Assembly (NCBI GenBank): GCA_013348725.1
Contig: CP054689.1
Coordinates: 2,600,501-2,664,500, forward strand
Reading direction: 5' to 3'
Origin: Ectothiorhodospiraceae bacterium 2226
GTDB lineage: Bacteria; Pseudomonadota; Gammaproteobacteria; GCA-013348725
Length of the DNA: 64,000 nt
Made by a program: the position numbers and the translations under genes. Position 1 is the stretch's first letter. Every line of letters starts with the position of its first letter. The notes beneath the pieces were generated by a model that had not been told where the DNA came from, made no database searches, and worked only from the letters and a program-made list of their open reading frames with translations. Shown here piece after piece: positions 1-64,000 of this stretch.

Positions 1-1382
1 GTCACCGCACGCTGCATGGCTTGGCTGACTTCCAGCGCGCGCTCCGGTGAACACTCCTCGAGCAACACCCCGAACTCGTCGCCGCCCAGGCGGGCTAGCA
101 CATCGCGACTCTTCACCTGCAGCGCGAGCGCCACCGCGAGTTGCTTGAGCAGTTCGTCTCCGGCCACATGGCCGCAGGTGTCGTTCACCACCTTGAACTG
201 GTCGAGATCGAGATAACACACCGCGTGGACGCGCCCCTCGGTGCGCGCGCTGTCGAGCGCGAGCTGCAGGCGCCGCTCGAACTCGCGACGGTTGAACAGC
301 TGGGTGAGCGTGTCGTGGCTGGCCTGATAGCTGAGCTGCTCGGTGAGCGAGCGCACCTCGGTGACGTTGCGCAGCACCAGCACCATGCCGAGCACGCGAT
401 GGTTGCGATCGCGCAGCGGGGAGGCGGTGTATTCGATGGCCAGCGTCGTGCCGTTCGCTTGGCGCAGGAGCGCGCGGTTGTCGGAATGAGGTGTGGCGGC
501 GTGCACCACCCGCTGCACGAGTTCGGTGCGGGGGCCCGCCTCGGCGAGCACGAACACGTTCCCCAGGGACTGGCCGCGCGCGGTCTGCGCACTGCGCCCG
601 GTGAGGGCCTCGGCGGCGCTGTTCAGGTAGGTCACGCGGCCGTGGTCGTCCGTCGTGATGACGCCCTCGGTCAACGTCTGCAGCGTGACTTGGGCGCGTT
701 CCTTTTCGCGGAACAGGCGCAGCTCCGCGCGGCGGCTGCGGCGGATCACCATGCCACCGATGAGCGCGCCGAGCAGCAGGGCGCCGGAGCCCAGCGCGAT
801 GGTCACGTTGCGCGCGCGCCGGTAGGCGGCCTCCGCCTCGGTGGCGGCGCGCGATGCCTCTTGCTCCTGCAGGACCGCCAACTCGTTGAGGTTGTCGAAC
901 ATGTAGGCCTGGAGCGGAACCGCCTCGTCAAGCAACAGGTGGCGCGCCTGCACGCTGTCGCCGGCCAGGATCAACTCGCCGATGCGCCGGTGCACGCTGC
1001 CGCTCGCCAGCATGCGCCCGGCCTGCGCTTCCAGGATTGCATGCTCGGTGGCCGACAACCGCATGGTGCGCAGCGTCTCGCGCGCCTCCAGAAAGCGCGC
1101 GCCTTCGGCGTCGAACGCCAGCCATGCCTCCTCGCGCGCGAACGGGTCGTCGGTGAGCAACATGGTGGTCAGCAGGACGGTGCGTTCGCGCGCGGCGTCG
1201 CGCATGGCGGTGACGAGCGCGGTCTTGACCCGTTGTTGGTCGACGACCTGCTCCACACTTTGCTGGAGCGTGCTGTTGGAACGCAGCGCACTCGCGCTGA
1301 GCGCGAGCATCAACAGCAGCATGACGGCGAAGCCGAGGATCAACCCCCAGTGCGCCTTTTCGACGTTCGTGTTGTCTGGCAT
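1..1382 (-). CDS. Membrane PAS-GGDEF protein (probable diguanylate cyclase or GGDEF-EAL protein), 3' end beyond window
   Basis: Translating the minus strand from the ATG at 1382-1380 gives an open frame of about 460 codons with no stop before the window edge, so the C-terminus is missing. It has a TM helix near residues 7-27, a roughly 160-residue periplasmic helical sensor, a second TM near 190-212, a PAS domain near 225-335 (ITTDDHGRVTYLNSAAE) and a GGDEF domain starting at HDTLTQLFNRREFE. The active-site motif is an exact GGDEF near residue 433. The I-site position upstream reads KSRD, so the usual first Arg of RxxD is Lys. In families with this GGDEF flavour an EAL domain often follows, which cannot be seen here. 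A GAGG Shine-Dalgarno lies upstream of the start. It is divergent from aroC. Role inferred: making, and perhaps degrading, cyclic di-GMP in response to a periplasmic signal. Confidence 0.88.
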   Translation of the reverse strand, partial: MPDNTNVEKAHWGLILGFAVMLLLMLALSASALRSNSTLQQSVEQVVDQQRVKTALVTAMRDAARERTVLLTTMLLTDDPFAREEAWLAFDAEGARFLEARETLRTMRLSATEHAILEAQAGRMLASGSVHRRIGELILAGDSVQARHLLLDEAVPLQAYMFDNLNELAVLQEQEASRAATEAEAAYRRARNVTIALGSGALLLGALIGGMVIRRSRRAELRLFREKERAQVTLQTLTEGVITTDDHGRVTYLNSAAEALTGRSAQTARGQSLGNVFVLAEAGPRTELVQRVVHAATPHSDNRALLRQANGTTLAIEYTASPLRDRNHRVLGMVLVLRNVTEVRSLTEQLSYQASHDTLTQLFNRREFERRLQLALDSARTEGRVHAVCYLDLDQFKVVNDTCGHVAGDELLKQLAVALALQVKSRDVLARLGGDEFGVLLEECSPERALEVSQAMQRAV

Positions 1383-1461
1383 TTGCCGGCCTCGTGCCAG
1401 GCACTCTTGACGGTGCCTTGGCTATGGGACTTGGCGTCCCGATGCCGGTACAATACCACCC

Positions 1462-2568
1462 ATGTCAGGAAATAGCATAGGACGTCTGTTCACGGTCACG
1501 GGCTTTGGCGAGAGCCACGGTCCGGCCATCGGTTGCATCGTGGACGGCTGTCCGCCGGGGCTTGCGCTCAGCGAGGCCGACCTGCAGGGCGACCTCGACC
1601 GTCGCCGCCCCGGCAAGTCGCGCCACACCACGCAGCGGCGCGAGGCCGACGAGGTACAAATCCTTTCCGGCGTGTTCGAAGGGCGCACCACGGGCGCGCC
1701 CATCGCGCTGATCATCCACAACACCGATCAGCGCTCCAAGGATTACTCGGAGATCATGGACCGCTTCCGGCCGGGCCATGCGGACTACACCTATCAACAG
1801 AAGTACGGCCTGCGCGACTACCGCGGCGGCGGGCGCTCCTCGGCGCGCGAGACCGCGATGCGCGTGGCGGCCGGCGCCATCGCCAAGAAGTACCTCGGCG
1901 AGCGGGCCGGTATCACCATCCGCGGCTATCTGGCCCAGCTTGGCCCGCTGCGCCCCGCCGCGTTCGATTGGTCCGAGGTCGAACAGAATCCCTTCTTCTG
2001 CCCCGACGCGGCCCTGGTGCCGGCGCTGGAGGACTACATGGACGCGCTGCGCAAGTCGGGTGACTCGATCGGCGCGCGCGTGAACGTGGTGGCCGCCGGC
2101 GTGCCGCCGGGCCTGGGCGAGCCGATCTACGACCGCCTCGACGCCGACATCGCGCACGCGCTGATGTCCATCAACGCGGTGAAGGGCGTGGAGATCGGTG
2201 CCGGCTTCGCCTGCGTGGAGCAAAAGGGCACCGAGCACCGCGACGAGATTACCCCCGCGGGGTTCCTGTCCAACAACGCCGGCGGCGTGCTGGGCGGCAT
2301 CTCCAGCGGGCAGGACATCCTCGCCAGCATCGCGCTCAAGCCCACCTCCAGCATCCGCCTGCCGGGGCGCAGCGTGAACCGCCAGGGCGAGCCGGTGGAG
2401 GTGGTGACCAAGGGCCGCCACGACCCCTGCGTCGGCATCCGCGCCACGCCCATCGCCGAGGCCATGTTGGCCATCGTGCTGATGGACCACTACCTGCGCC
2501 ACCGCGCGCAGAACCTCGACGTCCGCTCCGAGACGCCCGTCATTCCCGCCGGTCCCGACGCCGCCTAG
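1462..2568 (+). CDS. aroC: Chorismate synthase
   Basis: Converts 5-enolpyruvylshikimate-3-phosphate to chorismate using reduced FMN, the last shared step to Trp, Phe, Tyr and folate. The 368-residue length is normal. Family motifs are present in order: [11 protein letters not shown] near residue 15, [10 protein letters not shown] near 127, the internal [13 protein letters not shown] segment, and the C-terminal ATPIAEAM. No Shine-Dalgarno is visible before the ATG. A TACAAT hexamer ends only seven bases upstream, so a very short or leaderless message is possible. The MFS gene follows after 15 bp and is probably co-transcribed. trpFBA lies about 11 kb downstream on the same strand. Confidence 0.97.
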
Positions 2569-2583
2569 GCGCCGGGTCCGCGC

Positions 2584-3741
2584 ATGCCCTACTGGCGTCT
2601 CTCCAGCTTCTACTTCTTTTACTTCGGCTCCATCGGCGCGCTGGTGCCGTATTGGGGGCTGTACCTGAAGTCCATCGGCTTCACGCCGCTGGAGATCGGG
2701 CAGCTCATGGCGCTGATCATGGCCACCAAGATCGTGTCGCCCAACGTGTGGGGCTGGATCGCCGACCACACCGGGCGGCGCATGACCATCGTGCGCGTGG
2801 CCTCCCTGCTCGGGCTGCTCACCTTCGGCGGCGTGTTCTTCGGCCAGACCTTCTGGTGGATGGCGCTGGTGATGCTGAGCTTCAGCTTCTTCTGGAATGC
2901 CTCGCTGCCGCAGTTCGAGGCCACCACGCTCAACCACCTCGGTACCCAGACCCACCGCTACAGCGCGGTGCGGGTGTGGGGCTCGATCGGCTTCATCCTG
3001 GTGGTGGCGGTGCTGGGGCCGATCCTCGATCGTCACGGCACGGGCATCCTGCCCATCGCGCTGCTGGTGCTGTTCGCCGGCATCTGGTTCGCGAGCCTGG
3101 TGGTGCCCGAGCACGCCTCGCGCCATCTGCCGCTGCGCCAAAGCCCGCTCAAGCACGTGCTGCAGCGACCCGAGGTGCTGGGGCTGCTGGGGGTATGCTT
3201 TCTGATGCAGGCCAGCCACGGGCCGTATTACACCTTCTATTCCATTTACTTGGAGGACTACGGCTACGCCCGCAGCCTGATCGGCTACCTGTGGGGGCTG
3301 GGCGTGCTGGCCGAGGTGGTGGTGTTCCTGATGCTGTACCGCCTGGTGCACCGCTTCGGGCTGCGCCGTCTGCTGCTCGCGGCGCTCGCGCTGGCGGCGC
3401 TGCGCTGGGTGGTGATCGGCCAGTTCCCGCACGCCTTCACGCTGCTGCTGGGCGCGCAGCTGTTGCATGCCGCGAGCTTCGGCATCTATCACGCGGTGGC
3501 CATCGCCTTCATTCACCGCTACTTCGTCGGGCGCCATCAGGGGCGCGGGCAGGCGCTGTACAGCAGCCTGAGCTTCGGCGCCGGCGGCGCGTTGGGCGGG
3601 CTGTACAGCGGCTACGCCTGGGATGGCCTGGGCGCGACCACCACCTTTTTCATCGGCGCGGGGCTGGCGGCGCTCGCGTTCGGCCTGGCATGGCGCTACG
3701 TGGGGCGCGAGGACGCCGAGACGGCGCCCGCAAAAGCCTGA
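2584..3741 (+). CDS. MFS transporter, HcaT/MFS_1-like family
   Basis: A 385-residue polytopic inner-membrane protein with about 12 hydrophobic segments. The N-terminus (YWRLSSFYFFYFGSIGALVPY) is typical of the MFS_1-like group that includes the phenylpropionate transporter HcaT. A charged loop between TM2 and TM3 (WGWIADHTGRRMT) matches the MFS signature. The substrate cannot be read from the sequence. It starts 15 bp after aroC and has no strong Shine-Dalgarno of its own, suggesting translation from a shared message. A gene of this type next to aroC recurs in gammaproteobacteria (general knowledge). Confidence 0.88.
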   Translation: MPYWRLSSFYFFYFGSIGALVPYWGLYLKSIGFTPLEIGQLMALIMATKIVSPNVWGWIADHTGRRMTIVRVASLLGLLTFGGVFFGQTFWWMALVMLSFSFFWNASLPQFEATTLNHLGTQTHRYSAVRVWGSIGFILVVAVLGPILDRHGTGILPIALLVLFAGIWFASLVVPEHASRHLPLRQSPLKHVLQRPEVLGLLGVCFLMQASHGPYYTFYSIYLEDYGYARSLIGYLWGLGVLAEVVVFLMLYRLVHRFGLRRLLLAALALAALRWVVIGQFPHAFTLLLGAQLLHAASFGIYHAVAIAFIHRYFVGRHQGRGQALYSSLSFGAGGALGGLYSGYAWDGLGATTTFFIGAGLAALAFGLAWRYVGREDAETAPAKA

Positions 3742-3800
3742 CGCGGCGCCGCTTGGCGTGGACTTGCCCCGCCCGGAACTTGTAACATCGTCGTTTGCTT

Positions 3801-3821
3801 TGCCGGCCCCCTTGGCCGGCA
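3801..3821 (+). promoter_or_regulatory. Perfect hairpin in the leuC leader
   Basis: TGCCGGCC, a five-base loop, then GGCCGGCA: a perfect 8-bp stem ending 18 bases before the leuC ATG. There is no T-run, so it is not a classic terminator. It would fold in the leuC mRNA leader and could affect translation or message stability. The function is inferred only from its position. Confidence 0.45.
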
Positions 3822-3839
3822 CATCACCTGCGGTTGGCC

Positions 3840-5246
3840 ATGAGCGGAAAGACCCTTTACGACAAACTCTGGGACGCCCACGTCGTGCGCGAGGACGCCG
3901 ACGGCACGGCACTCCTTTATATCGACCGGCACCTAGTGCACGAGGTGACCTCGCCGCAGGCCTTCGAGGGCCTGCGCCTGGCCGGGCGTAAGCCCTGGCG
4001 CGTGGACACCGTGCTGGCGACGCCCGACCACAACGTGCCCACCACCGACCGCAGCGCCGGCATCGCCGATCCCATCTCGCGCCTGCAGGTCGAGACGCTG
4101 GACCAAAACTGTGCCGAGTTCGGCATCACCGAATTCGCCATGGCCGATCCGCGCCAGGGCATCGTGCACGTGGTGGGGCCGGAGGAGGGCGCCACGCTGC
4201 CCGGCATGACCGTGGTATGCGGCGACTCGCACACCTCCACGCACGGCGCCTTCGCGGCGCTGGCGCACGGCATCGGCACCTCCGAGGTCGAGCACGTGCT
4301 GGCCACCCAGTGCCTGATCCAGAAGAAGTCCAAGAACATGCTGGTCTCGGTGGATGGCCACGTTGGCCCCGGCGTGACCGCCAAGGACATCGTGCTCGCT
4401 ATCATCGGTGAGATCGGCACTGCCGGCGGCACCGGCTATGCCATCGAGTTCGCGGGCGAGGCGATCCAGGCCCTGTCCATGGAAGGGCGCATGACGGTGT
4501 GCAACATGACCATCGAGGCCGGCGCGCGCGCCGGCATGGTGGCGGTGGACGACACCACCATCGAGTATCTGCGCGGCCGCCCTTACGCCCCTGAGGGCGA
4601 GTTGTGGGAGCGCGCCGTCGCCGCCTGGCGCGGGCTGCACAGCGACCCCGACGCGCACTTCGACCGCGTGGTGCGCATCGACGCGGCGAGCATCCGCCCG
4701 CAGGTAACCTGGGGCACCTCGCCCGAGATGGTGGTGCCGGTGGACGCGCGCGTGCCCGACCCCGCCGCCGAGGCCGACCCGGTGCGCCGTGCCGGCATGG
4801 AGGCGGCGCTGCGTTACATGGGTCTCGCCGCCAACACCCCGATCAACGAGATCGACGTCGACAAGGTCTTCATCGGCTCGTGCACCAACTCGCGCATCGA
4901 GGACCTGCGCGCCGCGGCCGACGTGGTGCGCGGCAAGCGCGTGGCGGACAACGTGAAGCTCGCCATGGTGGTGCCGGGTTCGGGTCTGGTGAAGCAGCAG
5001 GCCGAGGCCGAGGGGCTGGATGAGATCTTCCGCGCGGCCGGCTTCGAGTGGCGCGAGCCGGGCTGCTCCATGTGCCTGGCCATGAACGCCGACCGGCTGG
5101 AGCCGGGCGAGCGCTGCGCCTCCACCTCCAACCGCAACTTCGAAGGCCGTCAGGGGCAGGGCGGGCGCACCCACCTCGTGAGCCCCGCGATGGCCGCGGC
5201 GGCCGCCGTGGCCGGCCACTTCGTCGACGTGCGCGAGCTCGCGTGA
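3840..5246 (+). CDS. leuC: 3-isopropylmalate dehydratase large subunit
   Basis: Isomerises 2-isopropylmalate to 3-isopropylmalate in leucine synthesis as a complex with LeuD. The ATG at 3840 gives 468 residues starting [16 protein letters not shown], which lines up with the E. coli N-terminus. An in-frame ATG at 3795 would add 15 residues not seen in the family. The three [4Fe-4S] cysteine ligands are present, in [10 protein letters not shown] near residue 348 and PGCSMC near 408-411. Also conserved are [18 protein letters not shown] and [20 protein letters not shown]. leuD begins 12 bp after the stop, so the two form a tight operon. Confidence 0.97.
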
Positions 5247-5258
5247 GTACGTACCACT

Positions 5259-5900
5259 ATGGATAAGTTCACCACCCTGACCGGCATCGTGGCGCCGCTC
5301 GACCGCGCCAACGTGGACACCGACGCCATCATCCCCAAGCAGTTTCTGAAGTCCATCAAGCGTACCGGCTTCGGCCCGAACCTGTTCGACGAGTGGCGCT
5401 ACCTCGACCCGGGCGAGCCGGGCCAGGACCCGGCGACGCGCCGGCCGAACCCCGACTTCGTGCTCAACCAGCCGCGCTACGCGGGCGCGCAGATCCTGCT
5501 CGCGCGCAAGAACTTCGGCTGCGGCTCCTCGCGCGAACACGCCCCCTGGGCGCTGCTCGACTACGGCTTTCGCGCCATCATCGCGCCGAGCTACGCCGAC
5601 ATCTTTTTCAACAACTGCTTCAAGAACGGCATCCTGCCCGTGGTGCTGGACGAGGCGCAGGTCGACGCGCTGTTCCAGCGCGTGGCGGCGCAGGAGGGCT
5701 ACACCCTCACCGTGGACCTGCCCGCGCAGGCGGTGATCACGCCCGACGGCGAGCGTTACGGCTTCGAGGTGGATGCCTTTCGCAAGCACTGCCTGATCAA
5801 CGGGCTGGACGACATCGGCCTGACCCTGCAGCACGTGGACGACATTCGCGCCTACGAGGCGCGCCGGCGCGATGAAGCACCGTGGTTGTTTGAACGCTGA
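5259..5900 (+). CDS. leuD: 3-isopropylmalate dehydratase small subunit
   Basis: A 213-residue partner of LeuC that carries the swivelling domain of this aconitase-type enzyme. It begins with the family signature [27 protein letters not shown] (shown in parts: [16 protein letters not shown], then [11 protein letters not shown]) and contains the [12 protein letters not shown] active-site loop near residue 88. Length is normal for proteobacteria. It lies 12 bp after leuC. The stop codon is the first base triplet of a hairpin-rich repeat that separates it from leuB. Confidence 0.97.
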
Positions 5901-6008
5901 GACCGCCCCTCCATGGGCGGCTCAGCGGCGCGCGGCGAAAAGCGTGGTTTTCGCCGCGCTTCGTTGTCGGCGCGGTGCGCCGACAACGGCAGCACATCCG
6001 TGTGCTGC
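5898..6008. repeat. Diverged single copy of the multi-hairpin repeat found at 16351-16751
   Basis: Four consecutive hairpins fill most of the leuD-leuB gap. They are CCGCCC/GGGCGG (5903-5920), a 12-bp stem around a GCGTGG loop (5930-5959), an 11-bp stem GTTGTCGGCGC/GCGCCGACAAC (5963-5987) and GCAGCACA-TCCG-TGTGCTGC (5989-6008). The GCGTGG and TCCG loops are identical to those of the array at 16351-16751. The stems differ by paired changes (for example AAGCGAAAA becomes CGGCGAAAA with the matching change opposite). The first hairpin overlaps the leuD stop and may act as a weak terminator. Confidence 0.8.
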
Positions 6009-6089
6009 GGTGGGGTGCGGCGCGGTCGGTGGGCGTGGGCAGTTGTGACGCGGGTCGAATTTCCGCCATTTGAATTGGATTAGAGTGCA

Positions 6090-7166
6090 ATGACGAAGAA
6101 GATCCTGGTATTGCCCGGCGACGGTATCGGCGTCGAGATCGTGGCGGAGGCCGTGAAGGTCCTGGAGGCGCTGCGCGCCGAGGGGCTGGACGTCGAGATG
6201 GAGCACGCCCTGGTGGGCGGCGCGGCCTACGACGCGGGCGGGCATCCGCTGCCCGAGCAGACGCTGGCGCTCGCCAAGGCGGCCGACGCGGTCCTGCTCG
6301 GTGCGGTGGGCGGCTACAAGTGGGAGTCGCTGGACATCAGCGTGCGCCCCGAGAAGGGGCTGCTCGGCCTGCGCGCGGGGTTGGGGCTGTTCGGCAACCT
6401 GCGCCCGGCGCTGTTGTTTCCGCAGCTCGCCTCGGCCTCCACGTTGCGCGCCGACGTGGTGTCTGGGCTGGACCTGATGATCGTGCGCGAGTTGACCGGC
6501 GGTATCTACTTCGGCCAGCCGCGCGGCATCCGCACCCGCGAGGACGGCCAGCGCGAGGGCTACAACACGCTGGTGTACAGCGAGTCGGAGATCGAGCGCA
6601 TCGCGCGTGTGGCCTTCGACATCGCGCGCAAGCGCGACAAGCGCGTGTGCTCGATCGACAAGGCCAACGTGCTGGAGTGCACCGAGCTGTGGCGCGAGGT
6701 GGTGACCCGGGTGGGACGCGACTACCCGGACGTCGAGCTCAGCCACATGTACGTGGACAACGCGGCGATGCAGCTGGTACGCGCGCCCAAGCAGTTCGAC
6801 GTGATGCTGACCGACAACATGTTCGGCGACATCCTGTCCGACTGCGCGGCGATGCTCACGGGCTCGATCGGCATGCTGCCCTCGGCCTCGCTGAACGAAC
6901 GCGGTCAGGGCATGTACGAGCCGATCCACGGCTCGGCGCCGGACATTGCGGGGCAGGGCGTGGCCAACCCGCTGGCGACCATTCTGTCGGTTGCGATGAT
7001 GTTGCGCTATTCGTTCGACGATGCGGCCAACGCCGAGCGCATCGAGGGCGCGGTGGTGAAGGTGTTGGATCAGGGGCTGCGCACGCCCGACATCCACACC
7101 GAAGGCACCACCCGCGTCGGCACCGCCGAAATGGGCGATGCAGTCGTAAAGGCGTTGCGGGGCTGA
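6090..7166 (+). CDS. leuB: 3-isopropylmalate dehydrogenase
   Basis: NAD-dependent oxidation and decarboxylation of 3-isopropylmalate to 2-ketoisocaproate, the third leucine step. It is 358 residues long. It begins [15 protein letters not shown], with the [12 protein letters not shown] substrate loop, and the [10 protein letters not shown] metal-binding motif with catalytic and Mg-binding aspartates near residues 235-245. The [10 protein letters not shown] stretch is the NAD-binding region of this family. It is separated from leuD by the hairpin repeat but on the same strand, so it may still be read from the leuC promoter. Confidence 0.97.
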
Positions 7167-7184
7167 GGCAACGGGATTCGGGGA

Positions 7185-7202
7185 CCGGCGCCGCGGCGCC
7201 GG
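7185..7202. repeat. 18-bp perfect palindrome between leuB and asd
   Basis: CCGGCGCCG followed directly by CGGCGCCGG, a perfect palindrome without a loop, 19 bp after the leuB stop and 40 bp before asd. It may be a processing or attenuation hairpin, or simply a GC-rich palindrome. No T-run follows it. Confidence 0.4.
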
Positions 7203-7241
7203 CAGTACGGTGAGTCCCGCGCGGACTCTGGAGGACGGGCA

Positions 7242-8264
7242 ATGAGCAAGAGCTTTGACGTAGCGGTCGTGGGCGCAACCGGCGCGGTCGGCGAGACCAT
7301 GATCTCGATTCTGCAGCAGCGCAAATTCCCGGTGCGCAAGCTGTATCCGCTTGCCAGTGCCCGCTCGGCCGGGTCCACCGTCGAGTTCAACGGCAAGCAC
7401 ATACGCGTGCAGGATCTGGCCGAGTTCGACTTCAGCCAGGTCCAGATCGGCCTGTTCTCCGCGGGCGGCAGCGTGTCGGAGGCCTTCGCGCCGAAGGCCG
7501 CCGCCGCCGGCTGCGTGGTGGTGGACAACACGTCGCACTTCCGCCTGGACGAGGACGTGCCGCTGGTAGTGCCCGAGGTGAACCCGCACGCCATCGCCGG
7601 CTACACGAGCCGCGGCATCATCGCCAATCCGAACTGTTCCACCATCCAGATGCTGGTCGCGCTCAAGCCCCTGCACGACGCGGTGGGCATCGAGCGCATC
7701 AACGTCGCCACCTACCAAGCCGTGTCCGGCACGGGCAAGGAGGCCATCGAAGAGCTGGCCGGCCAGACCGCGAACCTGCTGAACGGCAAGCCGATCCGCC
7801 CCGAGGTCTACCCCAAGCAGATCGCCTTCAATGCGCTGCCGCACATCGACGTGTTCCAGGACAACGGGTACACCAAGGAAGAGATGAAGATGGTGTGGGA
7901 GACGCGCAAGATCTTCGAGGATGAGTCCATCCAGGTGAACCCCACCGCCGTGCGCGTGCCGGTGTTCTACGGCCACTCCGAGGCGATCCACATCGAGACG
8001 CGCGAGAAGATCACCGCCGAGCAGGCGCGCGCGCTGCTGGAGAAGGCACCCGGCGTGGTGGTGATGGATGCGCACGGCCCGGGCGGCTATCCGACCGCCG
8101 TCACCGAGGCGGCCGGCGAGGACCCGGTGTTCGTGGGCCGCATTCGCGAGGATATCTCGCACCCACGGGGTTTAAACCTGTGGGTGGTGGCCGATAACGT
8201 CCGCAAGGGCGCCGCGCTCAATAGTGTTCAGATCGCGGAAATTCTGGTAAAAGACTACCTGTAG
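7242..8264 (+). CDS. asd: Aspartate-semialdehyde dehydrogenase
   Basis: Reduces aspartyl phosphate to aspartate semialdehyde, feeding Lys/diaminopimelate, Thr and Met. It is 340 residues with a Rossmann start (VAVVGATGAVGETM), SAGGSVS, and the active-site cysteine in NPNCSTIQ near residue 132. It therefore looks like an active enzyme rather than the catalytically dead paralogue (Usg) that often occupies this spot beside fimV. A strong GGAGG Shine-Dalgarno precedes the ATG. metZ, which consumes product of the same branch, lies about 13 kb downstream. Confidence 0.96.
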   Translation: MSKSFDVAVVGATGAVGETMISILQQRKFPVRKLYPLASARSAGSTVEFNGKHIRVQDLAEFDFSQVQIGLFSAGGSVSEAFAPKAAAAGCVVVDNTSHFRLDEDVPLVVPEVNPHAIAGYTSRGIIANPNCSTIQMLVALKPLHDAVGIERINVATYQAVSGTGKEAIEELAGQTANLLNGKPIRPEVYPKQIAFNALPHIDVFQDNGYTKEEMKMVWETRKIFEDESIQVNPTAVRVPVFYGHSEAIHIETREKITAEQARALLEKAPGVVVMDAHGPGGYPTAVTEAAGEDPVFVGRIREDISHPRGLNLWVVADNVRKGAALNSVQIAEILVKDYL

Positions 8265-8367
8265 TTAGCGCATATTTCGCAAATCGGCGGGATATGTCTC
8301 GCGTAACACACTGTTACAAAAAGAAAAGTTTCTAGGCCCGTCCCGATCGGGTCCTAGGGGGATCAAG

Positions 8368-9834
8368 ATGTCGCGAAGACTCGTTCCGTTGGCCGCCGCC
8401 ATTTCACTCCTGCTGGCGCCCCAGGCGCATGCGCTGGGACTGGGTGCGATCGAGGTGCGATCCGCACTCGATGAACCACTGCTTGCGGAGATTCAGCTGG
8501 TCTCGGTCAGACCCGGGGAGTTGGACGAGCTACGGGTGGCGCTCGCCAGCGGTGCCGACTTCCAGCGCGCCGGGGTAACGCGCGTCGGCCTGCTCTCCCA
8601 GCTCGACTTTGAACTGACCTTTCGTGAGAGCACGCCTTACATCCGCGTCACCACGCCGCGTCCCATCCGTGAGCCCTTTCTGAATTTCCTGGTCGAGGCC
8701 AACTGGAGCAGCGGGCGCATGCTGCGCGAGTACACCGTGCTGCTCGACCCGCCGACCTTCATCGCGGGCGATGCCCCGCCCATGGACACGCCGGCCACCA
8801 GTGCCCCGCAGTTGGTGCAGCGCGAGAGCGCGCCGGCGCGCGCGCCGCGCGCATCCGCCGCCGCCCCGGTCGAGCGCCCGGTGCGCGCCGCCACCGGCGC
8901 CCTGGAGTACGGCCCCACCAAGTCGCGCGACACGCTGTGGAAGATCGCCGAGGAGTTGCGTCCGGACGATTCGGTATCCGTCTATCAGATGATGATCGCG
9001 CTGCAGCGCGAGAATCCCGAGGCCTTCGACGACGCCAACGTCAACCGCCTGCGGGCGGGCTACACGTTGCGCATTGCGGACATGGAAACCATTGCCGCCG
9101 TGTCCCACCGCGAAGCGGTGGCCGAGTTCCGCGAGCAGACCGCCACCTGGCGCGAGGCTACGCGCCAAGCGGCCGAACCGCAGCCCAGTTCCGGCGTGTT
9201 GCGCCTGGTCGCGCCCGACACCGACGAGGAGGCTCGCCGCGCGGGTGGTGCCACCAGTGCCGAGGCGCACAGTGCCGATGCCGAGGCCGAACTGGTCGCC
9301 TTGCGGCGTGAGTTGAGCCTCGCGCGCGAGACGGCCGAGGCGGAGCGGCGGCGTAATGAGGAGCTTAGCGCCCGCCTCGAAGAACTCGCCGACCAGGTGG
9401 AGACCGTCCATCGGCTGCTGTCGCTGGAGGATCAGGACATGGCGCGGCTGCAGGCGCAGCTTGCGGCCCAGCTGAATGCCCAGGCCGGTCAGCCGGCCGA
9501 GCCGGCGCAGGCTGACGAGACCTCCCCTGGCGAGCAGAGCGCCCCGGCGGAGCAGGCCGCGCAGTCCGAACAGACTGCGCCTGTCGCCACCCCGGCCGAG
9601 CGTCCCGCGAGCGCGCGGGCGCCCGAACCCGTACCGCCGCCCGCGTGGTACGAGATCGTCGAGATCAATCCCTTGTACGCCGCCGGCGGCGCCGGGCTGT
9701 TGCTGCTGGGCGGGGCGATGTGGGCCATGCGCCGCCGTCGCCGCGGCGCGCAGGAGAGCATCCTCGCCCCGGCGGCCGCCGGGGCGCCATGGCGCACGCC
9801 GGCGGTGCGACCACCGAAGAGACCTCCTTCCTGA
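8368..9834 (+). CDS. fimV: FimV N-terminal part (peptidoglycan-binding LysM, TM), separated from its C-terminus by a frameshift
   Basis: FimV is an inner-membrane hub for type IV pili and polar organisation. Residues 1-22 form a signal peptide ending QAHA. The FimV N-terminal domain follows, then a LysM domain near 185-232 (DTLWKIAEELRPDD), a coiled coil near 300-370, an Ala/Glu/Pro-rich linker and a TM near 435-455. After ARRRRRGAQESILAP-type sequence the frame leaves FimV-like sequence and stops at 9834. The rest of FimV continues in the -1 frame from about 9785. Adding one G to the GGGG run at 9781-9784 restores a continuous FimV. This is either a sequencing error in a homopolymer or a true inactivating change. 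A GGGGGATC Shine-Dalgarno precedes the ATG. Confidence 0.9.
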   Translation: MSRRLVPLAAAISLLLAPQAHALGLGAIEVRSALDEPLLAEIQLVSVRPGELDELRVALASGADFQRAGVTRVGLLSQLDFELTFRESTPYIRVTTPRPIREPFLNFLVEANWSSGRMLREYTVLLDPPTFIAGDAPPMDTPATSAPQLVQRESAPARAPRASAAAPVERPVRAATGALEYGPTKSRDTLWKIAEELRPDDSVSVYQMMIALQRENPEAFDDANVNRLRAGYTLRIADMETIAAVSHREAVAEFREQTATWREATRQAAEPQPSSGVLRLVAPDTDEEARRAGGATSAEAHSADAEAELVALRRELSLARETAEAERRRNEELSARLEELADQVETVHRLLSLEDQDMARLQAQLAAQLNAQAGQPAEPAQADETSPGEQSAPAEQAAQSEQTAPVATPAERPASARAPEPVPPPAWYEIVEINPLYAAGGAGLLLLGGAMWAMRRRRRGAQESILAPAAAGAPWRTPAVRPPKRPPS

Positions 9835-11180
9835 GCGACTTCGCGGTCAGCGGCATGGGCGACATCCATGCCGAAGACGGCGAGGTCGATCCGGTCACCG
9901 AGGCCGGCGTGTATATGGACTTCGGCCGCTACGAGCAGGCCGAGGAATTGCTGACCGAGGCCCTGACGGCCGCGCCCGAACGCGAGCCGCTACGCGCCAA
10001 GCTGCTCGAGGTCTACCACGCCGCCGGCAACGCGGAGGCGTTCCTCGCGCAGGCCCAGGAGTACTACGCGCGCCACGGTGAGGCGGATGCCCCCAATTGG
10101 CCGCGTATTGCCGGTATGGGCGCCGAGTTGATGCCCGACGAAGGGCTGTTCGCGGGTCACCAACAGAGCGGCGGCGCGCGCGCGGCCGCGGGCGGTACGG
10201 CGGCGTCGGCCGCCGCCGGCGAGGTGCTCGATATCGGTCTCGATACGGCCGACTTCGATTTCGATGAATTCGCGCTCGACGGCTCGCTCGATGACAGCAG
10301 CGAGGCGGGCGACGGCGACGCCGGATTCGCCGACCTCGACTTCGGCGACCTGGACCTGCCCGACGCCAAGCCGGCTAAGGCACAGGCCGCGCCCAAACCG
10401 GCGCAGACGCCGCAGGCGGCCGCGCCCGAGTTGGACGAGGAGATGGACTTCGGCGGGCTGGACACGGTGGATGCCCTGCCGGAGATGGATCAGGCTCTGG
10501 ACGCAGCGGCGGACGGTCTCGACGTGGGGCTCGGGATGGACGGCCTCGATGCCGAACCGGCCGCGCCGGCCGAATCGGCTGAAACGGGCGGGTTGGACCA
10601 GGGGCTCGCTATGGGCAGCCTGGACCCGGCCGAGCTCGAGTCGCTACGCGCGGCTCAGAATGCCCCGGAGGAGGTCGCCGTCGAACCCGACATGCCGACC
10701 ATGGACTTCGACCCGAGCGAGTTTGGCGACCTCGGGGGAGCGGGGCTTGCCGAGGCCGCCTCGGAGCCCGCGCATGACGACGGGCACATGATGGAGTTCG
10801 AGGGCTTGGGCGGCATCGGCGAGCCGGGCGAGGCGCCGAGCGAAACAGCCGACCTCGCCGAGGCGAAACCGGCGGCGGCCGAGCCCGAGTTCGAGAGCTT
10901 CGAGGGGCTGACCTTCGACGCCGAGGATCAGGCGCCGGCGCTGGACGCGCAGGACGAACTGGCCGACGTGGGCGCCATGCCCGGCGAGGGCGAGGCGGCG
11001 GACGATAGCTTCGAGCTCACGCGCTCCCTGGACGAGGTCAGCACCAAGCTCGATCTGGCGCAGGCCTACATCGACCTTGGCGATCCCGACGGCGCGCGCG
11101 AGATCCTGCAGGAAGTTCTCGATGACGGCGACGAGCGCCAGCAGCGCCAGGCCGAAGAGATCATGCAGCGCATCGCCTGA
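9789..11180 (+). CDS. fimV: FimV C-terminal cytoplasmic part, out of frame with the N-terminal part
   Basis: The frame offset by -1 from the upstream portion encodes the rest of FimV. It has the characteristic EETSFLSDFAVSGM start, the TPR-like FGRYEQAEELLTEAL block, a long acidic Asp/Glu/Ala-rich region and the conserved C-terminal FimV domain (LDLAQAYIDLGDPDGAREIL). The first in-frame ATG after the break is at 9789; the start is a formality because the real protein most likely begins at 8368. A strong hairpin follows the stop directly. If translated on its own, this piece would be a soluble acidic protein without a membrane anchor. Confidence 0.85.
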   Translation: MAHAGGATTEETSFLSDFAVSGMGDIHAEDGEVDPVTEAGVYMDFGRYEQAEELLTEALTAAPEREPLRAKLLEVYHAAGNAEAFLAQAQEYYARHGEADAPNWPRIAGMGAELMPDEGLFAGHQQSGGARAAAGGTAASAAAGEVLDIGLDTADFDFDEFALDGSLDDSSEAGDGDAGFADLDFGDLDLPDAKPAKAQAAPKPAQTPQAAAPELDEEMDFGGLDTVDALPEMDQALDAAADGLDVGLGMDGLDAEPAAPAESAETGGLDQGLAMGSLDPAELESLRAAQNAPEEVAVEPDMPTMDFDPSEFGDLGGAGLAEAASEPAHDDGHMMEFEGLGGIGEPGEAPSETADLAEAKPAAAEPEFESFEGLTFDAEDQAPALDAQDELADVGAMPGEGEAADDSFELTRSLDEVSTKLDLAQAYIDLGDPDGAREILQEVLDDGDERQQRQAEEIMQRIA

Positions 11181-11182
11181 GC

Positions 11183-11217
11183 GGGGCGCGCCGGCGCGTA
11201 TGCGCCGGTAGCGCCCC
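11183..11217 (+). terminator. Strong hairpin directly after fimV
   Basis: GGGGCGC-G-CCGGCGC, a GTAT loop, then GCGCCGG-TA-GCGCCCC. The 14 paired bases start two bases after the fimV stop. No T-run follows, so Rho-independent termination is uncertain. It could instead stabilise the 3' end of the fimV message. Confidence 0.55.
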
Positions 11218-11262
11218 CGCCCGGACCGCCGCACCCGCTGCGGTACCGACTCACCCTCCATC

Positions 11263-11952
11263 ATGCATCCCACCATCCGCGTCGTTGCCTTCCTGGTGTT
11301 CTCCGTTTTCGTCGCCAGCGCTCATCCTGCGGCGCTGCTTCTGGCCGCGGCGCTCGTTGCGGCGCTGTATTTGCGCACCGACCTCGCCCGCGGCTTGGCC
11401 GCGGCTTGGCGTATGCTGCGCCGGCTGCGGTGGCTACTGCTCTCGATCCTGGTGCTCTATGGCTGGTTCACGCCGGGAACGCCGCTGCTCCCACTTCAGG
11501 ACGTCGCGGGCTGGCTGCCCACCTGGCAAGGCGTGACCGAGGGCGGCCGCCGCGTCGCGGTGCTGGTGCTCATGGTGCTGGCGATCAGCCACCTGCTGCA
11601 GCACACCTCGCGCGCCGGGCTGATCGCCGCGCTGCGTTGGCTGGGTACGCCGTTGCGCCCGCTTGGCTTGGATCCCGATCGGCTCGCCCTGCGCGTGGTG
11701 CTGGTGCTGGAGACCTTGAGCGAGGTGCAGGACCTGGTGGGGAAGCGGGTGCAGGCTTTGCGTGCCGAGGGGCTGTCGCGCGCCGCCAGCGCGCGGGTGG
11801 CCGCCGATGTGTTCGCGGAGGTCGTGCGGCGCGCCGAGGCGATGGCCCCCCAGACCGTGGAGCTGCCGAGCGACCGCCCCCGCCCCCACGAGTGGCTGTA
11901 TCCCGCCGCGCTCGCGGCGGCCTTCGGCGCCGTGCTGTGGCTAGCCCCCTGA
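11263..11952 (+). CDS. EcfT/CbiQ-like integral membrane protein
   Basis: 229 residues with about five hydrophobic segments (residues 5-40, 55-70, 92-108, 210-228). The layout and the Arg/Ala-rich cytoplasmic loop (RVQALRAEGLSRAASARVAADVF, shown whole only as RVQALRAEGLSRAAS then ARVAADVF) resemble the coupling subunit T of energy-coupling-factor transporters. In that family an A-R-G-type motif contacts the ATPases. No EcfA ATPase or S component is nearby, so it may work with partners elsewhere or be a solitary homologue. It sits between fimV and truA, 25 bp before truA, probably in one operon. Confidence 0.7.
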   Translation: MHPTIRVVAFLVFSVFVASAHPAALLLAAALVAALYLRTDLARGLAAAWRMLRRLRWLLLSILVLYGWFTPGTPLLPLQDVAGWLPTWQGVTEGGRRVAVLVLMVLAISHLLQHTSRAGLIAALRWLGTPLRPLGLDPDRLALRVVLVLETLSEVQDLVGKRVQALRAEGLSRAASARVAADVFAEVVRRAEAMAPQTVELPSDRPRPHEWLYPAALAAAFGAVLWLAP

Positions 11953-11977
11953 CGCGCGCTGCTTTATCCTGCGCGCC

Positions 11978-12757
11978 ATGCGACTCGCACTCGGCATCGA
12001 ATACGACGGCACCGGCTTTCACGGCTGGCAGACGCAGGATGGTCCGCGCACCGTGCAGGCGACGCTGGAGGCCGCGCTGTCCAAGGTCGCCGATGCCCCG
12101 GTCACGGTGGTGGCGGCGGGCCGCACGGACGCCGGCGTGCACGCCGCCGCACAGGTGGTGCATTTCGATACCGACGCGCGGCGCAGCGAGCGCGGCTGGA
12201 CCTTCGGCGCCAATAGCCATCTCCCGCGGAACATCAGTGTGACCTGGGCGCGCGAGGTGCCGGTGAGCTTCCACGCCCGTTTCTCCGCCCGCCGGCGGCG
12301 TTACCGCTATGTGATCTACAACCGCCCGGTGCGCAGCGCGCTGTGGGACACGCGCGCCGCATGGGAGTATCGGGCGCTGGATGCCGAGCGCATGCACGAG
12401 GCGGCGCAGACCCTGCTCGGCGCGCACGACTTCACCTCGTTCCGCTGCAGCGCCTGCCAGGCCAAGTCGCCGTATCGGACGCTGGAGGCGCTGGACGTGG
12501 CGCGTCACGGGCCGTCCGTGGTGCTGGATGTGCAGGCCAATGCCTTTTTGCACCACATGGTTCGCAACCTCGCCGGGGTGTTGATGGCGATCGGTATGGG
12601 CAAGCAGCCGGTCGAGTGGGCGAGGGCGGTGCTGGAGGCGCGCGACCGGCGCGAGGCGGGTGTGACCGCGCCGGCGCAGGGGCTCTATCTCGCGGGGGTG
12701 GAGTACCCCGAGGAGTACGCCCTGCCCGGACTTTCGCCCCTGCCGCCGCTCTGGTAA
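11978..12757 (+). CDS. truA: tRNA pseudouridine(38-40) synthase
   Basis: Isomerises uridines 38-40 in the tRNA anticodon stem. It is 259 residues. It opens LGIEYDGTGFHGWQ, and the catalytic aspartate lies in AAGRTDAGVHAAAQV near residue 52. The C-terminal FLHHMVRNLAGVL motif is present. The ATG at 11978 matches the family N-terminus. There is no good Shine-Dalgarno. The truA-trpF order is a known gammaproteobacterial arrangement. Confidence 0.97.
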   Translation: MRLALGIEYDGTGFHGWQTQDGPRTVQATLEAALSKVADAPVTVVAAGRTDAGVHAAAQVVHFDTDARRSERGWTFGANSHLPRNISVTWAREVPVSFHARFSARRRRYRYVIYNRPVRSALWDTRAAWEYRALDAERMHEAAQTLLGAHDFTSFRCSACQAKSPYRTLEALDVARHGPSVVLDVQANAFLHHMVRNLAGVLMAIGMGKQPVEWARAVLEARDRREAGVTAPAQGLYLAGVEYPEEYALPGLSPLPPLW

Positions 12758-12779
12758 TCTGGCTCATTTGGCCGAGGTT

Positions 12780-13424
12780 ATGCGCACCCGCGTCAAGATT
12801 TGCGGCATTACCCGAGCGGAAGACGCCCAGGCGGCGGCGCGCCTCGGTGCCGACGCGATCGGCTTGGTGTTTTTCGATCCGAGTCCGCGCGCGGTGAGCA
12901 TCGAGCAGGCCCGCGCGGCGATTCGCGTATTGCCTCCGCTGATGAGCGTCGTCGGCCTGTTCGTCGACGCCTCGGCGGAACGGGTGCGCGAGGTGCTCGA
13001 CGGCGTGCGCATCGACCTGCTGCAGTTTCACGGCGCCGAGGCGCCGGCGTATTGCGCAAGTTTCGGCGTGCCGTACATCAAGGCGGTGCGCATGCGCGAA
13101 GACGTAGACGTGGCCGCCGAGGCGCGCCGCTATTCGGATGCGCGAGGGTCGGCCGCGCGGGGGCTGTTGCTCGATACCTATTCGGCCACCACGGCCGGCG
13201 GTACCGGCACGGCGTTCGACTGGCGCCGGGTGCCGCGCGAGGCGGAGCTGCCGCTGATTCTGGCCGGCGGCCTCACCCCGGACAACGTGGCCCAGGCCGT
13301 GCGCCAGGTGCGCCCCTACGCGGTGGACGTCAGCGGTGGCGTCGAGGCCGCGAAGGGCGTCAAGGACGCGGCGAAGATGGCCCAATTCATCGAGGAAGTG
13401 AACATTGGCGACCGCACAGGCTGA
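12780..13424 (+). CDS. trpF: Phosphoribosylanthranilate isomerase
   Basis: Third step of tryptophan synthesis: Amadori rearrangement of phosphoribosylanthranilate. From the ATG at 12780 it has 214 residues and starts [15 protein letters not shown] with the catalytic cysteine. The general acid aspartate lies in [14 protein letters not shown] near the C-terminus. A TTG four codons upstream could also start the frame, but the ATG fits the family. The 3' end overlaps trpB by 20 bp, so translation is probably coupled. Confidence 0.95.
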
Positions 13425-14628
13425 AGGCACCGGCGCGCAGCGCTGGCCCGACGCAAACGGGCACTTTGGGCCGTATGGCGGCCGCTTCGTGGCCGAAACC
13501 CTCATGGGACCGTTGGAGGAGCTGCGCGCGGCCTACGAGCGCTACCTGCAGGACCCCGATTTCATCGCCGAGTTGGACCACGACCTGCAGCACTTCGTGG
13601 GCCGGCCCTCGCCGCTGTACTTCGCCGAGCGCTGGAGCCGCGAGCTGGGCGGCGCGCGCATCTTCCTGAAACGCGAAGACTTGAACCACACCGGCGCGCA
13701 CAAGATCAACAACACCGTCGGTCAGGCGCTGCTCGCCAAGCGCATGGGCAAGACGCGCATCATCGGCGAGACCGGCGCGGGCCAGCACGGCGTGGCCACC
13801 GCCACGGTGGCGGCGCGCCTCGGCCTCGAGTGCGTGATCTACATGGGCGCCGAGGACATCCAGCGCCAGGCGCCGAACGTCTACCGCATGAAGCTCTTGG
13901 GTGCCGAGGTGGTGCCGGTGACCAGCGGCTCGCGCACCCTGAAGGACGCGCTCAACGAGGCGATGCGCGACTGGGTGACCAACATCGACAACACCTTCTA
14001 CATCATCGGCACGGTGGCGGGCCCGCACCCGTACCCGGCCATGGTGCGTGACTTCCAGGCCGTGATCGGACGCGAGGCGCGCGAGCAGATCCAGGCACAG
14101 GCCGGGCGCCTGCCCGATGCGCTGGTCGCCTGCGTGGGCGGCGGCTCCAACGCCATCGGCCTGTTCTATCCCTTCCTGGACGACGCCGAGGTGGCGATGT
14201 ACGGGGTGGAGGCGGCGGGCGACGGGCTGGACACCGGCCGCCACGCCGCGCCGCTGTGCGCCGGTAGGCCGGGCGTGTTGCACGGCAACCGCACCTATCT
14301 GATGGAGGACGCGGACGGCCAGATTCTGGAGACCCACTCGATCTCGGCGGGCCTGGATTATCCGGGCGTCGGCCCCGAGCATGCCTGGCTGAAGGACAGC
14401 GGGCGCGCCCAGTACGTCGGCATCAGCGACGACGAGGCGGTGGCGGCGTTTCACACCCTCACGCGCACCGAGGGCATCATCCCGGCGCTCGAATCCAGCC
14501 ACGCGATGGCCTATGCCGCCAAGCTGGCCGCCACCCTGACCCCGGAGCAGATCATCATCGCCAACCTCTCCGGGCGCGGCGACAAGGACATCGGCACCAT
14601 CGCCCAGCGAGAGGGGATCGAACTGTGA
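13405..14628 (+). CDS. trpB: Tryptophan synthase beta chain
   Basis: Condenses indole with serine using PLP. It is 407 residues. The start is TTG at 13405, inside trpF, supported by a GAGGAAG Shine-Dalgarno six bases upstream. The next in-frame ATG would cut off the family N-terminus ([16 protein letters not shown]). The PLP lysine is in HTGAHKINN near residue 96, and the phosphate-binding loop GGGSNAIG is near 247-254. It overlaps trpA by four bases. Having trpBA between trpF and accD differs from Pseudomonas, where trpBA is elsewhere. Confidence 0.96.
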
Positions 14629-15473
14629 GCGCACAGGACGCCATGCCCGCCGTGGCCGCCAAGGCGCGCATCGCCCAGACCTTCGCCGCGCTGCGCGCCC
14701 AGGGGCGCACCGGCCTGATCCCGTTCGTGACCGCCGGCGACCCGCAGCCCGACGTGACGGTGCCGCTGATGCACAGCCTGGTCGAGGCGGGGGCCGACAT
14801 CATCGAACTCGGCGTGCCGTTCTCCGATCCCATGGCGGACGGTCCCGTCATTCAGCGCGCCAGCGAGCGCGCCCTGAAGCACAAGGTCTCGCTGCGCGGC
14901 GTGCTGGACATGGTGCGCACCTTCCGCGCACAGAACGCCGAGACGCCGGTGGTGCTGATGGGCTACCTGAACCCGATCGAGGTGATGGGCTACGAGGCCT
15001 TCGCGGCGCAGGCGGCCGCCGCCGGGGTGGACGGCGTGCTTACCGTCGACCTGCCGCCGGAGGAGGGCGCGCCGCTGGTGGCCGCCTTGCGCAGCCACGG
15101 CGTCGATCCCATTTTCCTGCTCGCACCCAACAGCTCGCCCGCGCGCATCGCGCAGGTGGCCGGGGTGGGCAGCGGCTTTTTGTATTACGTGTCCATCAAG
15201 GGCGTGACGGGCGCCGCGGCGCCGGACATCGCCGAGGTCGGCGCGCGCATCGATACCGTACGCGCCCACACCGACCTGCCGGTCGGGGTCGGCTTCGGCA
15301 TCCGCGACGCCGCCTCCGCGGCGGCCTTCGCGGGCGTGGCCGACGCGGTGATCGTGGGCAGCGCGCTGGTGCGCCGCGCGGCCGATCTGGTTGACGAGCC
15401 GGCGCGCATCCCGGGGGAGCTCGGCGCGGCGCTGGCCGAGATGCGTCGCGCGCTGGATGACGCCCGTGGCTGA
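14625..15473 (+). CDS. trpA: Tryptophan synthase alpha chain
   Basis: Cleaves indole-3-glycerol phosphate and channels indole to TrpB. It is 282 residues. The GTG start overlaps the trpB stop (GTGA). Catalytic Glu and Asp lie in [19 protein letters not shown] (residues about 62-82), and the phosphate-binding [12 protein letters not shown] loop is near 222. The N-terminus is about ten residues longer than in E. coli. It is followed by a GAGGGGAG Shine-Dalgarno for accD. Confidence 0.96.
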
Positions 15474-15486
15474 GGGGAGTTCACCG

Positions 15487-16347
15487 ATGAACTGGTTTTC
15501 CAAACTGCTGCCGTCCAAGATCCGCACCGAGGGCGGCAACAAGAAGAACGTGCCGGAAGGTCTATGGACCCAGTGCCCGGGCTGCAACGCGGTGCTCTAC
15601 CGCCCCGAGCTGGAGCGCAATCTGGACGTGTGCCCCAAGTGCACGCACCACATGCGGGTCGGCGCGCGCAAGCGGCTGGACCAGTTCCTCGACCCGGACC
15701 CGCGCGTGGAGATCGGCGCCGAGCTCGCGCCGGTCGACGCGCTGCGGTTCCGCGACAGCAAGAAGTACAAGGACCGCCTCGTGCAGGCGCAGAAGTCGAC
15801 CGGCGAGAAGGACGCCTTGGTGGTCATGCAGGGCGCGCTGCACGGCGCGCCGCTGGTGGCCGCGGCGTTCGAGTTCCGCTTCATGGGCGGCTCCATGGGA
15901 TCGGTGGTCGGCGAGCGCTTCGTGCGCGCGGTGAACGTGGCCGCGGAACAGCGCATCCCGCTGGTGTGCTTCTCCGCGAGCGGCGGCGCGCGCATGCAGG
16001 AGGCGCTGTTCTCGCTCATGCAGATGGCCAAGACCAGCGCGGCGTTGGCGCGGCTGTCACGCGCGGGCGTGCCGTTTGTTTCGGTGCTCACCGACCCGAC
16101 CATGGGCGGCGTGTCGGCCAGCCTCGCCATGCTGGGCGACGTGAACGTGGCCGAGCCCAAGGCGCTGATCGGTTTCGCCGGCCCGCGCGTGATCGAACAG
16201 ACCGTGCGCCAGACTCTGCCCGAGGGTTTCCAGCGTAGCGAGTTCCTGCTGGAACACGGCGCGGTGGACATGATCGTGGACCGGCGCGATATGCGCGAGC
16301 GGCTGGCGCGCGTGCTGGGCATGTTGAACCACCACTCGGCTGCTTGA
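15487..16347 (+). CDS. accD: Acetyl-CoA carboxylase carboxyltransferase subunit beta
   Basis: Transfers carboxyl from carboxybiotin to acetyl-CoA with AccA, the first step of fatty-acid synthesis. It is 286 residues from the ATG at 15487, which has a GAGGGGAG Shine-Dalgarno at 15472-15479. The N-terminal four-cysteine zinc finger is intact (CPGC near residue 35 and CPKC near 54). Crotonase-fold motifs include [14 protein letters not shown] and [19 protein letters not shown]. An upstream in-frame ATG inside trpA is not needed. A hairpin array follows the stop within four bases. Confidence 0.97.
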
Positions 16348-16350
16348 AGA

Positions 16351-16751
16351 AGGTCTGAATCCATCCATCCTGGATGGCGCTGTTTGAAGGTCTAAATCCG
16401 TCCATCCTGGACGGCTTAGACCACGCAAAGCGAAAAGCGTGGTTTTCGCTTTGCTTCGTGACTAACGTCACGGCGGCACATCCGTGTGCCGCGGGTAGGT
16501 CTGAATCCATCCGTCCTGGATGGCGCTGTTTGAAGGTCTAAATCCGTCCATCCTGGACGGCTTAGACCACGCAAAGCGAAAAGCGTGGTTTTCGCTTTGC
16601 TTCGTGACTAACGTCACGGCGGCACATCCGTGTGCCGCGGGTAGGTCTGAATCCATCCGTGCTGGACGGCTTAGACCATGCAAAGCGAAAAGCGTGGTTT
16701 TCGCTTTGCTTCGTGGCTAACGTCACGGCGGCACATCCGTGTGCCGCGGGA
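16351..16751. repeat. Tandem array of a 146-bp five-hairpin element (two full copies and one 109-bp copy)
   Basis: Copies start at 16351, 16497 and 16643, with an exact 146-bp period. Each full unit holds five successive hairpins: CCATCC/GGATGG, CCGTCC/GGACGG, AAGCGAAAA-GCGTGG-TTTTCGCTT, CGTGAC/GTCACG and GCGGCACA-TCCG-TGTGCCGC. Copies 1 and 2 differ by one base in the first hairpin loop. Copy 3 lost 37 bp, which removes one of the first two hairpins, and has a few substitutions. Two more hairpins lie just beyond (16765-16779 and 16791-16805). The array fills most of the accD-folC gap. Short open frames inside it are spurious. It is not a CRISPR: units are contiguous and have no spacers. Confidence 0.92.
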
Positions 16752-16907
16752 AGCTGTGATTGAACTAGCGCTTCGCTAGACGTGTCCGGGGGGCGGTGGC
16801 CGCCCGGGCGACCCCTTCGGACGTAGAGGACCGCGAGACAGGATGCCGCAACTACGCGTCAAACGAATCGGCCGTTCCGCCGTCCCTGTCTCGATGCCGG
16901 CCTAGCC

Positions 16908-18218
16908 ATGCGCTTCACGTCGCTGGCGGCGTGGCTCGCCTGGCAGGAGACCCTGCACCCCAAGAGCATCGACCTCGGCCTGGCACGTGTGGCGGAGGTC
17001 TACGCGCGCCTCGCAGCCGCGGCGCCGGGCGGCCCGGCCCGCACCGTGATCAGCGTCGGCGGCACCAACGGCAAAGGTTCGTGCGTGGCGATGCTGGCGT
17101 CGATCCTGCGCGCGGGCGGTTACCGCGTCGGCACCTACACCTCGCCGCACCTGCTGCGTTACAACGAGCGCGTGCGCATCGGCGACGAGCCCGCGGGCGA
17201 CGCGGGGCTGTGCGAGGCCTTCGCGCGCATTGACGCGGCCCGCGGCGACATCTCCCTGAGCTACTTCGAGTTCGGCACGCTGGCCGCGCTGGACCTCTTC
17301 GCCCGCGCGGACCTGGACGTGGCGGTCCTGGAGGTCGGCATGGGGGGACGGCTGGACGCGGTGAACGTGGTCGATGCCGACGCGGCGCTGGTGGCCAGCG
17401 TGGACCTGGATCATATGGACTGGCTGGGCGCGGACCGCGAGGCGATTGCCTATGAGAAGGCGGGCATCTTCCGCGCCGGGCGCCCGGCGGTGTTCGGCGA
17501 GGCGGACGTGCCGCGCAGCCTGATGGCGCATGCCGATGCGGTGGGGGCGGAGCTACGCTGCCTGGGCCTTGACTACCGCTACACGCCCGATGCGGGTGGC
17601 TGGACCTGGGAGAGCGGCGGCGAGGGGGACGCGCCGCGCCGGCGCAGCGCGCTGCCCGCGCCGAGCCTGCGCGGTGCGCATCAGCTGCAGAATGCCGCCG
17701 CGGTGGTCACGGTGCTCGACGCGCTGCGCGAGCGTTTGCCCTTGAGTCAGGCCGATATCCGTACCGGCCTGACCACCGTGCGCCTGCCGGGGCGTTTCGA
17801 GTGCCTGCCCGCCACCGAGGACGACGTCATCGAGGTGTGGGACGTCGCGCATAATCCCGCCGCGGCGGGGGCGCTCGCCGCCGCGCTGCGCGCCCAGGGC
17901 CGCCGGCCCACCCACGCCGTGGTGGGGATGCTGGGCGACAAGGATATCGGTGCCACCCTCGCGCCCTTGGTCTCGTTGGTGGATACCTGGCACTTGGGCG
18001 CACTGGGCGGGGAGCGCGGCGCCGACGCGCAGGCGCTGACGCGCGCATTGGAAGCCCTGCACCCCGGCGTCGACGCCTCGTGCTATGGGGACGTCGTCGC
18101 CGCGCACCGCGGCGCTCGCGCGGCGGTGCCGCCGGGCGGGCGGGTGGTGGTGTTCGGTTCGTTCTATACCGTGGCCGCGGTGGCGGAGTCGGTCTCCGGG
18201 GCGGTCGTCGGCGCCTGA
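16908..18218 (+). CDS. folC: Bifunctional folylpolyglutamate synthase / dihydrofolate synthase
   Basis: ATP-dependent addition of glutamate to dihydropteroate and to folates. It is 436 residues. It has the P-loop VGGTNGKGSCV near residue 50, the TYTSPHLLRYNERV stretch, EVGMGGRLDAVNVV, and the HxxN-type DVAHNPAA near 318. The start ATG at 16908 follows a 156-bp stretch after the repeat array that holds only two short hairpins. It lies between accD and dedD as in Pseudomonas. Confidence 0.96.
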   Translation: MRFTSLAAWLAWQETLHPKSIDLGLARVAEVYARLAAAAPGGPARTVISVGGTNGKGSCVAMLASILRAGGYRVGTYTSPHLLRYNERVRIGDEPAGDAGLCEAFARIDAARGDISLSYFEFGTLAALDLFARADLDVAVLEVGMGGRLDAVNVVDADAALVASVDLDHMDWLGADREAIAYEKAGIFRAGRPAVFGEADVPRSLMAHADAVGAELRCLGLDYRYTPDAGGWTWESGGEGDAPRRRSALPAPSLRGAHQLQNAAAVVTVLDALRERLPLSQADIRTGLTTVRLPGRFECLPATEDDVIEVWDVAHNPAAAGALAAALRAQGRRPTHAVVGMLGDKDIGATLAPLVSLVDTWHLGALGGERGADAQALTRALEALHPGVDASCYGDVVAAHRGARAAVPPGGRVVVFGSFYTVAAVAESVSGAVVGA

Positions 18219-18320
18219 GCAGGGCACGTTTGGGTGCGATGCCCTGGTAAGCGGCGCCGCGCTGGGGCAAGGTAGTGGGGTTTCATCCAGGTTTTTGTCC
18301 GGGGGAGGACGGGTTCGGCA

Positions 18321-18956
18321 GTGGACGACGAAAGACTGCGACAACGGCTGATCGGCGCCACGATCATACTGGCGCTGGCCGTCGTCTTTCTGCCCATGGT
18401 GCTGCGTGGGCCGGAGACGGAGGCGCCCGATCCCCGCGCGGCGCAGGACGACGGTCCGGCGCGCATCATCCAGCTCTCCGAGGCGGAGGAGCGCGAGCGC
18501 CAGCGCTGGATGGTGGTGCCCGAGCGCAAGCAAGCCACCGCCGAAGCGCCCGCCAAGCCCCAGTCGGATGCGGCCGCGCCGACCCAGCCGGCCGAGGCGC
18601 CCTCGGAGCCGGCCGCCGAGGCGCCGGCGAAGGCGCAGGCGCCCAGTCCATCGACTCGCCCGGCCGAGGCGCCGCCGTCCCGTCCGGCACAGGTGCCGGC
18701 CAAGGACGAGGTCCCCACGCAGGCCGGGTTTGTGGTGCAGATGGGCAGCTTCAGCGTGCGCCGCAACGCCGATGGCCTGAGCGACCGTTTGCAGGCCAAC
18801 GGTTACGATGCCTTTGTCGAGACCCTCGAGACGCCGCGCGGCCCGGTGTACCGGGTGCGGGTCGGGCCCAGCGAAACGCGCGCTCAGGCCGATACCCTGC
18901 GCGAGGCCTTGCACACGGAACTGGGCATGCAGGGGCTGGTCCTGCGTCATCCCTGA
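18321..18956 (+). CDS. dedD: SPOR-domain protein, DedD-like
   Basis: 211 residues from a GTG start. A short cytoplasmic N-terminus (LRQRLIGATIILALAVVFLP) leads into one TM at about residues 10-28, then a 100-residue Ala/Pro/Glu-rich periplasmic linker, then a C-terminal SPOR domain from about 132 (GFVVQMGSFSVRRNAD, YRVRVGP). SPOR domains bind denuded septal peptidoglycan, so the role is in cell division. The position between folC and cvpA is the classic dedD slot. Confidence 0.92.
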   Translation: MDDERLRQRLIGATIILALAVVFLPMVLRGPETEAPDPRAAQDDGPARIIQLSEAEERERQRWMVVPERKQATAEAPAKPQSDAAAPTQPAEAPSEPAAEAPAKAQAPSPSTRPAEAPPSRPAQVPAKDEVPTQAGFVVQMGSFSVRRNADGLSDRLQANGYDAFVETLETPRGPVYRVRVGPSETRAQADTLREALHTELGMQGLVLRHP

Positions 18957-19026
18957 CCTCCTTCCACTCACGCCGCGGATGCAGAGGCACGCCCACCCCG
19001 ATACCCGCCGCACCGCGCGCGCGTCC

Positions 19027-19055
19027 TTCTGTTCCCGCAAGCGCTCTGTTAGAAT
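19027..19055 (+). promoter_or_regulatory. Possible sigma-70 promoter for cvpA-purF
   Basis: TAGAAT at 19050-19055 resembles a -10 box. Seventeen bases upstream is TTCTGT at 19027-19032, a poor -35 box. The location, 64 bases before the cvpA start, is suitable. The call rests on weak matches only. Confidence 0.3.
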
Positions 19056-19118
19056 TGCCTCCTTTCCGAACACGGCGCCTCGCGCGCCGGCGCATCATGC
19101 AGGTGGCAGCCCGCGGGC

Positions 19119-19607
19119 ATGATTTGGGTCGATTTTCTTATCCTCGGGGTGGTGATCCTCTCGGCCCTGATCAGTCTGGTGCGCGGCTTCGTACGCGAAT
19201 CACTGTCTCTGGCCGGCTGGATACTCGCGTTCTGGATCGCGCTGCGCTTCAGCGAGCCGTTTTCCGAGCTCATCAGCCCGCTGATCAGCGCGCCCATGGT
19301 CGCCTTCATCACCGCCTTCGCCGTCTTGTTTCTATGCACGGTCATCCTGACAGCCATCGTCAGCTTCCTCGCTGCGCAACTCGTGAACAAGACGGGCCTG
19401 AGCGGCACCGACCGCATGGTCGGCGTCTTGTTCGGCGCGGCGCGCGGCGTCTTCCTGGTTGCCGTGCTGGTGTTGCTCGCCGGACTCACGCCCTTGCCTC
19501 AGGATCCCGCTTGGAAGGGCTCGCTGTTGCTGAACCATTTTCAGGACATCGCGATCTGGATGCGCGGCTTCTTGCCGACGGATCTGGCGCAAAACTTCAT
19601 CTTCTAG
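19119..19607 (+). CDS. cvpA: Colicin V production protein CvpA
   Basis: 162 residues with four predicted TM helices (about residues 2-20, 27-45, 62-85, 103-122), the usual CvpA length and shape. The conserved start IWVDFLILGVVILSALISLVRGF and the TDRMVGVLFGAARG motif identify it (each segment is split across TM1 and TM4). CvpA is an inner-membrane protein needed for colicin V export and envelope stress tolerance in other bacteria. It is 21 bp before purF, the conserved pairing. Confidence 0.95.
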   Translation: MIWVDFLILGVVILSALISLVRGFVRESLSLAGWILAFWIALRFSEPFSELISPLISAPMVAFITAFAVLFLCTVILTAIVSFLAAQLVNKTGLSGTDRMVGVLFGAARGVFLVAVLVLLAGLTPLPQDPAWKGSLLLNHFQDIAIWMRGFLPTDLAQNFIF

Positions 19608-19628
19608 TCTTCCTCGGCCGAGGTCCTT

Positions 19629-21140
19629 ATGTGCGGCATTATCGGAGTTGTAGGGCACAGTCTCGTTAACCAGGCCATTTACGACGGCCTCACGGTGCTG
19701 CAGCACCGCGGTCAGGACGCGGCAGGCATCATGACCAGCGGGGACGGGCGCCTGTTCCTGCGCAAGGACAACGGTCTGGTGCGCGACGTGTTCCATACCC
19801 GCCACATGCTGCGCCTGCGGGGCAATATGGGCATCGGCCAGGTGCGCTACCCGACCGCCGGCTGCTCCAGCTCGGCGGAGGCGCAGCCGTTCTACGTCAA
19901 CTCGCCCTACGGCGTGAGCCTGGCCCACAACGGCAACCTCACCAACGCCGCGCAGCTCAAGCGTGAGTTGTTCGTGGAAGACAAGCGCCACATCAACACC
20001 GACTCCGATTCCGAGATCCTGCTCAACGTGTTCGCTCACGAGCTCGGCGTGGGGGGCAAGCTGCGCATCGACGAGAACGACGTGTTCAACGCGGTGGCGG
20101 GCGTGCACCGGCGCTGCCGCGGCGGCTATGCGGCGGTGGCCATGATCGCCGGCTACGGCATCGTGGGCTTTCGCGATCCGCACGGCATCCGCCCCATCGT
20201 GTTCGGCAAACGCGAGACTGAGCAGGGCGCCGAGTACGTCATCGCCTCCGAGAGCGTGGCCATCGACGCGCTCGGCTTCGAGCTGGTACGCGATCTGGAG
20301 CCCGGCGAGGCGGTGTTCATCGACCACGAAGGCAATCTGCACACCCGCCAGTGCGCCGAGAACCCGATGTACTCCCCGTGCATCTTCGAGTACGTCTACT
20401 TCGCGCGCCCCGACTCGATCATCGACGGCGTGTCGGTGTACAAGGCGCGCCTGCGCATGGGCGACCGTCTGGCCGCCAAGATCCTGCGCGACTGGCCCGA
20501 CCACGACATCGACGTGGTGATCCCCATTCCCGACACCAGCCGCACCTCGGCCCTGCAGCTCTCCTACAAGCTCGGCGTGGTCTATCGCGAAGGGTTTATC
20601 AAGAATCGCTACATCGGCCGCACCTTCATCATGCCCGGCCAGCAGATGCGCAAGCGTTCCGTGCGCCAGAAGCTGAACGCCATCGACCTCGAGTTCCGCG
20701 GTAAGAACGTGCTGCTGGTGGACGACTCGATCGTGCGCGGCACCACCTCGCAGCAGATCGTGCAGATGGCGCGTGACGCCGGCGCGCGCAAGGTGTATTT
20801 CGCCTCCGCCGCGCCGCCGGTGCGCTACCCGAACGTGTACGGCATCGACATGCCCTCGGCCAAGGAGCTCATCGCGCACGAGCGTGCGGAGGAGGATGTG
20901 GCGACGGCCATCGGCGCCGACCGGCTCATCTACCAGGAACTGGACGATCTCGTGGCCGCGGTGCGCAAGGGCAACCCGCGCCTGACCCGATTCGACAACT
21001 CGGTGTTCGATGGTGACTACATCACCGGCGACGTGACGCCGGATTACCTCGATCAGCTCGAACAGCACCGCAACGACGCGATGAAGGAACGGCAGGAGAC
21101 CAAGAACGACGCCATCATCGACCTTTGGAACGCGCCGTAG
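19629..21140 (+). CDS. purF: Amidophosphoribosyltransferase
   Basis: Makes 5-phosphoribosylamine from PRPP and glutamine, the first purine step. It is 503 residues. It begins [10 protein letters not shown], with Cys2 as the N-terminal nucleophile and no propeptide. Glutaminase-domain motifs follow ([25 protein letters not shown]). The PRPP-binding loop [14 protein letters not shown] is near residues 360-375. It forms an operon with cvpA and is followed by a terminator-like hairpin. Confidence 0.97.
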
Positions 21141-21156
21141 CCGGAGGTTGAGGAAG

Positions 21157-21182
21157 GGGATGGCTCGGCGGCGAGTCATCCC
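21157..21182 (+). terminator. Hairpin after purF
   Basis: GGGATG-G-CTCG, a GCGG loop, then CGAG-T-CATCCC, starting 16 bases after the purF stop. The stem is 10 bp with one mismatch. There is no T-run, so it is only terminator-like. It separates purF from metZ. Confidence 0.4.
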
Positions 21183-21266
21183 GGTCGGCCGCGCGTTTGA
21201 CCGCCGGCCCGCGGCTTCCATACACTCGAGCGTTACGACGCCGTGCCGGTGTAGCTAGAGGAAGCC

Positions 21267-22451
21267 ATGCAAGACGACAGCGAATGGGGATTCGACACCC
21301 GCGCGGTACGCGCCGGGATCGTGCGCACGCCTGAGGGCGAGCACAGCGAACCCATCTTCCCCACCTCCAGCTACGTGTACGACAGCGCCGCGCAGGCCGC
21401 GGCGCGCTTCGCCGGCGACGAGCCGGGTAACATCTACTCGCGCTTCACCAACCCCACGGTGCGCACCTTCCAGCAGCGCCTGGCCGCGCTCGAAGGGGGC
21501 GAGGCGTGCGTGGCCACCGCCTCGGGCATGTCCGCCATCCTCAGCACCTGCCTCGGGCTGCTCAAGCAGGGCGATCACATCGTTTCCTCGCGCGCGATCT
21601 TCGGCTCCACGGTGGTGCTGTTCAACAACTACCTCGCTCGCTGCGGCATCGACACCAGCTACGTCCCGCTGACCGATCTCGACGCTTGGCGCACGGCGAT
21701 TCGGCCCAACACGCGCCTGCTGTTCCTCGAGACGCCGTCGAACCCGCTCACCGAAGTGGCCGATATTGCCGCGCTGGCGGCGCTCGCCAACGAGCACGAT
21801 TGTCTGCTGGTGGTGGACAACTGCCTGTGTACCCCCGCGCTGCAGCGCCCGCTCGAACTCGGCGCGCACATCGTCATACACTCCGCCACCAAGTACATCG
21901 ACGGGCAGGGCCGCTGCCTCGGTGGCGCCGTGGTGGGCGACGCCGAGCGGGTAGGGAAGGACGTGTTCGGCTTCCTGCGCACGGCCGGGCCCAGCATGAG
22001 CCCGTTCAACGCCTGGGTGTTTTTGAAGGGTCTGGAAACCTTGCGCCTGCGCATGGAGGCCCACAGCGCCAACGCGCTCGCGCTCGCGCACTGGCTGGAG
22101 GCGCAGCCGGCGGTGACGCGCGTGCATTACCCGGATCTGCCCTCGCACCCGCAACACGCGCTCGCCGCGCGCCAGCAGAAGGCCGGCGGCGGCGTGCTCG
22201 CCTTCGAGGTCAAGGGCGGCCGCGAAGCCGCCTGGCGTGTGATCGACGCCACGCGCCTGCATTCCATCACCGCCAACCTCGGCGACACCAAATCCACCAT
22301 CACCCATCCCGCCACGACCACCCACGGCCGCCTCACCGACGAGGCGCGCGCGGCGGCGGGGATTTCGCAGGGCCTGATCCGCATCGCGGTGGGCCTGGAG
22401 GACGTGGAGGACTTGCAGCAGGATTTGGCGCGGGGCTTGGGCGGCGAGTAG
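21267..22451 (+). CDS. metZ: O-succinylhomoserine sulfhydrylase
   Basis: A PLP enzyme that makes homocysteine directly from O-succinylhomoserine and sulfide. It is 394 residues. The start FDTRAVRAGIVRTPEGEHSEP matches MetZ rather than MetB or MetC. The PLP lysine is in HSATKYIDGQG near residue 209, and the tyrosine in NIYSRFTNPTV contacts PLP phosphate of the neighbouring subunit in this family. The position after purF is the Pseudomonas arrangement. The ATG has a GGAAG-type Shine-Dalgarno. Confidence 0.94.
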   Translation: MQDDSEWGFDTRAVRAGIVRTPEGEHSEPIFPTSSYVYDSAAQAAARFAGDEPGNIYSRFTNPTVRTFQQRLAALEGGEACVATASGMSAILSTCLGLLKQGDHIVSSRAIFGSTVVLFNNYLARCGIDTSYVPLTDLDAWRTAIRPNTRLLFLETPSNPLTEVADIAALAALANEHDCLLVVDNCLCTPALQRPLELGAHIVIHSATKYIDGQGRCLGGAVVGDAERVGKDVFGFLRTAGPSMSPFNAWVFLKGLETLRLRMEAHSANALALAHWLEAQPAVTRVHYPDLPSHPQHALAARQQKAGGGVLAFEVKGGREAAWRVIDATRLHSITANLGDTKSTITHPATTTHGRLTDEARAAAGISQGLIRIAVGLEDVEDLQQDLARGLGGE

Positions 22452-22525
22452 TCCTTGCGGACGACGCGATTCCAGTCCACTTAAGGGCTCGGCGTGCTCG
22501 GCGAGTATGTACATGAGGAGGCCGT

Positions 22526-22927
22526 ATGAACGGACGCTACCTCGCGACGCTCACACTCGTGATCTTGATGGCTGGCTGCACGCATGGCGCCCATGTCGCG
22601 CAGCAGCATCCCTTTCCCGAGGCCTACAGCGGCGCACATCCGCGCGCGGTCGTCGATGTTTACCTGGCGGCGGTGGATCGTGGCGAACTTCGCTTGTTCT
22701 CGCACACGCTCGATCGCGCCATGATCAATCCCACCCGGGTCGAGTACGCCTTCGAGCTCGACGCTCCGACCGCGACCGTGAAGGTCTACTCCGAGTTGCG
22801 GCGGCCCATCGCCGTGCCGAACCAAGCGAATTGCGAGATCCGCGCCGTGAGCGCCACCCTCGATCCCGACGGCAACATTATCGAGACGGAAGCGCACATC
22901 TGGCAACAACAGCGGATCGACTGCTGA
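22526..22927 (+). CDS. Small lipoprotein of unknown function
   Basis: 133 residues with a lipoprotein signal: a hydrophobic stretch at 6-16 and a lipobox MAGC with Cys18. The mature part is short and beta-rich with a Cys pair (CEI near residue 108 and a C-terminal Cys). A strong GAGGAGG Shine-Dalgarno sits at 22515-22521. I do not recognise the family. It lies alone between metZ and the PA2779-like gene, and a 225-bp stretch without a gene follows. Confidence 0.75.
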   Translation: MNGRYLATLTLVILMAGCTHGAHVAQQHPFPEAYSGAHPRAVVDVYLAAVDRGELRLFSHTLDRAMINPTRVEYAFELDAPTATVKVYSELRRPIAVPNQANCEIRAVSATLDPDGNIIETEAHIWQQQRIDC

Positions 22928-23152
22928 GCTGACGGTTGTTGCATTTGACCCGTGCCACCCGAGCGGCGCGAGCGGTAGCAACGCCTGCTCACGGCAGCCA
23001 CGCGAACCGGATAGCAGGCGCGGTCGGGGTGCGTTCCGCGGGATCGGAACTGGTTCACAAAACGGGTCTGCCGGCGGCCAGGCGAGTGGTTCGGCGCTGA
23101 GCCGCTGCGGTAAGGTACGGCTGCCCACGATAACAATTGAACCGGAGATACC

Positions 23153-23506
23153 ATGCCGCACGCTATTCGAGCACGCCGGATGCTGATTTTTCCCCTGGTC
23201 ATCGCGTTCCTTCTCACGGGTCTGGCGTCGCAGACGGCCATGGCCGGCATCGTCGGTACGGATACCGTGCTTTCCGACCAAGCGGCCGCGGGTGAACGCG
23301 CGCGCTTGGAGGCCCTGCTGGATCGCGAGGAAGTGCAGGAGAAGCTGGTGGAGTATGGCGTGGCACCGGCGGAGGCGGCCGAGCGCGTCGCGGCGCTCAC
23401 CGACGAGGAAGTGCTGGAGATCGCCCAGAACATCGACGAGCTGCCGGCCGGCGGCTCGGTCACGCTGCTGTTGCTGGTGATCATCCTCATCCTACTGCTG
23501 CGTTAG
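23153..23506 (+). CDS. PA2779-family small membrane protein
   Basis: 117 residues: an N-terminal signal-like helix (residues 8-32, ending TAMA), a short helical middle rich in Glu and Arg (LLDREEVQEKLVEYGVAP), and a C-terminal hydrophobic helix (LLLLVIILILLLR) at the extreme end. This is the layout of the PA2779 family. The stop codon touches the start of the next gene, a PA2778-type cysteine peptidase, as in Pseudomonas. The function is unknown. The pairing suggests the peptidase acts on this protein or protects it. Confidence 0.85.
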   Translation: MPHAIRARRMLIFPLVIAFLLTGLASQTAMAGIVGTDTVLSDQAAAGERARLEALLDREEVQEKLVEYGVAPAEAAERVAALTDEEVLEIAQNIDELPAGGSVTLLLLVIILILLLR

Positions 23507-24472
23507 TTGTCCTTGCTACACGTGCGTCGCCCACGACTCTATGGTCCGGCTCTGATCCTCGGCGCGGTCCTGCTGGGCGGCTGCGCGTCGACCCCCTTGC
23601 AGCACCGCCACCTGCCGCCCCCGGAGGCGGGGGCGGCGACCGCCGTGGAGCTCGCGGAGGTCGCGTTCCACCCGCAGCAGGCCTACCACTGCGGGCCTGC
23701 GTCCTTGGCCACGTTGATGAATTGGCAAGGGGAGCCGGTGCAGCCTGATGAACTCGCCCCGCGCGTGTTCCTGGCGGGGCGTCAGGGCAGCCTGCAGGCC
23801 GAGATGCTGGCCGGGGCGCGCCGCCAGGGGCTGCTGCCGTACGTTCACCCGCCGCGCTTCGAGGCGCTGCTTGCCGAACTCGACGCCGGCAATCCAGTCT
23901 TGGTGTTGAAGAACCTGGGCTTTGAGCGGCGACCCGTCTGGCACTACGCCGTCGTGATCGGCTACGACCGGGAACGCGCGCAGGTGGTGATGCGCTCGGG
24001 CACGACCGAGCGCAAGGTGCTGTCGTTCCGCCGCTTCGAGCGGCGCTGGCAGGGTGGCGAGTACTGGGCGATCACCCTGCACCAACCCGGCGCGTTTCCG
24101 GCGGGGGCCGAAGAGGGGCGTTACCTGCGCGCGGCCGCGGGACTGGAACAGGCGGGCAGGTTGCGAGAGGCAGACGCCGCCTACCGGGCGGCGGCGGCGC
24201 GTTGGCCGCATAGCATGACCGCCCCGCTCGGCGTCGGGAACGTCCAGTACCGGCTGCAGCGCTACGAGGAGGCCGCAGTCGCGTATCGCGCGGCGCTCGA
24301 GCGCGACCCGGACAGCGCGGCCGCGCACCACAACCTCGCCTGGGCGTTGATGCGTCTGGACCGAAACGAAGAGGCCCGTCGCCACGCATTGGCCGCGCGC
24401 CGCCTGGCGCCTGAGCAGGGCGAGCACTACGCCGGGGCCTGGGAGGCCCTGCAGCAGCAGGACCGCCTGTAG
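23507..24472 (+). CDS. PA2778-family C39-like cysteine peptidase lipoprotein with TPR repeats
   Basis: About 321 residues from a TTG abutting the previous stop; an in-frame GTG at 23522 is equally possible, and neither has a clear Shine-Dalgarno. The lipobox LLGGC lies near residues 22-26. The C39-like domain has the catalytic Cys in QQAYHCGPASLATLMNW near residue 62, His in WHYAVVIGYD near 145-150 and Asp nearby. Two or three TPR-like repeats (EAAVAYRAALERDPDSAAAH) fill the C-terminal third. It is predicted to be anchored on the periplasmic side and is operonic with the PA2779-like gene. Confidence 0.85.
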   Translation: MSLLHVRRPRLYGPALILGAVLLGGCASTPLQHRHLPPPEAGAATAVELAEVAFHPQQAYHCGPASLATLMNWQGEPVQPDELAPRVFLAGRQGSLQAEMLAGARRQGLLPYVHPPRFEALLAELDAGNPVLVLKNLGFERRPVWHYAVVIGYDRERAQVVMRSGTTERKVLSFRRFERRWQGGEYWAITLHQPGAFPAGAEEGRYLRAAAGLEQAGRLREADAAYRAAAARWPHSMTAPLGVGNVQYRLQRYEEAAVAYRAALERDPDSAAAHHNLAWALMRLDRNEEARRHALAARRLAPEQGEHYAGAWEALQQQDRL

Positions 24473-24492
24473 CCGGCGATGGTCGATACGCC

Positions 24493-24978
24493 TCAACGCC
24501 GACGCCGCGACCGCTCGTAAGTACCCACCAATTCCGCTTCCGCCAGGACGTGATCGCGCAGGGCGTCTTCGAGCTTGCGCATGTTCGGCACGCCGAGATC
24601 GGGGAGCACGCTGTCCAGCGCGTAGAGCTTGTGAAAGTAGCGGTGGCGCCCGATGGGCGGACAGGGGCCACCGTAGCCGGTCCGCTGCCAGCCATTGAGT
24701 CCTTCGCGCGTCCCCGCCGGCAGTACCTCTGTGGTCACCCCCTCCGGTAGGGCGTCGGTATCCGGCGGCAGGTTGTAGAGCACCCAGTGCACCCAGGTGG
24801 TCTGCGGGTTGCGCGGGTCCGGTGCATCGGGGTCGTAGACCACCAGGGCGAGGCTCTGCGTGTCCGCGGGCAGGCCGTGCCAGGCGAGCGGCGGCGAGCG
24901 CTCGTCGCCGTCGCAGGTGTACGGCGCGGGAATGGGCTCGTGAGCGCCGAACGACGGCGAGGTGAGCGTGAGGGCCAT
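24493..24978 (-). CDS. YbhB/YbcL family Raf kinase inhibitor-like protein (PEBP fold)
   Basis: 161 residues with the PEBP signatures: YTCDGDERSPPL near residue 20, VVYDPDAPDP near 46, HWVLYNLPP near 64, and GPCPPIGRHRYFHKLYALD near 103. These residues line the anion pocket of the family. The bacterial role is unclear. It is divergent from rtcA and converges on the PA2778-like gene, with 20 bp between stop codons. Confidence 0.92.
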   Translation of the reverse strand: MALTLTSPSFGAHEPIPAPYTCDGDERSPPLAWHGLPADTQSLALVVYDPDAPDPRNPQTTWVHWVLYNLPPDTDALPEGVTTEVLPAGTREGLNGWQRTGYGGPCPPIGRHRYFHKLYALDSVLPDLGVPNMRKLEDALRDHVLAEAELVGTYERSRRRR

Positions 24979-25215
24979 GGCGTCCTCCTGTGGCTGCGCG
25001 GGGGCGTCGGAGCCGGCGCTGAGGGCGAGTAGCGGCAGGCCGAGCGGGCGCTACGGTGATCCGGAACGCGGGAACGGACATGGCGCGATCCCTATCTCCG
25101 ACGGGCGGGTGTGCCACGCGGAGCGGGTATCGAGCGGCGCCGACAACCCCTACTTATAGCCGCGGACGCGAGGGCCTCAAGGCGCCCGGCAGCTTCCTCG
25201 CCGATACTTCGCTGC

Positions 25216-26250
25216 ATGGCCCAGACGGTCCACATCGACGGCACCATGGGCGAGGGCGGCGGGCAAGTGCTGCGCAGCGCCCTCACGCTCTCCGTGCTCA
25301 CCGGGCGGCCCATGCGGCTCACCCGCATACGCGCGCGCCGCGACAAGCCGGGGCTGGCGTTCCAGCACTGCATGGCCGTGCAGGCCGCCGCACGCATCAG
25401 CGCCGCGGAGGCGGAAGGCGTGCGGGCCGGCTCGCAGACGCTCGCCTTCAGCCCCGGCGCAGTTACCCCCGATGAGTATCACTTCGACATCGGCACCGCC
25501 GGGGCTACCTCGCTGGTGCTGCAGACGGTGCTATTGCCGCTGGCGCTATCCGCGGGCCCGTCGCAGGTCACCATCACCGGCGGCACGCACGTACCCATGA
25601 GCCCGTGCTTCCACTACCTCGACTGGCTCTGGCGCCCCATGCTGGCGCGGGTCGGTATCGGGTTCGACTTGCACATGAGCCGGGCCGGCTTCTACCCGCC
25701 GGGCGGGGGCGAGATCCGCGCCGCGATGCCCGGCCGCGCCCAGGTCGACGGACTGGACCTCATGCACCGTGGAAGGCTGCTGGACGTGCACGGCCTGTCG
25801 GCGGTGGCCAACCTGCCCGCGGAGATCGCGCAGCGCCAGCGCGACCGCGCCCTGCACCGCCTTCAGGGACTGGTCTGCCCGCTCGACATCGAACTCGCGA
25901 GCCTGCCCGCGCTGTCGCCGGGGACGGTGCTGGTGCTGCTGGCGCGGTTCGAGCACGCTCAGGCCTGCTTCTTCGCCCTGGGCGCGCGCGGCAAGCGCGC
26001 CGAGCGTGTGGCGGACGATGCGGTCGATGAGTTGCTGCGGTTCCTCGCCACCGACGGTGCGGTCGATCGGTGGCTGGCCGACCAGTTGCTGCTGCCCCTC
26101 GCACTCGCCGAGCGGCGCTCGGCCTTTCGCACCAGCGAGGTCACGCTGCATCTGCTCACCAACGCCGAGGTGATACGGTCATTCCTGCCGGTGGCGATCG
26201 AAATCGAGGGAGAGCTGGGCGAACCGGGGACGGTGCGGGTCGAGCCTTGA
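25216..26250 (+). CDS. rtcA: RNA 3'-terminal phosphate cyclase
   Basis: Converts RNA 3'-phosphates to 2',3'-cyclic phosphates with ATP. The ATG at 25216 gives 344 residues starting HIDGTMGEGGGQVLRSALTL, the family N-terminus. An ATG 105 bp upstream in frame adds unrelated sequence. The GFYPPGGGEI motif is near residue 155. The adenylated histidine is in the C-terminal HLLTN near residue 312, as in E. coli RtcA. No rtcB or rtcR is in the window. The 237-bp gap to the divergent PEBP gene must hold its promoter. Confidence 0.95.
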   Translation: MAQTVHIDGTMGEGGGQVLRSALTLSVLTGRPMRLTRIRARRDKPGLAFQHCMAVQAAARISAAEAEGVRAGSQTLAFSPGAVTPDEYHFDIGTAGATSLVLQTVLLPLALSAGPSQVTITGGTHVPMSPCFHYLDWLWRPMLARVGIGFDLHMSRAGFYPPGGGEIRAAMPGRAQVDGLDLMHRGRLLDVHGLSAVANLPAEIAQRQRDRALHRLQGLVCPLDIELASLPALSPGTVLVLLARFEHAQACFFALGARGKRAERVADDAVDELLRFLATDGAVDRWLADQLLLPLALAERRSAFRTSEVTLHLLTNAEVIRSFLPVAIEIEGELGEPGTVRVEP

Positions 26251-26402
26251 GCGGCGCTCGGGGCGAACCGACGGCGGGGGAGCGGGGAAAAGCACCTGCT
26301 CTGCGCAGCCTTTAGGCGAACCCAGGCGGATGCATCATTTTGTCGGCAGGGTCGTGCACGCGCGCCGCGCGGCGCGCGAACCCGCTTGAACGACAGTACG
26401 GC

Positions 26403-26693
26403 TCAGTCATCGTCCTCGCGGGGCTTGGTGCGCGTGAGGCCGCTGATGTCCACCACCGCTGGCCCGCTTTCAGCGCGCTCGTCCGCGTAGCGCGGCCGGG
26501 CGCGGCTCGGTGCATCGGCAAGTTCTGCTTCGCGCGCGGTGATCAACATCAGCGCTTCGCGCATGTTCTGGATGGTTTCGTCAGAGAGTGGATGACGGAA
26601 CCCCGGCTTGGTGAAGGTCTCTTTCGCGACGTCCGTGAGGACGCGCTTCATGATGCGCAGGATGCGCGCTTCCTTGGATGGTTCCGCTGCCAT
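26403..26693 (-). CDS. Conserved-looking small protein of unknown function
   Basis: 96 residues from an ATG at 26693, with a GGGGAGG Shine-Dalgarno nine bases upstream. A longer frame exists but has no ribosome site. The sequence has helical, charged character (KEARILRIMKRVLTDVAKET; HPLSDETIQNMREALMLI) and an acidic tail ending EDDD. I recall similar unnamed proteins in Chromatiales but cannot assign a function. It lies 98 bp downstream of the PKHD hydroxylase on the same strand. Confidence 0.7.
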   Translation of the reverse strand: MAAEPSKEARILRIMKRVLTDVAKETFTKPGFRHPLSDETIQNMREALMLITAREAELADAPSRARPRYADERAESGPAVVDISGLTRTKPREDDD

Positions 26694-26791
26694 AAGTGGT
26701 GACCTCCCCGTCGGTTCGATCGAGTATATCCCGGGCTTACAGACATCGTGCAATGCGTCGGAAGCGAGCCGCCGCGACGGTCGCGGCGGCG

Positions 26792-27466
26792 CTAGACGTC
26801 CGCCCACATGCGCACGAGATTCCCGTAGGCGATGTCCACGCGCTTGGTTTCCTCCGCCTCGGGTCGTTCGTGCAGCAGCGTGTCGCGAGCTTGGCTCAGG
26901 CCAAACAGCACTTCGCGCCGGGCTGGGTCGCGGATCATGCTCTGCGCCCAGGTGACGGCGACCAGGCGGGTGCCGCGCACGACGGGCGTGACCTGATGCA
27001 GGCTGGAGGCGGGGTAGGTCACGGCGTGGCCGGCCGGCAGCTTCACGCGCTGGGCACCGAAGCTGGTGTGGATGAGCAGCTCGCCGCCCTCGTACTCCTC
27101 GGGCGCGTTGAGGAAGACGGTGATGGCGACGTCTGAGCGGTAGCGCTGGCCCACAGGACCCATGACCGGGTCGTCGATGTGATCGCCGTAGGTCATGCCG
27201 GGCTGATAGCGCGCGTAAAACGGGGCGGCAACGCGCAGGGGTAGCACAGCGCTTTGATAGAGCGGGTGCTGCACCAGGGCGCCCATAACGAGGTTATTGA
27301 GCGGCTCGAGGGTGCGGCGGTCGCTCGCGAGTTCCTCGTTCTGTTTGACGCGCCGCGCCGCGGAGCCGGCCGATAACCGGCCGTCGACGAAATCTGCCCC
27401 GCGCAGTAGCTCCTGCACGCGGGCCAGGCGCGCGGCATCGAGTACCTCGGGAATGGTCACGAGCAT
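26792..27466 (-). CDS. PKHD-type Fe(II)/2-oxoglutarate hydroxylase (YbiX/PiuC-like)
   Basis: 224 residues, the usual PKHD hydroxylase length. The iron ligands are seen as His and Asp in YGDHIDDPVM near residues 95-97 and a distal His in SSLHQVTPV near 157. Arg in RGTRLVAV binds 2-oxoglutarate in this family. PiuC/YbiX genes are usually beside TonB siderophore receptors, but none is present here. The start ATG at 27466 matches the family. Confidence 0.93.
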   Translation of the reverse strand: MLVTIPEVLDAARLARVQELLRGADFVDGRLSAGSAARRVKQNEELASDRRTLEPLNNLVMGALVQHPLYQSAVLPLRVAAPFYARYQPGMTYGDHIDDPVMGPVGQRYRSDVAITVFLNAPEEYEGGELLIHTSFGAQRVKLPAGHAVTYPASSLHQVTPVVRGTRLVAVTWAQSMIRDPARREVLFGLSQARDTLLHERPEAEETKRVDIAYGNLVRMWADV

Positions 27467-27591
27467 CGTCAGACCTCCTCTACCGCCGCGTCGTCGTGGG
27501 CGCGTGCGGTCCCGTCGACCGCCTGTTCGCGGGTCTCACGTAGCATACCGGTTTTCGCCTTCGCGGCAGAACCGGCCGCGCCGTCCGTGCG

Positions 27592-28443
27592 CTAGGCCGC
27601 GCGCTCGATCGCGGCGAGCGCGCGTAAGCCGGCAACCGCCTGCGCCAGGACGGCCGAGTCGCTCTCGCGCGGGTAGACCATATAGGCGGGGAGCTGGAAG
27701 CGCGGGCTGTCCGCTACCGGAAACAGGGTCTCGCTGTCGATCAGGTGCCGCGTCATGCGCAGGGGCAGAAAGCAGGAACCGCCGTGCTGCAGGATGAGCT
27801 GCACGCCCAGCCAGCCGATGTCGGCCGTCAGCGCGGGGCGCTCGAGATCGGGATAGCGGTTGCTGTGCTGCGCGTAGAACGCCGCTCCCCAGTCGATGTA
27901 CACATAGTCCTCGTCCGGCCATGGCCGGCCGGGAGCGGTGGTGAGCAGGACGAGCGTCTCGTCGAACAGGTGCTCGACCTGGAGGCCCGGGCTTTGCTGC
28001 GGCGTGTACATGAGGCCGATGTCGAGCGTGCCCTCGACCAGGCGGCGCATCAGGTCCTCCTCGAAGCCGATCTCGCTGCTGATGGACACGTCCGGTGCGC
28101 TACGGCGCATCTCGCTCACCCACTGGGGCAGGAAGCCCTCCCACAGCGCGATGCGCGCGCCCATCCTGATACGGGCGCGAAAACGGGTGGGCAGGCCGAC
28201 ATCGTGGCGCGCCTGCTCCAGCGTGAGCACCAGGGACTTGGCGTGGCGCAGAAAGCGCTTGCCCGCGGGCGTGAGGGCCGCGCCCGAGCGGTTGCGCACG
28301 AAGAGCCTGGCACCGAGGTACGCTTCGAGATTCTGGACGCGGGCGCTGACGGTCGACTGGGTGACGTGCAGTCGGTTGGCGGCCTCGAGGAAGCTGCCGT
28401 TGGCTGCGATCGCGAGGAAGGTCTTGATCTGCTCGATGTCCAC
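27592..28443 (-). CDS. LysR-family transcriptional regulator
   Basis: 283 residues. The winged helix-turn-helix fills residues 1-65 (IEQIKTFLAIAANGSFLEAA, VTQSTVSARVQNLE), followed by a periplasmic-binding-fold effector domain. It is divergent from the DsrC/TusE-like gene across 155 bp that contains a dyad (28452-28468). By the usual LysR layout it may control itself and that gene. The effector is unknown. Confidence 0.93.
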   Translation of the reverse strand: MDIEQIKTFLAIAANGSFLEAANRLHVTQSTVSARVQNLEAYLGARLFVRNRSGAALTPAGKRFLRHAKSLVLTLEQARHDVGLPTRFRARIRMGARIALWEGFLPQWVSEMRRSAPDVSISSEIGFEEDLMRRLVEGTLDIGLMYTPQQSPGLQVEHLFDETLVLLTTAPGRPWPDEDYVYIDWGAAFYAQHSNRYPDLERPALTADIGWLGVQLILQHGGSCFLPLRMTRHLIDSETLFPVADSPRFQLPAYMVYPRESDSAVLAQAVAGLRALAAIERAA

Positions 28444-28451
28444 AGCTCAAG

Positions 28452-28468
28452 TATCGGCATCGGCGATA
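28452..28468. promoter_or_regulatory. Candidate LysR-type operator
   Basis: TATCG, seven bases, CGATA. Nested inside is ATC-N9-GAT, a pattern reported for several LysR-type regulators. It sits 8 bp upstream of the LysR start codon, in the divergent gap with the DsrC-like gene. Autoregulation is inferred from position. Confidence 0.35.
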
Positions 28469-28598
28469 GCAAAGTGCAATAAATATCGTTTGTCGACCAT
28501 TAAGCGGCCGCATATAAGTAAAGAAGCCTCACAAGTCGTTCATCGTGAAGGAGGCGCGGGCGGTGGGCGCCGTAGCGACGCGGCAGAAGGAGTTAAGG

Positions 28599-28937
28599 AT
28601 GGCGATCGAGACGAATGGCATGGCCTTGGAGACCGACGATCAGGGCTATCTGGTGGATCCGGAGCTGTGGGATGTCGAGGTGGCGGAGAAGCTCGCCGAG
28701 CAGTACGGCATGGAGCTCACGGAGGACCATTGGAAAGTCTTGAAGTATGTGCGCGACCATTACAACGAGCACCACATCGCCGTCGACGCCCGGTGGGTCA
28801 TCAAATACCTGGCGGAGGATCTCGGCTACGGCAATAAGGCCAGGGCGCGCCTGTACGAGCTGTTTCCCTATGGTTACATGCAGCAGGCCTGCAAGATCGC
28901 GGGCTTGCGGCGTCCCCGGGCGTGGAGTACGGGCTGA
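28599..28937 (+). CDS. TusE/DsrC-family sulfur carrier-like protein lacking the C-terminal cysteine
   Basis: 112 residues from an ATG with an AGAAGGAG Shine-Dalgarno; an upstream in-frame ATG has none. The body is clearly DsrC/TusE (DDQGYLVDPELWD, HWKVLKYVRDHYNEH, YELFPYGYMQQACKIAG). The upstream cysteine (CysB) of the C-terminal arm is present in QACKIAG. The near-terminal cysteine (CysA), which carries sulfur in TusE and DsrC, is replaced: the protein ends RPRAWSTG, with Trp where Cys is expected. It is therefore not an orthodox TusE or DsrC and may be a regulatory or partner variant. No tusBCD or dsrAB is nearby. Confidence 0.88.
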   Translation: MAIETNGMALETDDQGYLVDPELWDVEVAEKLAEQYGMELTEDHWKVLKYVRDHYNEHHIAVDARWVIKYLAEDLGYGNKARARLYELFPYGYMQQACKIAGLRRPRAWSTG

Positions 28938-29630
28938 GGCGTAACGTTCTCGCGGCTGACTAAGGGGGTGTCGCGCCGGCGCGCATTGGGTCGCCCGCGA
29001 CCGGGCCGCCACCCTTGAGGCCTCGCCTCGGCGACATGCTTGTCGCTCTTTCGATGCAATCCGCTCCCCCCTGTATGCATGCGCGCGACGACTGAGTTCA
29101 AGCCCCCGTTCTTTCCATCCGCCGTGTTTCCGCCCGGGCGACGCTTGTTCCCGCCACCGCTCCGCTCATAGGCTTGCTCGCAATGCTGCTGCGGACGAGG
29201 CGGTGCGGTTCGACCGTTAGACCGCCTCGTTGCAGAAGGACCAGTCCACACAGTCCTGTCCGCGTGCGCCCTGCGCGCTTCGGCTTCGGCTTCGGCCGGG
29301 CCGGTCATTCCATAGGCGCGCGTCAGCTGCTTGGATAAAGTCCTCGATGCTCGGGAATGGGGAGTCGCCCCGAATTTCTCCTTGCTGTTGCACACCCACG
29401 GCGCGGGCATAGTTGCTTCTTCGCCGCGAAGCCGGGCGCCGGCGTATCGGACGGGGCATTCCAACGGCTGCCTGAATCACACGAATCTCCGAGAGCGTCA
29501 CGTCCTCTGCGTGTAGGGTTAGTGGAGATGGGGCTCGTCTGCTGCTGCAGGTTTGATCCGCCCAAGGAATGGATTGGATGACGAAGATAGCGAATGCCTA
29601 TGCGGGCGTGTCCGCGGGTAGCGCAGGGTG
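28938..29630. other. Gene-free stretch
   Basis: About 690 bp between the DsrC-like gene and the EEP phosphodiesterase. Several short open frames exist on both strands, but none has a convincing ribosome site or family motif. Base composition is a little less GC-rich than the neighbours around 29330-29580. It may hold a decayed gene, but I cannot name one. Confidence 0.5.
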
Positions 29631-30695
29631 ATGAAGAGCGCCGTAGCGGGACTGGTTGCGCTCCTGCTCATCATCAGCCTGCTGCCCATGATGCGGCGCG
29701 AGGCGTGGTGGATCCGCGTGTTCGACTTCCCCCGCCTGCAAATACTGGCCCTGAGTCTGGTGGCGGGGGCCCTCGCGATTGCGTACTGGGGGCTCGGGAC
29801 CTGGTCGGGGGCGGCGGTGGTCGGCGCGGCCTTCCTGCCGGTGCTGATCCAGGCCACGAGCATCCGCCCGTACACGGGGTTTGCCCGCCAAGAGGTGCTT
29901 GCAGCCACCGAGCCGGAGCCTGCCTCGACCGTCTCGCTGCTGGTCGCCAACGTCCTCATGCGCAACCGCCGCGCGGATCGGCTGCTCAGTCTGATCGCCG
30001 AGTACCAGCCCGACGTCGTGCTGCTGCTCGAGCCGGACGGCTGGTGGGCGGCGCGCATGCATGTACTGGAGGAGGAGGGGTACGCGCATGTGTTGAAGGA
30101 GCCGCTCGACAACCGCTATGGGATGCTGCTCTATTCGCGTCTGCCGCTGTTGGAGTCGCGGATCGTGCATCTCTTGCGCGAGGAGATACCGAGCATGCAC
30201 GCGCGGGTGCGCTTGCGCGGGGGCGATGAGGTGTGGCTGCACGCTCTGCATCCTGAGCCGCCGTCCCCCACCGAGGCCGACACCTCGGTGCCGCGTGACG
30301 TCGAACTGCTGCTCGTGGGGCGCGAGGTCAAGGGGCGCGACGCGCCCACCATCGTCGCCGGCGACCTCAACGATGTGGCCTGGTCCTATACGACGACGCT
30401 GTTTCAACGCGTCAGCGGCCTGCTCGATCCGCGCAAGGGCCGTGGCATGTTCAATACCTTCAATGCCAAGATCCCGTTGGTGCGCTGGCCGCTGGACCAT
30501 GTGTTTCATTCGGATCATTTCGCGTTGGTCGATCTCCAGCGCCTGCCGGCCTTCGGCTCGGACCACTTCCCGGTCTACGTGCGCCTCGCGCTGCGGCCGG
30601 CCGTTGCCGCCGTGCAGCAGGAGCCCCGCGCGAATCAGGCGGACCGGGCGGCGGCGCGCGCCAAGCTAGCACAGGCCGCGCGCGAGGAGCGGTGA
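29631..30695 (+). CDS. Endonuclease/exonuclease/phosphatase (EEP) family membrane protein
   Basis: 354 residues from ATG 29631 (a GTG just before it is also possible). Two or three N-terminal hydrophobic helices (residues about 4-22, 38-58, 63-80) anchor a C-terminal EEP domain. Catalytic motifs seen: Asn in VANVLMRN near 108, Glu in LLLEPDGWW near 135, Asp/Asn in VAGDLNDVAWS near 245, and Asp-His in GSDHFPVYVRLA near 307. The family hydrolyses phosphodiester or phosphomonoester bonds; the substrate is unknown. The C-terminal 30 residues are Ala/Arg-rich. It appears to be a single gene. Confidence 0.88.
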   Translation: MKSAVAGLVALLLIISLLPMMRREAWWIRVFDFPRLQILALSLVAGALAIAYWGLGTWSGAAVVGAAFLPVLIQATSIRPYTGFARQEVLAATEPEPASTVSLLVANVLMRNRRADRLLSLIAEYQPDVVLLLEPDGWWAARMHVLEEEGYAHVLKEPLDNRYGMLLYSRLPLLESRIVHLLREEIPSMHARVRLRGGDEVWLHALHPEPPSPTEADTSVPRDVELLLVGREVKGRDAPTIVAGDLNDVAWSYTTTLFQRVSGLLDPRKGRGMFNTFNAKIPLVRWPLDHVFHSDHFALVDLQRLPAFGSDHFPVYVRLALRPAVAAVQQEPRANQADRAAARAKLAQAAREER

Positions 30696-30812
30696 GTGCG
30701 GGCGCCCGCGGGGCCTCGGGGCGGCGGGCGGTTCGGCGTTTGCGACGGAGACAAGCTACGCTAATTGCTCTCACACAAGGCGCGGTGGTCGACCAGTCGC
30801 TCTGGGGATGTG

Positions 30813-31487
30813 GTGATCGGGCAAGGGTGTCGTTGCAGCGTTGGCACATGGTTCGTGTGCGGGGCGGCGTGCTTGGCCGCCGCAGCCATCGCATGGACGG
30901 ATGAAGCCCACGCTTCATCGTCGGGTGCCGATACCTATCTCGCCCTGTCGGTCTCCGGCGTGTTCCCGTCGCGCCTGCAGACCACCTCGCCGGACCTGTC
31001 GCCCGCGCGGATCGGGATCGACCGCGGCGCGGATCTCGCCGCCGCAATCGGCCATCGCTACCGCGATGTGCGTTTCGAGGCCGAAGCCCTCTACGGACGC
31101 TATGACGCGGACGACATCCGCTTCGCCGAGGGCGGCGGGTCGCTGTCGGGCGATTTCGAACTGCGCGGCGCCACCCTGAATCTTTACTACGACGTGCCGG
31201 CACGCGCCCGCACGCGACCCTACCTCGGCGCCGGCATCGGCCTCGCCCACTTCCGGGCGCGCGACGTCGCCTTGTCCGGTTTCCCGCCGACCACCGGCCG
31301 CAGCACGGTGCCGGTATACAAGCTCATGGCTGGTGTGTCCTATGCGGCGACGGACGCTACGCGCGTGCTGGTCGGCTACCGCTACCTCCGCGTCGGCAGT
31401 CAGGACTACGAGACAGGGGGCGTCGCGCTGCGTGGCCATGCACTGGACCTGCATGCGGTGCAGGTCGGCGTGCAGGTCCTGTTCTGA
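30813..31487 (+). CDS. Outer-membrane beta-barrel (porin-like) protein
   Basis: About 224 residues from GTG 30813, which has a GGGGA upstream; the frame is open from a TTG at 30765. A signal peptide ends EAHA near residue 36. The mature part has alternating amphipathic strands (TYLALSVSGVFPSR, YLGAGIGLAHFRARD, VLVGYRYLRVG) and ends in VQVLF with terminal Phe, the signal read by the BAM complex. The size suggests an 8-stranded OprF/P44-like barrel. The start site is uncertain. Confidence 0.78.
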   Translation: MIGQGCRCSVGTWFVCGAACLAAAAIAWTDEAHASSSGADTYLALSVSGVFPSRLQTTSPDLSPARIGIDRGADLAAAIGHRYRDVRFEAEALYGRYDADDIRFAEGGGSLSGDFELRGATLNLYYDVPARARTRPYLGAGIGLAHFRARDVALSGFPPTTGRSTVPVYKLMAGVSYAATDATRVLVGYRYLRVGSQDYETGGVALRGHALDLHAVQVGVQVLF

Positions 31488-31575
31488 GGCGGGCGGCGCC
31501 TGAGGGGGCCCGGCTTCGGCGACTCAAGGGGTGTTCGTATCGGCCCTTGCCTCGCGCCCGCACCGACGCAGCCAC

Positions 31576-32337
31576 TCAGGGCGCGTAGATCATTTTGTGC
31601 GTCATCCCGCCGTCGACCACGATGTTCTCACCGGTGATGAAGCCGGCCGCGTCGGAGAGCAGGAACGCACACAACTCGGCGACATCCGCCGGTCGCCCCA
31701 CACGGCCCGCCGGGTGTTGGGCGTGATCTTCGGGGCGCAGGTCGGGGGCTTTGCGTCGTGAGGGTTTCTGGTAATCCTCGACTGCGATCCAGCCGGGACT
31801 GATGGCGTTGACGCGCACCTTGCCGGACAGACTGACGGCCAGTGCGTGGGTCAGGGCGAGCAGGCCGCCCTTGCTCGCCGCGTAAGCCTCGCAGTCGGGC
31901 TCGGACTGCAGCGCACGGGTGGAGGCGATGTTGACGATGGCGCCGCGGCGCGCGGCAAGCTCGTCGACGGTATGTTTGGCGAGCAGAAACGCGCCGGTGA
32001 GGTTGACGCCTATCCAGCGCTGCCAGCGCTCCAGCGTGAGGGCGCCCACCGGTCCGCTGTAGGGATCGGCGATGCCCGCGTTGTTGACCACCCCGTCGAT
32101 GCGCCGGAAGTGGGCGAGGGTGCGCGCGACGGCGCCCGCCACCGCCTCCTCGTCGGCGACGTCCGCCGTGAGCGGCAGCAGGTGGCGGCTGTGCTCTTCC
32201 CGCGATAAGGCATCCAGGGCTTCCGCATCCACATCCATTGCGGCCACCCGCCAGCCGCGCGCCAGCAGGGTGCGTACGACGCCCAAGCCGATGCCTTGCG
32301 CGCCGCCGGTAACCACGGCCACGGTTCCATTCGTCAT
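31576..32337 (-). CDS. SDR-family oxidoreductase
   Basis: 253 residues from ATG 32337 with a GAGGTG Shine-Dalgarno. Classical SDR motifs: TGGAQGIG near residue 11 for cofactor binding, NNAGIAD near 84, Ser in NIASTRA near 135, and the YAASK catalytic pair near 150-154. Asp in AAMDVD after the second strand suggests NAD(H) over NADP(H). The substrate is unknown. It converges with the porin-like gene. The 437 bp between its start and the TPR operon contain no gene I can support. Confidence 0.92.
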   Translation of the reverse strand: MTNGTVAVVTGGAQGIGLGVVRTLLARGWRVAAMDVDAEALDALSREEHSRHLLPLTADVADEEAVAGAVARTLAHFRRIDGVVNNAGIADPYSGPVGALTLERWQRWIGVNLTGAFLLAKHTVDELAARRGAIVNIASTRALQSEPDCEAYAASKGGLLALTHALAVSLSGKVRVNAISPGWIAVEDYQKPSRRKAPDLRPEDHAQHPAGRVGRPADVAELCAFLLSDAAGFITGENIVVDGGMTHKMIYAP

Positions 32338-32774
32338 CGCCACACCTCGTCGCATGCTGCGCGCGCAGGGCGCGCCAAAGCGGGGAGCCCTCGGCTCCGT
32401 TTCGCAGAGTCTAGTGGAGGATGCAGGAGAGGCGGCTCGAGACTTCCCTCTGGAGTGGGCAGTTCGCGACCTTCGGCGCCCTGCGCGTCGGCGCATCTAG
32501 ACAAAAAACGCCTGTACGGCGTCAGGAAGGCGACGAGCGAGGCCCGCGAGGACGGCTTCATCGGGTTGCGCGGCGCGGAAAGGCGGAACAGCGACGCACA
32601 CGTGCGAGAAATGGCTGATGACAAGCGCGAGATTTTGACGCGCAGCCAAAGTTCCGGCACTCGTCGGTGAGGCGCGTCCCAACTTTCGAAAATGTGGCTC
32701 AGTCGAGGAACTTCCCGGAACGAGATGGATACATTGGCGCCCAGCAGAAGAATAACTACAGGACGAGAACTGCT

Positions 32775-33305
32775 ATGCGGAACTTCTGTCGGGGCGCCAT
32801 CGCTGCCCTCCTCATCGCGTGTCTGCCCGGTGTCGTATCGGCCGACGAAGTGTCACGGCAACAGATCGAGGGGCTCGACGAGCAGGTGCAGGAGATCAAA
32901 TCCGAAGCCCTGGGTATCGCGGCGGCTCTGAGCCGACTCGAGGAAAAGTTGTTGTATCCGTCGGATACCCAGCTTTCCCTGTTCGTCTCGCTCGCCAAGG
33001 GCGATAACTTCCGACTGGATGCGGTCGAGGTACGGGTGGACGGCAAGGTGGTGGCCAATCACCTGTACACCTACAAGGAGTTGGAGGCCCTACGTGAGGG
33101 CGGCGTGCAGCGCCTGCACACCGGTAACGTGCGCATTGGGCAGCACGACTTGCAGATCACGATGATCGGCAAGTCGCCGGGCGGTAGCGACTATCGACAC
33201 TCGGCAGAGTTCAAGATCAACAAGGACGTGGGGCCCAAGCTCGTCGAGTTCATTCTGGCGGGGCCAGGGGTGAACACCCAGAGCATTCGCAAGAAAGGCT
33301 GGTAG
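32775..33305 (+). CDS. Exported protein, first gene of the trans-envelope operon
   Basis: 176 residues from ATG 32775. A signal peptide ends VVSA near residue 23. A short coiled coil follows (QQIEGLDEQVQEIKSEALG), then a beta-rich domain (LSLFVSLAKGDNFRLDAVEVRVDG, split here as LSLFVSLAKGDNF and RLDAVEVRVDG). I know no named family. It ends 3 bp before the next gene's ATG, so it belongs to the operon of TPR proteins and ExbB/ExbD channel subunits. It is probably a periplasmic component of that machine. Confidence 0.82.
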   Translation: MRNFCRGAIAALLIACLPGVVSADEVSRQQIEGLDEQVQEIKSEALGIAAALSRLEEKLLYPSDTQLSLFVSLAKGDNFRLDAVEVRVDGKVVANHLYTYKELEALREGGVQRLHTGNVRIGQHDLQITMIGKSPGGSDYRHSAEFKINKDVGPKLVEFILAGPGVNTQSIRKKGW

Positions 33306-33308
33306 TTC

Positions 33309-35258
33309 ATGCTCCGCCCACTCCTGTGGCTGGTCGGCGCCGGGTTTGCGAGCGCCTCGCTCGCCGCCGATGCCCCGTTCGGCGAGCTGCGGGATCTCTA
33401 CTTCGGCGAGGCCTTGTACTACGCCCAGCAGGGCGACTACTTCGATGCCATCGCGCGGCTCGACGCCGAACTCGGGCAGCACTACGGCGTGGACGAGCCC
33501 GAACTCGACAGCTTCCACGCGCATGTCGGCCACGCCGAATTCTCGGTGGGCGATTTCGAGCTTTCCTACCGCATGCACCATCGCGCCGGGCGCGCCATCG
33601 AGGCGGTGCTCGAGGCCAATGTGCCCGACGAGGTGCGCAACGAGGCCGCCTACCGCCTCGCGCGTATCCATTTCCAGAAGGCCCAGCCGGTCAACGCACT
33701 GCACGCGCTGTCGCGCATCCAAGGTCAGGTGCCGGAGCGGATCCGCGATGACCTGGCCTTTCTTCGCGCCCAGGTACATATGGCTACCGGGCGCTTCGGT
33801 GCGGCGGCGGGGATTCTGGAGTCCCTGCAGGAGTCCCCGGGCTACACCGGGTTTGCCGGCTACAACCACGGCGTCGCGCTGCTGCGCGATGGTAAGGAGA
33901 GCGCCGGCTTTCGGGCGCTAGACCGGGCAGGCCAAGTGCGCGGCGCCCGCGCGGAGACCTTGGCCATCCGGGACAAGGCCAATCTGGTGCTCGGCAGTCG
34001 GCTGCTCGATGCCGACCAGCCCGAGGAAGCGAAACAGTACTTCGACCGCGTGCGCATGAGCGGTCCGTTTTCGAACAAGGCCCTGCTCGGTTCCGGCTGG
34101 GCGGATGCGGCGGGCGAGCGTTTCGAGCGCGCGCTGGTGCCCTGGACCATCCTCGCGCAGCGCAACGTCACCGACGAGCATGTGCAGGAAGCCTTGCTTG
34201 CCGTGCCGTACGCGTACGGTCGCTTGGGCGTTTACGGCAACGCCGCGCTCGGCTACGGTCGCGCGCTGGATGCGTTCGGCACGGAGCTCGACAAGCTGGA
34301 GCGTTCCATCACGAGCATTCGGGAAGGAAAGTTCCTGGAAGCCATGGTGCGCGAGGAGATCAAGCAGGACAGCAACTGGATGCTTAAATTGCGCAGCCTG
34401 CCGGAGACGCCCGAGACGTATTACTTGATGGAGCTGATGGCCTCGCACGATTTCCAGTCCTCGCTAAAGAACTACCTGGATCTCGACGCGCTGGCCAAGC
34501 GGATCGCGGTGTGGGCACAGAGTTTGGACGCGTATGAAGACCTTATCGATGCGCGGCGGCGCTATTACGAGCCCGTGCTGCCCGCGATCGATTACGACTT
34601 TCGGCGGCTCGATTCGCGCATGCGCCTGCGTATGGAACAGCGCGATCGACTCGAGTCACGCCTGCAGGCGATGTTGATCGCGCCGCGGCCCGAGCTGCTC
34701 GCCACGGCCGCCGAGCGGGTGATCGGCGAGGAGTTGCACGCGCTCGAACAACGCGCCCTACGCGCGGGTGGCGATCCGGCGACGCTGCACCGAATCCGTC
34801 GCCTGAAGGGCGTCATGCACTGGCGTATCCACACCGAGTACGACCAGCGCCTGACGGAGGCTCACACCAACCTGCGCGCGCTCGACGGCGTGGTGGCCGA
34901 CCTTAAACGCCAGTACACCTCGTTCGTGCGTACGCGTCAGGCCGCCACGCAGAGCTATCAAGGCTACGAAGGCACCATCAGCCAGTTGCGCATGCGGGTG
35001 CGTGAGGCCGACGCACGCGTGCAGGTGCTGATCGCGCGTCAGGGCCACATGCTGGAAGCGATGGCCATACACGAACTCGAACGCCGCCGTGCGCGTCTCG
35101 AAGAGTTCCAGGTGAATGCGCGCTTCGCCATGGCCGACAGCTACGACCGGGCCATCCGCGTGGAGGCCGAGCGGGCGGTGGAGGCGCACGGGGTGAGTGC
35201 GCAGCCGGCGGAGCCTGCCGATGAGTCGGCGCCCACTCCCGCCGAGGCGGCGCACTGA
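33309..35258 (+). CDS. Exported TPR and coiled-coil protein
   Basis: 649 residues. A signal peptide ends SLAA near residue 20. The N-terminal half is TPR-like (FGEALYYAQQGDYFDAIARL, AAYRLARIHFQKAQPVNALH). The part from about residue 430 is a long heptad-rich coiled coil containing RRRLDSRMRL-type charge patterns and RMRVREADARVQVLIARQ. The last 30 residues are Ala/Glu/Pro-rich. It starts 3 bp after the previous stop and its own stop overlaps the next start (ATGA). It is predicted to be periplasmic and, by context, to be a scaffold of the machine. Confidence 0.85.
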   Translation: MLRPLLWLVGAGFASASLAADAPFGELRDLYFGEALYYAQQGDYFDAIARLDAELGQHYGVDEPELDSFHAHVGHAEFSVGDFELSYRMHHRAGRAIEAVLEANVPDEVRNEAAYRLARIHFQKAQPVNALHALSRIQGQVPERIRDDLAFLRAQVHMATGRFGAAAGILESLQESPGYTGFAGYNHGVALLRDGKESAGFRALDRAGQVRGARAETLAIRDKANLVLGSRLLDADQPEEAKQYFDRVRMSGPFSNKALLGSGWADAAGERFERALVPWTILAQRNVTDEHVQEALLAVPYAYGRLGVYGNAALGYGRALDAFGTELDKLERSITSIREGKFLEAMVREEIKQDSNWMLKLRSLPETPETYYLMELMASHDFQSSLKNYLDLDALAKRIAVWAQSLDAYEDLIDARRRYYEPVLPAIDYDFRRLDSRMRLRMEQRDRLESRLQAMLIAPRPELLATAAERVIGEELHALEQRALRAGGDPATLHRIRRLKGVMHWRIHTEYDQRLTEAHTNLRALDGVVADLKRQYTSFVRTRQAATQSYQGYEGTISQLRMRVREADARVQVLIARQGHMLEAMAIHELERRRARLEEFQVNARFAMADSYDRAIRVEAERAVEAHGVSAQPAEPADESAPTPAEAAH

Positions 35259-38200
35259 TGAAGCGGCTCCGCCTCCTCATCCTGCTCACGCCGGCGCTGG
35301 CCTCCTGCGCGGTGTCCAGTGGCGGCGATACGCTTGCGCAACTGCGCGACGTGAAGTTCGAGATCAAGGAAGAGGCGATCGAGGGCGGGCTGGAAAGGGC
35401 GATGGCCAGCTACCAGCGCTTTCTGGAGGAGACGCCCGAGTCGGCGATGACGCCGGAGGCCATCCGCCGGCTCGCCGACCTGAAGATCGAGGCAGAGTAC
35501 GGTTTCGCGCACGCCGGGGGTGCGGGTACCGGCGCAGGTACGGGGGCGAGTGCGGCGGCGCGCGCCGCCGCGCCGGCGCCGGAGCGGGCGGCGCGCGTCG
35601 GGCCGGCGCCGGAGCGCGCATCGCCCAGTGGTGTCGCGGCGGCGATGACCGAGAGCGAGCAGGCGTTCGAGGACCGCGCGACCGCCTCCGATCTCATTGC
35701 GACCACCGGACCGGAAGGCGACGCACCGCTGCCCGAAGGCCTCGATGGGGACCTGGAGAACGCCGCCGCGCGCGACGCGATCGCGCTCTACCAGGACCTG
35801 CTGGACAAGTATCCCCTGTACGAGCGCAACGACCAGGTGCTGTATCAAATGTCGCGCGCCCACGCCGAGATCGGCGAGGTCGAGACGGCCATGGACATCA
35901 TGACGCGCATCGTCGAGGAGTACCCGCGTTCGCGCTATCTGGATGAGGTGCAGTTCCGGCGCGGTGAGTACTTCTACACGCGTAACCGGTACCTGGACGC
36001 CGAGGATGCGTATCAGTCGGTCGTGCGCCAGGGCGTGAGTTCGGCCTATTACGAGATGGCGCTCTACAAGCTCGGGTGGGTGTTCTACAAGCAGGACCTC
36101 TACGAGGATGCCCTGCACCGCTTCGTCGGCGTGCTCGATTACAAAGTCTCGGTCGGCTACGACTTCGAACAGACCGAGAACACGACCGAGAAGACGCGCG
36201 TCGACGACACCTACCGGGTGATCAGTCTCAGCTTCTCGAACATCGGCGGCCCGGAGGCGGTACGCGACTACTTCAAGCGTCACGGCGCGCGCTCCTATGA
36301 GGACGGGGTCTATAGCAGTCTCGGCGAGTATTACCTCTCGAAGCGCCGCTTCAGCGATGCCGCCGGTGCGTACAAGACCTTCGTCGGGCTCTACCCGCTG
36401 CACCGCAAGTCGCCGCACTTCCACATGCGCGTGGTGGAGATCTACGAGCACGGCAACTTCCCGCGCCTCGTGCTGGCGGAGAAGAAGGAGTTCGCGCAGG
36501 TCTATGGCGTGCGCGCGAACTACTGGCGCCACTTCGACCTCGCCGCTCGCCCGGAAGTCGTCGCGTACCTGAAGGGCAACCTCAAGGACTTGGCCAACCA
36601 CTACCACGCGTTGTACCAGGATGAGCGTTTCGCGGACGACCAGCCCGAGAACTACGCCGAGGCTTTGCTGTGGTACCGCGAGTTCCTGGGCTCCTTCCCC
36701 GAGGGGGACGAGGCGCCGGCGATCAACTACCAGCTGGCCGAACTGCAACTGGAGCATGGCGCCTTCGGCGAGGCGGCGCGGGAGTTCGAGCGCACCGCGT
36801 ATGACTATCCGCTCCACGCGCAGGCGCCGGCGGCCGGCTATGCGGCGGTGTATGCCTATCAGCAGCAGGTTGAGGTGGTTCCTCCGGCGCGCCTCGGTTT
36901 GGCCAAGCGCGAATTGATCCGCAGCTCGCTGAAGTTCGTGGACACCTTCCCGCGTCACGAGCAGGCGCCGACCGTCCTCGGGGCGGCCGCGGACGATTTA
37001 TACGAATTGAAGGACTTCGAGGGCGCGGCTAACGCGGGGCGCAAGTTGATCGCGAGCTATCCCAGCACCACGCCGGCCCTGCTGCGCTCGGCCTGGATCG
37101 TGGTGGCGCACGCCTCCTTCGACATGGGCGCCTATGAGGATGCCGAGCAGGCCTATGCGCAGGTATTGCGCCGCACCGATCTCGCCGACGATTCGCGGCC
37201 CGGCTTCATCGACAACCTGGCGGCCTCGATCTACAAGCAGGGCGAGCAGGCCAACGTGCTCGGGGACTACCGTACGGCCGCCAACCATTTCCTGCGCATC
37301 GGCCGCGCGGCGCCCACGTCCAAGTTCCGCGCCGGCGCCGAGTACGACGCCTCGGTGGCGCTGATCAGACTGGAGGATTGGAGCGCGGCCGCCAGCGTGC
37401 TGGTGGACTTCCGCGAGCGCTACCCGGGTCACGAGCTGCAGCCCGACGTGACCAACAAACTGGCGCATGTGTACCGCGAGGCGGGACAACTCGCGTCCGC
37501 CGCCGCCGAGTACGAGCGCGTGGAGCGCGAAACGGACGACGACGAGATCCGTCGCGGCGCCTTGCTGGTCGCGGCTGACCTGTACGAGGAGGCGGGCGAC
37601 GACCGCAGTGCGCTGCGGGTCTACCGGCGGTACGTGGACTTCTTCCCGCGGCCGCTGGAGCTCGCGCTGGAGACCCGCTTCAAGATCGCCACGCTCCACA
37701 AGGACAACAACGAGCAGGCGCCCTACCTGGAGCAGTTGCGCGCCATCGTGACCGCGGACGCCGGGGCGGGCGCCGAGCGCACCGACCGCACGCGTTACCT
37801 CGGCGCCACGTCGGCGCTGGTGTTGGCCGAGCCGTTGTATGAGCGCTTCGCGGCCATTCGTCTCGTGCATCCGTTCGAGAAGCACCTGCAGGACAAGCAG
37901 CAGGCCATGCGCGCCGCGCTGAACGGTTTTGCAGATCTCACGCATTACGAAGTCGGCGAGGTGACTGCGGCGGCGACCTTCTATATGGCCGAGGTCTACT
38001 ACGGCTTCGCGCGCGCGCTGATCGATTCGGAGCGCCCCGCCAACCTCAGCGCACTGGAACTCGAGGAGTTCGAGTTGGCGATCGAGGAACAGGCCTTCCC
38101 GTTCGAGGACAAGGCCATCGAGGTGCACGAAAAGAATCTGGAGCTGATGGGCATCGGGATCTACAACGCGTGGATCGATCGCAGCCTGGGCAAGCTCGCG

Positions 38201-38371
38201 GTACTGGTGCCGGTGCGCTACGCGAAACCCGAAGAGAGCAGCGGGTTCGTGGCGAGCTTGGGGCCGTTCCGTTATGGCGCCGATGTCGAGGAGGACGCGG
38301 CGGAAGCGGTGGAGGCCGAGGACGGCGCCTCGCATGCCGAGGCGGATGGGCAAGGGAGGGGCGCGAGCTGA
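35258..38371 (+). CDS. Large TPR lipoprotein
   Basis: 1037 residues. Lipoprotein signal with lipobox LASC, Cys17. A Gly/Ala/Pro-rich linker runs near residues 85-130, then many TPR units across the protein (for example IALYQDLLDKYPLYERNDQV, AEDAYQSVVRQGVSSAYYEM, ADLYEEAGDDRSALRVYRRY). Asp is not at the +2 position, so outer-membrane sorting is expected. It overlaps both neighbours by four or one bases (ATGA). Large TPR proteins of this sort appear in Glt-type machinery of Myxococcus; homology to a particular Glt protein is not claimed. Confidence 0.88.
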   Translation: MKRLRLLILLTPALASCAVSSGGDTLAQLRDVKFEIKEEAIEGGLERAMASYQRFLEETPESAMTPEAIRRLADLKIEAEYGFAHAGGAGTGAGTGASAAARAAAPAPERAARVGPAPERASPSGVAAAMTESEQAFEDRATASDLIATTGPEGDAPLPEGLDGDLENAAARDAIALYQDLLDKYPLYERNDQVLYQMSRAHAEIGEVETAMDIMTRIVEEYPRSRYLDEVQFRRGEYFYTRNRYLDAEDAYQSVVRQGVSSAYYEMALYKLGWVFYKQDLYEDALHRFVGVLDYKVSVGYDFEQTENTTEKTRVDDTYRVISLSFSNIGGPEAVRDYFKRHGARSYEDGVYSSLGEYYLSKRRFSDAAGAYKTFVGLYPLHRKSPHFHMRVVEIYEHGNFPRLVLAEKKEFAQVYGVRANYWRHFDLAARPEVVAYLKGNLKDLANHYHALYQDERFADDQPENYAEALLWYREFLGSFPEGDEAPAINYQLAELQLEHGAFGEAAREFERTAYDYPLHAQAPAAGYAAVYAYQQQVEVVPPARLGLAKRELIRSSLKFVDTFPRHEQAPTVLGAAADDLYELKDFEGAANAGRKLIASYPSTTPALLRSAWIVVAHASFDMGAYEDAEQAYAQVLRRTDLADDSRPGFIDNLAASIYKQGEQANVLGDYRTAANHFLRIGRAAPTSKFRAGAEYDASVALIRLEDWSAAASVLVDFRERYPGHELQPDVTNKLAHVYREAGQLASAAAEYERVERETDDDEIRRGALLVAADLYEEAGDDRSALRVYRRYVDFFPRPLELALETRFKIATLHKDNNEQAPYLEQLRAIVTADAGAGAERTDRTRYLGATSALVLAEPLYERFAAIRLVHPFEKHLQDKQQAMRAALNGFADLTHYEVGEVTAAATFYMAEVYYGFARALIDSERPANLSALELEEFELAIEEQAFPFEDKAIEVHEKNLELMGIGIYNAWIDRSLGKLAVLVPVRYAKPEESSGFVASLGPFRYGADVEEDAAEAVEAEDGASHAEADGQGRGAS

Positions 38372-39021
38372 TGGCTTCGACATTCGGTGCGCAAAGGGGT
38401 TTGTCAGTCGACGTGCCGCTGGCGTGGCACCACTGGGCACACGCGGCGATCGCCGCATGCCTCCTCGGCGGGAGCGTTCTGCTGGCGGGCTGCGCAGCCG
38501 GCGGCCCCGCGCAGCCGGCGGCGTCCCGGGCCGCCGGGGATGCGCCGATCGATCCCGCCGCGCAGGCGGAGTTTGTCGTCGCCGTGCAGCTGCTGGAAGC
38601 CGAGCGTTACACGCAAGGCATCGCACGCTTGGAGAGCGTGGCCGAGCGCGCGCCGAGCGCGGCGGCGCCGCACGTCAACCTCGCCATGGCCTATCTGCGC
38701 CTCGATAAGCACCAGGCGGCCGAAGAGAGCTTCCAGAAGGCGCTGGCGCTCGAGCCGGAGCATCCCGTGGCCAACAACGAGTACGGCGTGCTGTTGCGTA
38801 AGCAGGGGCGTTTCGACGAGGCGCGGCGTCACTACCAAACCGCGCTCGCGGCGTATCCGGACTTCCATCCGGCGCGCAGGAATCTGGGCATTCTCTGTGA
38901 CCTTTACCTGAACGACGCGCGCTGCGCGCTGGAGCACTACCAGGCGTATGCGAAAGCGGTGCCCGGGGATGAAACCGTCAAGCTTTGGGTGGTCGACCTG
39001 AAGCGTCGAGTAGGGGAGTGA
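38371..39021 (+). CDS. TPR lipoprotein (GltE-like in layout)
   Basis: 216 residues from ATG 38371, whose A is shared with the previous TGA. The signal is long, with an n-region of about 25 residues and lipobox LLAGC near residue 45. About four TPR units follow (APHVNLAMAYLRLDKHQAAEES, NNEYGVLLRKQGRFDEAR, ARRNLGILCDLYLNDARCAL; each shown truncated). It is a small TPR lipoprotein located next to the channel genes. In Myxococcus the Glt system has a comparable lipoprotein, so this analogy is noted as inference only. Confidence 0.85.
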   Translation: MASTFGAQRGLSVDVPLAWHHWAHAAIAACLLGGSVLLAGCAAGGPAQPAASRAAGDAPIDPAAQAEFVVAVQLLEAERYTQGIARLESVAERAPSAAAPHVNLAMAYLRLDKHQAAEESFQKALALEPEHPVANNEYGVLLRKQGRFDEARRHYQTALAAYPDFHPARRNLGILCDLYLNDARCALEHYQAYAKAVPGDETVKLWVVDLKRRVGE

Positions 39022-39025
39022 AGCC

Positions 39026-39298
39026 ATGTACGCACGTGCGCTGTGCTTAATCGTCGGCCTGCTGGGCGCGGGCCTCGCGGTGGGCGAAGAGGAGGCGAAG
39101 GAGTTGTCGGGTATTTCTCTGATCGGCAATGACGAAGCCCCGAAGTCGCTCTACATCGTGCCGTGGAAGAGCTCGGAGATGGGCGGCGAGCAGGGGCTCT
39201 CCGCCAACCTGATGGATGACGGAACGGACCCCGTGGACAAGGAGGTCTTCATGCGCCAGTTGGAATTTTACGAGATCAGCAGCCGCGATGGGCTCTGA
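39026..39298 (+). CDS. Small exported protein of the operon
   Basis: 90 residues with a GGGGAG Shine-Dalgarno. A signal peptide covers residues 1-19 (LIVGLLGAGLAVG). The mature part is acidic, with a LYIVPWKSSEMGG core and a C-terminal VFMRQLEFYEISSRDGL. I do not recognise a named family. It sits between the TPR lipoprotein and the ExbB-like gene and is likely a periplasmic accessory of the channel. Confidence 0.75.
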   Translation: MYARALCLIVGLLGAGLAVGEEEAKELSGISLIGNDEAPKSLYIVPWKSSEMGGEQGLSANLMDDGTDPVDKEVFMRQLEFYEISSRDGL

Positions 39299-39336
39299 GG
39301 CTCAACGTGAAGCACCTGAACGATGAGGACTAAGTG

Positions 39337-40038
39337 ATGGGTTTTATCGACACAGTGGTGGGATTCATTCAGGACGGGGGCAAGTTCATGTACCCCATTT
39401 TGATCGTGGGCGCGGTCGGTGGCGCGATTGCGACCGAGCGTTTCATCACCCTTATGCGCGTACGCGCCGCGAACCGCAGCCTTTGGGAGCGGATGCAGCC
39501 CGTGCTGGTCAAGGGCGATTTCTCCGCGGCGAGAGCGATGACCGAGAAGGATAGCTCCACGGTCGGTCAGCTGCTGCAGCTCGGCCTTGCGCGCCAGGGC
39601 GCGGTGCGGCGTCGCGAGGATATCGAGATCGCGATGGAGGAGGGCATGATGGAGATCATCCCGCAGCTCGAGAAGCGCACGGCCTACGTGGCCCTATTCG
39701 CCAGCATCGCGACCCTGCTGGGCCTGCTGGGAACCATCATGGGCCTGATCGAAGCCTTCAGCGCGGTGGCCAATGCCAACCCGGCCGAGAAGGCGGACCT
39801 CTTGTCGGCGAGTATTTCGGTGGCCATGAATACCACCGCGTTCGGTCTCATGGTGGCCATCCCGCTGTTGATCACGCACGCGTACCTGAACTCGCGCACG
39901 GGCGAGATCGTCGACAGTCTGGAGATGGCGTCGGTCAAGGCGCTCAACGCGATCACCGGCAGCACGCCGCGTGTGCACGACGTGAAGAGCGCGACGCCGG
40001 ATGACGACATGGATCCGGTGCCGGCGCCCGCGAGCTGA
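39337..40038 (+). CDS. MotA/TolQ/ExbB-family proton channel protein (AglR-like)
   Basis: 233 residues from ATG 39337; a GTG one codon earlier is possible, and GAGG lies at 39324-39327. Three TM helices: about 17-36 (YPILIVGAVGGAIATERF), 127-150 (LFASIATLLGLLGTIMGLIE) and 166-190 (MNTTAFGLMVAIPLLI). The TLLGLLGT motif and the TTAFGLMVAIP motif are the conserved core of the family. The pentameric ExbB-type ring drives a partner dimer with the proton gradient. It is followed by two ExbD/TolR-type genes, matching the one-plus-two set of AglRQS. Confidence 0.93.
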   Translation: MGFIDTVVGFIQDGGKFMYPILIVGAVGGAIATERFITLMRVRAANRSLWERMQPVLVKGDFSAARAMTEKDSSTVGQLLQLGLARQGAVRRREDIEIAMEEGMMEIIPQLEKRTAYVALFASIATLLGLLGTIMGLIEAFSAVANANPAEKADLLSASISVAMNTTAFGLMVAIPLLITHAYLNSRTGEIVDSLEMASVKALNAITGSTPRVHDVKSATPDDDMDPVPAPAS

Positions 40039-40040
40039 TC

Positions 40041-40529
40041 ATGCGACGCAAACACCACTACAGGCGAAAAAAAGAGGCGCCCGAACTGGACGTTACCACC
40101 TTCCTTAACCTGATGGTGGTGTTGATCCCGTTCCTGCTGGTGACCGCGGTGTTCTCTCGCATCACGATCCAGGAGTTGAACATGCCCGAGGCGGCCGGCG
40201 GCAGTCAGGTGGACAAGCCGCTGGTGACGATCGAGGTGATCGTGCGTGAGCGGGCGCTGGAAGTCGGGGATGGGAAAAGCGTGGTGCTCTCGATTCCTAA
40301 ACGCGACGACGGTTACGACCTGCCGAAGCTTTCCGAGTTTCTCATCAAGCTCAAGGAGCGCTACGAGGAGAAGGAGGATGCGACGGTGCTCCTGGAGCCG
40401 GACATCGCTTACGAGGACATGATCCACGTAATGGATGCGGTCAAGGTCGCAGAAGTCCGGATCGAAGGGGAGGAAGAGGTGCGGACCCTCGTCCTGTTCC
40501 CGGAGATTTCCATAGGGGATGCCCCATGA
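40041..40529 (+). CDS. ExbD/TolR-family protein with Asn at the channel Asp position
   Basis: 162 residues with one TM near 18-40 (TTFLNLMVVLIPFLLVTAVF) and a periplasmic domain. In canonical ExbD/TolR the sequence is N-V-T-P-x-x-D, the Asp being the proton-carrying residue. Here the aligned sequence is DVTTFLN, so Asn replaces the Asp. The partner gene keeps the Asp. The start lies three bases after the ExbB-like stop, and the end overlaps the next gene by four bases. Confidence 0.92.
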   Translation: MRRKHHYRRKKEAPELDVTTFLNLMVVLIPFLLVTAVFSRITIQELNMPEAAGGSQVDKPLVTIEVIVRERALEVGDGKSVVLSIPKRDDGYDLPKLSEFLIKLKERYEEKEDATVLLEPDIAYEDMIHVMDAVKVAEVRIEGEEEVRTLVLFPEISIGDAP

Positions 40530-41023
40530 AGGATACCCGCCGCATGCATCGCATGGCCCGCGCAAAGAAGCGGGCCAAGGGGAATGCACTCAACCTGACC
40601 TCGCTGATGGATGTGTTCACCATTCTGGTGTTCTTCCTGCTGGTGAACCAATCCGCCACCGAGTTGCTCGAGCCGCCCAAGGAGATCGTGCTGCCGGATT
40701 CCGTCGTCGAGGCCAAGCCGCGCCAGACGGTGATCATCCTGGTGAGCGCCCACGAGGTGCTGGTGCAGGGTGAGCCGGTCATTACCACCGCCGAGGTCGA
40801 AGAGGCGGAGGGCGACATCCAGGCGATCATCGACCGGCTGAAACGCATTCAGGAGAGCGCCATCGGCATCCACACGGCGGCCGTGGCGGAGAGCCAGGAG
40901 GTGACGATCCTCGCCGACCGGGAGATCCCCTTCAAGGTGCTGCGTAGGCTGATGTCGACCAGTACCAGCGCGGGGTATACGCGCATCTCCCTGGCCGTGA
41001 TTCAGAAAGCTTCGCAAAGCTAG
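40526..41023 (+). CDS. ExbD/TolR-family protein with intact channel Asp
   Basis: 165 residues, overlapping the previous gene by ATGA. A basic N-terminus (RRMHRMARAKKRAKG) leads into a TM near 25-45 (LNLTSLMDVFTILVFFLLV). The Asp in SLMDV is at the position of the essential ExbD/TolR proton-path residue. A periplasmic ExbD-like domain follows (TVIILVSAHEVLVQGEPV). With the previous subunit it could form a mixed dimer inside the ExbB-type ring. Confidence 0.93.
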   Translation: MKDTRRMHRMARAKKRAKGNALNLTSLMDVFTILVFFLLVNQSATELLEPPKEIVLPDSVVEAKPRQTVIILVSAHEVLVQGEPVITTAEVEEAEGDIQAIIDRLKRIQESAIGIHTAAVAESQEVTILADREIPFKVLRRLMSTSTSAGYTRISLAVIQKASQS

Positions 41024-41032
41024 GCGGACCAC

Positions 41033-42406
41033 GTGACGACAGCGATCTCCGAAGAACAACAAGTACTCCACGCGCGCATTGCCGACGCGGAGAACACCGT
41101 CCGCAACATGCAGCAGGAGCTGCGCGAGATCGAGGAGAAGCTCGGTCAGTCGGGCGGTGAGCGGGAAAGATACGACCTCCTCGCGGGCATCTGCGCGTCT
41201 CTTGAGCGCCTTGAAGCACTGGACGCCGGCCAGCTGTTTTGGGGTGAGGACGCCGCCCACGGTGCGACGGTCATCGAAAGGGCACAGCAGCAGGTCGCGG
41301 CCTTCCATCGGCGCATCGGCGCCACCGAGGAGAACAAGCAGGCGCTGGAGCAGGCCATACACGGTGAGCTATGGAAGCTCGACGGCTTGCAGTTCGAGTT
41401 GGCCGAACTCCAGGAGAGAGAACAGCGGCGCCTCGACGAGTTCGTGGTCGAGCGCGAGATCACCCCGCTGCCCTACCGCCCCACGGTCATGCCGTGGTCG
41501 AAGCAGGGTGAGGACGAGCGGCGGTTCAGAAAGGCGCTGCTCGCGTCCTTGCTGGTCAGTTTGGTGTTCGGTCTCACGACGCACTACTGGACGCTGCCGC
41601 AGCCCGATCCCAGCCAGGTTGTCGAAGTGCCGGAACGTCTGGCGCGTCTGGTCAAGCAGCCGGAGCCGCCGCCCCCCCCGCCGCCGCGCGAGGAGGAGCG
41701 TAAGCCCGAACCCGAGCGCGAGGTGGAAAGGGAGCAGGCCGTGGCGCAGCCCGAACCCCCGCCGAGCCCGGCCGAGCGGCAAGAGGCGCGTCGGACTGCC
41801 GAAAGCGCGGGCGTGCTGGCCTTCAAGAACAGCTTCGCCGACTTGATCGAGAACGCGCCGGAGGCGCGCCTCGGGGTGGATGCGCGCGTCAGCGACGCCG
41901 GCCAGAAGGCGCAGGGCGGTCAGACCCAGCGGGCGATCGTCACCTCGGCCGCTCGCACCGGTAGCGGGGGTATCGATACCGCCGCCTTGAGCCGCGATGT
42001 GGGCGGCACCCGGGGCGGTATGGAAGGGGTCGCGTTCTCGCGCGTCGACAGTGCGATTGGCACCGGCACGGGCGATGCCGGGGAGCGTCCGCTCAGCGAT
42101 GGACCGGGACCTTCCCGTACGGATGAAGAGATTCAGATCGTCTTCGACCGTTACCAGGCAACCTTGTACCGCATCTACAACGTGGCGTTACGGCAGAACC
42201 CCACCCTCCAGGGCCGCATTGTGCTGCGTATTACGATCGAACCCGATGGCGAGGTGTCGATGGCGAGGGTCGATTCGACCGATCTCGCGTCGCAGGATCT
42301 GGTGGATCAGATCCTCGACCGCGTGCGCCGATTCAACTTCGGGCCGAAGGAAGGCGTGCCGACGGTGACGATCGTGTTCCCGATCGATCTGTTGCCGGCG
42401 CGTTAG
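41033..42406 (+). CDS. TonB-like protein with AgmX/PglI C-terminal domain and N-terminal coiled coil
   Basis: 457 residues from GTG 41033. Residues 1-135 form a cytoplasmic coiled coil (RNMQQELREIEEKLGQ, QFELAELQEREQRRL). A single TM lies near 164-182 (ALLASLLVSLVFGLTTHYW). A Pro/Glu/Lys-rich stretch near 200-250 (KQPEPPPPPPPREEERK) is the TonB-type periplasm-spanning linker. The C-terminal 90 residues (DRYQATLYRIYNVALRQNPT, IVLRITIEPDGEVS) match the AgmX/PglI C-terminal domain. TonB normally has its TM at the start, so the 160-residue cytoplasmic part is unusual. It is the last gene before two terminators. Confidence 0.88.
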   Translation: MTTAISEEQQVLHARIADAENTVRNMQQELREIEEKLGQSGGERERYDLLAGICASLERLEALDAGQLFWGEDAAHGATVIERAQQQVAAFHRRIGATEENKQALEQAIHGELWKLDGLQFELAELQEREQRRLDEFVVEREITPLPYRPTVMPWSKQGEDERRFRKALLASLLVSLVFGLTTHYWTLPQPDPSQVVEVPERLARLVKQPEPPPPPPPREEERKPEPEREVEREQAVAQPEPPPSPAERQEARRTAESAGVLAFKNSFADLIENAPEARLGVDARVSDAGQKAQGGQTQRAIVTSAARTGSGGIDTAALSRDVGGTRGGMEGVAFSRVDSAIGTGTGDAGERPLSDGPGPSRTDEEIQIVFDRYQATLYRIYNVALRQNPTLQGRIVLRITIEPDGEVSMARVDSTDLASQDLVDQILDRVRRFNFGPKEGVPTVTIVFPIDLLPAR

Positions 42407-42412
42407 GCAGGC

Positions 42413-42453
42413 GCCGCCAGTGCTCCGGCTTCGCGCGCCGGAGAACTGGCGGC
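42413..42453 (+). terminator. Long hairpin ending the trans-envelope operon
   Basis: GCCGCCAGT-G-CTCCGGC, a seven-base loop, then GCCGGAG-A-ACTGGCGGC. Sixteen paired bases with one internal mismatch start six bases after the stop of the AgmX-like gene. No T-run follows directly, but a second terminator does at 42492. Confidence 0.7.
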
Positions 42454-42491
42454 ATTTGAATGGAACGCAGCGGCGTTTACCGTCGCCGGTC

Positions 42492-42519
42492 ATCCGTTTC
42501 GGATCTTTTTTATTTTTTT
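42492..42519 (+). terminator. Rho-independent terminator
   Basis: ATCCG, loop TTT, CGGAT, followed by C and a run of 14 bases that is all T except one A. This is the clearest intrinsic terminator in the window. It and the preceding hairpin separate the nine-gene operon from the giant DUF11 gene. Confidence 0.7.
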
Positions 42520-42752
42520 ACCGAGATTTTCTTGATTCGAGCCAAGGCGTCGTTGATGTGTAGCTGCGTGCTTGTTCACGGTTTTGGGATGGGCTTGTCA
42601 GTAACATCAACGCGCCAATAACTATAAAACGAGAATAACAACTTGTCCTCGACGCCCCTCTGCAGTTCGCCCTCTCGCCTTCCGTCCGAGCGTTTCGCGC
42701 GTGTTGCGCGCGTCGGCGACGTGTGTGCGGGTGCGGGTATGGGACGGGCGGT

Positions 42753-45700
42753 ATGAGAGGCATGCGCGCGATGCGTCGAGATCTCGAGCGCCTTGCGACC
42801 TGCCGCGCAGCGGCGACGCTGCGCGCGCGCGCGTGGCTGCACTGGCTCGCGCTTGCGCTGCTTTACCTCGCCGCCGCGCCCGCGTTCGCAGCGGACAAGT
42901 TCTGCTCCGATTATGAAGGCGGCATCATCGACGGGAATGTCGTCGGTAACTTGACCCAGATCACCATCGATCGGGATTGCACCCTCCAGAACTTTCAGCC
43001 ACCCAATCCGCTGACGGCGACCATCAACTTTCAGACGAACGATGATTCGATCTATCTGATCATTTTTGACAACGTCACGTACGACGGCAATATGGCGTGC
43101 GCCAATATTGACCATCGGATCTGGTTCTCGAACTCTTCCTCGCACCGCATCCGGGAGGATTGCCAGTCGCTGTTCATCCCGGTGGAGACGATCGCCAAGG
43201 AGAATCCGGAAGGGCAGAACACCGCCTCCATCGGCGTCCCGTTCACGTACACGCTGACGTTGCCATCGATGAACTGGCCCGAGGGCGATCCGTCGGCCAA
43301 CGACCTGCACACCGTCACGCTGTGGGACGATCTCACCGCCACGGGCGCCGATCTTACTTACGTAGGCATCAATGCCTACTACAAGGGCAGCGGCACGCCC
43401 GTCACGCTGGTGCCGGAAGACGATCCGAGCGCGTTCGGCGGCGTGTGGACGCCGAAGAATCTCTCCTATAAGCCATTCCCGCTCATCTACGCGGGCGATC
43501 AGATCGTGGTCGAGATGACCGTGGTGCTCGACGACACGCCGAACAACGTGCCGGGCACGACGTTCGTGAATACGGCCAAGTGGTGGTTCGGTCGTTTGAT
43601 CGAAGGAGATTTCTACGACCCACTGCCGGGCGAGTGGGGCGTCACCGATCCGATGACGATCGTCGCCCCCAATCTGGTCGTCAGCAAGGACGGGCCGGAC
43701 GTGCTTGGCGGGCTCAATCTCGGCGAGTGGGGCGAGTTTGCCGTTGACGTATGGAACGACGGCACAGGGGACGCCTGGAACGTGACGCTCATCGACCGTC
43801 TGCCCAGCGGGTCGTCGAATGAGTTCCACGGAGGCATGTGCGACATGGTGCCGGAAGTGACGGGGGTGACGCTGGCGGGCGCGCCGCTCAGCCTCGGCAC
43901 CGACTATACGCGCACGTACAACACCGCGACCTGCGAGCTCAGCCTGACTCTGCTCGACGCCGGAGGGCCCATTGGCCCCAACGAGCACCTGCTCGTGTCC
44001 TATCGGACCAAGCTCGACGCCGATAGCGAGAACGGCGCGATGCTCACCAACGTGGCCGGCGCGGCGCAATGGTTCAATGCCGGCGGCACGGCCGATGCAC
44101 GTCATGCGTTCAGCTGCGAGATTACCGACGGCACAGTGGGGATCGCCGATTGTCAGGACGCCCACGAGGTCATGGTGGCGTTGTCGGGGCAATTCTTCGA
44201 GAAAACGGTCGAAAACCTCACCCGCGGCGAGGCACCGCCGTCGATGGCCGTCGCGGGCGATCGGCTGCGTTACACCTTGCGGCTGCAGACCACCGACGAA
44301 GGGCTGTACAACGCGCGCTTCTTCGACGAGATCGATGCCCTGAATGCACCGCGCGCCTTCGAGCCGGGCACGCTATCCGTGGGCGCGTTGCCCGCGGGCG
44401 CGACCGACCATAGCGATCCGGGCAGCGGGGTGCTCGATATCCGCAATCTGAATCTGGAGGCATGGAGCGAACTGCAGATTCAGTTCGAGGTACAACTGGT
44501 TTCGAGCCTCAACGACGGCGATGAGGTGTTCAACCAGGCCGCTCTGTGGGTGGGCGACGTACCGGTCGCGGTCAGCGACGATCCCACCATCAACGGACAG
44601 GCGAACCCCGCCATCGAGGGCGACGAGGATCCCACACGGGTCTTGATTTACGAGCCCATGCCGCCGACGCCCCCGCTCAAATCGGTGCAGCCGAGTACGG
44701 CGACCATCGGCGAGGAGGTGAGTTATGTGATCACCGTGCCGGGCAGTCCGCGCAACGTGCACCTGTACGATGTGGTGGTCGCCGATACCCTGGATCCGGC
44801 GTTGGCGTTCCTGAGCGCGACGGTGCGGCGCGATGGGCTAATCCTCTCGGTCGATACCGGGCAGAGCGGTCAGACGTTGAGCTGGGACGTGGGGACCATT
44901 CCCGCCGGCCAGCAGGTGGAGATCGAGGTGAGCGTGCGCGTGCGCAATCTCGATGAAGTCCGTGCCGGTGTCATTGTCGATAACGTTGCTTCGTATACCT
45001 ATGTCGAAGACGGATCGCGCATCAGCGGCGGCAGCAGCCCGTCCGCCGCGCTACGCATTGTCGAACCGGCCCTTACGGTCGACAAGACGGTGGCGCCGCA
45101 GAGCGCGCCCCTGGCCGGCGACCTGCTCACCTACACCCTGACCTTCGACGCCGCGGGCGGGCAAGACCACTCGGCGGCCTTCGACCTCGCTATCGAGGAC
45201 GTGCTTAGCCTCGGCCTGCGCTACGAGCCGGGCAGCACGACCATCGGCGGTTTCTCGGCGCCGGACCCCGATCTCATCGGCGGCGACGGCGTGAGCGCGG
45301 CGCAGACCCTGAGCTGGAGTGCGCAAAGCAACATCGACATTCCTGCCGGCGGGCAGCTTGTGCTCACGTACCAAGTCCGCGTGCTCGACAGCGTGGCGCC
45401 GGGTCAGTTGCTGAGCAATGACGTGACCGGCTACTGGACCAGCCTGAAGGGGCCGAGCCCGCACGAACGGACCGGCGCGGACTGTCCGGCGGGGCTCAAC
45501 GATTACTGCACCACGGCGAGTACCAGCCTGACGGTCGCCGACAGCGTCAGCCTCAGCAAGACTATCGCCGCGGACAGCTGGGACAGCGACGGCAGCACGG
45601 CCGACGATGCCACCGTGCGCATCGGTGACACGGTGACCTATGAGTTGGGTCTCGCGGTGCAGGAGGGCACGCTCTACGGCGTCGCCGTCGAAGACGTCCT

Positions 45701-48700
45701 GCCGGCGGGCATGGAACTGGTGAGCGTGGACGCCATTGGCTCGCCAAGCGGCACGGTGTTCGAATACACCCTGACGTCGCAGCCGGCGCCCGGCGCGACC
45801 GGCACGCTGCGCTGGGAGTTCGGCGACATCGTCAATCGTCCGAGTGGCGACGGGACGCCGATCGACCTGTTGGTAATCGGGTACACCGCACGCGTGGTGG
45901 AGGAGGTGGGCCTTGTCCACCTCGCGCAGTCGACCCTCACCAATATCGCGACGGTGTCCTACCACGCGCCCAACGGCGAGCCGATGCCGTTCGACGAATC
46001 GCGCATGCGCGACAGTGCCGAGCTGACGCTCTTGCAGCCGCTCATTGGTGCCATTAGCAAGATCGATTTGGACGGCGCCGGCCGCAGCGGTACCGGCACG
46101 CAGCACGACCCCTACCTCATCACGGACATCGTCAACGACACCGTTCGATTCCAGCTGGAAGCGTGCAACGACGGCCTCGCGCCGGCCTACGGCGTGGTGC
46201 TGACCGATCGGCTCGCGCGCGAACTCGACGAGACCAGCCTCAGCGCGCCGCTGGTCAGCATCGGCGGCAGCGCCTTGGCGCCCGACGCCTACACCTATAG
46301 CCCGCCCGCCGGTCGCGGCGGCGAGATGCGCATCGAGCTCGACACGCCAGTTTCCGTCGGAGCGTGCGTCTCGGTGGATTACCAAATCGGGTTCCACCAC
46401 GACACGCCCGCGAATCAGCTCTGGCATAACCGCGCCGCCGTCGAGGAATACGGGTCGCTTCCCGGCGGTACCGGCCAACCGTACCTTGCGGTTGGACCGG
46501 CCGAGGTGTGGATGAGCAACGCCTTCGACGCGGTGGGGCCGAGCAAGGTTCTGACGGCGCCGGCAGGCGGCGAGGCCACCATCGGCGAGCTGGTCGAGTT
46601 CACCCTCACGGTGCCGGGCGAGCCGGTCAACGGCGCACTGAACGACGTGGTCGTCACCGACGTGCTCGCCCCCGCCTTCGCCTACGTGAACGCCGTGGTG
46701 TCGCTGAACGGGACGGTGCTCCCCATCGATGCGGCCACCGATGGCCAGGCGGTGAGCTGGCTTATCCCCTTCATCCCCAGCGGCCAGCAAGCCGAGATCG
46801 AGCTGACCGTCCGCGTGGCCAACACTGCCGACGCCGAGGCGGGGCCGGTGACGAACTACGCCGCGTACACCCATGTGGTGGACGGGACGACCATGACGGG
46901 CGGCAGCAGCGCACCCGCGATCCTGGAGATCGTCGAGCCGCGAGTCGATATCAGCAAGGTCGTCGCGCCGGACGCTCCGGCCACGGCCGGCGACGTGCTC
47001 AGCTACACGGTGGCGCTGACCGCGCGCAGCGGCGAGGGCTACACCGACGCGCGCGACCTGGTGCTGGTCGACACCCTGAGCCCCGGCCTGGTCTACCTCG
47101 GCGGCGCGCAGATCGACGGCGCGACGGTGGAACCCGTGGTGACGGTGGATGACGCGACCGGCGCTCAAACCCTCACCTGGGCGCCGCGCGACATCGCCGC
47201 AGGCGACACGGTCACGGTCACCTACGACGTGCGGGTGCCGGACGACGTGGCCTTCGGGGATGAGTTGAGCAATACCGCCGTGGCGCGCTGGACCAGCCTG
47301 CCGGGCGAGTCGGAGCACGAACGCACGGGCAGCGGCGAGCCGGTCTGGAACGACTATTACGCCGAGGCGAGCACGACGGTGCCGGTGGTGGCGCCCACGC
47401 TGGTGGTGCAGAAGTCCGTGGTCAACGTGAGCACCGGACAGGATCCCGGCAGTAACGCCCGCCCCGGCGATACGCTGCGCTACAGCATTCACCTGCAGAA
47501 CACGAGCCCGGTCGCGCTCGCGAGCTTTGCGCTGCGCGACGAGGTCGATCACCTCAACGATCCGCCGGTCTTCGTGGCGGGGAGTCTCACCCTGGTCAGC
47601 GTGCCGGCGGGTGCGGATACCGCCGCCACCGATCCGCATGGCGGCGCGCACGGCACGGGCCTGCTGGATGTGCGCGGCCTGCGTCTGGATCCGCAGGGCG
47701 GCGCCGGCGACAGCGTGACCGTGGTGTTCGAGGTCACGCTGGCACCGGTGATCACCAGCGGCACCGTGGTCCTCAATCAGGGCGAAGTGATCGCCTTCGG
47801 CGAGCGCCTTGCACTCACCGATGATCCGGCGGTCGCGGGCGACGAGGCTCCCACGCGCACGGTAATCAACTCGGCGCCCGTGTTCGAAGTCTGGAAGACC
47901 TCGCAGGACATCTCCGACGACCCGGCCCAACTGCGCGCGGGCGATCCGCTGCGCTACACGATCACGGTGCAGAACATCGGCGACGAGGACGCGCTGAACG
48001 CTGTGCTGCGCGATCAGCTGCCGGCCTACACCCGCTATGTCCCGAACAGCACCACCCTGAACGGGCAGCCCGTGCCGGACGCCAGTGGCGGCGTGCTGCC
48101 GCTGCAGGACGGCATCGCGATCCACACGCCGGCCGATCCGCGCCAGGGCGTGATGCCGGCCGACCCCGAGGCGACCGGCACCTACGTCGCGACCATCACC
48201 TTCGACGTGATCATCGATGCGGATGTGTTCGACGGCACGGTGATCGCCAACCAGGGCTTCGTCACCGGCGACGGCGCCGGCAGTGGCCCCGTGCCGCAGA
48301 AGCCGTCCGACGACCCGAACACCCCGGTGCTCGACGACCCCACGCGCGACGTGGTGGGCAACGTGCCGCTGCTCGCCGCACACAAAACGGTCGAGCTCCT
48401 GGTCGACGACGGCTCGCCGGGCATCGTGGATCCGGGTGATGTGCTGCGCTACACCATCGCGATCTCCAACCGCGGGGCCGCGCACGCCACCGAGGTCGTG
48501 TTCATCGACGCGGTGCCGGCCAACACGAGCTACGTGCCGGACTCGGTACGGCTCAACGGCCTGCCGGTCGGCCAGCCGGACGGCGGCGTCTCGCCACTGG
48601 TGGCCGGTATTCCGGTGAGTTCGTCGGATCTCACCCCGCCGCTGCCGGGCGCGGGGCAGGGAACGATTTCGGCCGGCGGCGTCGCGGTGGTGACCTTCGA

Positions 48701-51095
48701 CGTGCAGGTGAACGCGGGCGTGCCCACCGGCACGGTCATCAGCAACCAGGGCCTGGTGCGCTCGAAAGAACAACTGGACGAGCCCACCGACGCCGACGGC
48801 AACGCCGCCAACGGCCATCAGCCCACCGAGATCGTGGTGGGCGACGCCCAGCAGCTGGCCATCACCAAAGAGGTGTTCGTGCTCGGGGGCGCCGCGCTGC
48901 CGGGCGCCACCCTCGAGTACGTGGTCCGCGCCACTAACATCGGCAGCGTACCGGCCCACGACGTGGTCATTACCGACGACCTGAACGCGCCCGTGCCGGG
49001 GCAGCTCAGCTATGTGGCGGGATCGGCCACGCTGGACGGATTGACCGCGGGCGTGAGCTACGCCGCGCCGGTGCTGACCGGCGACTACGGCGCGACCTAC
49101 GGGCCGCTCGCACCGGGCGCCTCGACGGTGCTGCGCTTCCGCGCGCAGCTCGACGCCGGCCTCGCCGAGGGCGAGACGGTGACCAATATCGCCGAGGTGG
49201 CGTGGAACTCGCCGGTGCAGACCGCCACCGCGAGTGTCTCGATCGAGGTGGGCGGCGTCCCCGGCGCGGCGAGCCTGAACGGTCGCGTGTGGCACGATGC
49301 CAACTTCGACGCCGTGGCCGACGACCAGGAGCGCGCGCTGGCCGACTGGCGCGTCGAGGTGTACCGCAACAATCAGCTGCTCGGCAGCGTCACCACCGAC
49401 GCCGACGGCGCCTACCGCGTGAACGGGCTGGCCCCCAACGACGCCGGCAGCCCCTATGAGCTGCGTTTTCGCGCGCCGGGGGCGGGGCCCAACACCGCGC
49501 TGCTCGGCGAGACCCACTCGCCGTTCACCGACGGGCTGCACCGCATCACCGACATCGTGGTCGGCTCCGGCAGCAACACCCAGAACCTGAACCTGCCGAT
49601 CACCCCCAACGGCGTGATCTACGACTCGGTCATGCGCACGCCGATCGCGGGCGCCACGGTGACGATGCTGCGCGGCGGGGCGCCGCTGCCGGCGGCCTGC
49701 TTCGACGACCCGGCGCAGCAGGGCCAGCGCACACCCGCGCAGGGCTACTACAAGTTCGACATCAACTTCAGCGACCCGGCCTGTCCGGCGGGCGGGGACT
49801 ACACCCTGCGCGTGACCCCGCCGCCGAGCGGTTACACCGCCTGGCCGTCGCGCATCATCCCGCCGACCAGCGATGAGAGCACCGCCGCGTTCTCACTGGC
49901 GAGCTGTCTGGGTAGCGCGGACGACGCCGTCAGCGCCACGCCCGATCACTGCGAGGTGCAGAGCTCGGAGTACGCCCCGGCCCTGAGTATCGCCGCGCGC
50001 ACGGCGGGTACCACGCACCACGTGCACTTGCGCCTGAGCGACGGGCAGGTCCCGGGCGAGAGCCAGGCCTTCAACAACCACATCGCGGTCGACCCCGAGC
50101 TCGACACCGCGGTGACCATCGCCAAGAGCGCGTCGCTGGTCAACGTCAGCCGCGGGCATCACGTGCCCTATACCATCACGCTGCGCAACACCTTGGGTGT
50201 CAGTCTCGCCGACCTCAGCATCGTCGACACCTTCCCGCCGGGCTTCAAATACGTGGAGGGCTCGAGTCGCGTCGATGGTCAGCCGGTGGAGCCGACCATG
50301 GACGGCCTGCGCCTGATCTGGAGCGACCTCGACCTCGCGCCGGAGGCGCAGCACACGATTCAGATGCTGTTCATCGTGGGCGCCGCCGTGCCCGAGGGCG
50401 AGCACGTGAACCGGGCGCGCGTGGTCAACACGCGGACCGGCGAGAGCGCCTCGGGCGAGGCCACCGCCACCGTGCGCGTGGTGCCCGATCCGACCTTCGA
50501 CTGCACCGACGTGATCGGCAAGGTGTTCGACGACGCCAACCTCGACGGGGTGCAGAACCCGGGCGAGAAGGGGCTGGCGGGCGTGCGCGTGGTGACCGCG
50601 CGCGGCTTGATCGCGGAAACCGACGAACACGGTCGCTTCCATATCACCTGCGCGCTGACGCCCAACGAGACGCGCGGCAGCAACTTCATCCTCAAGCTCG
50701 ACGATCGCAGCCTGCCGAGCGGCTATCGCGTGACCACCGAGAATCCGCGGGTGCAGCGCGCCACGCGCGGCAAGATGATGCGCTTCAACTTCGGCGCCAC
50801 GCTGCACCGCGTGGTCCGCATCGACGTCTCCGACGCCGTGTTCGAACCGGGCTCCACCGAGATGCGCGTGCAGTGGCGCCCGAGCATGGACCTGCTGCTG
50901 GACGAACTGCGCAAGTCGCCGTCGGTGGTGCGGGTCTCGTACCTGGCGGACGTGGAGCAGCCGGCGCTGGTGAAGCGGCGCCTGGCCACCCTCAAGCGGG
51001 AACTCACCGCGCGCTGGCAGGAGCTGGAGTGCTGCTACCCGCTCGCGGTGGAGACGGAAACCTTCTGGCGGCGCGGCGCGCCACCGGGACGCTAG
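42753..51095 (+). CDS. Giant secreted DUF11 / SdrD-like repeat protein
   Basis: About 2780 residues from ATG 42753 (ATGs at 42762 and 42771 and a GTG at 42723 are alternatives). A signal peptide ends AFAA near residue 48. About 13 DUF11-type Ig-like repeats follow up to residue 2170, many opening with a K-x-V and G-D-x-L-x-Y-T pattern (LVVSKDG, LTVDKTVAPQ, VDISKVVAPD, FEVWKTSQD). Then comes an SdrD/Cna-B-like domain near 2174 (NGRVWHDANFDAVADD), another insert, a DUF11 near 2450, and a second SdrD-like domain near 2586 (GKVFDDANLDGVQNPGEKGL). A compact C-terminal region (about 2690-2780) follows. No LPXTG, PEP-CTERM or terminal barrel signal is visible. The AT-rich 230 bp before it probably hold its promoter. 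Confidence 0.9.
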   Translation: MRGMRAMRRDLERLATCRAAATLRARAWLHWLALALLYLAAAPAFAADKFCSDYEGGIIDGNVVGNLTQITIDRDCTLQNFQPPNPLTATINFQTNDDSIYLIIFDNVTYDGNMACANIDHRIWFSNSSSHRIREDCQSLFIPVETIAKENPEGQNTASIGVPFTYTLTLPSMNWPEGDPSANDLHTVTLWDDLTATGADLTYVGINAYYKGSGTPVTLVPEDDPSAFGGVWTPKNLSYKPFPLIYAGDQIVVEMTVVLDDTPNNVPGTTFVNTAKWWFGRLIEGDFYDPLPGEWGVTDPMTIVAPNLVVSKDGPDVLGGLNLGEWGEFAVDVWNDGTGDAWNVTLIDRLPSGSSNEFHGGMCDMVPEVTGVTLAGAPLSLGTDYTRTYNTATCELSLTLLDAGGPIGPNEHLLVSYRTKLDADSENGAMLTNVAGAAQWFNAGGTADARHAFSCEITDGTVGIADCQDAHEVMVALSGQFFEKTVENLTRGEAPPSMAVAGDRLRYTLRLQTTDEGLYNARFFDEIDALNAPRAFEPGTLSVGALPAGATDHSDPGSGVLDIRNLNLEAWSELQIQFEVQLVSSLNDGDEVFNQAALWVGDVPVAVSDDPTINGQANPAIEGDEDPTRVLIYEPMPPTPPLKSVQPSTATIGEEVSYVITVPGSPRNVHLYDVVVADTLDPALAFLSATVRRDGLILSVDTGQSGQTLSWDVGTIPAGQQVEIEVSVRVRNLDEVRAGVIVDNVASYTYVEDGSRISGGSSPSAALRIVEPALTVDKTVAPQSAPLAGDLLTYTLTFDAAGGQDHSAAFDLAIEDVLSLGLRYEPGSTTIGGFSAPDPDLIGGDGVSAAQTLSWSAQSNIDIPAGGQLVLTYQVRVLDSVAPGQLLSNDVTGYWTSLKGPSPHERTGADCPAGLNDYCTTASTSLTVADSVSLSKTIAADSWDSDGSTADDATVRIGDTVTYELGLAVQEGTLYGVAVEDVLPAGMELVSVDAIGSPSGTVFEYTLTSQPAPGATGTLRWEFGDIVNRPSGDGTPIDLLVIGYTARVVEEVGLVHLAQSTLTNIATVSYHAPNGEPMPFDESRMRDSAELTLLQPLIGAISKIDLDGAGRSGTGTQHDPYLITDIVNDTVRFQLEACNDGLAPAYGVVLTDRLARELDETSLSAPLVSIGGSALAPDAYTYSPPAGRGGEMRIELDTPVSVGACVSVDYQIGFHHDTPANQLWHNRAAVEEYGSLPGGTGQPYLAVGPAEVWMSNAFDAVGPSKVLTAPAGGEATIGELVEFTLTVPGEPVNGALNDVVVTDVLAPAFAYVNAVVSLNGTVLPIDAATDGQAVSWLIPFIPSGQQAEIELTVRVANTADAEAGPVTNYAAYTHVVDGTTMTGGSSAPAILEIVEPRVDISKVVAPDAPATAGDVLSYTVALTARSGEGYTDARDLVLVDTLSPGLVYLGGAQIDGATVEPVVTVDDATGAQTLTWAPRDIAAGDTVTVTYDVRVPDDVAFGDELSNTAVARWTSLPGESEHERTGSGEPVWNDYYAEASTTVPVVAPTLVVQKSVVNVSTGQDPGSNARPGDTLRYSIHLQNTSPVALASFALRDEVDHLNDPPVFVAGSLTLVSVPAGADTAATDPHGGAHGTGLLDVRGLRLDPQGGAGDSVTVVFEVTLAPVITSGTVVLNQGEVIAFGERLALTDDPAVAGDEAPTRTVINSAPVFEVWKTSQDISDDPAQLRAGDPLRYTITVQNIGDEDALNAVLRDQLPAYTRYVPNSTTLNGQPVPDASGGVLPLQDGIAIHTPADPRQGVMPADPEATGTYVATITFDVIIDADVFDGTVIANQGFVTGDGAGSGPVPQKPSDDPNTPVLDDPTRDVVGNVPLLAAHKTVELLVDDGSPGIVDPGDVLRYTIAISNRGAAHATEVVFIDAVPANTSYVPDSVRLNGLPVGQPDGGVSPLVAGIPVSSSDLTPPLPGAGQGTISAGGVAVVTFDVQVNAGVPTGTVISNQGLVRSKEQLDEPTDADGNAANGHQPTEIVVGDAQQLAITKEVFVLGGAALPGATLEYVVRATNIGSVPAHDVVITDDLNAPVPGQLSYVAGSATLDGLTAGVSYAAPVLTGDYGATYGPLAPGASTVLRFRAQLDAGLAEGETVTNIAEVAWNSPVQTATASVSIEVGGVPGAASLNGRVWHDANFDAVADDQERALADWRVEVYRNNQLLGSVTTDADGAYRVNGLAPNDAGSPYELRFRAPGAGPNTALLGETHSPFTDGLHRITDIVVGSGSNTQNLNLPITPNGVIYDSVMRTPIAGATVTMLRGGAPLPAACFDDPAQQGQRTPAQGYYKFDINFSDPACPAGGDYTLRVTPPPSGYTAWPSRIIPPTSDESTAAFSLASCLGSADDAVSATPDHCEVQSSEYAPALSIAARTAGTTHHVHLRLSDGQVPGESQAFNNHIAVDPELDTAVTIAKSASLVNVSRGHHVPYTITLRNTLGVSLADLSIVDTFPPGFKYVEGSSRVDGQPVEPTMDGLRLIWSDLDLAPEAQHTIQMLFIVGAAVPEGEHVNRARVVNTRTGESASGEATATVRVVPDPTFDCTDVIGKVFDDANLDGVQNPGEKGLAGVRVVTARGLIAETDEHGRFHITCALTPNETRGSNFILKLDDRSLPSGYRVTTENPRVQRATRGKMMRFNFGATLHRVVRIDVSDAVFEPGSTEMRVQWRPSMDLLLDELRKSPSVVRVSYLADVEQPALVKRRLATLKRELTARWQELECCYPLAVETETFWRRGAPPGR

Positions 51096-51164
51096 CGGAT
51101 TCGGCGGCTCCAGGGGGGAGCGGCCGCGGGCCCGTAAAGAAAGAACGACAAAAGAACCCACACG

Positions 51165-54100
51165 ATGACGCTAGATGTCAGGCATAGAAAGCAGGAAACC
51201 GTCGCCGCGGGTAGCCGCGTCGCGCGTCGCTGTGCCCGCGCGCGTGCCTCGCGGCGCGCTTGGTTACCCTTGCTCTCGCTGCTCCTCGTGTGGCCTGCGC
51301 ACGCGGAGAGTAGCGCTGCACGGTGGGGCATGGTGGAGCCCGCGCCACTCGGCGAGGTGACCGAGCGGCAGGTCGACCCTGACGAGCGCTCGACGCCCTG
51401 GCTCCAGGACCCCGCGCTGTACGAGGACTCGTATGGCGATCGCATCGAGAATCAGCAGGTACTGGAGCGCGCGGTCGAGACGCGCAAGCTGCAGAATGTC
51501 GTGCCGCCCATTCGCTTTGCCTCGGGACAGGCGGAGATCCCCGATGGCTACGTCGAGCTGTTGCGCGCGGCCCTGGATCAGATGAAGCACCGCGTGAACG
51601 TTCGGCTGCACTTCGTCGGCCACAGCGACAACGTGCCGTTGCGCGGCGCGCTGGAGGAGCAGTACGGCGACAACCTGGGGCTGTCGCGCGAGCGTGCCGG
51701 CACCACCGCCGAGTACTTCCAGCGGGCGCTCAGCCTGCCGCCTGAGTCGATCTCCTACGAGGGCGTCGGCGAGGCCCAGCCGGTGGCGAGCAACGATACC
51801 GAGGCCGGGCGTGCGCAGAACCGCCGAGTGGAGGTCGAGGTCTGGTACGACGAGGTGAGCGAGGTGCTCGCCGAGCGCGAGGTGGTGGTGGCGCGCGAGC
51901 TCACGCGTGTGCCGGTCTGTCGCGTGGAAACGGTGTGCATGCTCAAGTACAAGGAGGGGCATGCCAAGCGCGCGCGCATCAGGAACCTCCTGCCGCCGCT
52001 GCGTTACGACGCGGACGCCGGCGAGATCCCGCCGCAATACCTCGAGCAGCTGCGCGAGGCGCTGCACAACCTGCGGGACAAGCAGAACGTGGTGGTGAAG
52101 TTTATCGGTTACACCGATGACATTCCGCTGACCGGGCGCACCGCCCGCATCTATGGTACGCACGAGGGACTCTCCAGCGCCCGCGCCCGACGCGTCGCCC
52201 TCGCGGTGCAGGACGCGCTCGGCCTGCCGACCGCCGCCGTGGACAGCGACGGTCGAGGCGCGACCGCGCCCCTCGCTTCGAACGAAACCGAGCAGGGGCG
52301 GTCGCTCAACCGTCGCGTCGAGGTCGAGTTCTGGCACGACGACCCGTTGGCGGAACTGCCCGACGAGCCGCAGCTGTGTCCGGAGTCGGCCGCCGCCGAG
52401 ACGGTGACCGTGGTGTACGACCCGCCGAGCGGGGCGATCCGGCCGATCTATTTCGACGGCGGACGCGCGCAGGTGCCGCCGGGCTACTTCGATCGCCTCG
52501 GCCGACTGCTCGAAGAGGTGCGCCACAAGGCCAACCCGCGCCTGCGCTTCATTGGCTACACCAACAACGAACGGCTGGATCGCCGCGTGGCGATGGTGTA
52601 CGGCGATGACATCGGCCTGTCGGCGGCGCGCGCCACACGCATGATGCAGCAGGCGACGGCACACCTTGGGCTGCCGCCCGAGCGGGCGGAGACCGAGGGC
52701 CGCGGCTACGTGCAGACCGAGGACGTGGTCAACGCGGGCTTCGTCGAGGCGGAGCTTGCGCGGGTGGAAGTGCAGGTGGTCTATGACGAACTGGCGGCGC
52801 TCGATGACGCCGACGCCATGGACATCACCCGCTTGACGCGCGCGGTGGCGCCCAAGAACCCGTTCGCGCTGAATTCCATGCGCATCACCGTGGACGGCAA
52901 GCCGCTCAGCGATCCGAACAAGAGCATCGCCGACGTGCAGCGCTGTACCGACGTCGCCCTGGACGCGGCCAACATCGCGTTCAAGTTCGACAACCTGGCG
53001 TTCTCGCCGCGGCTCAACGTGACGGCCTGGCCGAGCACGCTGCGCTACCGCGATGACGCCGATACCGAGTATCCCGAGAACCTGGTGCAGTTCCGGCGCT
53101 ACACCAACTACGCGAGTTTTATCGCTGAGTCGGAGGTGCGCATTTTCCGCGCCGAGGACTCCACGCGCGCCGAGCCGCTCGCGGTCGTGCCCCTGGATGC
53201 GGATGGGCGCGGCGAATGGGAGGCCGAGTTCGACCGCGTGGGTGCCGCGGGCCTGGACCTTCAGTACCTGGTGCGGGTGTATGACGCCGATGGCAACTTC
53301 GACGAGACGCAGCCGCAGCCGCTGTGGGTCGTCGAGGCGCTGGCCGACGAGCCCGAGGCCTACGATCCCCAGCGCGAGGTGCTGGTCGGCTACGGCGAGA
53401 GCCGTCTCGCGGTGCGGAACATTCCCTTGAACGGCGGCACCATCCGCGTGGTGGGGGCGGACATCCCGAGCGGGCACTCCGTGTGGGTGGCCGGGCGGGC
53501 ATTGCCGCTCAGCGAGGATCGCGCGTTCGTGACCGAGGAGATACTGCCCGCCGGGATGCATACGGTGGAGGTGGCCGTGCTCGACCAAGCGGGCAACGGC
53601 GAGTTGTTCCTGCGCGACCTGGAGCTCAAGAAGAGCGACTGGTTCTACGTCGGTATCGCCGATCTCACCGTGTCGGCGCACGATACCCGCGGCCCGGCGC
53701 GCCTGCTCGGCGACGCGCAGTACGACGATGACCTGGCGGTGGACGGGCGCCTCGCGTTCTATACCAAGGGCAAGTTCGGCGATCGCTGGCGCCTGACCGC
53801 GAGCGCCGATACGCGCGAAGGGCCGGTCGAGGACATCTTCAGCAACTTCATGGACAAGTCGCCGGATGCGCTGTTTCGGCGCATCGACCCGGATTACTAC
53901 TATCCGACCTTCGGCGACGACGGCACGGTGACCGAGGACGCGCCGACCATGGGCAAGTTCTACGCGCGGCTCGAGCGCGACCAGAACCACGCCTTGTGGG
54001 GCAGCTTCAAGGTCGGGTATCTCGGCAACAGCCTCGCGCACGTGGATCGCAGCCTGTACGGCGCGAATCTGCATTACCGCACCCAGGACACCACCAGCTT

Positions 54101-56315
54101 CGGCGAAGAGCGGCTGATGTTCGACGGCTTCGCGGCCGAACCCGGCACCGTGGCCGCGCGCGACGAGTTCCGCGGCACGGGCGGCTCGCTGTACTTCCTG
54201 CGCCACCGCGACATTCTAATCGGCTCCGAGCGCCTGCGGGTGGAGGTGCGCGACAAGGACTCGGGCATCGTGCTGGCGGTGAAGAATCTGCTGCCCGGTC
54301 TGGACTACGACGTGGACCACCTGCAAGGGCGGGTGATGCTGACCGAACCCTTGTCGCCCACCGCGAGCGACGACCTGCTGGTGGACAGCGGGACCGGCAG
54401 CGGCAACCCGGTGTTCCTGGTGGCGCGCTACGAATACGCGCCCGGCTTCGAGAAGCTCGACACGCTGGCCGCCGGTGGGCGCCTGCACTACTGGTTCAAC
54501 GACCACGTCAAGCTCGGCGTGACGGGCAACCGTAACGAAGAGGACGACGCCGAGAGCAGCCTGGGGGCTATCGACCTCACGCTGCGCAAGAACACCGATT
54601 CCTGGCTGCGCATCGAGGCCTCGGAGAGCACGGGCGGCGACGTCACCGCCGTGCAGTCGATCGACGGCGGCTTCGGCTTCGACCCGGTGTTCGGGCCGCA
54701 GGGTCAGGATCTGCGTGGCAGCGCCTATCGCTTGGACGCCAGCGTCGGCCTGCGCGATGTGTTCCAGGACGTGGACGGCAAGCTGACCCTGTACCACCAA
54801 AGCGTGGACGCCGGCTACTCCTCGCCCAGCGTGCGCGCCGCCACCGACACCGATCAGCACGGCGGCGCGTTGAGCATGCCGGTCACCGAGCAGGTGGGCC
54901 TACGGGTCAAGGCCGACAAGCGCAGGCAGCAGATGGGGCTGAATACCCAGGCGGTGGAGGTGGATGTCGACTACCTGCTCACCGAGCGCTGGACGCTGAG
55001 TAGCGGCGTGCGGCACGACAAGCGCACCGACCGCTCGCCGGTTGTCCCCTTGACCCAGGAGGAAGGCGAGCGCACCGATGCGGTGGTGCGCGCCGCCTAC
55101 GATTCACACGAGCGCTGGAGCGCCTACGGCTTTGCGCAGGACACCCTGAATACCACCGGCAACCGTGATCGCAACGGGCGCCTCGGTACCGGCGGCGCCT
55201 ATCGGTTCAGCGACCGCTTCCGTATGCGCGGCGAGGTCTCCGGCGGCGACCTCGGCGCGGCCGGGCAGCTCGGCACCGACTTCCTGTGGACCGACCGCAC
55301 CAACCTTTATTTGACCTACGCGCTCGAGAACGAGCGCACCGACAACGGTCTGCGCGCCCGCCGGGGCAACCTCACCTCCGGTTTCAAGACCCGCTACTCG
55401 GACAGCGCGAGCGTGTACGTCGAGGAGCGCTATACGCACGGCGACGTGCCCACCGGGCTGATGCACTCCACGGGCGTGGATCTCGCACCCACGGATCGCT
55501 GGAACTTCGGGGCCAATGTGGACGTGGGCACCCTGAAGGACCCGCAGACCAGCGCCGAGTTGCGCCGGCAGGCCTTCGGCGCGCGTGTCGGCTACGGGTT
55601 CGACGCCTTGAAGGTGGCGAGCGCCTTCGAGTACCGCGTGGACGAGATCGAGAACCCCGATACCAGCTTCGTCAAGCGCACCACCTGGCTGACGAAGAAC
55701 AGCCTGCGCTATCAGTTCTCGCCCGATTGGCGGCTGCTCGGCAAGCTGAACCACTCCGAGAGCGAGAGCTCGCAGGGCGAGTTCTACGACGGGCGCTATA
55801 CCGAGGCGGTGCTCGGCTATGCGTACCGGCCGGTCAACCACGACCGCTTGAACGCGCTGTTCAAGTACACCTACTTCTACAACCTGCCAACCGCGGACCA
55901 GGTGACGCTGAGCAATACGCCCGCGGCCTTCATCCAGAAGAGTCACATCCTCGCGGCGGACGTGCTGTATGACCTCACCGCCCGCTGGACCGTGGGCGGC
56001 AAGTACGCCTATCGCCTGGGCCAGGTCAGCCAAGACCGCGAGAATCCGGAGTTCTTCGACAGCAACGCGCACTTGTACATCCTGCGCGTGGATTGGCACT
56101 TCATCCGTCAGTGGGACGCCCTCGCGGAGTGGCGCATCCTCGATCTGCCGGATGCCGGGGACCGGCGCAGCGGGGCGCTGCTGGGCATCTACCGGCACCT
56201 CGGTCGCCACGTGAAGCTGGGGGCGGGTTACAACTTCACCGACTTCTCGGACGACCTGACCAACCTGTCCTACGACTCGCAAGGCGTGTTCGTCAATATC
56301 GTCGGTAAGTTCTAA
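51165..56315 (+). CDS. Triple-OmpA-domain outer-membrane beta-barrel protein
   Basis: 1716 residues. A long-n-region signal peptide ends PAHA near residue 46. Three OmpA-like domains lie near 114-225, 275-395 and 425-545. The first two keep the peptidoglycan-contact Asp (GHSDN, GYTDD), LSxxRA and NRRVEVE. The third has GYTNN and LARVEVQ, so the key Asp and NRR are lost. Residues about 550-820 are beta-sandwich-like. From about 821 (SDWFYVGIADLTV) to the end are repeated amphipathic strands, closing in NIVGKF with terminal Phe for BAM recognition. It starts 69 bp after the DUF11 gene, with no terminator between, so the pair is probably co-transcribed. Confidence 0.9.
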   Translation: MTLDVRHRKQETVAAGSRVARRCARARASRRAWLPLLSLLLVWPAHAESSAARWGMVEPAPLGEVTERQVDPDERSTPWLQDPALYEDSYGDRIENQQVLERAVETRKLQNVVPPIRFASGQAEIPDGYVELLRAALDQMKHRVNVRLHFVGHSDNVPLRGALEEQYGDNLGLSRERAGTTAEYFQRALSLPPESISYEGVGEAQPVASNDTEAGRAQNRRVEVEVWYDEVSEVLAEREVVVARELTRVPVCRVETVCMLKYKEGHAKRARIRNLLPPLRYDADAGEIPPQYLEQLREALHNLRDKQNVVVKFIGYTDDIPLTGRTARIYGTHEGLSSARARRVALAVQDALGLPTAAVDSDGRGATAPLASNETEQGRSLNRRVEVEFWHDDPLAELPDEPQLCPESAAAETVTVVYDPPSGAIRPIYFDGGRAQVPPGYFDRLGRLLEEVRHKANPRLRFIGYTNNERLDRRVAMVYGDDIGLSAARATRMMQQATAHLGLPPERAETEGRGYVQTEDVVNAGFVEAELARVEVQVVYDELAALDDADAMDITRLTRAVAPKNPFALNSMRITVDGKPLSDPNKSIADVQRCTDVALDAANIAFKFDNLAFSPRLNVTAWPSTLRYRDDADTEYPENLVQFRRYTNYASFIAESEVRIFRAEDSTRAEPLAVVPLDADGRGEWEAEFDRVGAAGLDLQYLVRVYDADGNFDETQPQPLWVVEALADEPEAYDPQREVLVGYGESRLAVRNIPLNGGTIRVVGADIPSGHSVWVAGRALPLSEDRAFVTEEILPAGMHTVEVAVLDQAGNGELFLRDLELKKSDWFYVGIADLTVSAHDTRGPARLLGDAQYDDDLAVDGRLAFYTKGKFGDRWRLTASADTREGPVEDIFSNFMDKSPDALFRRIDPDYYYPTFGDDGTVTEDAPTMGKFYARLERDQNHALWGSFKVGYLGNSLAHVDRSLYGANLHYRTQDTTSFGEERLMFDGFAAEPGTVAARDEFRGTGGSLYFLRHRDILIGSERLRVEVRDKDSGIVLAVKNLLPGLDYDVDHLQGRVMLTEPLSPTASDDLLVDSGTGSGNPVFLVARYEYAPGFEKLDTLAAGGRLHYWFNDHVKLGVTGNRNEEDDAESSLGAIDLTLRKNTDSWLRIEASESTGGDVTAVQSIDGGFGFDPVFGPQGQDLRGSAYRLDASVGLRDVFQDVDGKLTLYHQSVDAGYSSPSVRAATDTDQHGGALSMPVTEQVGLRVKADKRRQQMGLNTQAVEVDVDYLLTERWTLSSGVRHDKRTDRSPVVPLTQEEGERTDAVVRAAYDSHERWSAYGFAQDTLNTTGNRDRNGRLGTGGAYRFSDRFRMRGEVSGGDLGAAGQLGTDFLWTDRTNLYLTYALENERTDNGLRARRGNLTSGFKTRYSDSASVYVEERYTHGDVPTGLMHSTGVDLAPTDRWNFGANVDVGTLKDPQTSAELRRQAFGARVGYGFDALKVASAFEYRVDEIENPDTSFVKRTTWLTKNSLRYQFSPDWRLLGKLNHSESESSQGEFYDGRYTEAVLGYAYRPVNHDRLNALFKYTYFYNLPTADQVTLSNTPAAFIQKSHILAADVLYDLTARWTVGGKYAYRLGQVSQDRENPEFFDSNAHLYILRVDWHFIRQWDALAEWRILDLPDAGDRRSGALLGIYRHLGRHVKLGAGYNFTDFSDDLTNLSYDSQGVFVNIVGKF

Positions 56316-56349
56316 AGGGAAGTATGAGTCGGTCCCTCCTTATGTCCTG

Positions 56350-56375
56350 AGCCCTGTACAGCGCACAACAGGGCT
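56350..56375 (+). terminator. Hairpin after the OmpA-barrel gene
   Basis: AGCCCTGT, a ten-base loop, ACAGGGCT: a perfect 8-bp stem 34 bases after the stop. The downstream sequence TCCTC has only weak T content. It is probably the end of the DUF11-OmpA transcription unit. Confidence 0.5.
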
Positions 56376-56906
56376 TCCTCACTGGTTCGTTATCAACGGC
56401 GAGGCGGGGGAGCCCGCTAGCCGGATGCTCAGGGCGTGCGGGGCAGCCGCGTCCGAGGCGCGTGTGCTCAAGCGGCGCCGTCGGCAGCGCGCTGTCGGTT
56501 GGGACGTGGCGCCCGCTGGCGGCACGCCCCGCGGACGCGCCACGGTGGGAGCGGCCACTTTACCTCCTACACTGTATGCGGTAGGTGCTCGCCGGAGTTG
56601 ACCGGTCGCGCCGGCCCGACTAAATAAACGGCAAGCCATAAAGGCACGGTAGGCGCCCAGGGCGGAGTCCCCAGAGGACCACGCACGTGAGAAAACGAGC
56701 GGCGGAAGTATTAGGCGCTCAATCATTTACTGCTTGCCAGCGATGCATTTGCCTCGCGTTCCCAGGGAACGAGGCGGGGCAAGTATTTCCCGTTGTCGGC
56801 AGGTTGTGCGTCTGGAGGGGCGCGGCGCGCGGCGGCCCAGCGCGAGGACGGCATGCCCGGCGCCCCGAGTGTATCTCGGGGCCAACGCTTGATAAGGAGA
56901 TCGACA
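56376..56906. other. 530-bp stretch without a gene, upstream of rfbG
   Basis: No open frame here has a ribosome site and family motif. The segment 56615-56690 is locally A-rich, then folds into short hairpins (GCC-ATAAA-GGC, GTCC-CCAGA-GGAC). It may be a structured leader of rfbG, but it matches no riboswitch consensus I can recall. The rfbG Shine-Dalgarno AAGGAGA is at its right end. Confidence 0.4.
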
Positions 56907-58076
56907 ATGAACGTCAGTGACGCGTACCGGGGGAAGACCGTCCTCGTAACAGGGCACACAGGCTTCAAGGGCTCGTGGCTCAGTGAGTGGCTCACCCTGC
57001 TCGGCGCGCGTGTCGTGGGCTACTCGCTGGATATCCCTTCGACCCCTTCGCACTTCACCGCGCTGGGGCTCGGCGAGCGTGTCGCGGCGGATGTGCGCGG
57101 CGACGTGCGTTCCCTGGACGCTCTGCAGGCGGTGATCGATGAGCACCAGCCGCAGTTCATCTTCCACTTGGCGGCGCAGCCTATCGTGCGGCGCTCGTTC
57201 AAGGAGCCCCACTACACCGTGGAGACGAACCTCGGCGGTAGCCTCAACGTGCTCGAAGCCGTGCGCCGCGCGGAACGCGACTGCGTGGTCATCATGATCA
57301 CGACGGACAAGGTGTACGAGAACGAGGAGTGGGTCCACGCCTACCGCGAAAACGATCGGCTGGGCGGCCACGATCTCTACAGCGCGAGCAAGGCCTGTGC
57401 GGAAATCGTCATCTCCGCCTACCGGCGCAGCTTTTTCGAACGCCCGGCCGCGCAGGGTGGCTCCCGCGTGGCCGTTGCCAGCGTGCGCGGGGGCAATGTG
57501 ATCGGCGGCGGCGACTGGTCCGAGAATCGCATCGTGCCGGACGCCGTGCGCAGCCTGGCGCACGACCAACCGATCCGCGTGCGCAACCCCCGTTCGACCC
57601 GGCCCTGGCAGCACGTACTGGACCTGCTCGGCGGTTACCTACAACTCGGTGCGGAGATCGCACACGCCCGCGCGCAAGGGGACGAGGAGCGTCTGCGGGA
57701 GCTTTGCTCGGCCTTCAACTTCGGGCCGCTGCTGGCCTCCAACCGCACCGTCGGCGAGCTGGTAGAGGAGATTCTCAAGCACTGGCCGGGGGAATGGGAA
57801 AACCTGCACGAGGCGCACGCGGAGCACGAGGCCGGCAAGCTCAACCTGACCATCGACAAGGCCGTTCACATGCTGGGCTGGCGCCCGCGCTGGAGCTTCG
57901 AGGAATGCGTCGCCGAGACGGTCGCGTGGTATCGGGGCTACTACATGCAGCGCAACCCAAGCACGGAGGCGGTGCGCCGGCTGACGCAGGAGCAGATCCT
58001 CGCGTACATGGGGCAGCAGCCGGACCAGCACGCAGCGGCGCGCACGGCTGCGGCGCACGCGGCGGGCGGCGGGTAG
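56907..58076 (+). CDS. rfbG: CDP-glucose 4,6-dehydratase
   Basis: 389 residues from ATG 56907 with an AAGGAGA Shine-Dalgarno; an upstream in-frame ATG has no ribosome site. It is an extended SDR: NAD-binding VTGHTGFKGSWLSEWL near residue 13, HLAAQPIVRRSF near 84, Thr/Asp in ITTDKVYEN near 132, and YSASKACAE near 157-161. TGHTGFKG is distinctive for RfbG. It converts CDP-glucose to CDP-4-keto-6-deoxyglucose for dideoxy or other modified surface sugars. The rfbF, rfbH and glycosyltransferase partners are not in the window. The C-terminal 30 residues (Ala/His/Gln-rich) exceed the usual length. Confidence 0.93.
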   Translation: MNVSDAYRGKTVLVTGHTGFKGSWLSEWLTLLGARVVGYSLDIPSTPSHFTALGLGERVAADVRGDVRSLDALQAVIDEHQPQFIFHLAAQPIVRRSFKEPHYTVETNLGGSLNVLEAVRRAERDCVVIMITTDKVYENEEWVHAYRENDRLGGHDLYSASKACAEIVISAYRRSFFERPAAQGGSRVAVASVRGGNVIGGGDWSENRIVPDAVRSLAHDQPIRVRNPRSTRPWQHVLDLLGGYLQLGAEIAHARAQGDEERLRELCSAFNFGPLLASNRTVGELVEEILKHWPGEWENLHEAHAEHEAGKLNLTIDKAVHMLGWRPRWSFEECVAETVAWYRGYYMQRNPSTEAVRRLTQEQILAYMGQQPDQHAAARTAAAHAAGGG

Positions 58077-58263
58077 GGCGGCGTCCTCAGCGCGGGGCAC
58101 GGAACGTTGGGCGAGGGCCGGCCCCGTGCACGCCCCGGATGGGTTCGATAAATCGAGGTAGGGTAAGCGCATGTCCCGGCCCGCCAGCCGCGCTTGCGGG
58201 CGCGTGGGTTTCACAGTGGGGCGCGGCCGTGTGGGAAATGGCCGTTGACGCGGTGATCGCCTG

Positions 58264-59184
58264 CTAGTTCGGTTCGGCCTCCCTGACCTGGAACAGGCGC
58301 GTGCATAACTCGCGTAACCAATTGCTGGCGGCGTCGCCGTGGTTTACGCGGTGCCAAACCATTTTCATCTCGAATCCGGGCACCTCCAGCGGCGGCTTGA
58401 ACGCGCGGAACTCCCAGGCGGACTGAAACGCTCGGGCCAGACGCTCCGGTAGGGTGACCATCAGGTCGCTGCCGTTCAGCACCAGAGGGATGGCGAGTGC
58501 ATGCGGGGCGTACAAGCGCGTGTGGCTGGCGAGGCGGCGCTTGGCCAAGGCCCGGTCGACCACGCCGATGTTGCCTTCTTGTGGTGTGTACAGCACGTGG
58601 TCGTATCCGACGAACTGTGCCAGCGTGATGCCCTCGACGATCTCCGGGTGATCTTTCGCGACCAGGCACACGAACTCGTCCTTGAACAGCACCTTCTCGT
58701 AGAAATCCGCCCCCGCTTCCACCTGGCTGCTGAAGGCCAGGTCGACCTCGTTCGCCTCTAGTTTCTTCAGAACCCGCTTCTCGTCCAGGCGCAAAACCTT
58801 AATGGCGACCTTGGGCGCAATCCCGGCGAGTTCGCTCAACAGGGCGGGCAGCAGGGTCGCGCTGCCGTAGTCGGTCATGGCCACCACGAACAGCTTGTCG
58901 GAGGTGAGGGGATCGAACTTGCGGTTGGACTCCAGCGTCTCCTCGACGAGCTGGAGGGCCTCGCGGATGGCGGGTGCGATGGTGCGCGCGAAGGGCGTCG
59001 GCAGCATGCCCTGCGAGGTCTTGACGAATAGCGGGTCGCCGTACGCGGCGCGCAGTCGGTTGAGGGCGTTGCTCACCGCCGGCTGCGACAGGCCCAGTTC
59101 GATGCCGGCCCGGCTCAGGTTGGCGAGACGGTAAACGGCGTCGAATACGACGAGCAGGTTGTGGTCCAATTTTCGGTTATTCAC
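58264..59184 (-). CDS. LysR-family transcriptional regulator (NodD/LeuO-like type)
   Basis: 306 residues. The helix-turn-helix is at residues 8-65 (LDHNLLVVFDAVYRLANLSRA, LSQPAVSNALNRLR; the first shortened). The DxxLxxVFxAV opening with SQPAVSNAL is the NodD/LeuO flavour of LysR proteins. The effector domain spans about 95-300. It is divergent from the unknown-racemase-DUF2938 operon across about 300 bp with a dyad at 59219-59231, so it probably regulates that operon. Confidence 0.93.
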   Translation of the reverse strand: MNNRKLDHNLLVVFDAVYRLANLSRAGIELGLSQPAVSNALNRLRAAYGDPLFVKTSQGMLPTPFARTIAPAIREALQLVEETLESNRKFDPLTSDKLFVVAMTDYGSATLLPALLSELAGIAPKVAIKVLRLDEKRVLKKLEANEVDLAFSSQVEAGADFYEKVLFKDEFVCLVAKDHPEIVEGITLAQFVGYDHVLYTPQEGNIGVVDRALAKRRLASHTRLYAPHALAIPLVLNGSDLMVTLPERLARAFQSAWEFRAFKPPLEVPGFEMKMVWHRVNHGDAASNWLRELCTRLFQVREAEPN

Positions 59185-59218
59185 GTCATGAATAATGAAT
59201 TATAAGGTCTATCAGTGT

Positions 59219-59231
59219 TGAGCATAGCTCA
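59219..59231. promoter_or_regulatory. Candidate LysR box (T-N11-A dyad)
   Basis: TGAGC-ATA-GCTCA, a perfect dyad that also satisfies T-N11-A. It lies 35 bp upstream of the LysR start codon and about 250 bp before the divergent operon. This is the standard place for a LysR-type autoregulatory and activation site. The remaining 250 bp to the operon contain a GCCCC-TTCG-GGGGC hairpin near 59392-59406. Confidence 0.55.
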
Positions 59232-59481
59232 GTTCTTTTCGTAGATTAAGCGGCAGGCGACAAGAAGTTGCGATTACTTAAGGTTTCTACTCGGCATGGA
59301 TGGGTTCCGGGAGCAGGGTGACAGGGCATCTGTGAGCGCCGCGGCGGCCGTAGCGGCTAGCACGCGTGGCGCCCGGTGCCAAAGTACGGCGGCCCCTTCG
59401 GGGGCGGCCGCGCCGGGCCTACACCGGGACCTGCTCCACGGCCGACACCGTTTTCCTCCGTCCAACAGAAGGGTTGTCGCC

Positions 59482-60231
59482 ATGGAAAACGTCGATTGTC
59501 GTGCGCTGGACCCGATCGCCTGCACGAATTCCGTCCGTCGGGCCGCCATTATCGCCGGCCATTACTGCCTGTCCCCCGAACTCAGTGACCTTTCGCATGA
59601 CAGCGATGCCGAGGAGATCTCGTTCTTGAGTGGCGCCAAGCTGCTGCACGATCTGCGTTCGCAGGGCAAAGACGGGGTGCTGGTGCTGTGGATCAACGAC
59701 ATCGGGATCGATCCTGCCGAGCGCGAGCGGCTGCGGGCCGAATATGCGCTACCCGAAAACTACCGTGCCATTCTCGACCGTTACGCGCTGTCGCGCAGCG
59801 ACGTCTCGGTGATGTTCGAGAGCGCGATGCGCAACAAGGCCTCCACGACGCTGCGCAAGCTCGCCAAGCGCAGTCCCGAGACCTTTCTCGTCGTAAGTCC
59901 CGATGATCCAGCGCTGGTGCGCTGTATCAATCGGGCCACGTGTCAGGCAGAACCGCCCGGCCGCGTCTACGCCGTACAGGGCCCTGATCAGGAGATGCTG
60001 GTGGTGAAGGAAGGACCGAATCCAAAGTGCAACCTGATTCTCGGAACCTTCCTCAAGCAGGTCACGAGCGACTACGCGCCCGACATCGTGGTCAATATCT
60101 TCAACGCGATCTATTCGAATCGGATTCGCTTCGGCGTTTACGTTTCGAAGCATGTACTCGGCAACAGCACGCCGATCTTCAACTATTTTGCCGACGGGGA
60201 CGTGGTCACCGAAGCCTGTTGGCACGTTTGA
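59482..60231 (+). CDS. Unknown protein, first gene of LysR-linked racemase operon
   Basis: 249 residues from ATG 59482 with GAAGGG nine bases upstream. No signal peptide or TM. It has several cysteines (residues 5, 14, 29, and CINRATC near 152-158) and looks like a mixed alpha/beta soluble protein (GVLVLWINDIGIDPAERER, ETFLVVSPDDPALVRC). I cannot match it to a named family. It is 11 bp before an Asp/Glu racemase-family gene and divergent from a LysR regulator, so a role in amino-acid-like metabolite synthesis or salvage is only inferred. Confidence 0.8.
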   Translation: MENVDCRALDPIACTNSVRRAAIIAGHYCLSPELSDLSHDSDAEEISFLSGAKLLHDLRSQGKDGVLVLWINDIGIDPAERERLRAEYALPENYRAILDRYALSRSDVSVMFESAMRNKASTTLRKLAKRSPETFLVVSPDDPALVRCINRATCQAEPPGRVYAVQGPDQEMLVVKEGPNPKCNLILGTFLKQVTSDYAPDIVVNIFNAIYSNRIRFGVYVSKHVLGNSTPIFNYFADGDVVTEACWHV

Positions 60232-60242
60232 GAGGAAGAAAT

Positions 60243-61010
60243 ATGGGGGATGAGGCGAGGGCGGCATGGGCCGCTCCTGTTGCCCGCCGGCGGCTCGGGA
60301 TCATCACAGGCGCCGGGCCGGAGGCCGGCCTCGATCTGTGGAGCAAGATGCTGGCGGCGAACCGGGCGATGCTGGGCGCCGCCTACCGCGGTGACCTTGA
60401 CGCCCCCGATGTCACGGTCTTCTCGGTGCCCGAGCTCGGTCTCGCCATGGACCTCGAAGGCAACGAGGAGCGGCTGTGGGAGGTTTTACGCCAGACGCTG
60501 CTTACCATGGATGCCGCCGGCGTCGACCTGTTCTGCATCGCGTGCAACGCGCTGCACTACTACGCCGACCGGATTGCGGACTTGCAGCTCAACGCGCGTT
60601 TCGTGTCCATCGTCGACGCGGTGCGCGCTTACCTCCAGGCCGAGGGGGTGGAGGAGGCCGCCATCTTGTCGATCAGTCGGGTGATGGCGCTCGATCGCTG
60701 GTCGGCCTACACGCCGCTGGCGCGCGACGTGCGCCTGGAGACGCCGGAGGAGCCCGCGTTGTTGGACGAGATCATCCAGTGCGTCAAGCGCTACGGGCCG
60801 CAGCGTGCCGAGACCTTCGGCAAGTTCGCGCGCGTCCTGGAGGGGCTGCGCGCGCCGGTCGTGCTGCTCGCCTGCACCGAGTTGCCGCTGATTCCTACCA
60901 CCCAGCGCGACAAGACGCTGGTGGATGTCACCGCGGTGCTTGCGCGTACCATGGTAAAAGCTTCGCTGTCGGCGCCGGACGTCGAGAGCGTGGGTGAGGG
61001 GGGGCTGTAA
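60243..61010 (+). CDS. Aspartate/glutamate/hydantoin racemase-family protein
   Basis: 255 residues from ATG 60243 with a GAGGAAG Shine-Dalgarno. The two catalytic cysteines of this cofactor-free racemase family are both present: Cys101 in IACNALHYY and Cys211 in LLACTELPLI. The N-terminus RRLGIITGAGPEAGLDLW is the phosphate/carboxylate-binding turn. Substrate specificity cannot be told. It follows the unknown gene by 11 bp and ends 1 bp before the DUF2938 gene, so the three form an operon. Confidence 0.9.
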   Translation: MGDEARAAWAAPVARRRLGIITGAGPEAGLDLWSKMLAANRAMLGAAYRGDLDAPDVTVFSVPELGLAMDLEGNEERLWEVLRQTLLTMDAAGVDLFCIACNALHYYADRIADLQLNARFVSIVDAVRAYLQAEGVEEAAILSISRVMALDRWSAYTPLARDVRLETPEEPALLDEIIQCVKRYGPQRAETFGKFARVLEGLRAPVVLLACTELPLIPTTQRDKTLVDVTAVLARTMVKASLSAPDVESVGEGGL

Positions 61011-61011
61011 G

Positions 61012-61521
61012 GTGGAATTCCTGTTGGTAGCGTTCGCCGGGGGCCTGCTCGGCTCCTGGTGGATGGATCTGGTCGACGATTGGAACAAGCGCACCACCGG
61101 CATCCACAGCGGGGTGACCGCCGCGCTCATCGGTCGCTGGGTGCTCGGCTGGGGGCGCCTGCGCTTCGCTCACAGCGAGATCACCGAGTCGCCGGCGCGC
61201 GAGGGCGAGGCGCGCGCGGGGATGGTGTTCCATTATCTGGTGGGCGGCGGCTGCGTCGCCCTGGTGTACCCGTTGTTTTTTCTTGCGACCGGTATCCCCA
61301 CGCCGAGCAGCCACATCGTGCCGGCCATCGTGTACGGCTTCATTACCTCGCTGTTGCCGTGGTTCATTCTGTTCCCAGCCTTCGGCTGGGGCGTGTTCGC
61401 ACGCCGTCCCCTTCCCGGCACGCGCCCGGTCCTGGCCAGCACCATCACCCACCTGCCTTACGGGCTGGGCATCGGCGTCACGCTGGACGGCTACGCCTGG
61501 CTGACCGGCGCGGGATTCTGA
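61012..61521 (+). CDS. DUF2938-like integral membrane protein
   Basis: 169 residues from GTG 61012, one base after the racemase stop. Four hydrophobic helices (about 2-14, 65-85, 95-120, 148-166). The GRWVLGWGRLRFAH and VFHYLVGGGC segments match the DUF2938 family, whose function is unknown. As third gene of the operon it could be a transporter or membrane partner for the racemase pathway. Confidence 0.82.
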   Translation: MEFLLVAFAGGLLGSWWMDLVDDWNKRTTGIHSGVTAALIGRWVLGWGRLRFAHSEITESPAREGEARAGMVFHYLVGGGCVALVYPLFFLATGIPTPSSHIVPAIVYGFITSLLPWFILFPAFGWGVFARRPLPGTRPVLASTITHLPYGLGIGVTLDGYAWLTGAGF

Positions 61522-61530
61522 GCCCGCGCA

Positions 61531-61788
61531 TCACCCACCGCTCAAGGCCTGCACGATCGCCACGTCGTCTTGCTCTGCGAGCGGGCGCGAAAGGTCGAAC
61601 ACCGCTTCGCCGTTGACGAAGAAGCGCATGTGCGGGCGCATGCGGTTCTGTTCGTCGATGATGCGGAACCGGAAGCCGGGGTAGCGCTGGTCGAGGTCCG
61701 TGAGCACCTCGTGCAGGGTCGCGCCTCGCGCCTGCACGCGGTCGGCGCCCGTGTAGGACTGGAGCGGGGTTGGGATCAGTACGTTCAT
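61531..61788 (-). CDS. MoaD/ThiS-like ubiquitin-fold protein
   Basis: 85 residues from ATG 61788. The ubiquitin-fold pattern is clear: NVLIPTPLQSYTG, LHEVLTDLDQRYPGF, FFVNGEAVFDLSRPL, then DDVAIVQALSGG. It ends in the diglycine that is adenylated and thiocarboxylated in MoaD and ThiS. It lies 11 bp downstream of the BNR-repeat gene, so they are co-transcribed. No MoeB/ThiF adenylating enzyme is in the window. Confidence 0.92.
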   Translation of the reverse strand: MNVLIPTPLQSYTGADRVQARGATLHEVLTDLDQRYPGFRFRIIDEQNRMRPHMRFFVNGEAVFDLSRPLAEQDDVAIVQALSGG

Positions 61789-61799
61789 GTCAGCGGCCA

Positions 61800-62960
61800 C
61801 TAATCGAGCAGGCCCGCTTCCACGGAGTAGATCTCGGGCAGGTGGCGCGCGACACAGTGCCATTGCGCCCCCTCGTTGGCGCTCATCCATAGCTCTCCGC
61901 TGGTGGTGCCGAAGTACAGCCCGACCGGGTCCTGCGCATCGGCGGTCATCGCCTGGCGCTTGACGGTCCACCAGGCCTGCTCGAGCGGCAGTCCCGCATC
62001 ATGGCGCTGCCAGCTCTGGCCGCCGTCGTGCGTGGCGTAGACCGCGGGCGTGCCGCCGGGGCTGGTGCGCGGCCAGACATCGGTGCCGTCCATCGGAAAC
62101 ACCCATGCGGTGTCGGCATCGCGCGGGTGCACCACGATGGGAAAGCCGATGTCGCCCACCTCGCGCGGCATGGCGCGGCCGATGCGCACCCAGGCGTCGT
62201 CCGGCCGGTCGAGGCGATAGATGCCGCAGTGGTTCTGTTGATACAGGCGGTCCGGATTGCTCGGGCAGAGTTGGACGCAGTGCGGGTCATGAAAGGTGGG
62301 CTCCGCCGGGTCGAAGCCGGGTACCACCGCGAGGCCCTTGATGAGCGGCGTGAAGCTTCGTCCGGCGTCGCGCGACTCGTGCACGCCGCCGCCCGACATG
62401 GCGATATACAGGTGCGCCGGGTCGCGCGGGTCGACGATGATGGAATGCAGCTTCGGACCATCCGGCGTGCCGTCCTGCACGGTGCCCATCCACGCGCGGA
62501 ATTGCGCGTCGTCGTTGAGGCTCGAGTAGGGCGCCCAGGTATCGCCGCCGTCCTCGGAACGAAACAGGCCCTGCGGCGAGGTGCCGGCGTACCACGCCTG
62601 CGGCTCATCGGCATGGCAGGGGGTGAGCCAGAAGGTATGGTCCACCGCGCGCCCCTGGCCATTGGGTGCGGGCGCGAACGCCGGCGGCCGGGTCGCCTCG
62701 CGCCATGTGGCGCCGAGGTCCATTGATCGGTACAGGGTAGGGCCCAGGTGGCCGGTCTTCGCCGCCGCGAGCAGCGTGCGACGGTCGCGCGGGTCGAGCA
62801 CCAGGTGGTGGATGATCTGGCCGAGGAAGTGCGGGCCATCCACCCGCCAGTCCTGGCGGTCCGGCGAGGCGTGAAACAGCCACGCGCCTTTGCGGGTGCC
62901 GACGAGCACGACCACGTGCGGGTGGGCCTTGGCTGCTGAGACGTGGTTCGTTGAGGCCAT
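61800..62960 (-). CDS. BNR/Asp-box repeat protein (sialidase-like beta-propeller)
   Basis: 386 residues from ATG 62960 with a GGAGGAA Shine-Dalgarno; a longer upstream frame has none. Five Asp-box repeats are seen: RSMDLGATW, RSEDGGDTW, ESRDAGRSF, ATHDGGQSW and a degenerate SANEGAQW. No signal peptide, so it is probably cytoplasmic, and sialidase Arg-triad motifs are not evident. It pairs with the MoaD-like gene. I know this pair recurs in other bacteria, but the function is unknown. Confidence 0.9.
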   Translation of the reverse strand: MASTNHVSAAKAHPHVVVLVGTRKGAWLFHASPDRQDWRVDGPHFLGQIIHHLVLDPRDRRTLLAAAKTGHLGPTLYRSMDLGATWREATRPPAFAPAPNGQGRAVDHTFWLTPCHADEPQAWYAGTSPQGLFRSEDGGDTWAPYSSLNDDAQFRAWMGTVQDGTPDGPKLHSIIVDPRDPAHLYIAMSGGGVHESRDAGRSFTPLIKGLAVVPGFDPAEPTFHDPHCVQLCPSNPDRLYQQNHCGIYRLDRPDDAWVRIGRAMPREVGDIGFPIVVHPRDADTAWVFPMDGTDVWPRTSPGGTPAVYATHDGGQSWQRHDAGLPLEQAWWTVKRQAMTADAQDPVGLYFGTTSGELWMSANEGAQWHCVARHLPEIYSVEAGLLD

Positions 62961-63113
62961 GGGCGTTCCTCCTTGGATCGATCTTCTTATTGTTCTTATC
63001 GAACGGGGCGGACGGCAATCGACAGCCGACTGTCTGCGATGCAAACGATATGATAGGCCCGAAACGGCTTTGGCGGTGCTGGGGGCAGCGGCGGTACAGC
63101 GAGGGGAGGGCCG

Positions 63114-63551
63114 GTGGCGGCGCGAGTGAGTTGCATTCAGGCGGTGGTGGGTGGCGCACTGTTCATCGTGCCGACGCTCGGGAGCGCGTGCAGTTGTCTG
63201 CCCGACTCGGTCGAGGGGCACTACGGCGCGGCGGCCGAGGTGTTCGTCGGCCGCGTCGTCACGGTGCGGGACGCGGCTCATCCTGGGCCGCTGTTCGACG
63301 CGGCGGCGGCCGTCGCAGCGACGGTGGCGGTGGAGGAAGCCTACAAGGGTTATCCGGCGTCTCCGTCGGCGGTTTGGAGTGAGCCCGTGCATCCGGGCCA
63401 CTGCGCCATCGATCTGGCGGTGGGCGGGCGCTACCTCTTTTATGTCCACGTGAGCGGGCAGGTTGACCTGTGCGGCGGCACGCGCCGGCTACTTGCGGAC
63501 GATCGGGACGAACTGGCAGACCTGCGCCGCTTGCGGAACGTCTTACGCTAG
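63114..63551 (+). CDS. Small secreted Cys-rich protein (NTR/TIMP-like start)
   Basis: 145 residues from GTG 63114 with a GAGGGGAGG Shine-Dalgarno. A signal peptide ends LGSA near residue 24, giving a mature start CSCLPDSVEGHYGAAAEVFVGRVV (shown shortened as CSCLPDSVEGHYG and AEVFVGRVV). The CxCLP opening with the DVFVG-type strand resembles bacterial proteins of the netrin/TIMP fold. Other cysteines near residues 97 and 119 could form disulfides. A role as a secreted inhibitor or adhesion protein is only a guess. Confidence 0.7.
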   Translation: MAARVSCIQAVVGGALFIVPTLGSACSCLPDSVEGHYGAAAEVFVGRVVTVRDAAHPGPLFDAAAAVAATVAVEEAYKGYPASPSAVWSEPVHPGHCAIDLAVGGRYLFYVHVSGQVDLCGGTRRLLADDRDELADLRRLRNVLR

Positions 63552-63579
63552 CGCGAGGGCCTTCGTCGCGCGGTGCCGC

Positions 63580-64000
63580 TCAGGGGCGGCGGGACATCCA
63601 GTAGGCGGAGGTCCAGTAGGGATTGTCGAGGCGGGAGACAGTCACGCCCTGGCTGGTCGAGGCGTGCAGGAAGCGGCTATCGCCCATGTAGATGCCCACG
63701 TGCCGGGTCTTGCGGCCGGTGCGGAAGAACACCAGGTCGCCGGCTTGCAGTTGATCGCGGCGGACGGGCTGCCCGTGACGTGCCTGATCCTCGGTGGAGC
63801 GGGGCAGTCGGTGACCGAAGCGCTCGGCGTAGGTGGTCTGCACGAAGGCCGAGCAGTCGATCCCGCGGCGGCTGTTACCGCCGAGCCGATAGGGCGTCCC
63901 GGCCCATTCGTCGTGCTGAGCCATCAAGCGTCGTACCACGTCGGGCGGCGGCGCCGGTGACACCGAGGGCGGCGCGGGGACAGGGTGCGGCGCGGAGGCG
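63580..64000 (-). CDS. NlpC/P60 family peptidase, 5' end beyond window
   Basis: The minus-strand frame is open from 63580 to the right edge, so the N-terminus (likely a lipoprotein or signal sequence) is missing. A GTG at 63963 is an internal codon, and Ala/Pro-rich codons continue upstream of it. The catalytic triad is visible: Cys in RGIDCSAFVQ, His in RHVGIYMG and His in RFLHAST. The YRLGG turn before Cys is typical of Spr/MepS-like endopeptidases that cut peptidoglycan cross-links. Confidence 0.92.
   Translation of the reverse strand, partial: ASAPHPVPAPPSVSPAPPPDVVRRLMAQHDEWAGTPYRLGGNSRRGIDCSAFVQTTYAERFGHRLPRSTEDQARHGQPVRRDQLQAGDLVFFRTGRKTRHVGIYMGDSRFLHASTSQGVTVSRLDNPYWTSAYWMSRRP

Follow-up and report, generated by a model that had tools for sequence, protein, structure and literature searches.

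The nine-gene operon and its giant neighbours

The window, which is the whole stretch of 64,000 nucleotides that we analysed (CP054689.1:2600501-2664500), lies within the complete 2.96-Mb genome of Ectothiorhodospiraceae bacterium 2226, the sole species of its family and order among the genomes compared. It carries nine same-strand genes, A to I (32775-42406, + strand), with two giant genes downstream on the same strand (42753-51095 and 51165-56315):

Gene A, 32775..33305, + strand: exported protein of 176 aa with a coiled coil and a beta-sandwich; no match in Pfam or NCBIfam
Gene B, 33309..35258, + strand: exported TPR-type protein of 649 aa, GltC-like
Gene C, 35258..38371, + strand: TPR lipoprotein of 1037 aa in the position of GltD; lipobox LASC; TPR/YbgF-type repeats
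Gene D, 38401..39021, + strand: TPR lipoprotein of ~205 aa, GltE-like; lipobox LAGC
Gene E, 39026..39298, + strand: exported protein of 90 aa that matches no family
Gene F, 39337..40038, + strand: ExbB/TolQ/AglR-type channel subunit (PF01618, E 4e-26)
Gene G, 40041..40529, + strand: ExbD/TolR-type subunit (PF02472) with Asn in place of the usual proton-binding Asp
Gene H, 40526..41023, + strand: ExbD/TolR-type subunit (PF02472) with the Asp retained
Gene I, 41033..42406, + strand: GltG-like transducer with a cytoplasmic coiled coil, one TM segment, a Pro-rich linker and an AgmX/PglI (TonB-like) tail
DUF11 giant, 42753..51095, + strand: DUF11/isopeptide/SdrD_B repeat protein of 2780 aa (2790 aa from an upstream GTG); the C-terminal ~250 aa are conserved
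Triple-OmpA giant, 51165..56315, + strand: protein of 1716 aa with OmpA domains of the peptidoglycan-binding type, a linker and a ~900-aa C-terminal region

The original prediction described a tight operon of nine genes followed by two same-strand giants, and all eleven genes were found on the + strand at these positions. Genes A and B are separated by 3 bp, B and C overlap by 1 bp, and D-E, E-F, F-G and H-I are separated by 4, 38, 2 and 9 bp, respectively, while G and H overlap by 4 bp (ATGA). Gene D has no ATG and starts either at TTG 38401 or at GTG 38413. The DUF11 gene begins 316-346 bp past gene I, and therefore the giants are probably on a transcript separate from A-I; 69 bp lie between the DUF11 gene and the OmpA gene.

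Domain searches agreed with the predicted set of parts: the exported coiled-coil protein (A), the TPR proteins, the lipoproteins, the ExbB/TolQ subunit, the two ExbD/TolR subunits and the AgmX/PglI protein. The kinship with AglRQS/Glt that had been proposed was also supported, as B matched Myxococcota GltC with E 2.7e-12 (probability 97.6) in a profile-profile comparison and the tail of I matched the GltG model NF033760 with E 4e-9, in addition to the AgmX/PglI model NF033768 (E 9e-17). Because TPR proteins resemble one another, we ran C and D as controls against GltC, and obtained E 3e-4 and E 6e-8, respectively. Against the curated models, B matched NF033756 (GltC) weakly (E 4.5e-4) and D matched NF033758 (GltE) with E 2.9e-9, under the cut-off of that model. 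As none of the window proteins reached the NCBIfam equivalog cut-offs for Glt, the operon proteins are, judged from sequence, relatives and not gliding orthologues of Glt. The position and TPR content of C suggest that it is the counterpart of GltD. For A, the AF2 model was confident (pLDDT 84) and had no PDB fold match at E<0.001; the gene was kept in 39 of 39 aligned loci, and E was likewise retained between D and F across related loci. The genome contains one B-like (GltC-like) gene. In F, the motifs TLLGLLGTI and NTTAFGL were near-invariant among aligned relatives; three further ExbB-type genes are present in the genome.

The two ExbD-type subunits differ at the membrane Asp position: G had Asn in 78 of 78 aligned relatives and H had Asp in 75 of 75, with the same reading in the type II operons defined below. 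In this G departs from AglQ and AglS of Myxococcus, both of which were reported to have a conserved Asp (PMC9389320). Among the Myxococcota trios we observed both states, D/D in L184, L189, L192 and L193 and N/D in L185-L188, L190, L191 and L194-L196.

The DUF11 giant contains 12 B_ant_repeat, 5 isopeptide-forming and 2 SdrD_B-type stretches, and the genome has no other DUF11 gene. Its repeat part was highly variable in length between loci, and its C-terminus was 61-69% identical to that of the window; variable repeats with a conserved C-terminal 250 residues would suit a stalk that is exposed at the surface and fixed at its base. We also considered whether this C-terminus is a degenerate OmpA domain, for which there was a weak hint (hhalign probability 7%, P 0.005) and no Pfam match, and we do not claim it. 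In the 1716-aa protein, the OmpA domains span residues 99-232, 259-395 and 416-544, and the D and R residues characteristic of peptidoglycan-binding domains are retained in two of them. The ~900-aa region that follows is a putative outer-membrane barrel, judged from its sequence and its neighbours; an AF2 model from 7 sequences was of low confidence for a barrel fold (pLDDT 31), and the profile search found no solved relative.

Linkage of the operon to the DUF11/barrel pair

A scan with F as the query gave 80 loci, with A-I in the same order and syntenic in nearly all of them. Downstream neighbours were counted at the 61 loci where the sequence extends 1 kb or more past I. A DUF11 match came next on the same strand after I in 48 of these 61, and five more (L012, L068, L074, L079 and L055) had a DUF11 neighbour recognised through Pfam DUF11 or DUF7507, with two open frames between the operon and the DUF11 gene at L055. 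At L008 and L085, the downstream giant was recognised by the common N-terminal CELCG motif only; L085 has the operon and the giant, and a barrel was not found in its MAG. Six of the 61 loci had no DUF11 neighbour after I. In three of them, L025, L041 and L065 (labelled Desulfobacterota/Nitrospirota), the order was DUF11, OmpA barrel, A to I on one strand, so that the pair is downstream of the operon in Gammaproteobacteria and upstream of it in Desulfobacterota-type loci. L054 ends at a contig edge, and on a second contig of the same genome the order is DUF11, barrel, A, B. L043 is cut by its contig, with no pair found in its genome, and L078 has a weak operon match and two pairs elsewhere in the same genome. 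A DUF11 gene directly before an OmpA-barrel gene of this family was thus a feature of the window and of related loci.

We then turned to 370 genomes sampled evenly from the class; a B homologue was present in 90 of them. Type I operons, defined by a B score of at least 490 bits (a cut-off picked after the scores were known), occurred in 12 of the 370 genomes, which belong to nine families in the sample's coding. All 12 had a barrel with at least 50% identity; in eight, the operon and the barrel shared a contig and a strand at a distance of 14-25 kb, and in four they were on different contigs. A barrel with at least 43% identity was present in 12/12 type I genomes versus 6/358 others (Fisher's exact P 1.6e-18, with relatedness ignored). 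Related DUF11/barrel units do exist without the operon: five sampled genomes and one fragment had such pairs and no type I operon, and G060, G288 and G318 carried a pair with no B gene detected. Most operon-bearing genomes were of type II, in which B is less than ~40% identical and I has ~310 aa (versus 450). At the ten type II loci examined, A-I were in order and neither giant was nearby. In the tree of C, nine type II rows formed one group (SH-aLRT 99) and the type I rows came together except for L085, which branched next to type II, and L083, an outlier on a long branch. Thus, the predicted link between operon and giants held in the survey within the type I lineage but did not extend to such operons in general, and a link common to all of them is ruled out by the type II loci without the pair.

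The pair also shared its history with the operon. Across 12 loci that have both, the tree distances of B and of the barrel correlated with r = 0.91 (0 of 5000 permutations), a value that common ancestry alone also raises. The three delta-type loci clustered together inside the gammaproteobacterial ones on both the B and the barrel trees, as expected if the operon and the pair were transferred together. Operon-linked barrels clustered in a single clade (100/100), and 9 of 9 had three OmpA domains; the barrels without the operon formed a separate clade with one OmpA domain in four and none in one. In addition, the type I locus of L009 (L158, G380) encodes DUF11, three OmpA domains and barrel in a single ~5,100-residue frame, and no second signal peptide was found at the DUF11-OmpA joint of the L158 fusion. 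L143 likewise has 22 DUF11 stretches, then OmpA, then barrel in a single chain, and the same order was found in one chain in L153 and L155. Because such fusions exist, the two giants probably act as one unit, and the suggestion that the barrel is the outer-membrane partner of the DUF11 protein gains from both the conserved adjacency and the single-chain fusion.

A proposed surface motor and its alternatives

Considering the observed gene content, order, conservation, linkage and fusion, we put the chances at about even that the eleven genes work together as a single unit, namely a type I core complex serving a two-gene surface assembly, with the motor moving, tensioning or retracting a fibre. 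F, probably as a pentamer, and the G/H pair would turn proton flow into motion; G and H would make up a dimeric axle with the proton carried on one side only, H being the only motor subunit with the proton-binding Asp. Force would then pass from I, in the manner of TonB, through the TPR chain of B, C and D (A and E also taking part) as far as the outer membrane. At this membrane, the triple-OmpA protein would be held to the peptidoglycan and form the barrel, and the DUF11 protein would extend as a long fibre at the surface, its conserved C-terminal domain docked onto the barrel protein, so that the motor would move, tension or retract the assembled fibre. We infer the location and shape of the fibre, and the DUF11 protein could instead be periplasmic. 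A more specific proposal, which we make tentatively, is that type I operons of non-gliding proteobacteria encode a surface motor of a class of its own, whose D/N-asymmetric ExbD motor may move or reel a giant isopeptide/DUF11 fibre on a peptidoglycan-clamped barrel.

Could the motor instead power the translocation of the DUF11 protein, with the OmpA barrel as its route across the outer membrane, as GldLM and SprA do in the T9SS? The list of parts is similar (a motor, a periplasmic TPR lipoprotein, a very large outer-membrane protein and a giant surface cargo), the ~900-aa C-terminal region is large, and the barrel gene always adjoins the gene of the putative cargo. However, pairs are present in G060, G288 and G318 without a detected B gene, single-chain DUF11-OmpA-barrel proteins exist, and there is no sequence link to T9SS parts, the PorW/SprE match of C being under its cut-off and a relation to SprA not being seen by profile. 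We consider this reading unlikely. The pair probably reaches the surface without the machine, and movement or tension is likelier than export as the main role, because related pairs persist without any such operon. This argument is not decisive, as the barrels found without the operon belong to a diverged subfamily that has fewer OmpA domains, and the operon-linked pair might still require the motor for export.

Less likely again is a tether, in which a Tol-Pal-like force would place or release the triple-OmpA anchors between outer membrane and peptidoglycan and the DUF11 protein would be a passive coat or a periplasmic spacer. This would fit the three OmpA domains of the operon-linked barrels, versus one or none elsewhere, the D and R kept in two of those domains in the window and the YbgF/CpoB-type repeats on C, but the three other ExbB-type genes of the genome could fill the Tol/Ton roles, and isopeptide and DUF11 repeats of variable number suggest surface exposure. 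It is very improbable that the giants and the operon were inherited together as neighbours by chance and have no function in common. The 316-bp gap with its probably separate transcripts, and the fact that operon and pair also occur apart, would agree with chance; two gene orders, many families in several phyla, the genome counts and congruent trees reject it, and the operon-linked barrels are a clade of their own with extra OmpA domains.

Comparison with known envelope machines

The original prediction had presented the locus as a new machine, a claim that does not stand since the nine-gene core was already described in 2011 by Luciano et al. (PMC3169522). There, gltC, D, E and G, aglR, Q and S and one extra gene that has no homologue in Myxococcales make up a 'core complex' (Group B), found as one cluster in Gammaproteobacteria, Geobacter and Fibrobacter, with an unknown function in non-gliding bacteria; Myxococcus gliding is described as having evolved from it, and the complex as having passed horizontally between Gamma- and Deltaproteobacteria. 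Wartel et al. (2013) regarded the core as a possible basal transport machinery (PMC3858216). The window has the same parts as the core complex (ExbB, two ExbD and GltG, GltC, GltD and GltE homologues) in a single operon, and A and E, which match no family, are both candidates for the additional gene. Thus, the machine is of a known kind, and the link to its partner is real within one widespread lineage. The main text of the 2011 paper reports neither a DUF11/OmpA-barrel partner nor a type I/II split (PMC3169522), and we found no report of a link between the core operon and DUF11/OmpA proteins among open-licence papers, with an earlier mention elsewhere possible. The partner module, the two gene orders, the three OmpA domains of the operon-linked barrels and the type I/II split therefore appear to be new.

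With the Agl-Glt gliding and Agl-Nfs spore-coat machines of Myxococcus (PMC3169522, PMC3858216), the locus has in common an ExbB plus two-ExbD motor, a GltG-type TonB-like tail, GltC/D/E-type TPR proteins and a motor combined with exchangeable surface modules. It differs from them in that the GltG-like I has no FHA domain, in its single operon and in having the DUF11/barrel module instead; none of the Group A genes gltA, B, F, H, I, J and K was found within the window operon. Tol-Pal and TonB-ExbBD are similar in their ExbB/ExbD motor, Pro-rich TonB-like transducer, OmpA-type domains and YbgF-type TPR protein, but the window operon has two ExbD genes and a dedicated giant surface partner, TolB and Pal are absent among its proteins, and the TolQ/TolR equivalog cut-offs were not reached. 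The fused giants resemble autotransporters (type V) in having an N-terminal passenger and a C-terminal barrel in one chain, but the giants are usually two genes, OmpA domains lie between passenger and barrel, and a motor is encoded alongside.

The T9SS of Bacteroidota, which also serves gliding, includes the GldLM motor and the SprA translocon, and its giant surface protein is SprB. It resembles the locus in coupling a proton motor to an outer-membrane protein of very large size and to a giant protein at the surface; in contrast, the window motor is of the ExbBD type with two different ExbDs, and its barrel bears OmpA domains. None of the T9SS components, which comprise SprA, PorV, GldK/L/M/N and a C-terminal sorting domain, was found at cut-off among the window proteins, the profile search gave no SprA-like PDB match, and the PorW/SprE match of C was at the level of TPRs, so that family and profile searches of the window proteins lent no sequence support to membership in the T9SS.

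Since 2011, the ancestral Glt core has stood as a conserved machine of the envelope with no function assigned to it, and its co-inherited partner leads to a proposal that is testable in culturable hosts, e.g. Microbulbifer, in which some strains have two DUF11/barrel pairs. The two operon types, each with a partner module of its own, support the idea of a general-purpose drive with exchangeable outer-membrane modules. If the proposal is true, it would tell what the ancestral Glt core does and place a third type of motor-driven surface adhesin next to Agl-Glt and SprB/T9SS.

Tandem pairs and single-chain giants

The DUF11-barrel pair that accompanies the type I operon (genes A-I of the window's lineage) was found duplicated behind a single operon in Microbulbifer sp. 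YPW16, and the same type of barrel also occurred in single chains:

Microbulbifer sp. YPW16, loci L156 (4858-19001) and L157 (1991-19998): one operon followed by two DUF11-barrel pairs in tandem
Loci L143 and L163, contig G101:C2: open frame of ~11,777 codons that encodes, as one chain, numerous DUF11 repeats together with an OmpA domain and a barrel of the same type
Locus L142 (2-7738), contig G115:C20: fusion in which Big_13 and SdrD_B repeats, in place of DUF11, precede a barrel of the window's family

The YPW16 pairs have 8,042 bp in common at 96.6% and their barrels score equally, while their DUF11 proteins are 57% alike across the best-aligned stretch, which suggests that in the Microbulbifer duplicates the base was homogenised and the stalk diversified. 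Microbulbifer sediminum (G384) likewise carries two pairs with equal scores. The genome of L142 carries a type II operon.

Genes upstream of type II operons

We surveyed the region 5' of gene A in ten type II loci (L130-L139), where three genes were frequent neighbours: an ApbE flavin transferase (L132, L133, L136, L139), a DUF3570 protein (L130, L135) and a TlpA-like thioredoxin (L134, L138 and, by eye, L131). A described flavinylated redox cluster includes all three parts (PMC8238504); no motor-redox connection was found in the text of that paper.

Taxon labels and motor subunits of related operons

Three type I loci (L019, L032 and L025) come from metagenome-assembled genomes labelled Acidobacteria, Anaerolineales and Nitrospirae. 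Because L019 and L032 nest among gammaproteobacterial sequences in the tree of protein C, their placement probably reflects transfer or binning error. Two loci have a second ExbB-type gene immediately 3' of gene I, the TonB-like transducer:

L025, 13195-14022: second ExbB-type gene
L043, 4180-4878: second ExbB-type gene

Across window-type operons, one ExbD invariably has Asn and the other Asp (40041-41023 in the window); among Myxococcota ExbB/ExbD trios (L184-L199), both Asn/Asp and Asp/Asp are present.
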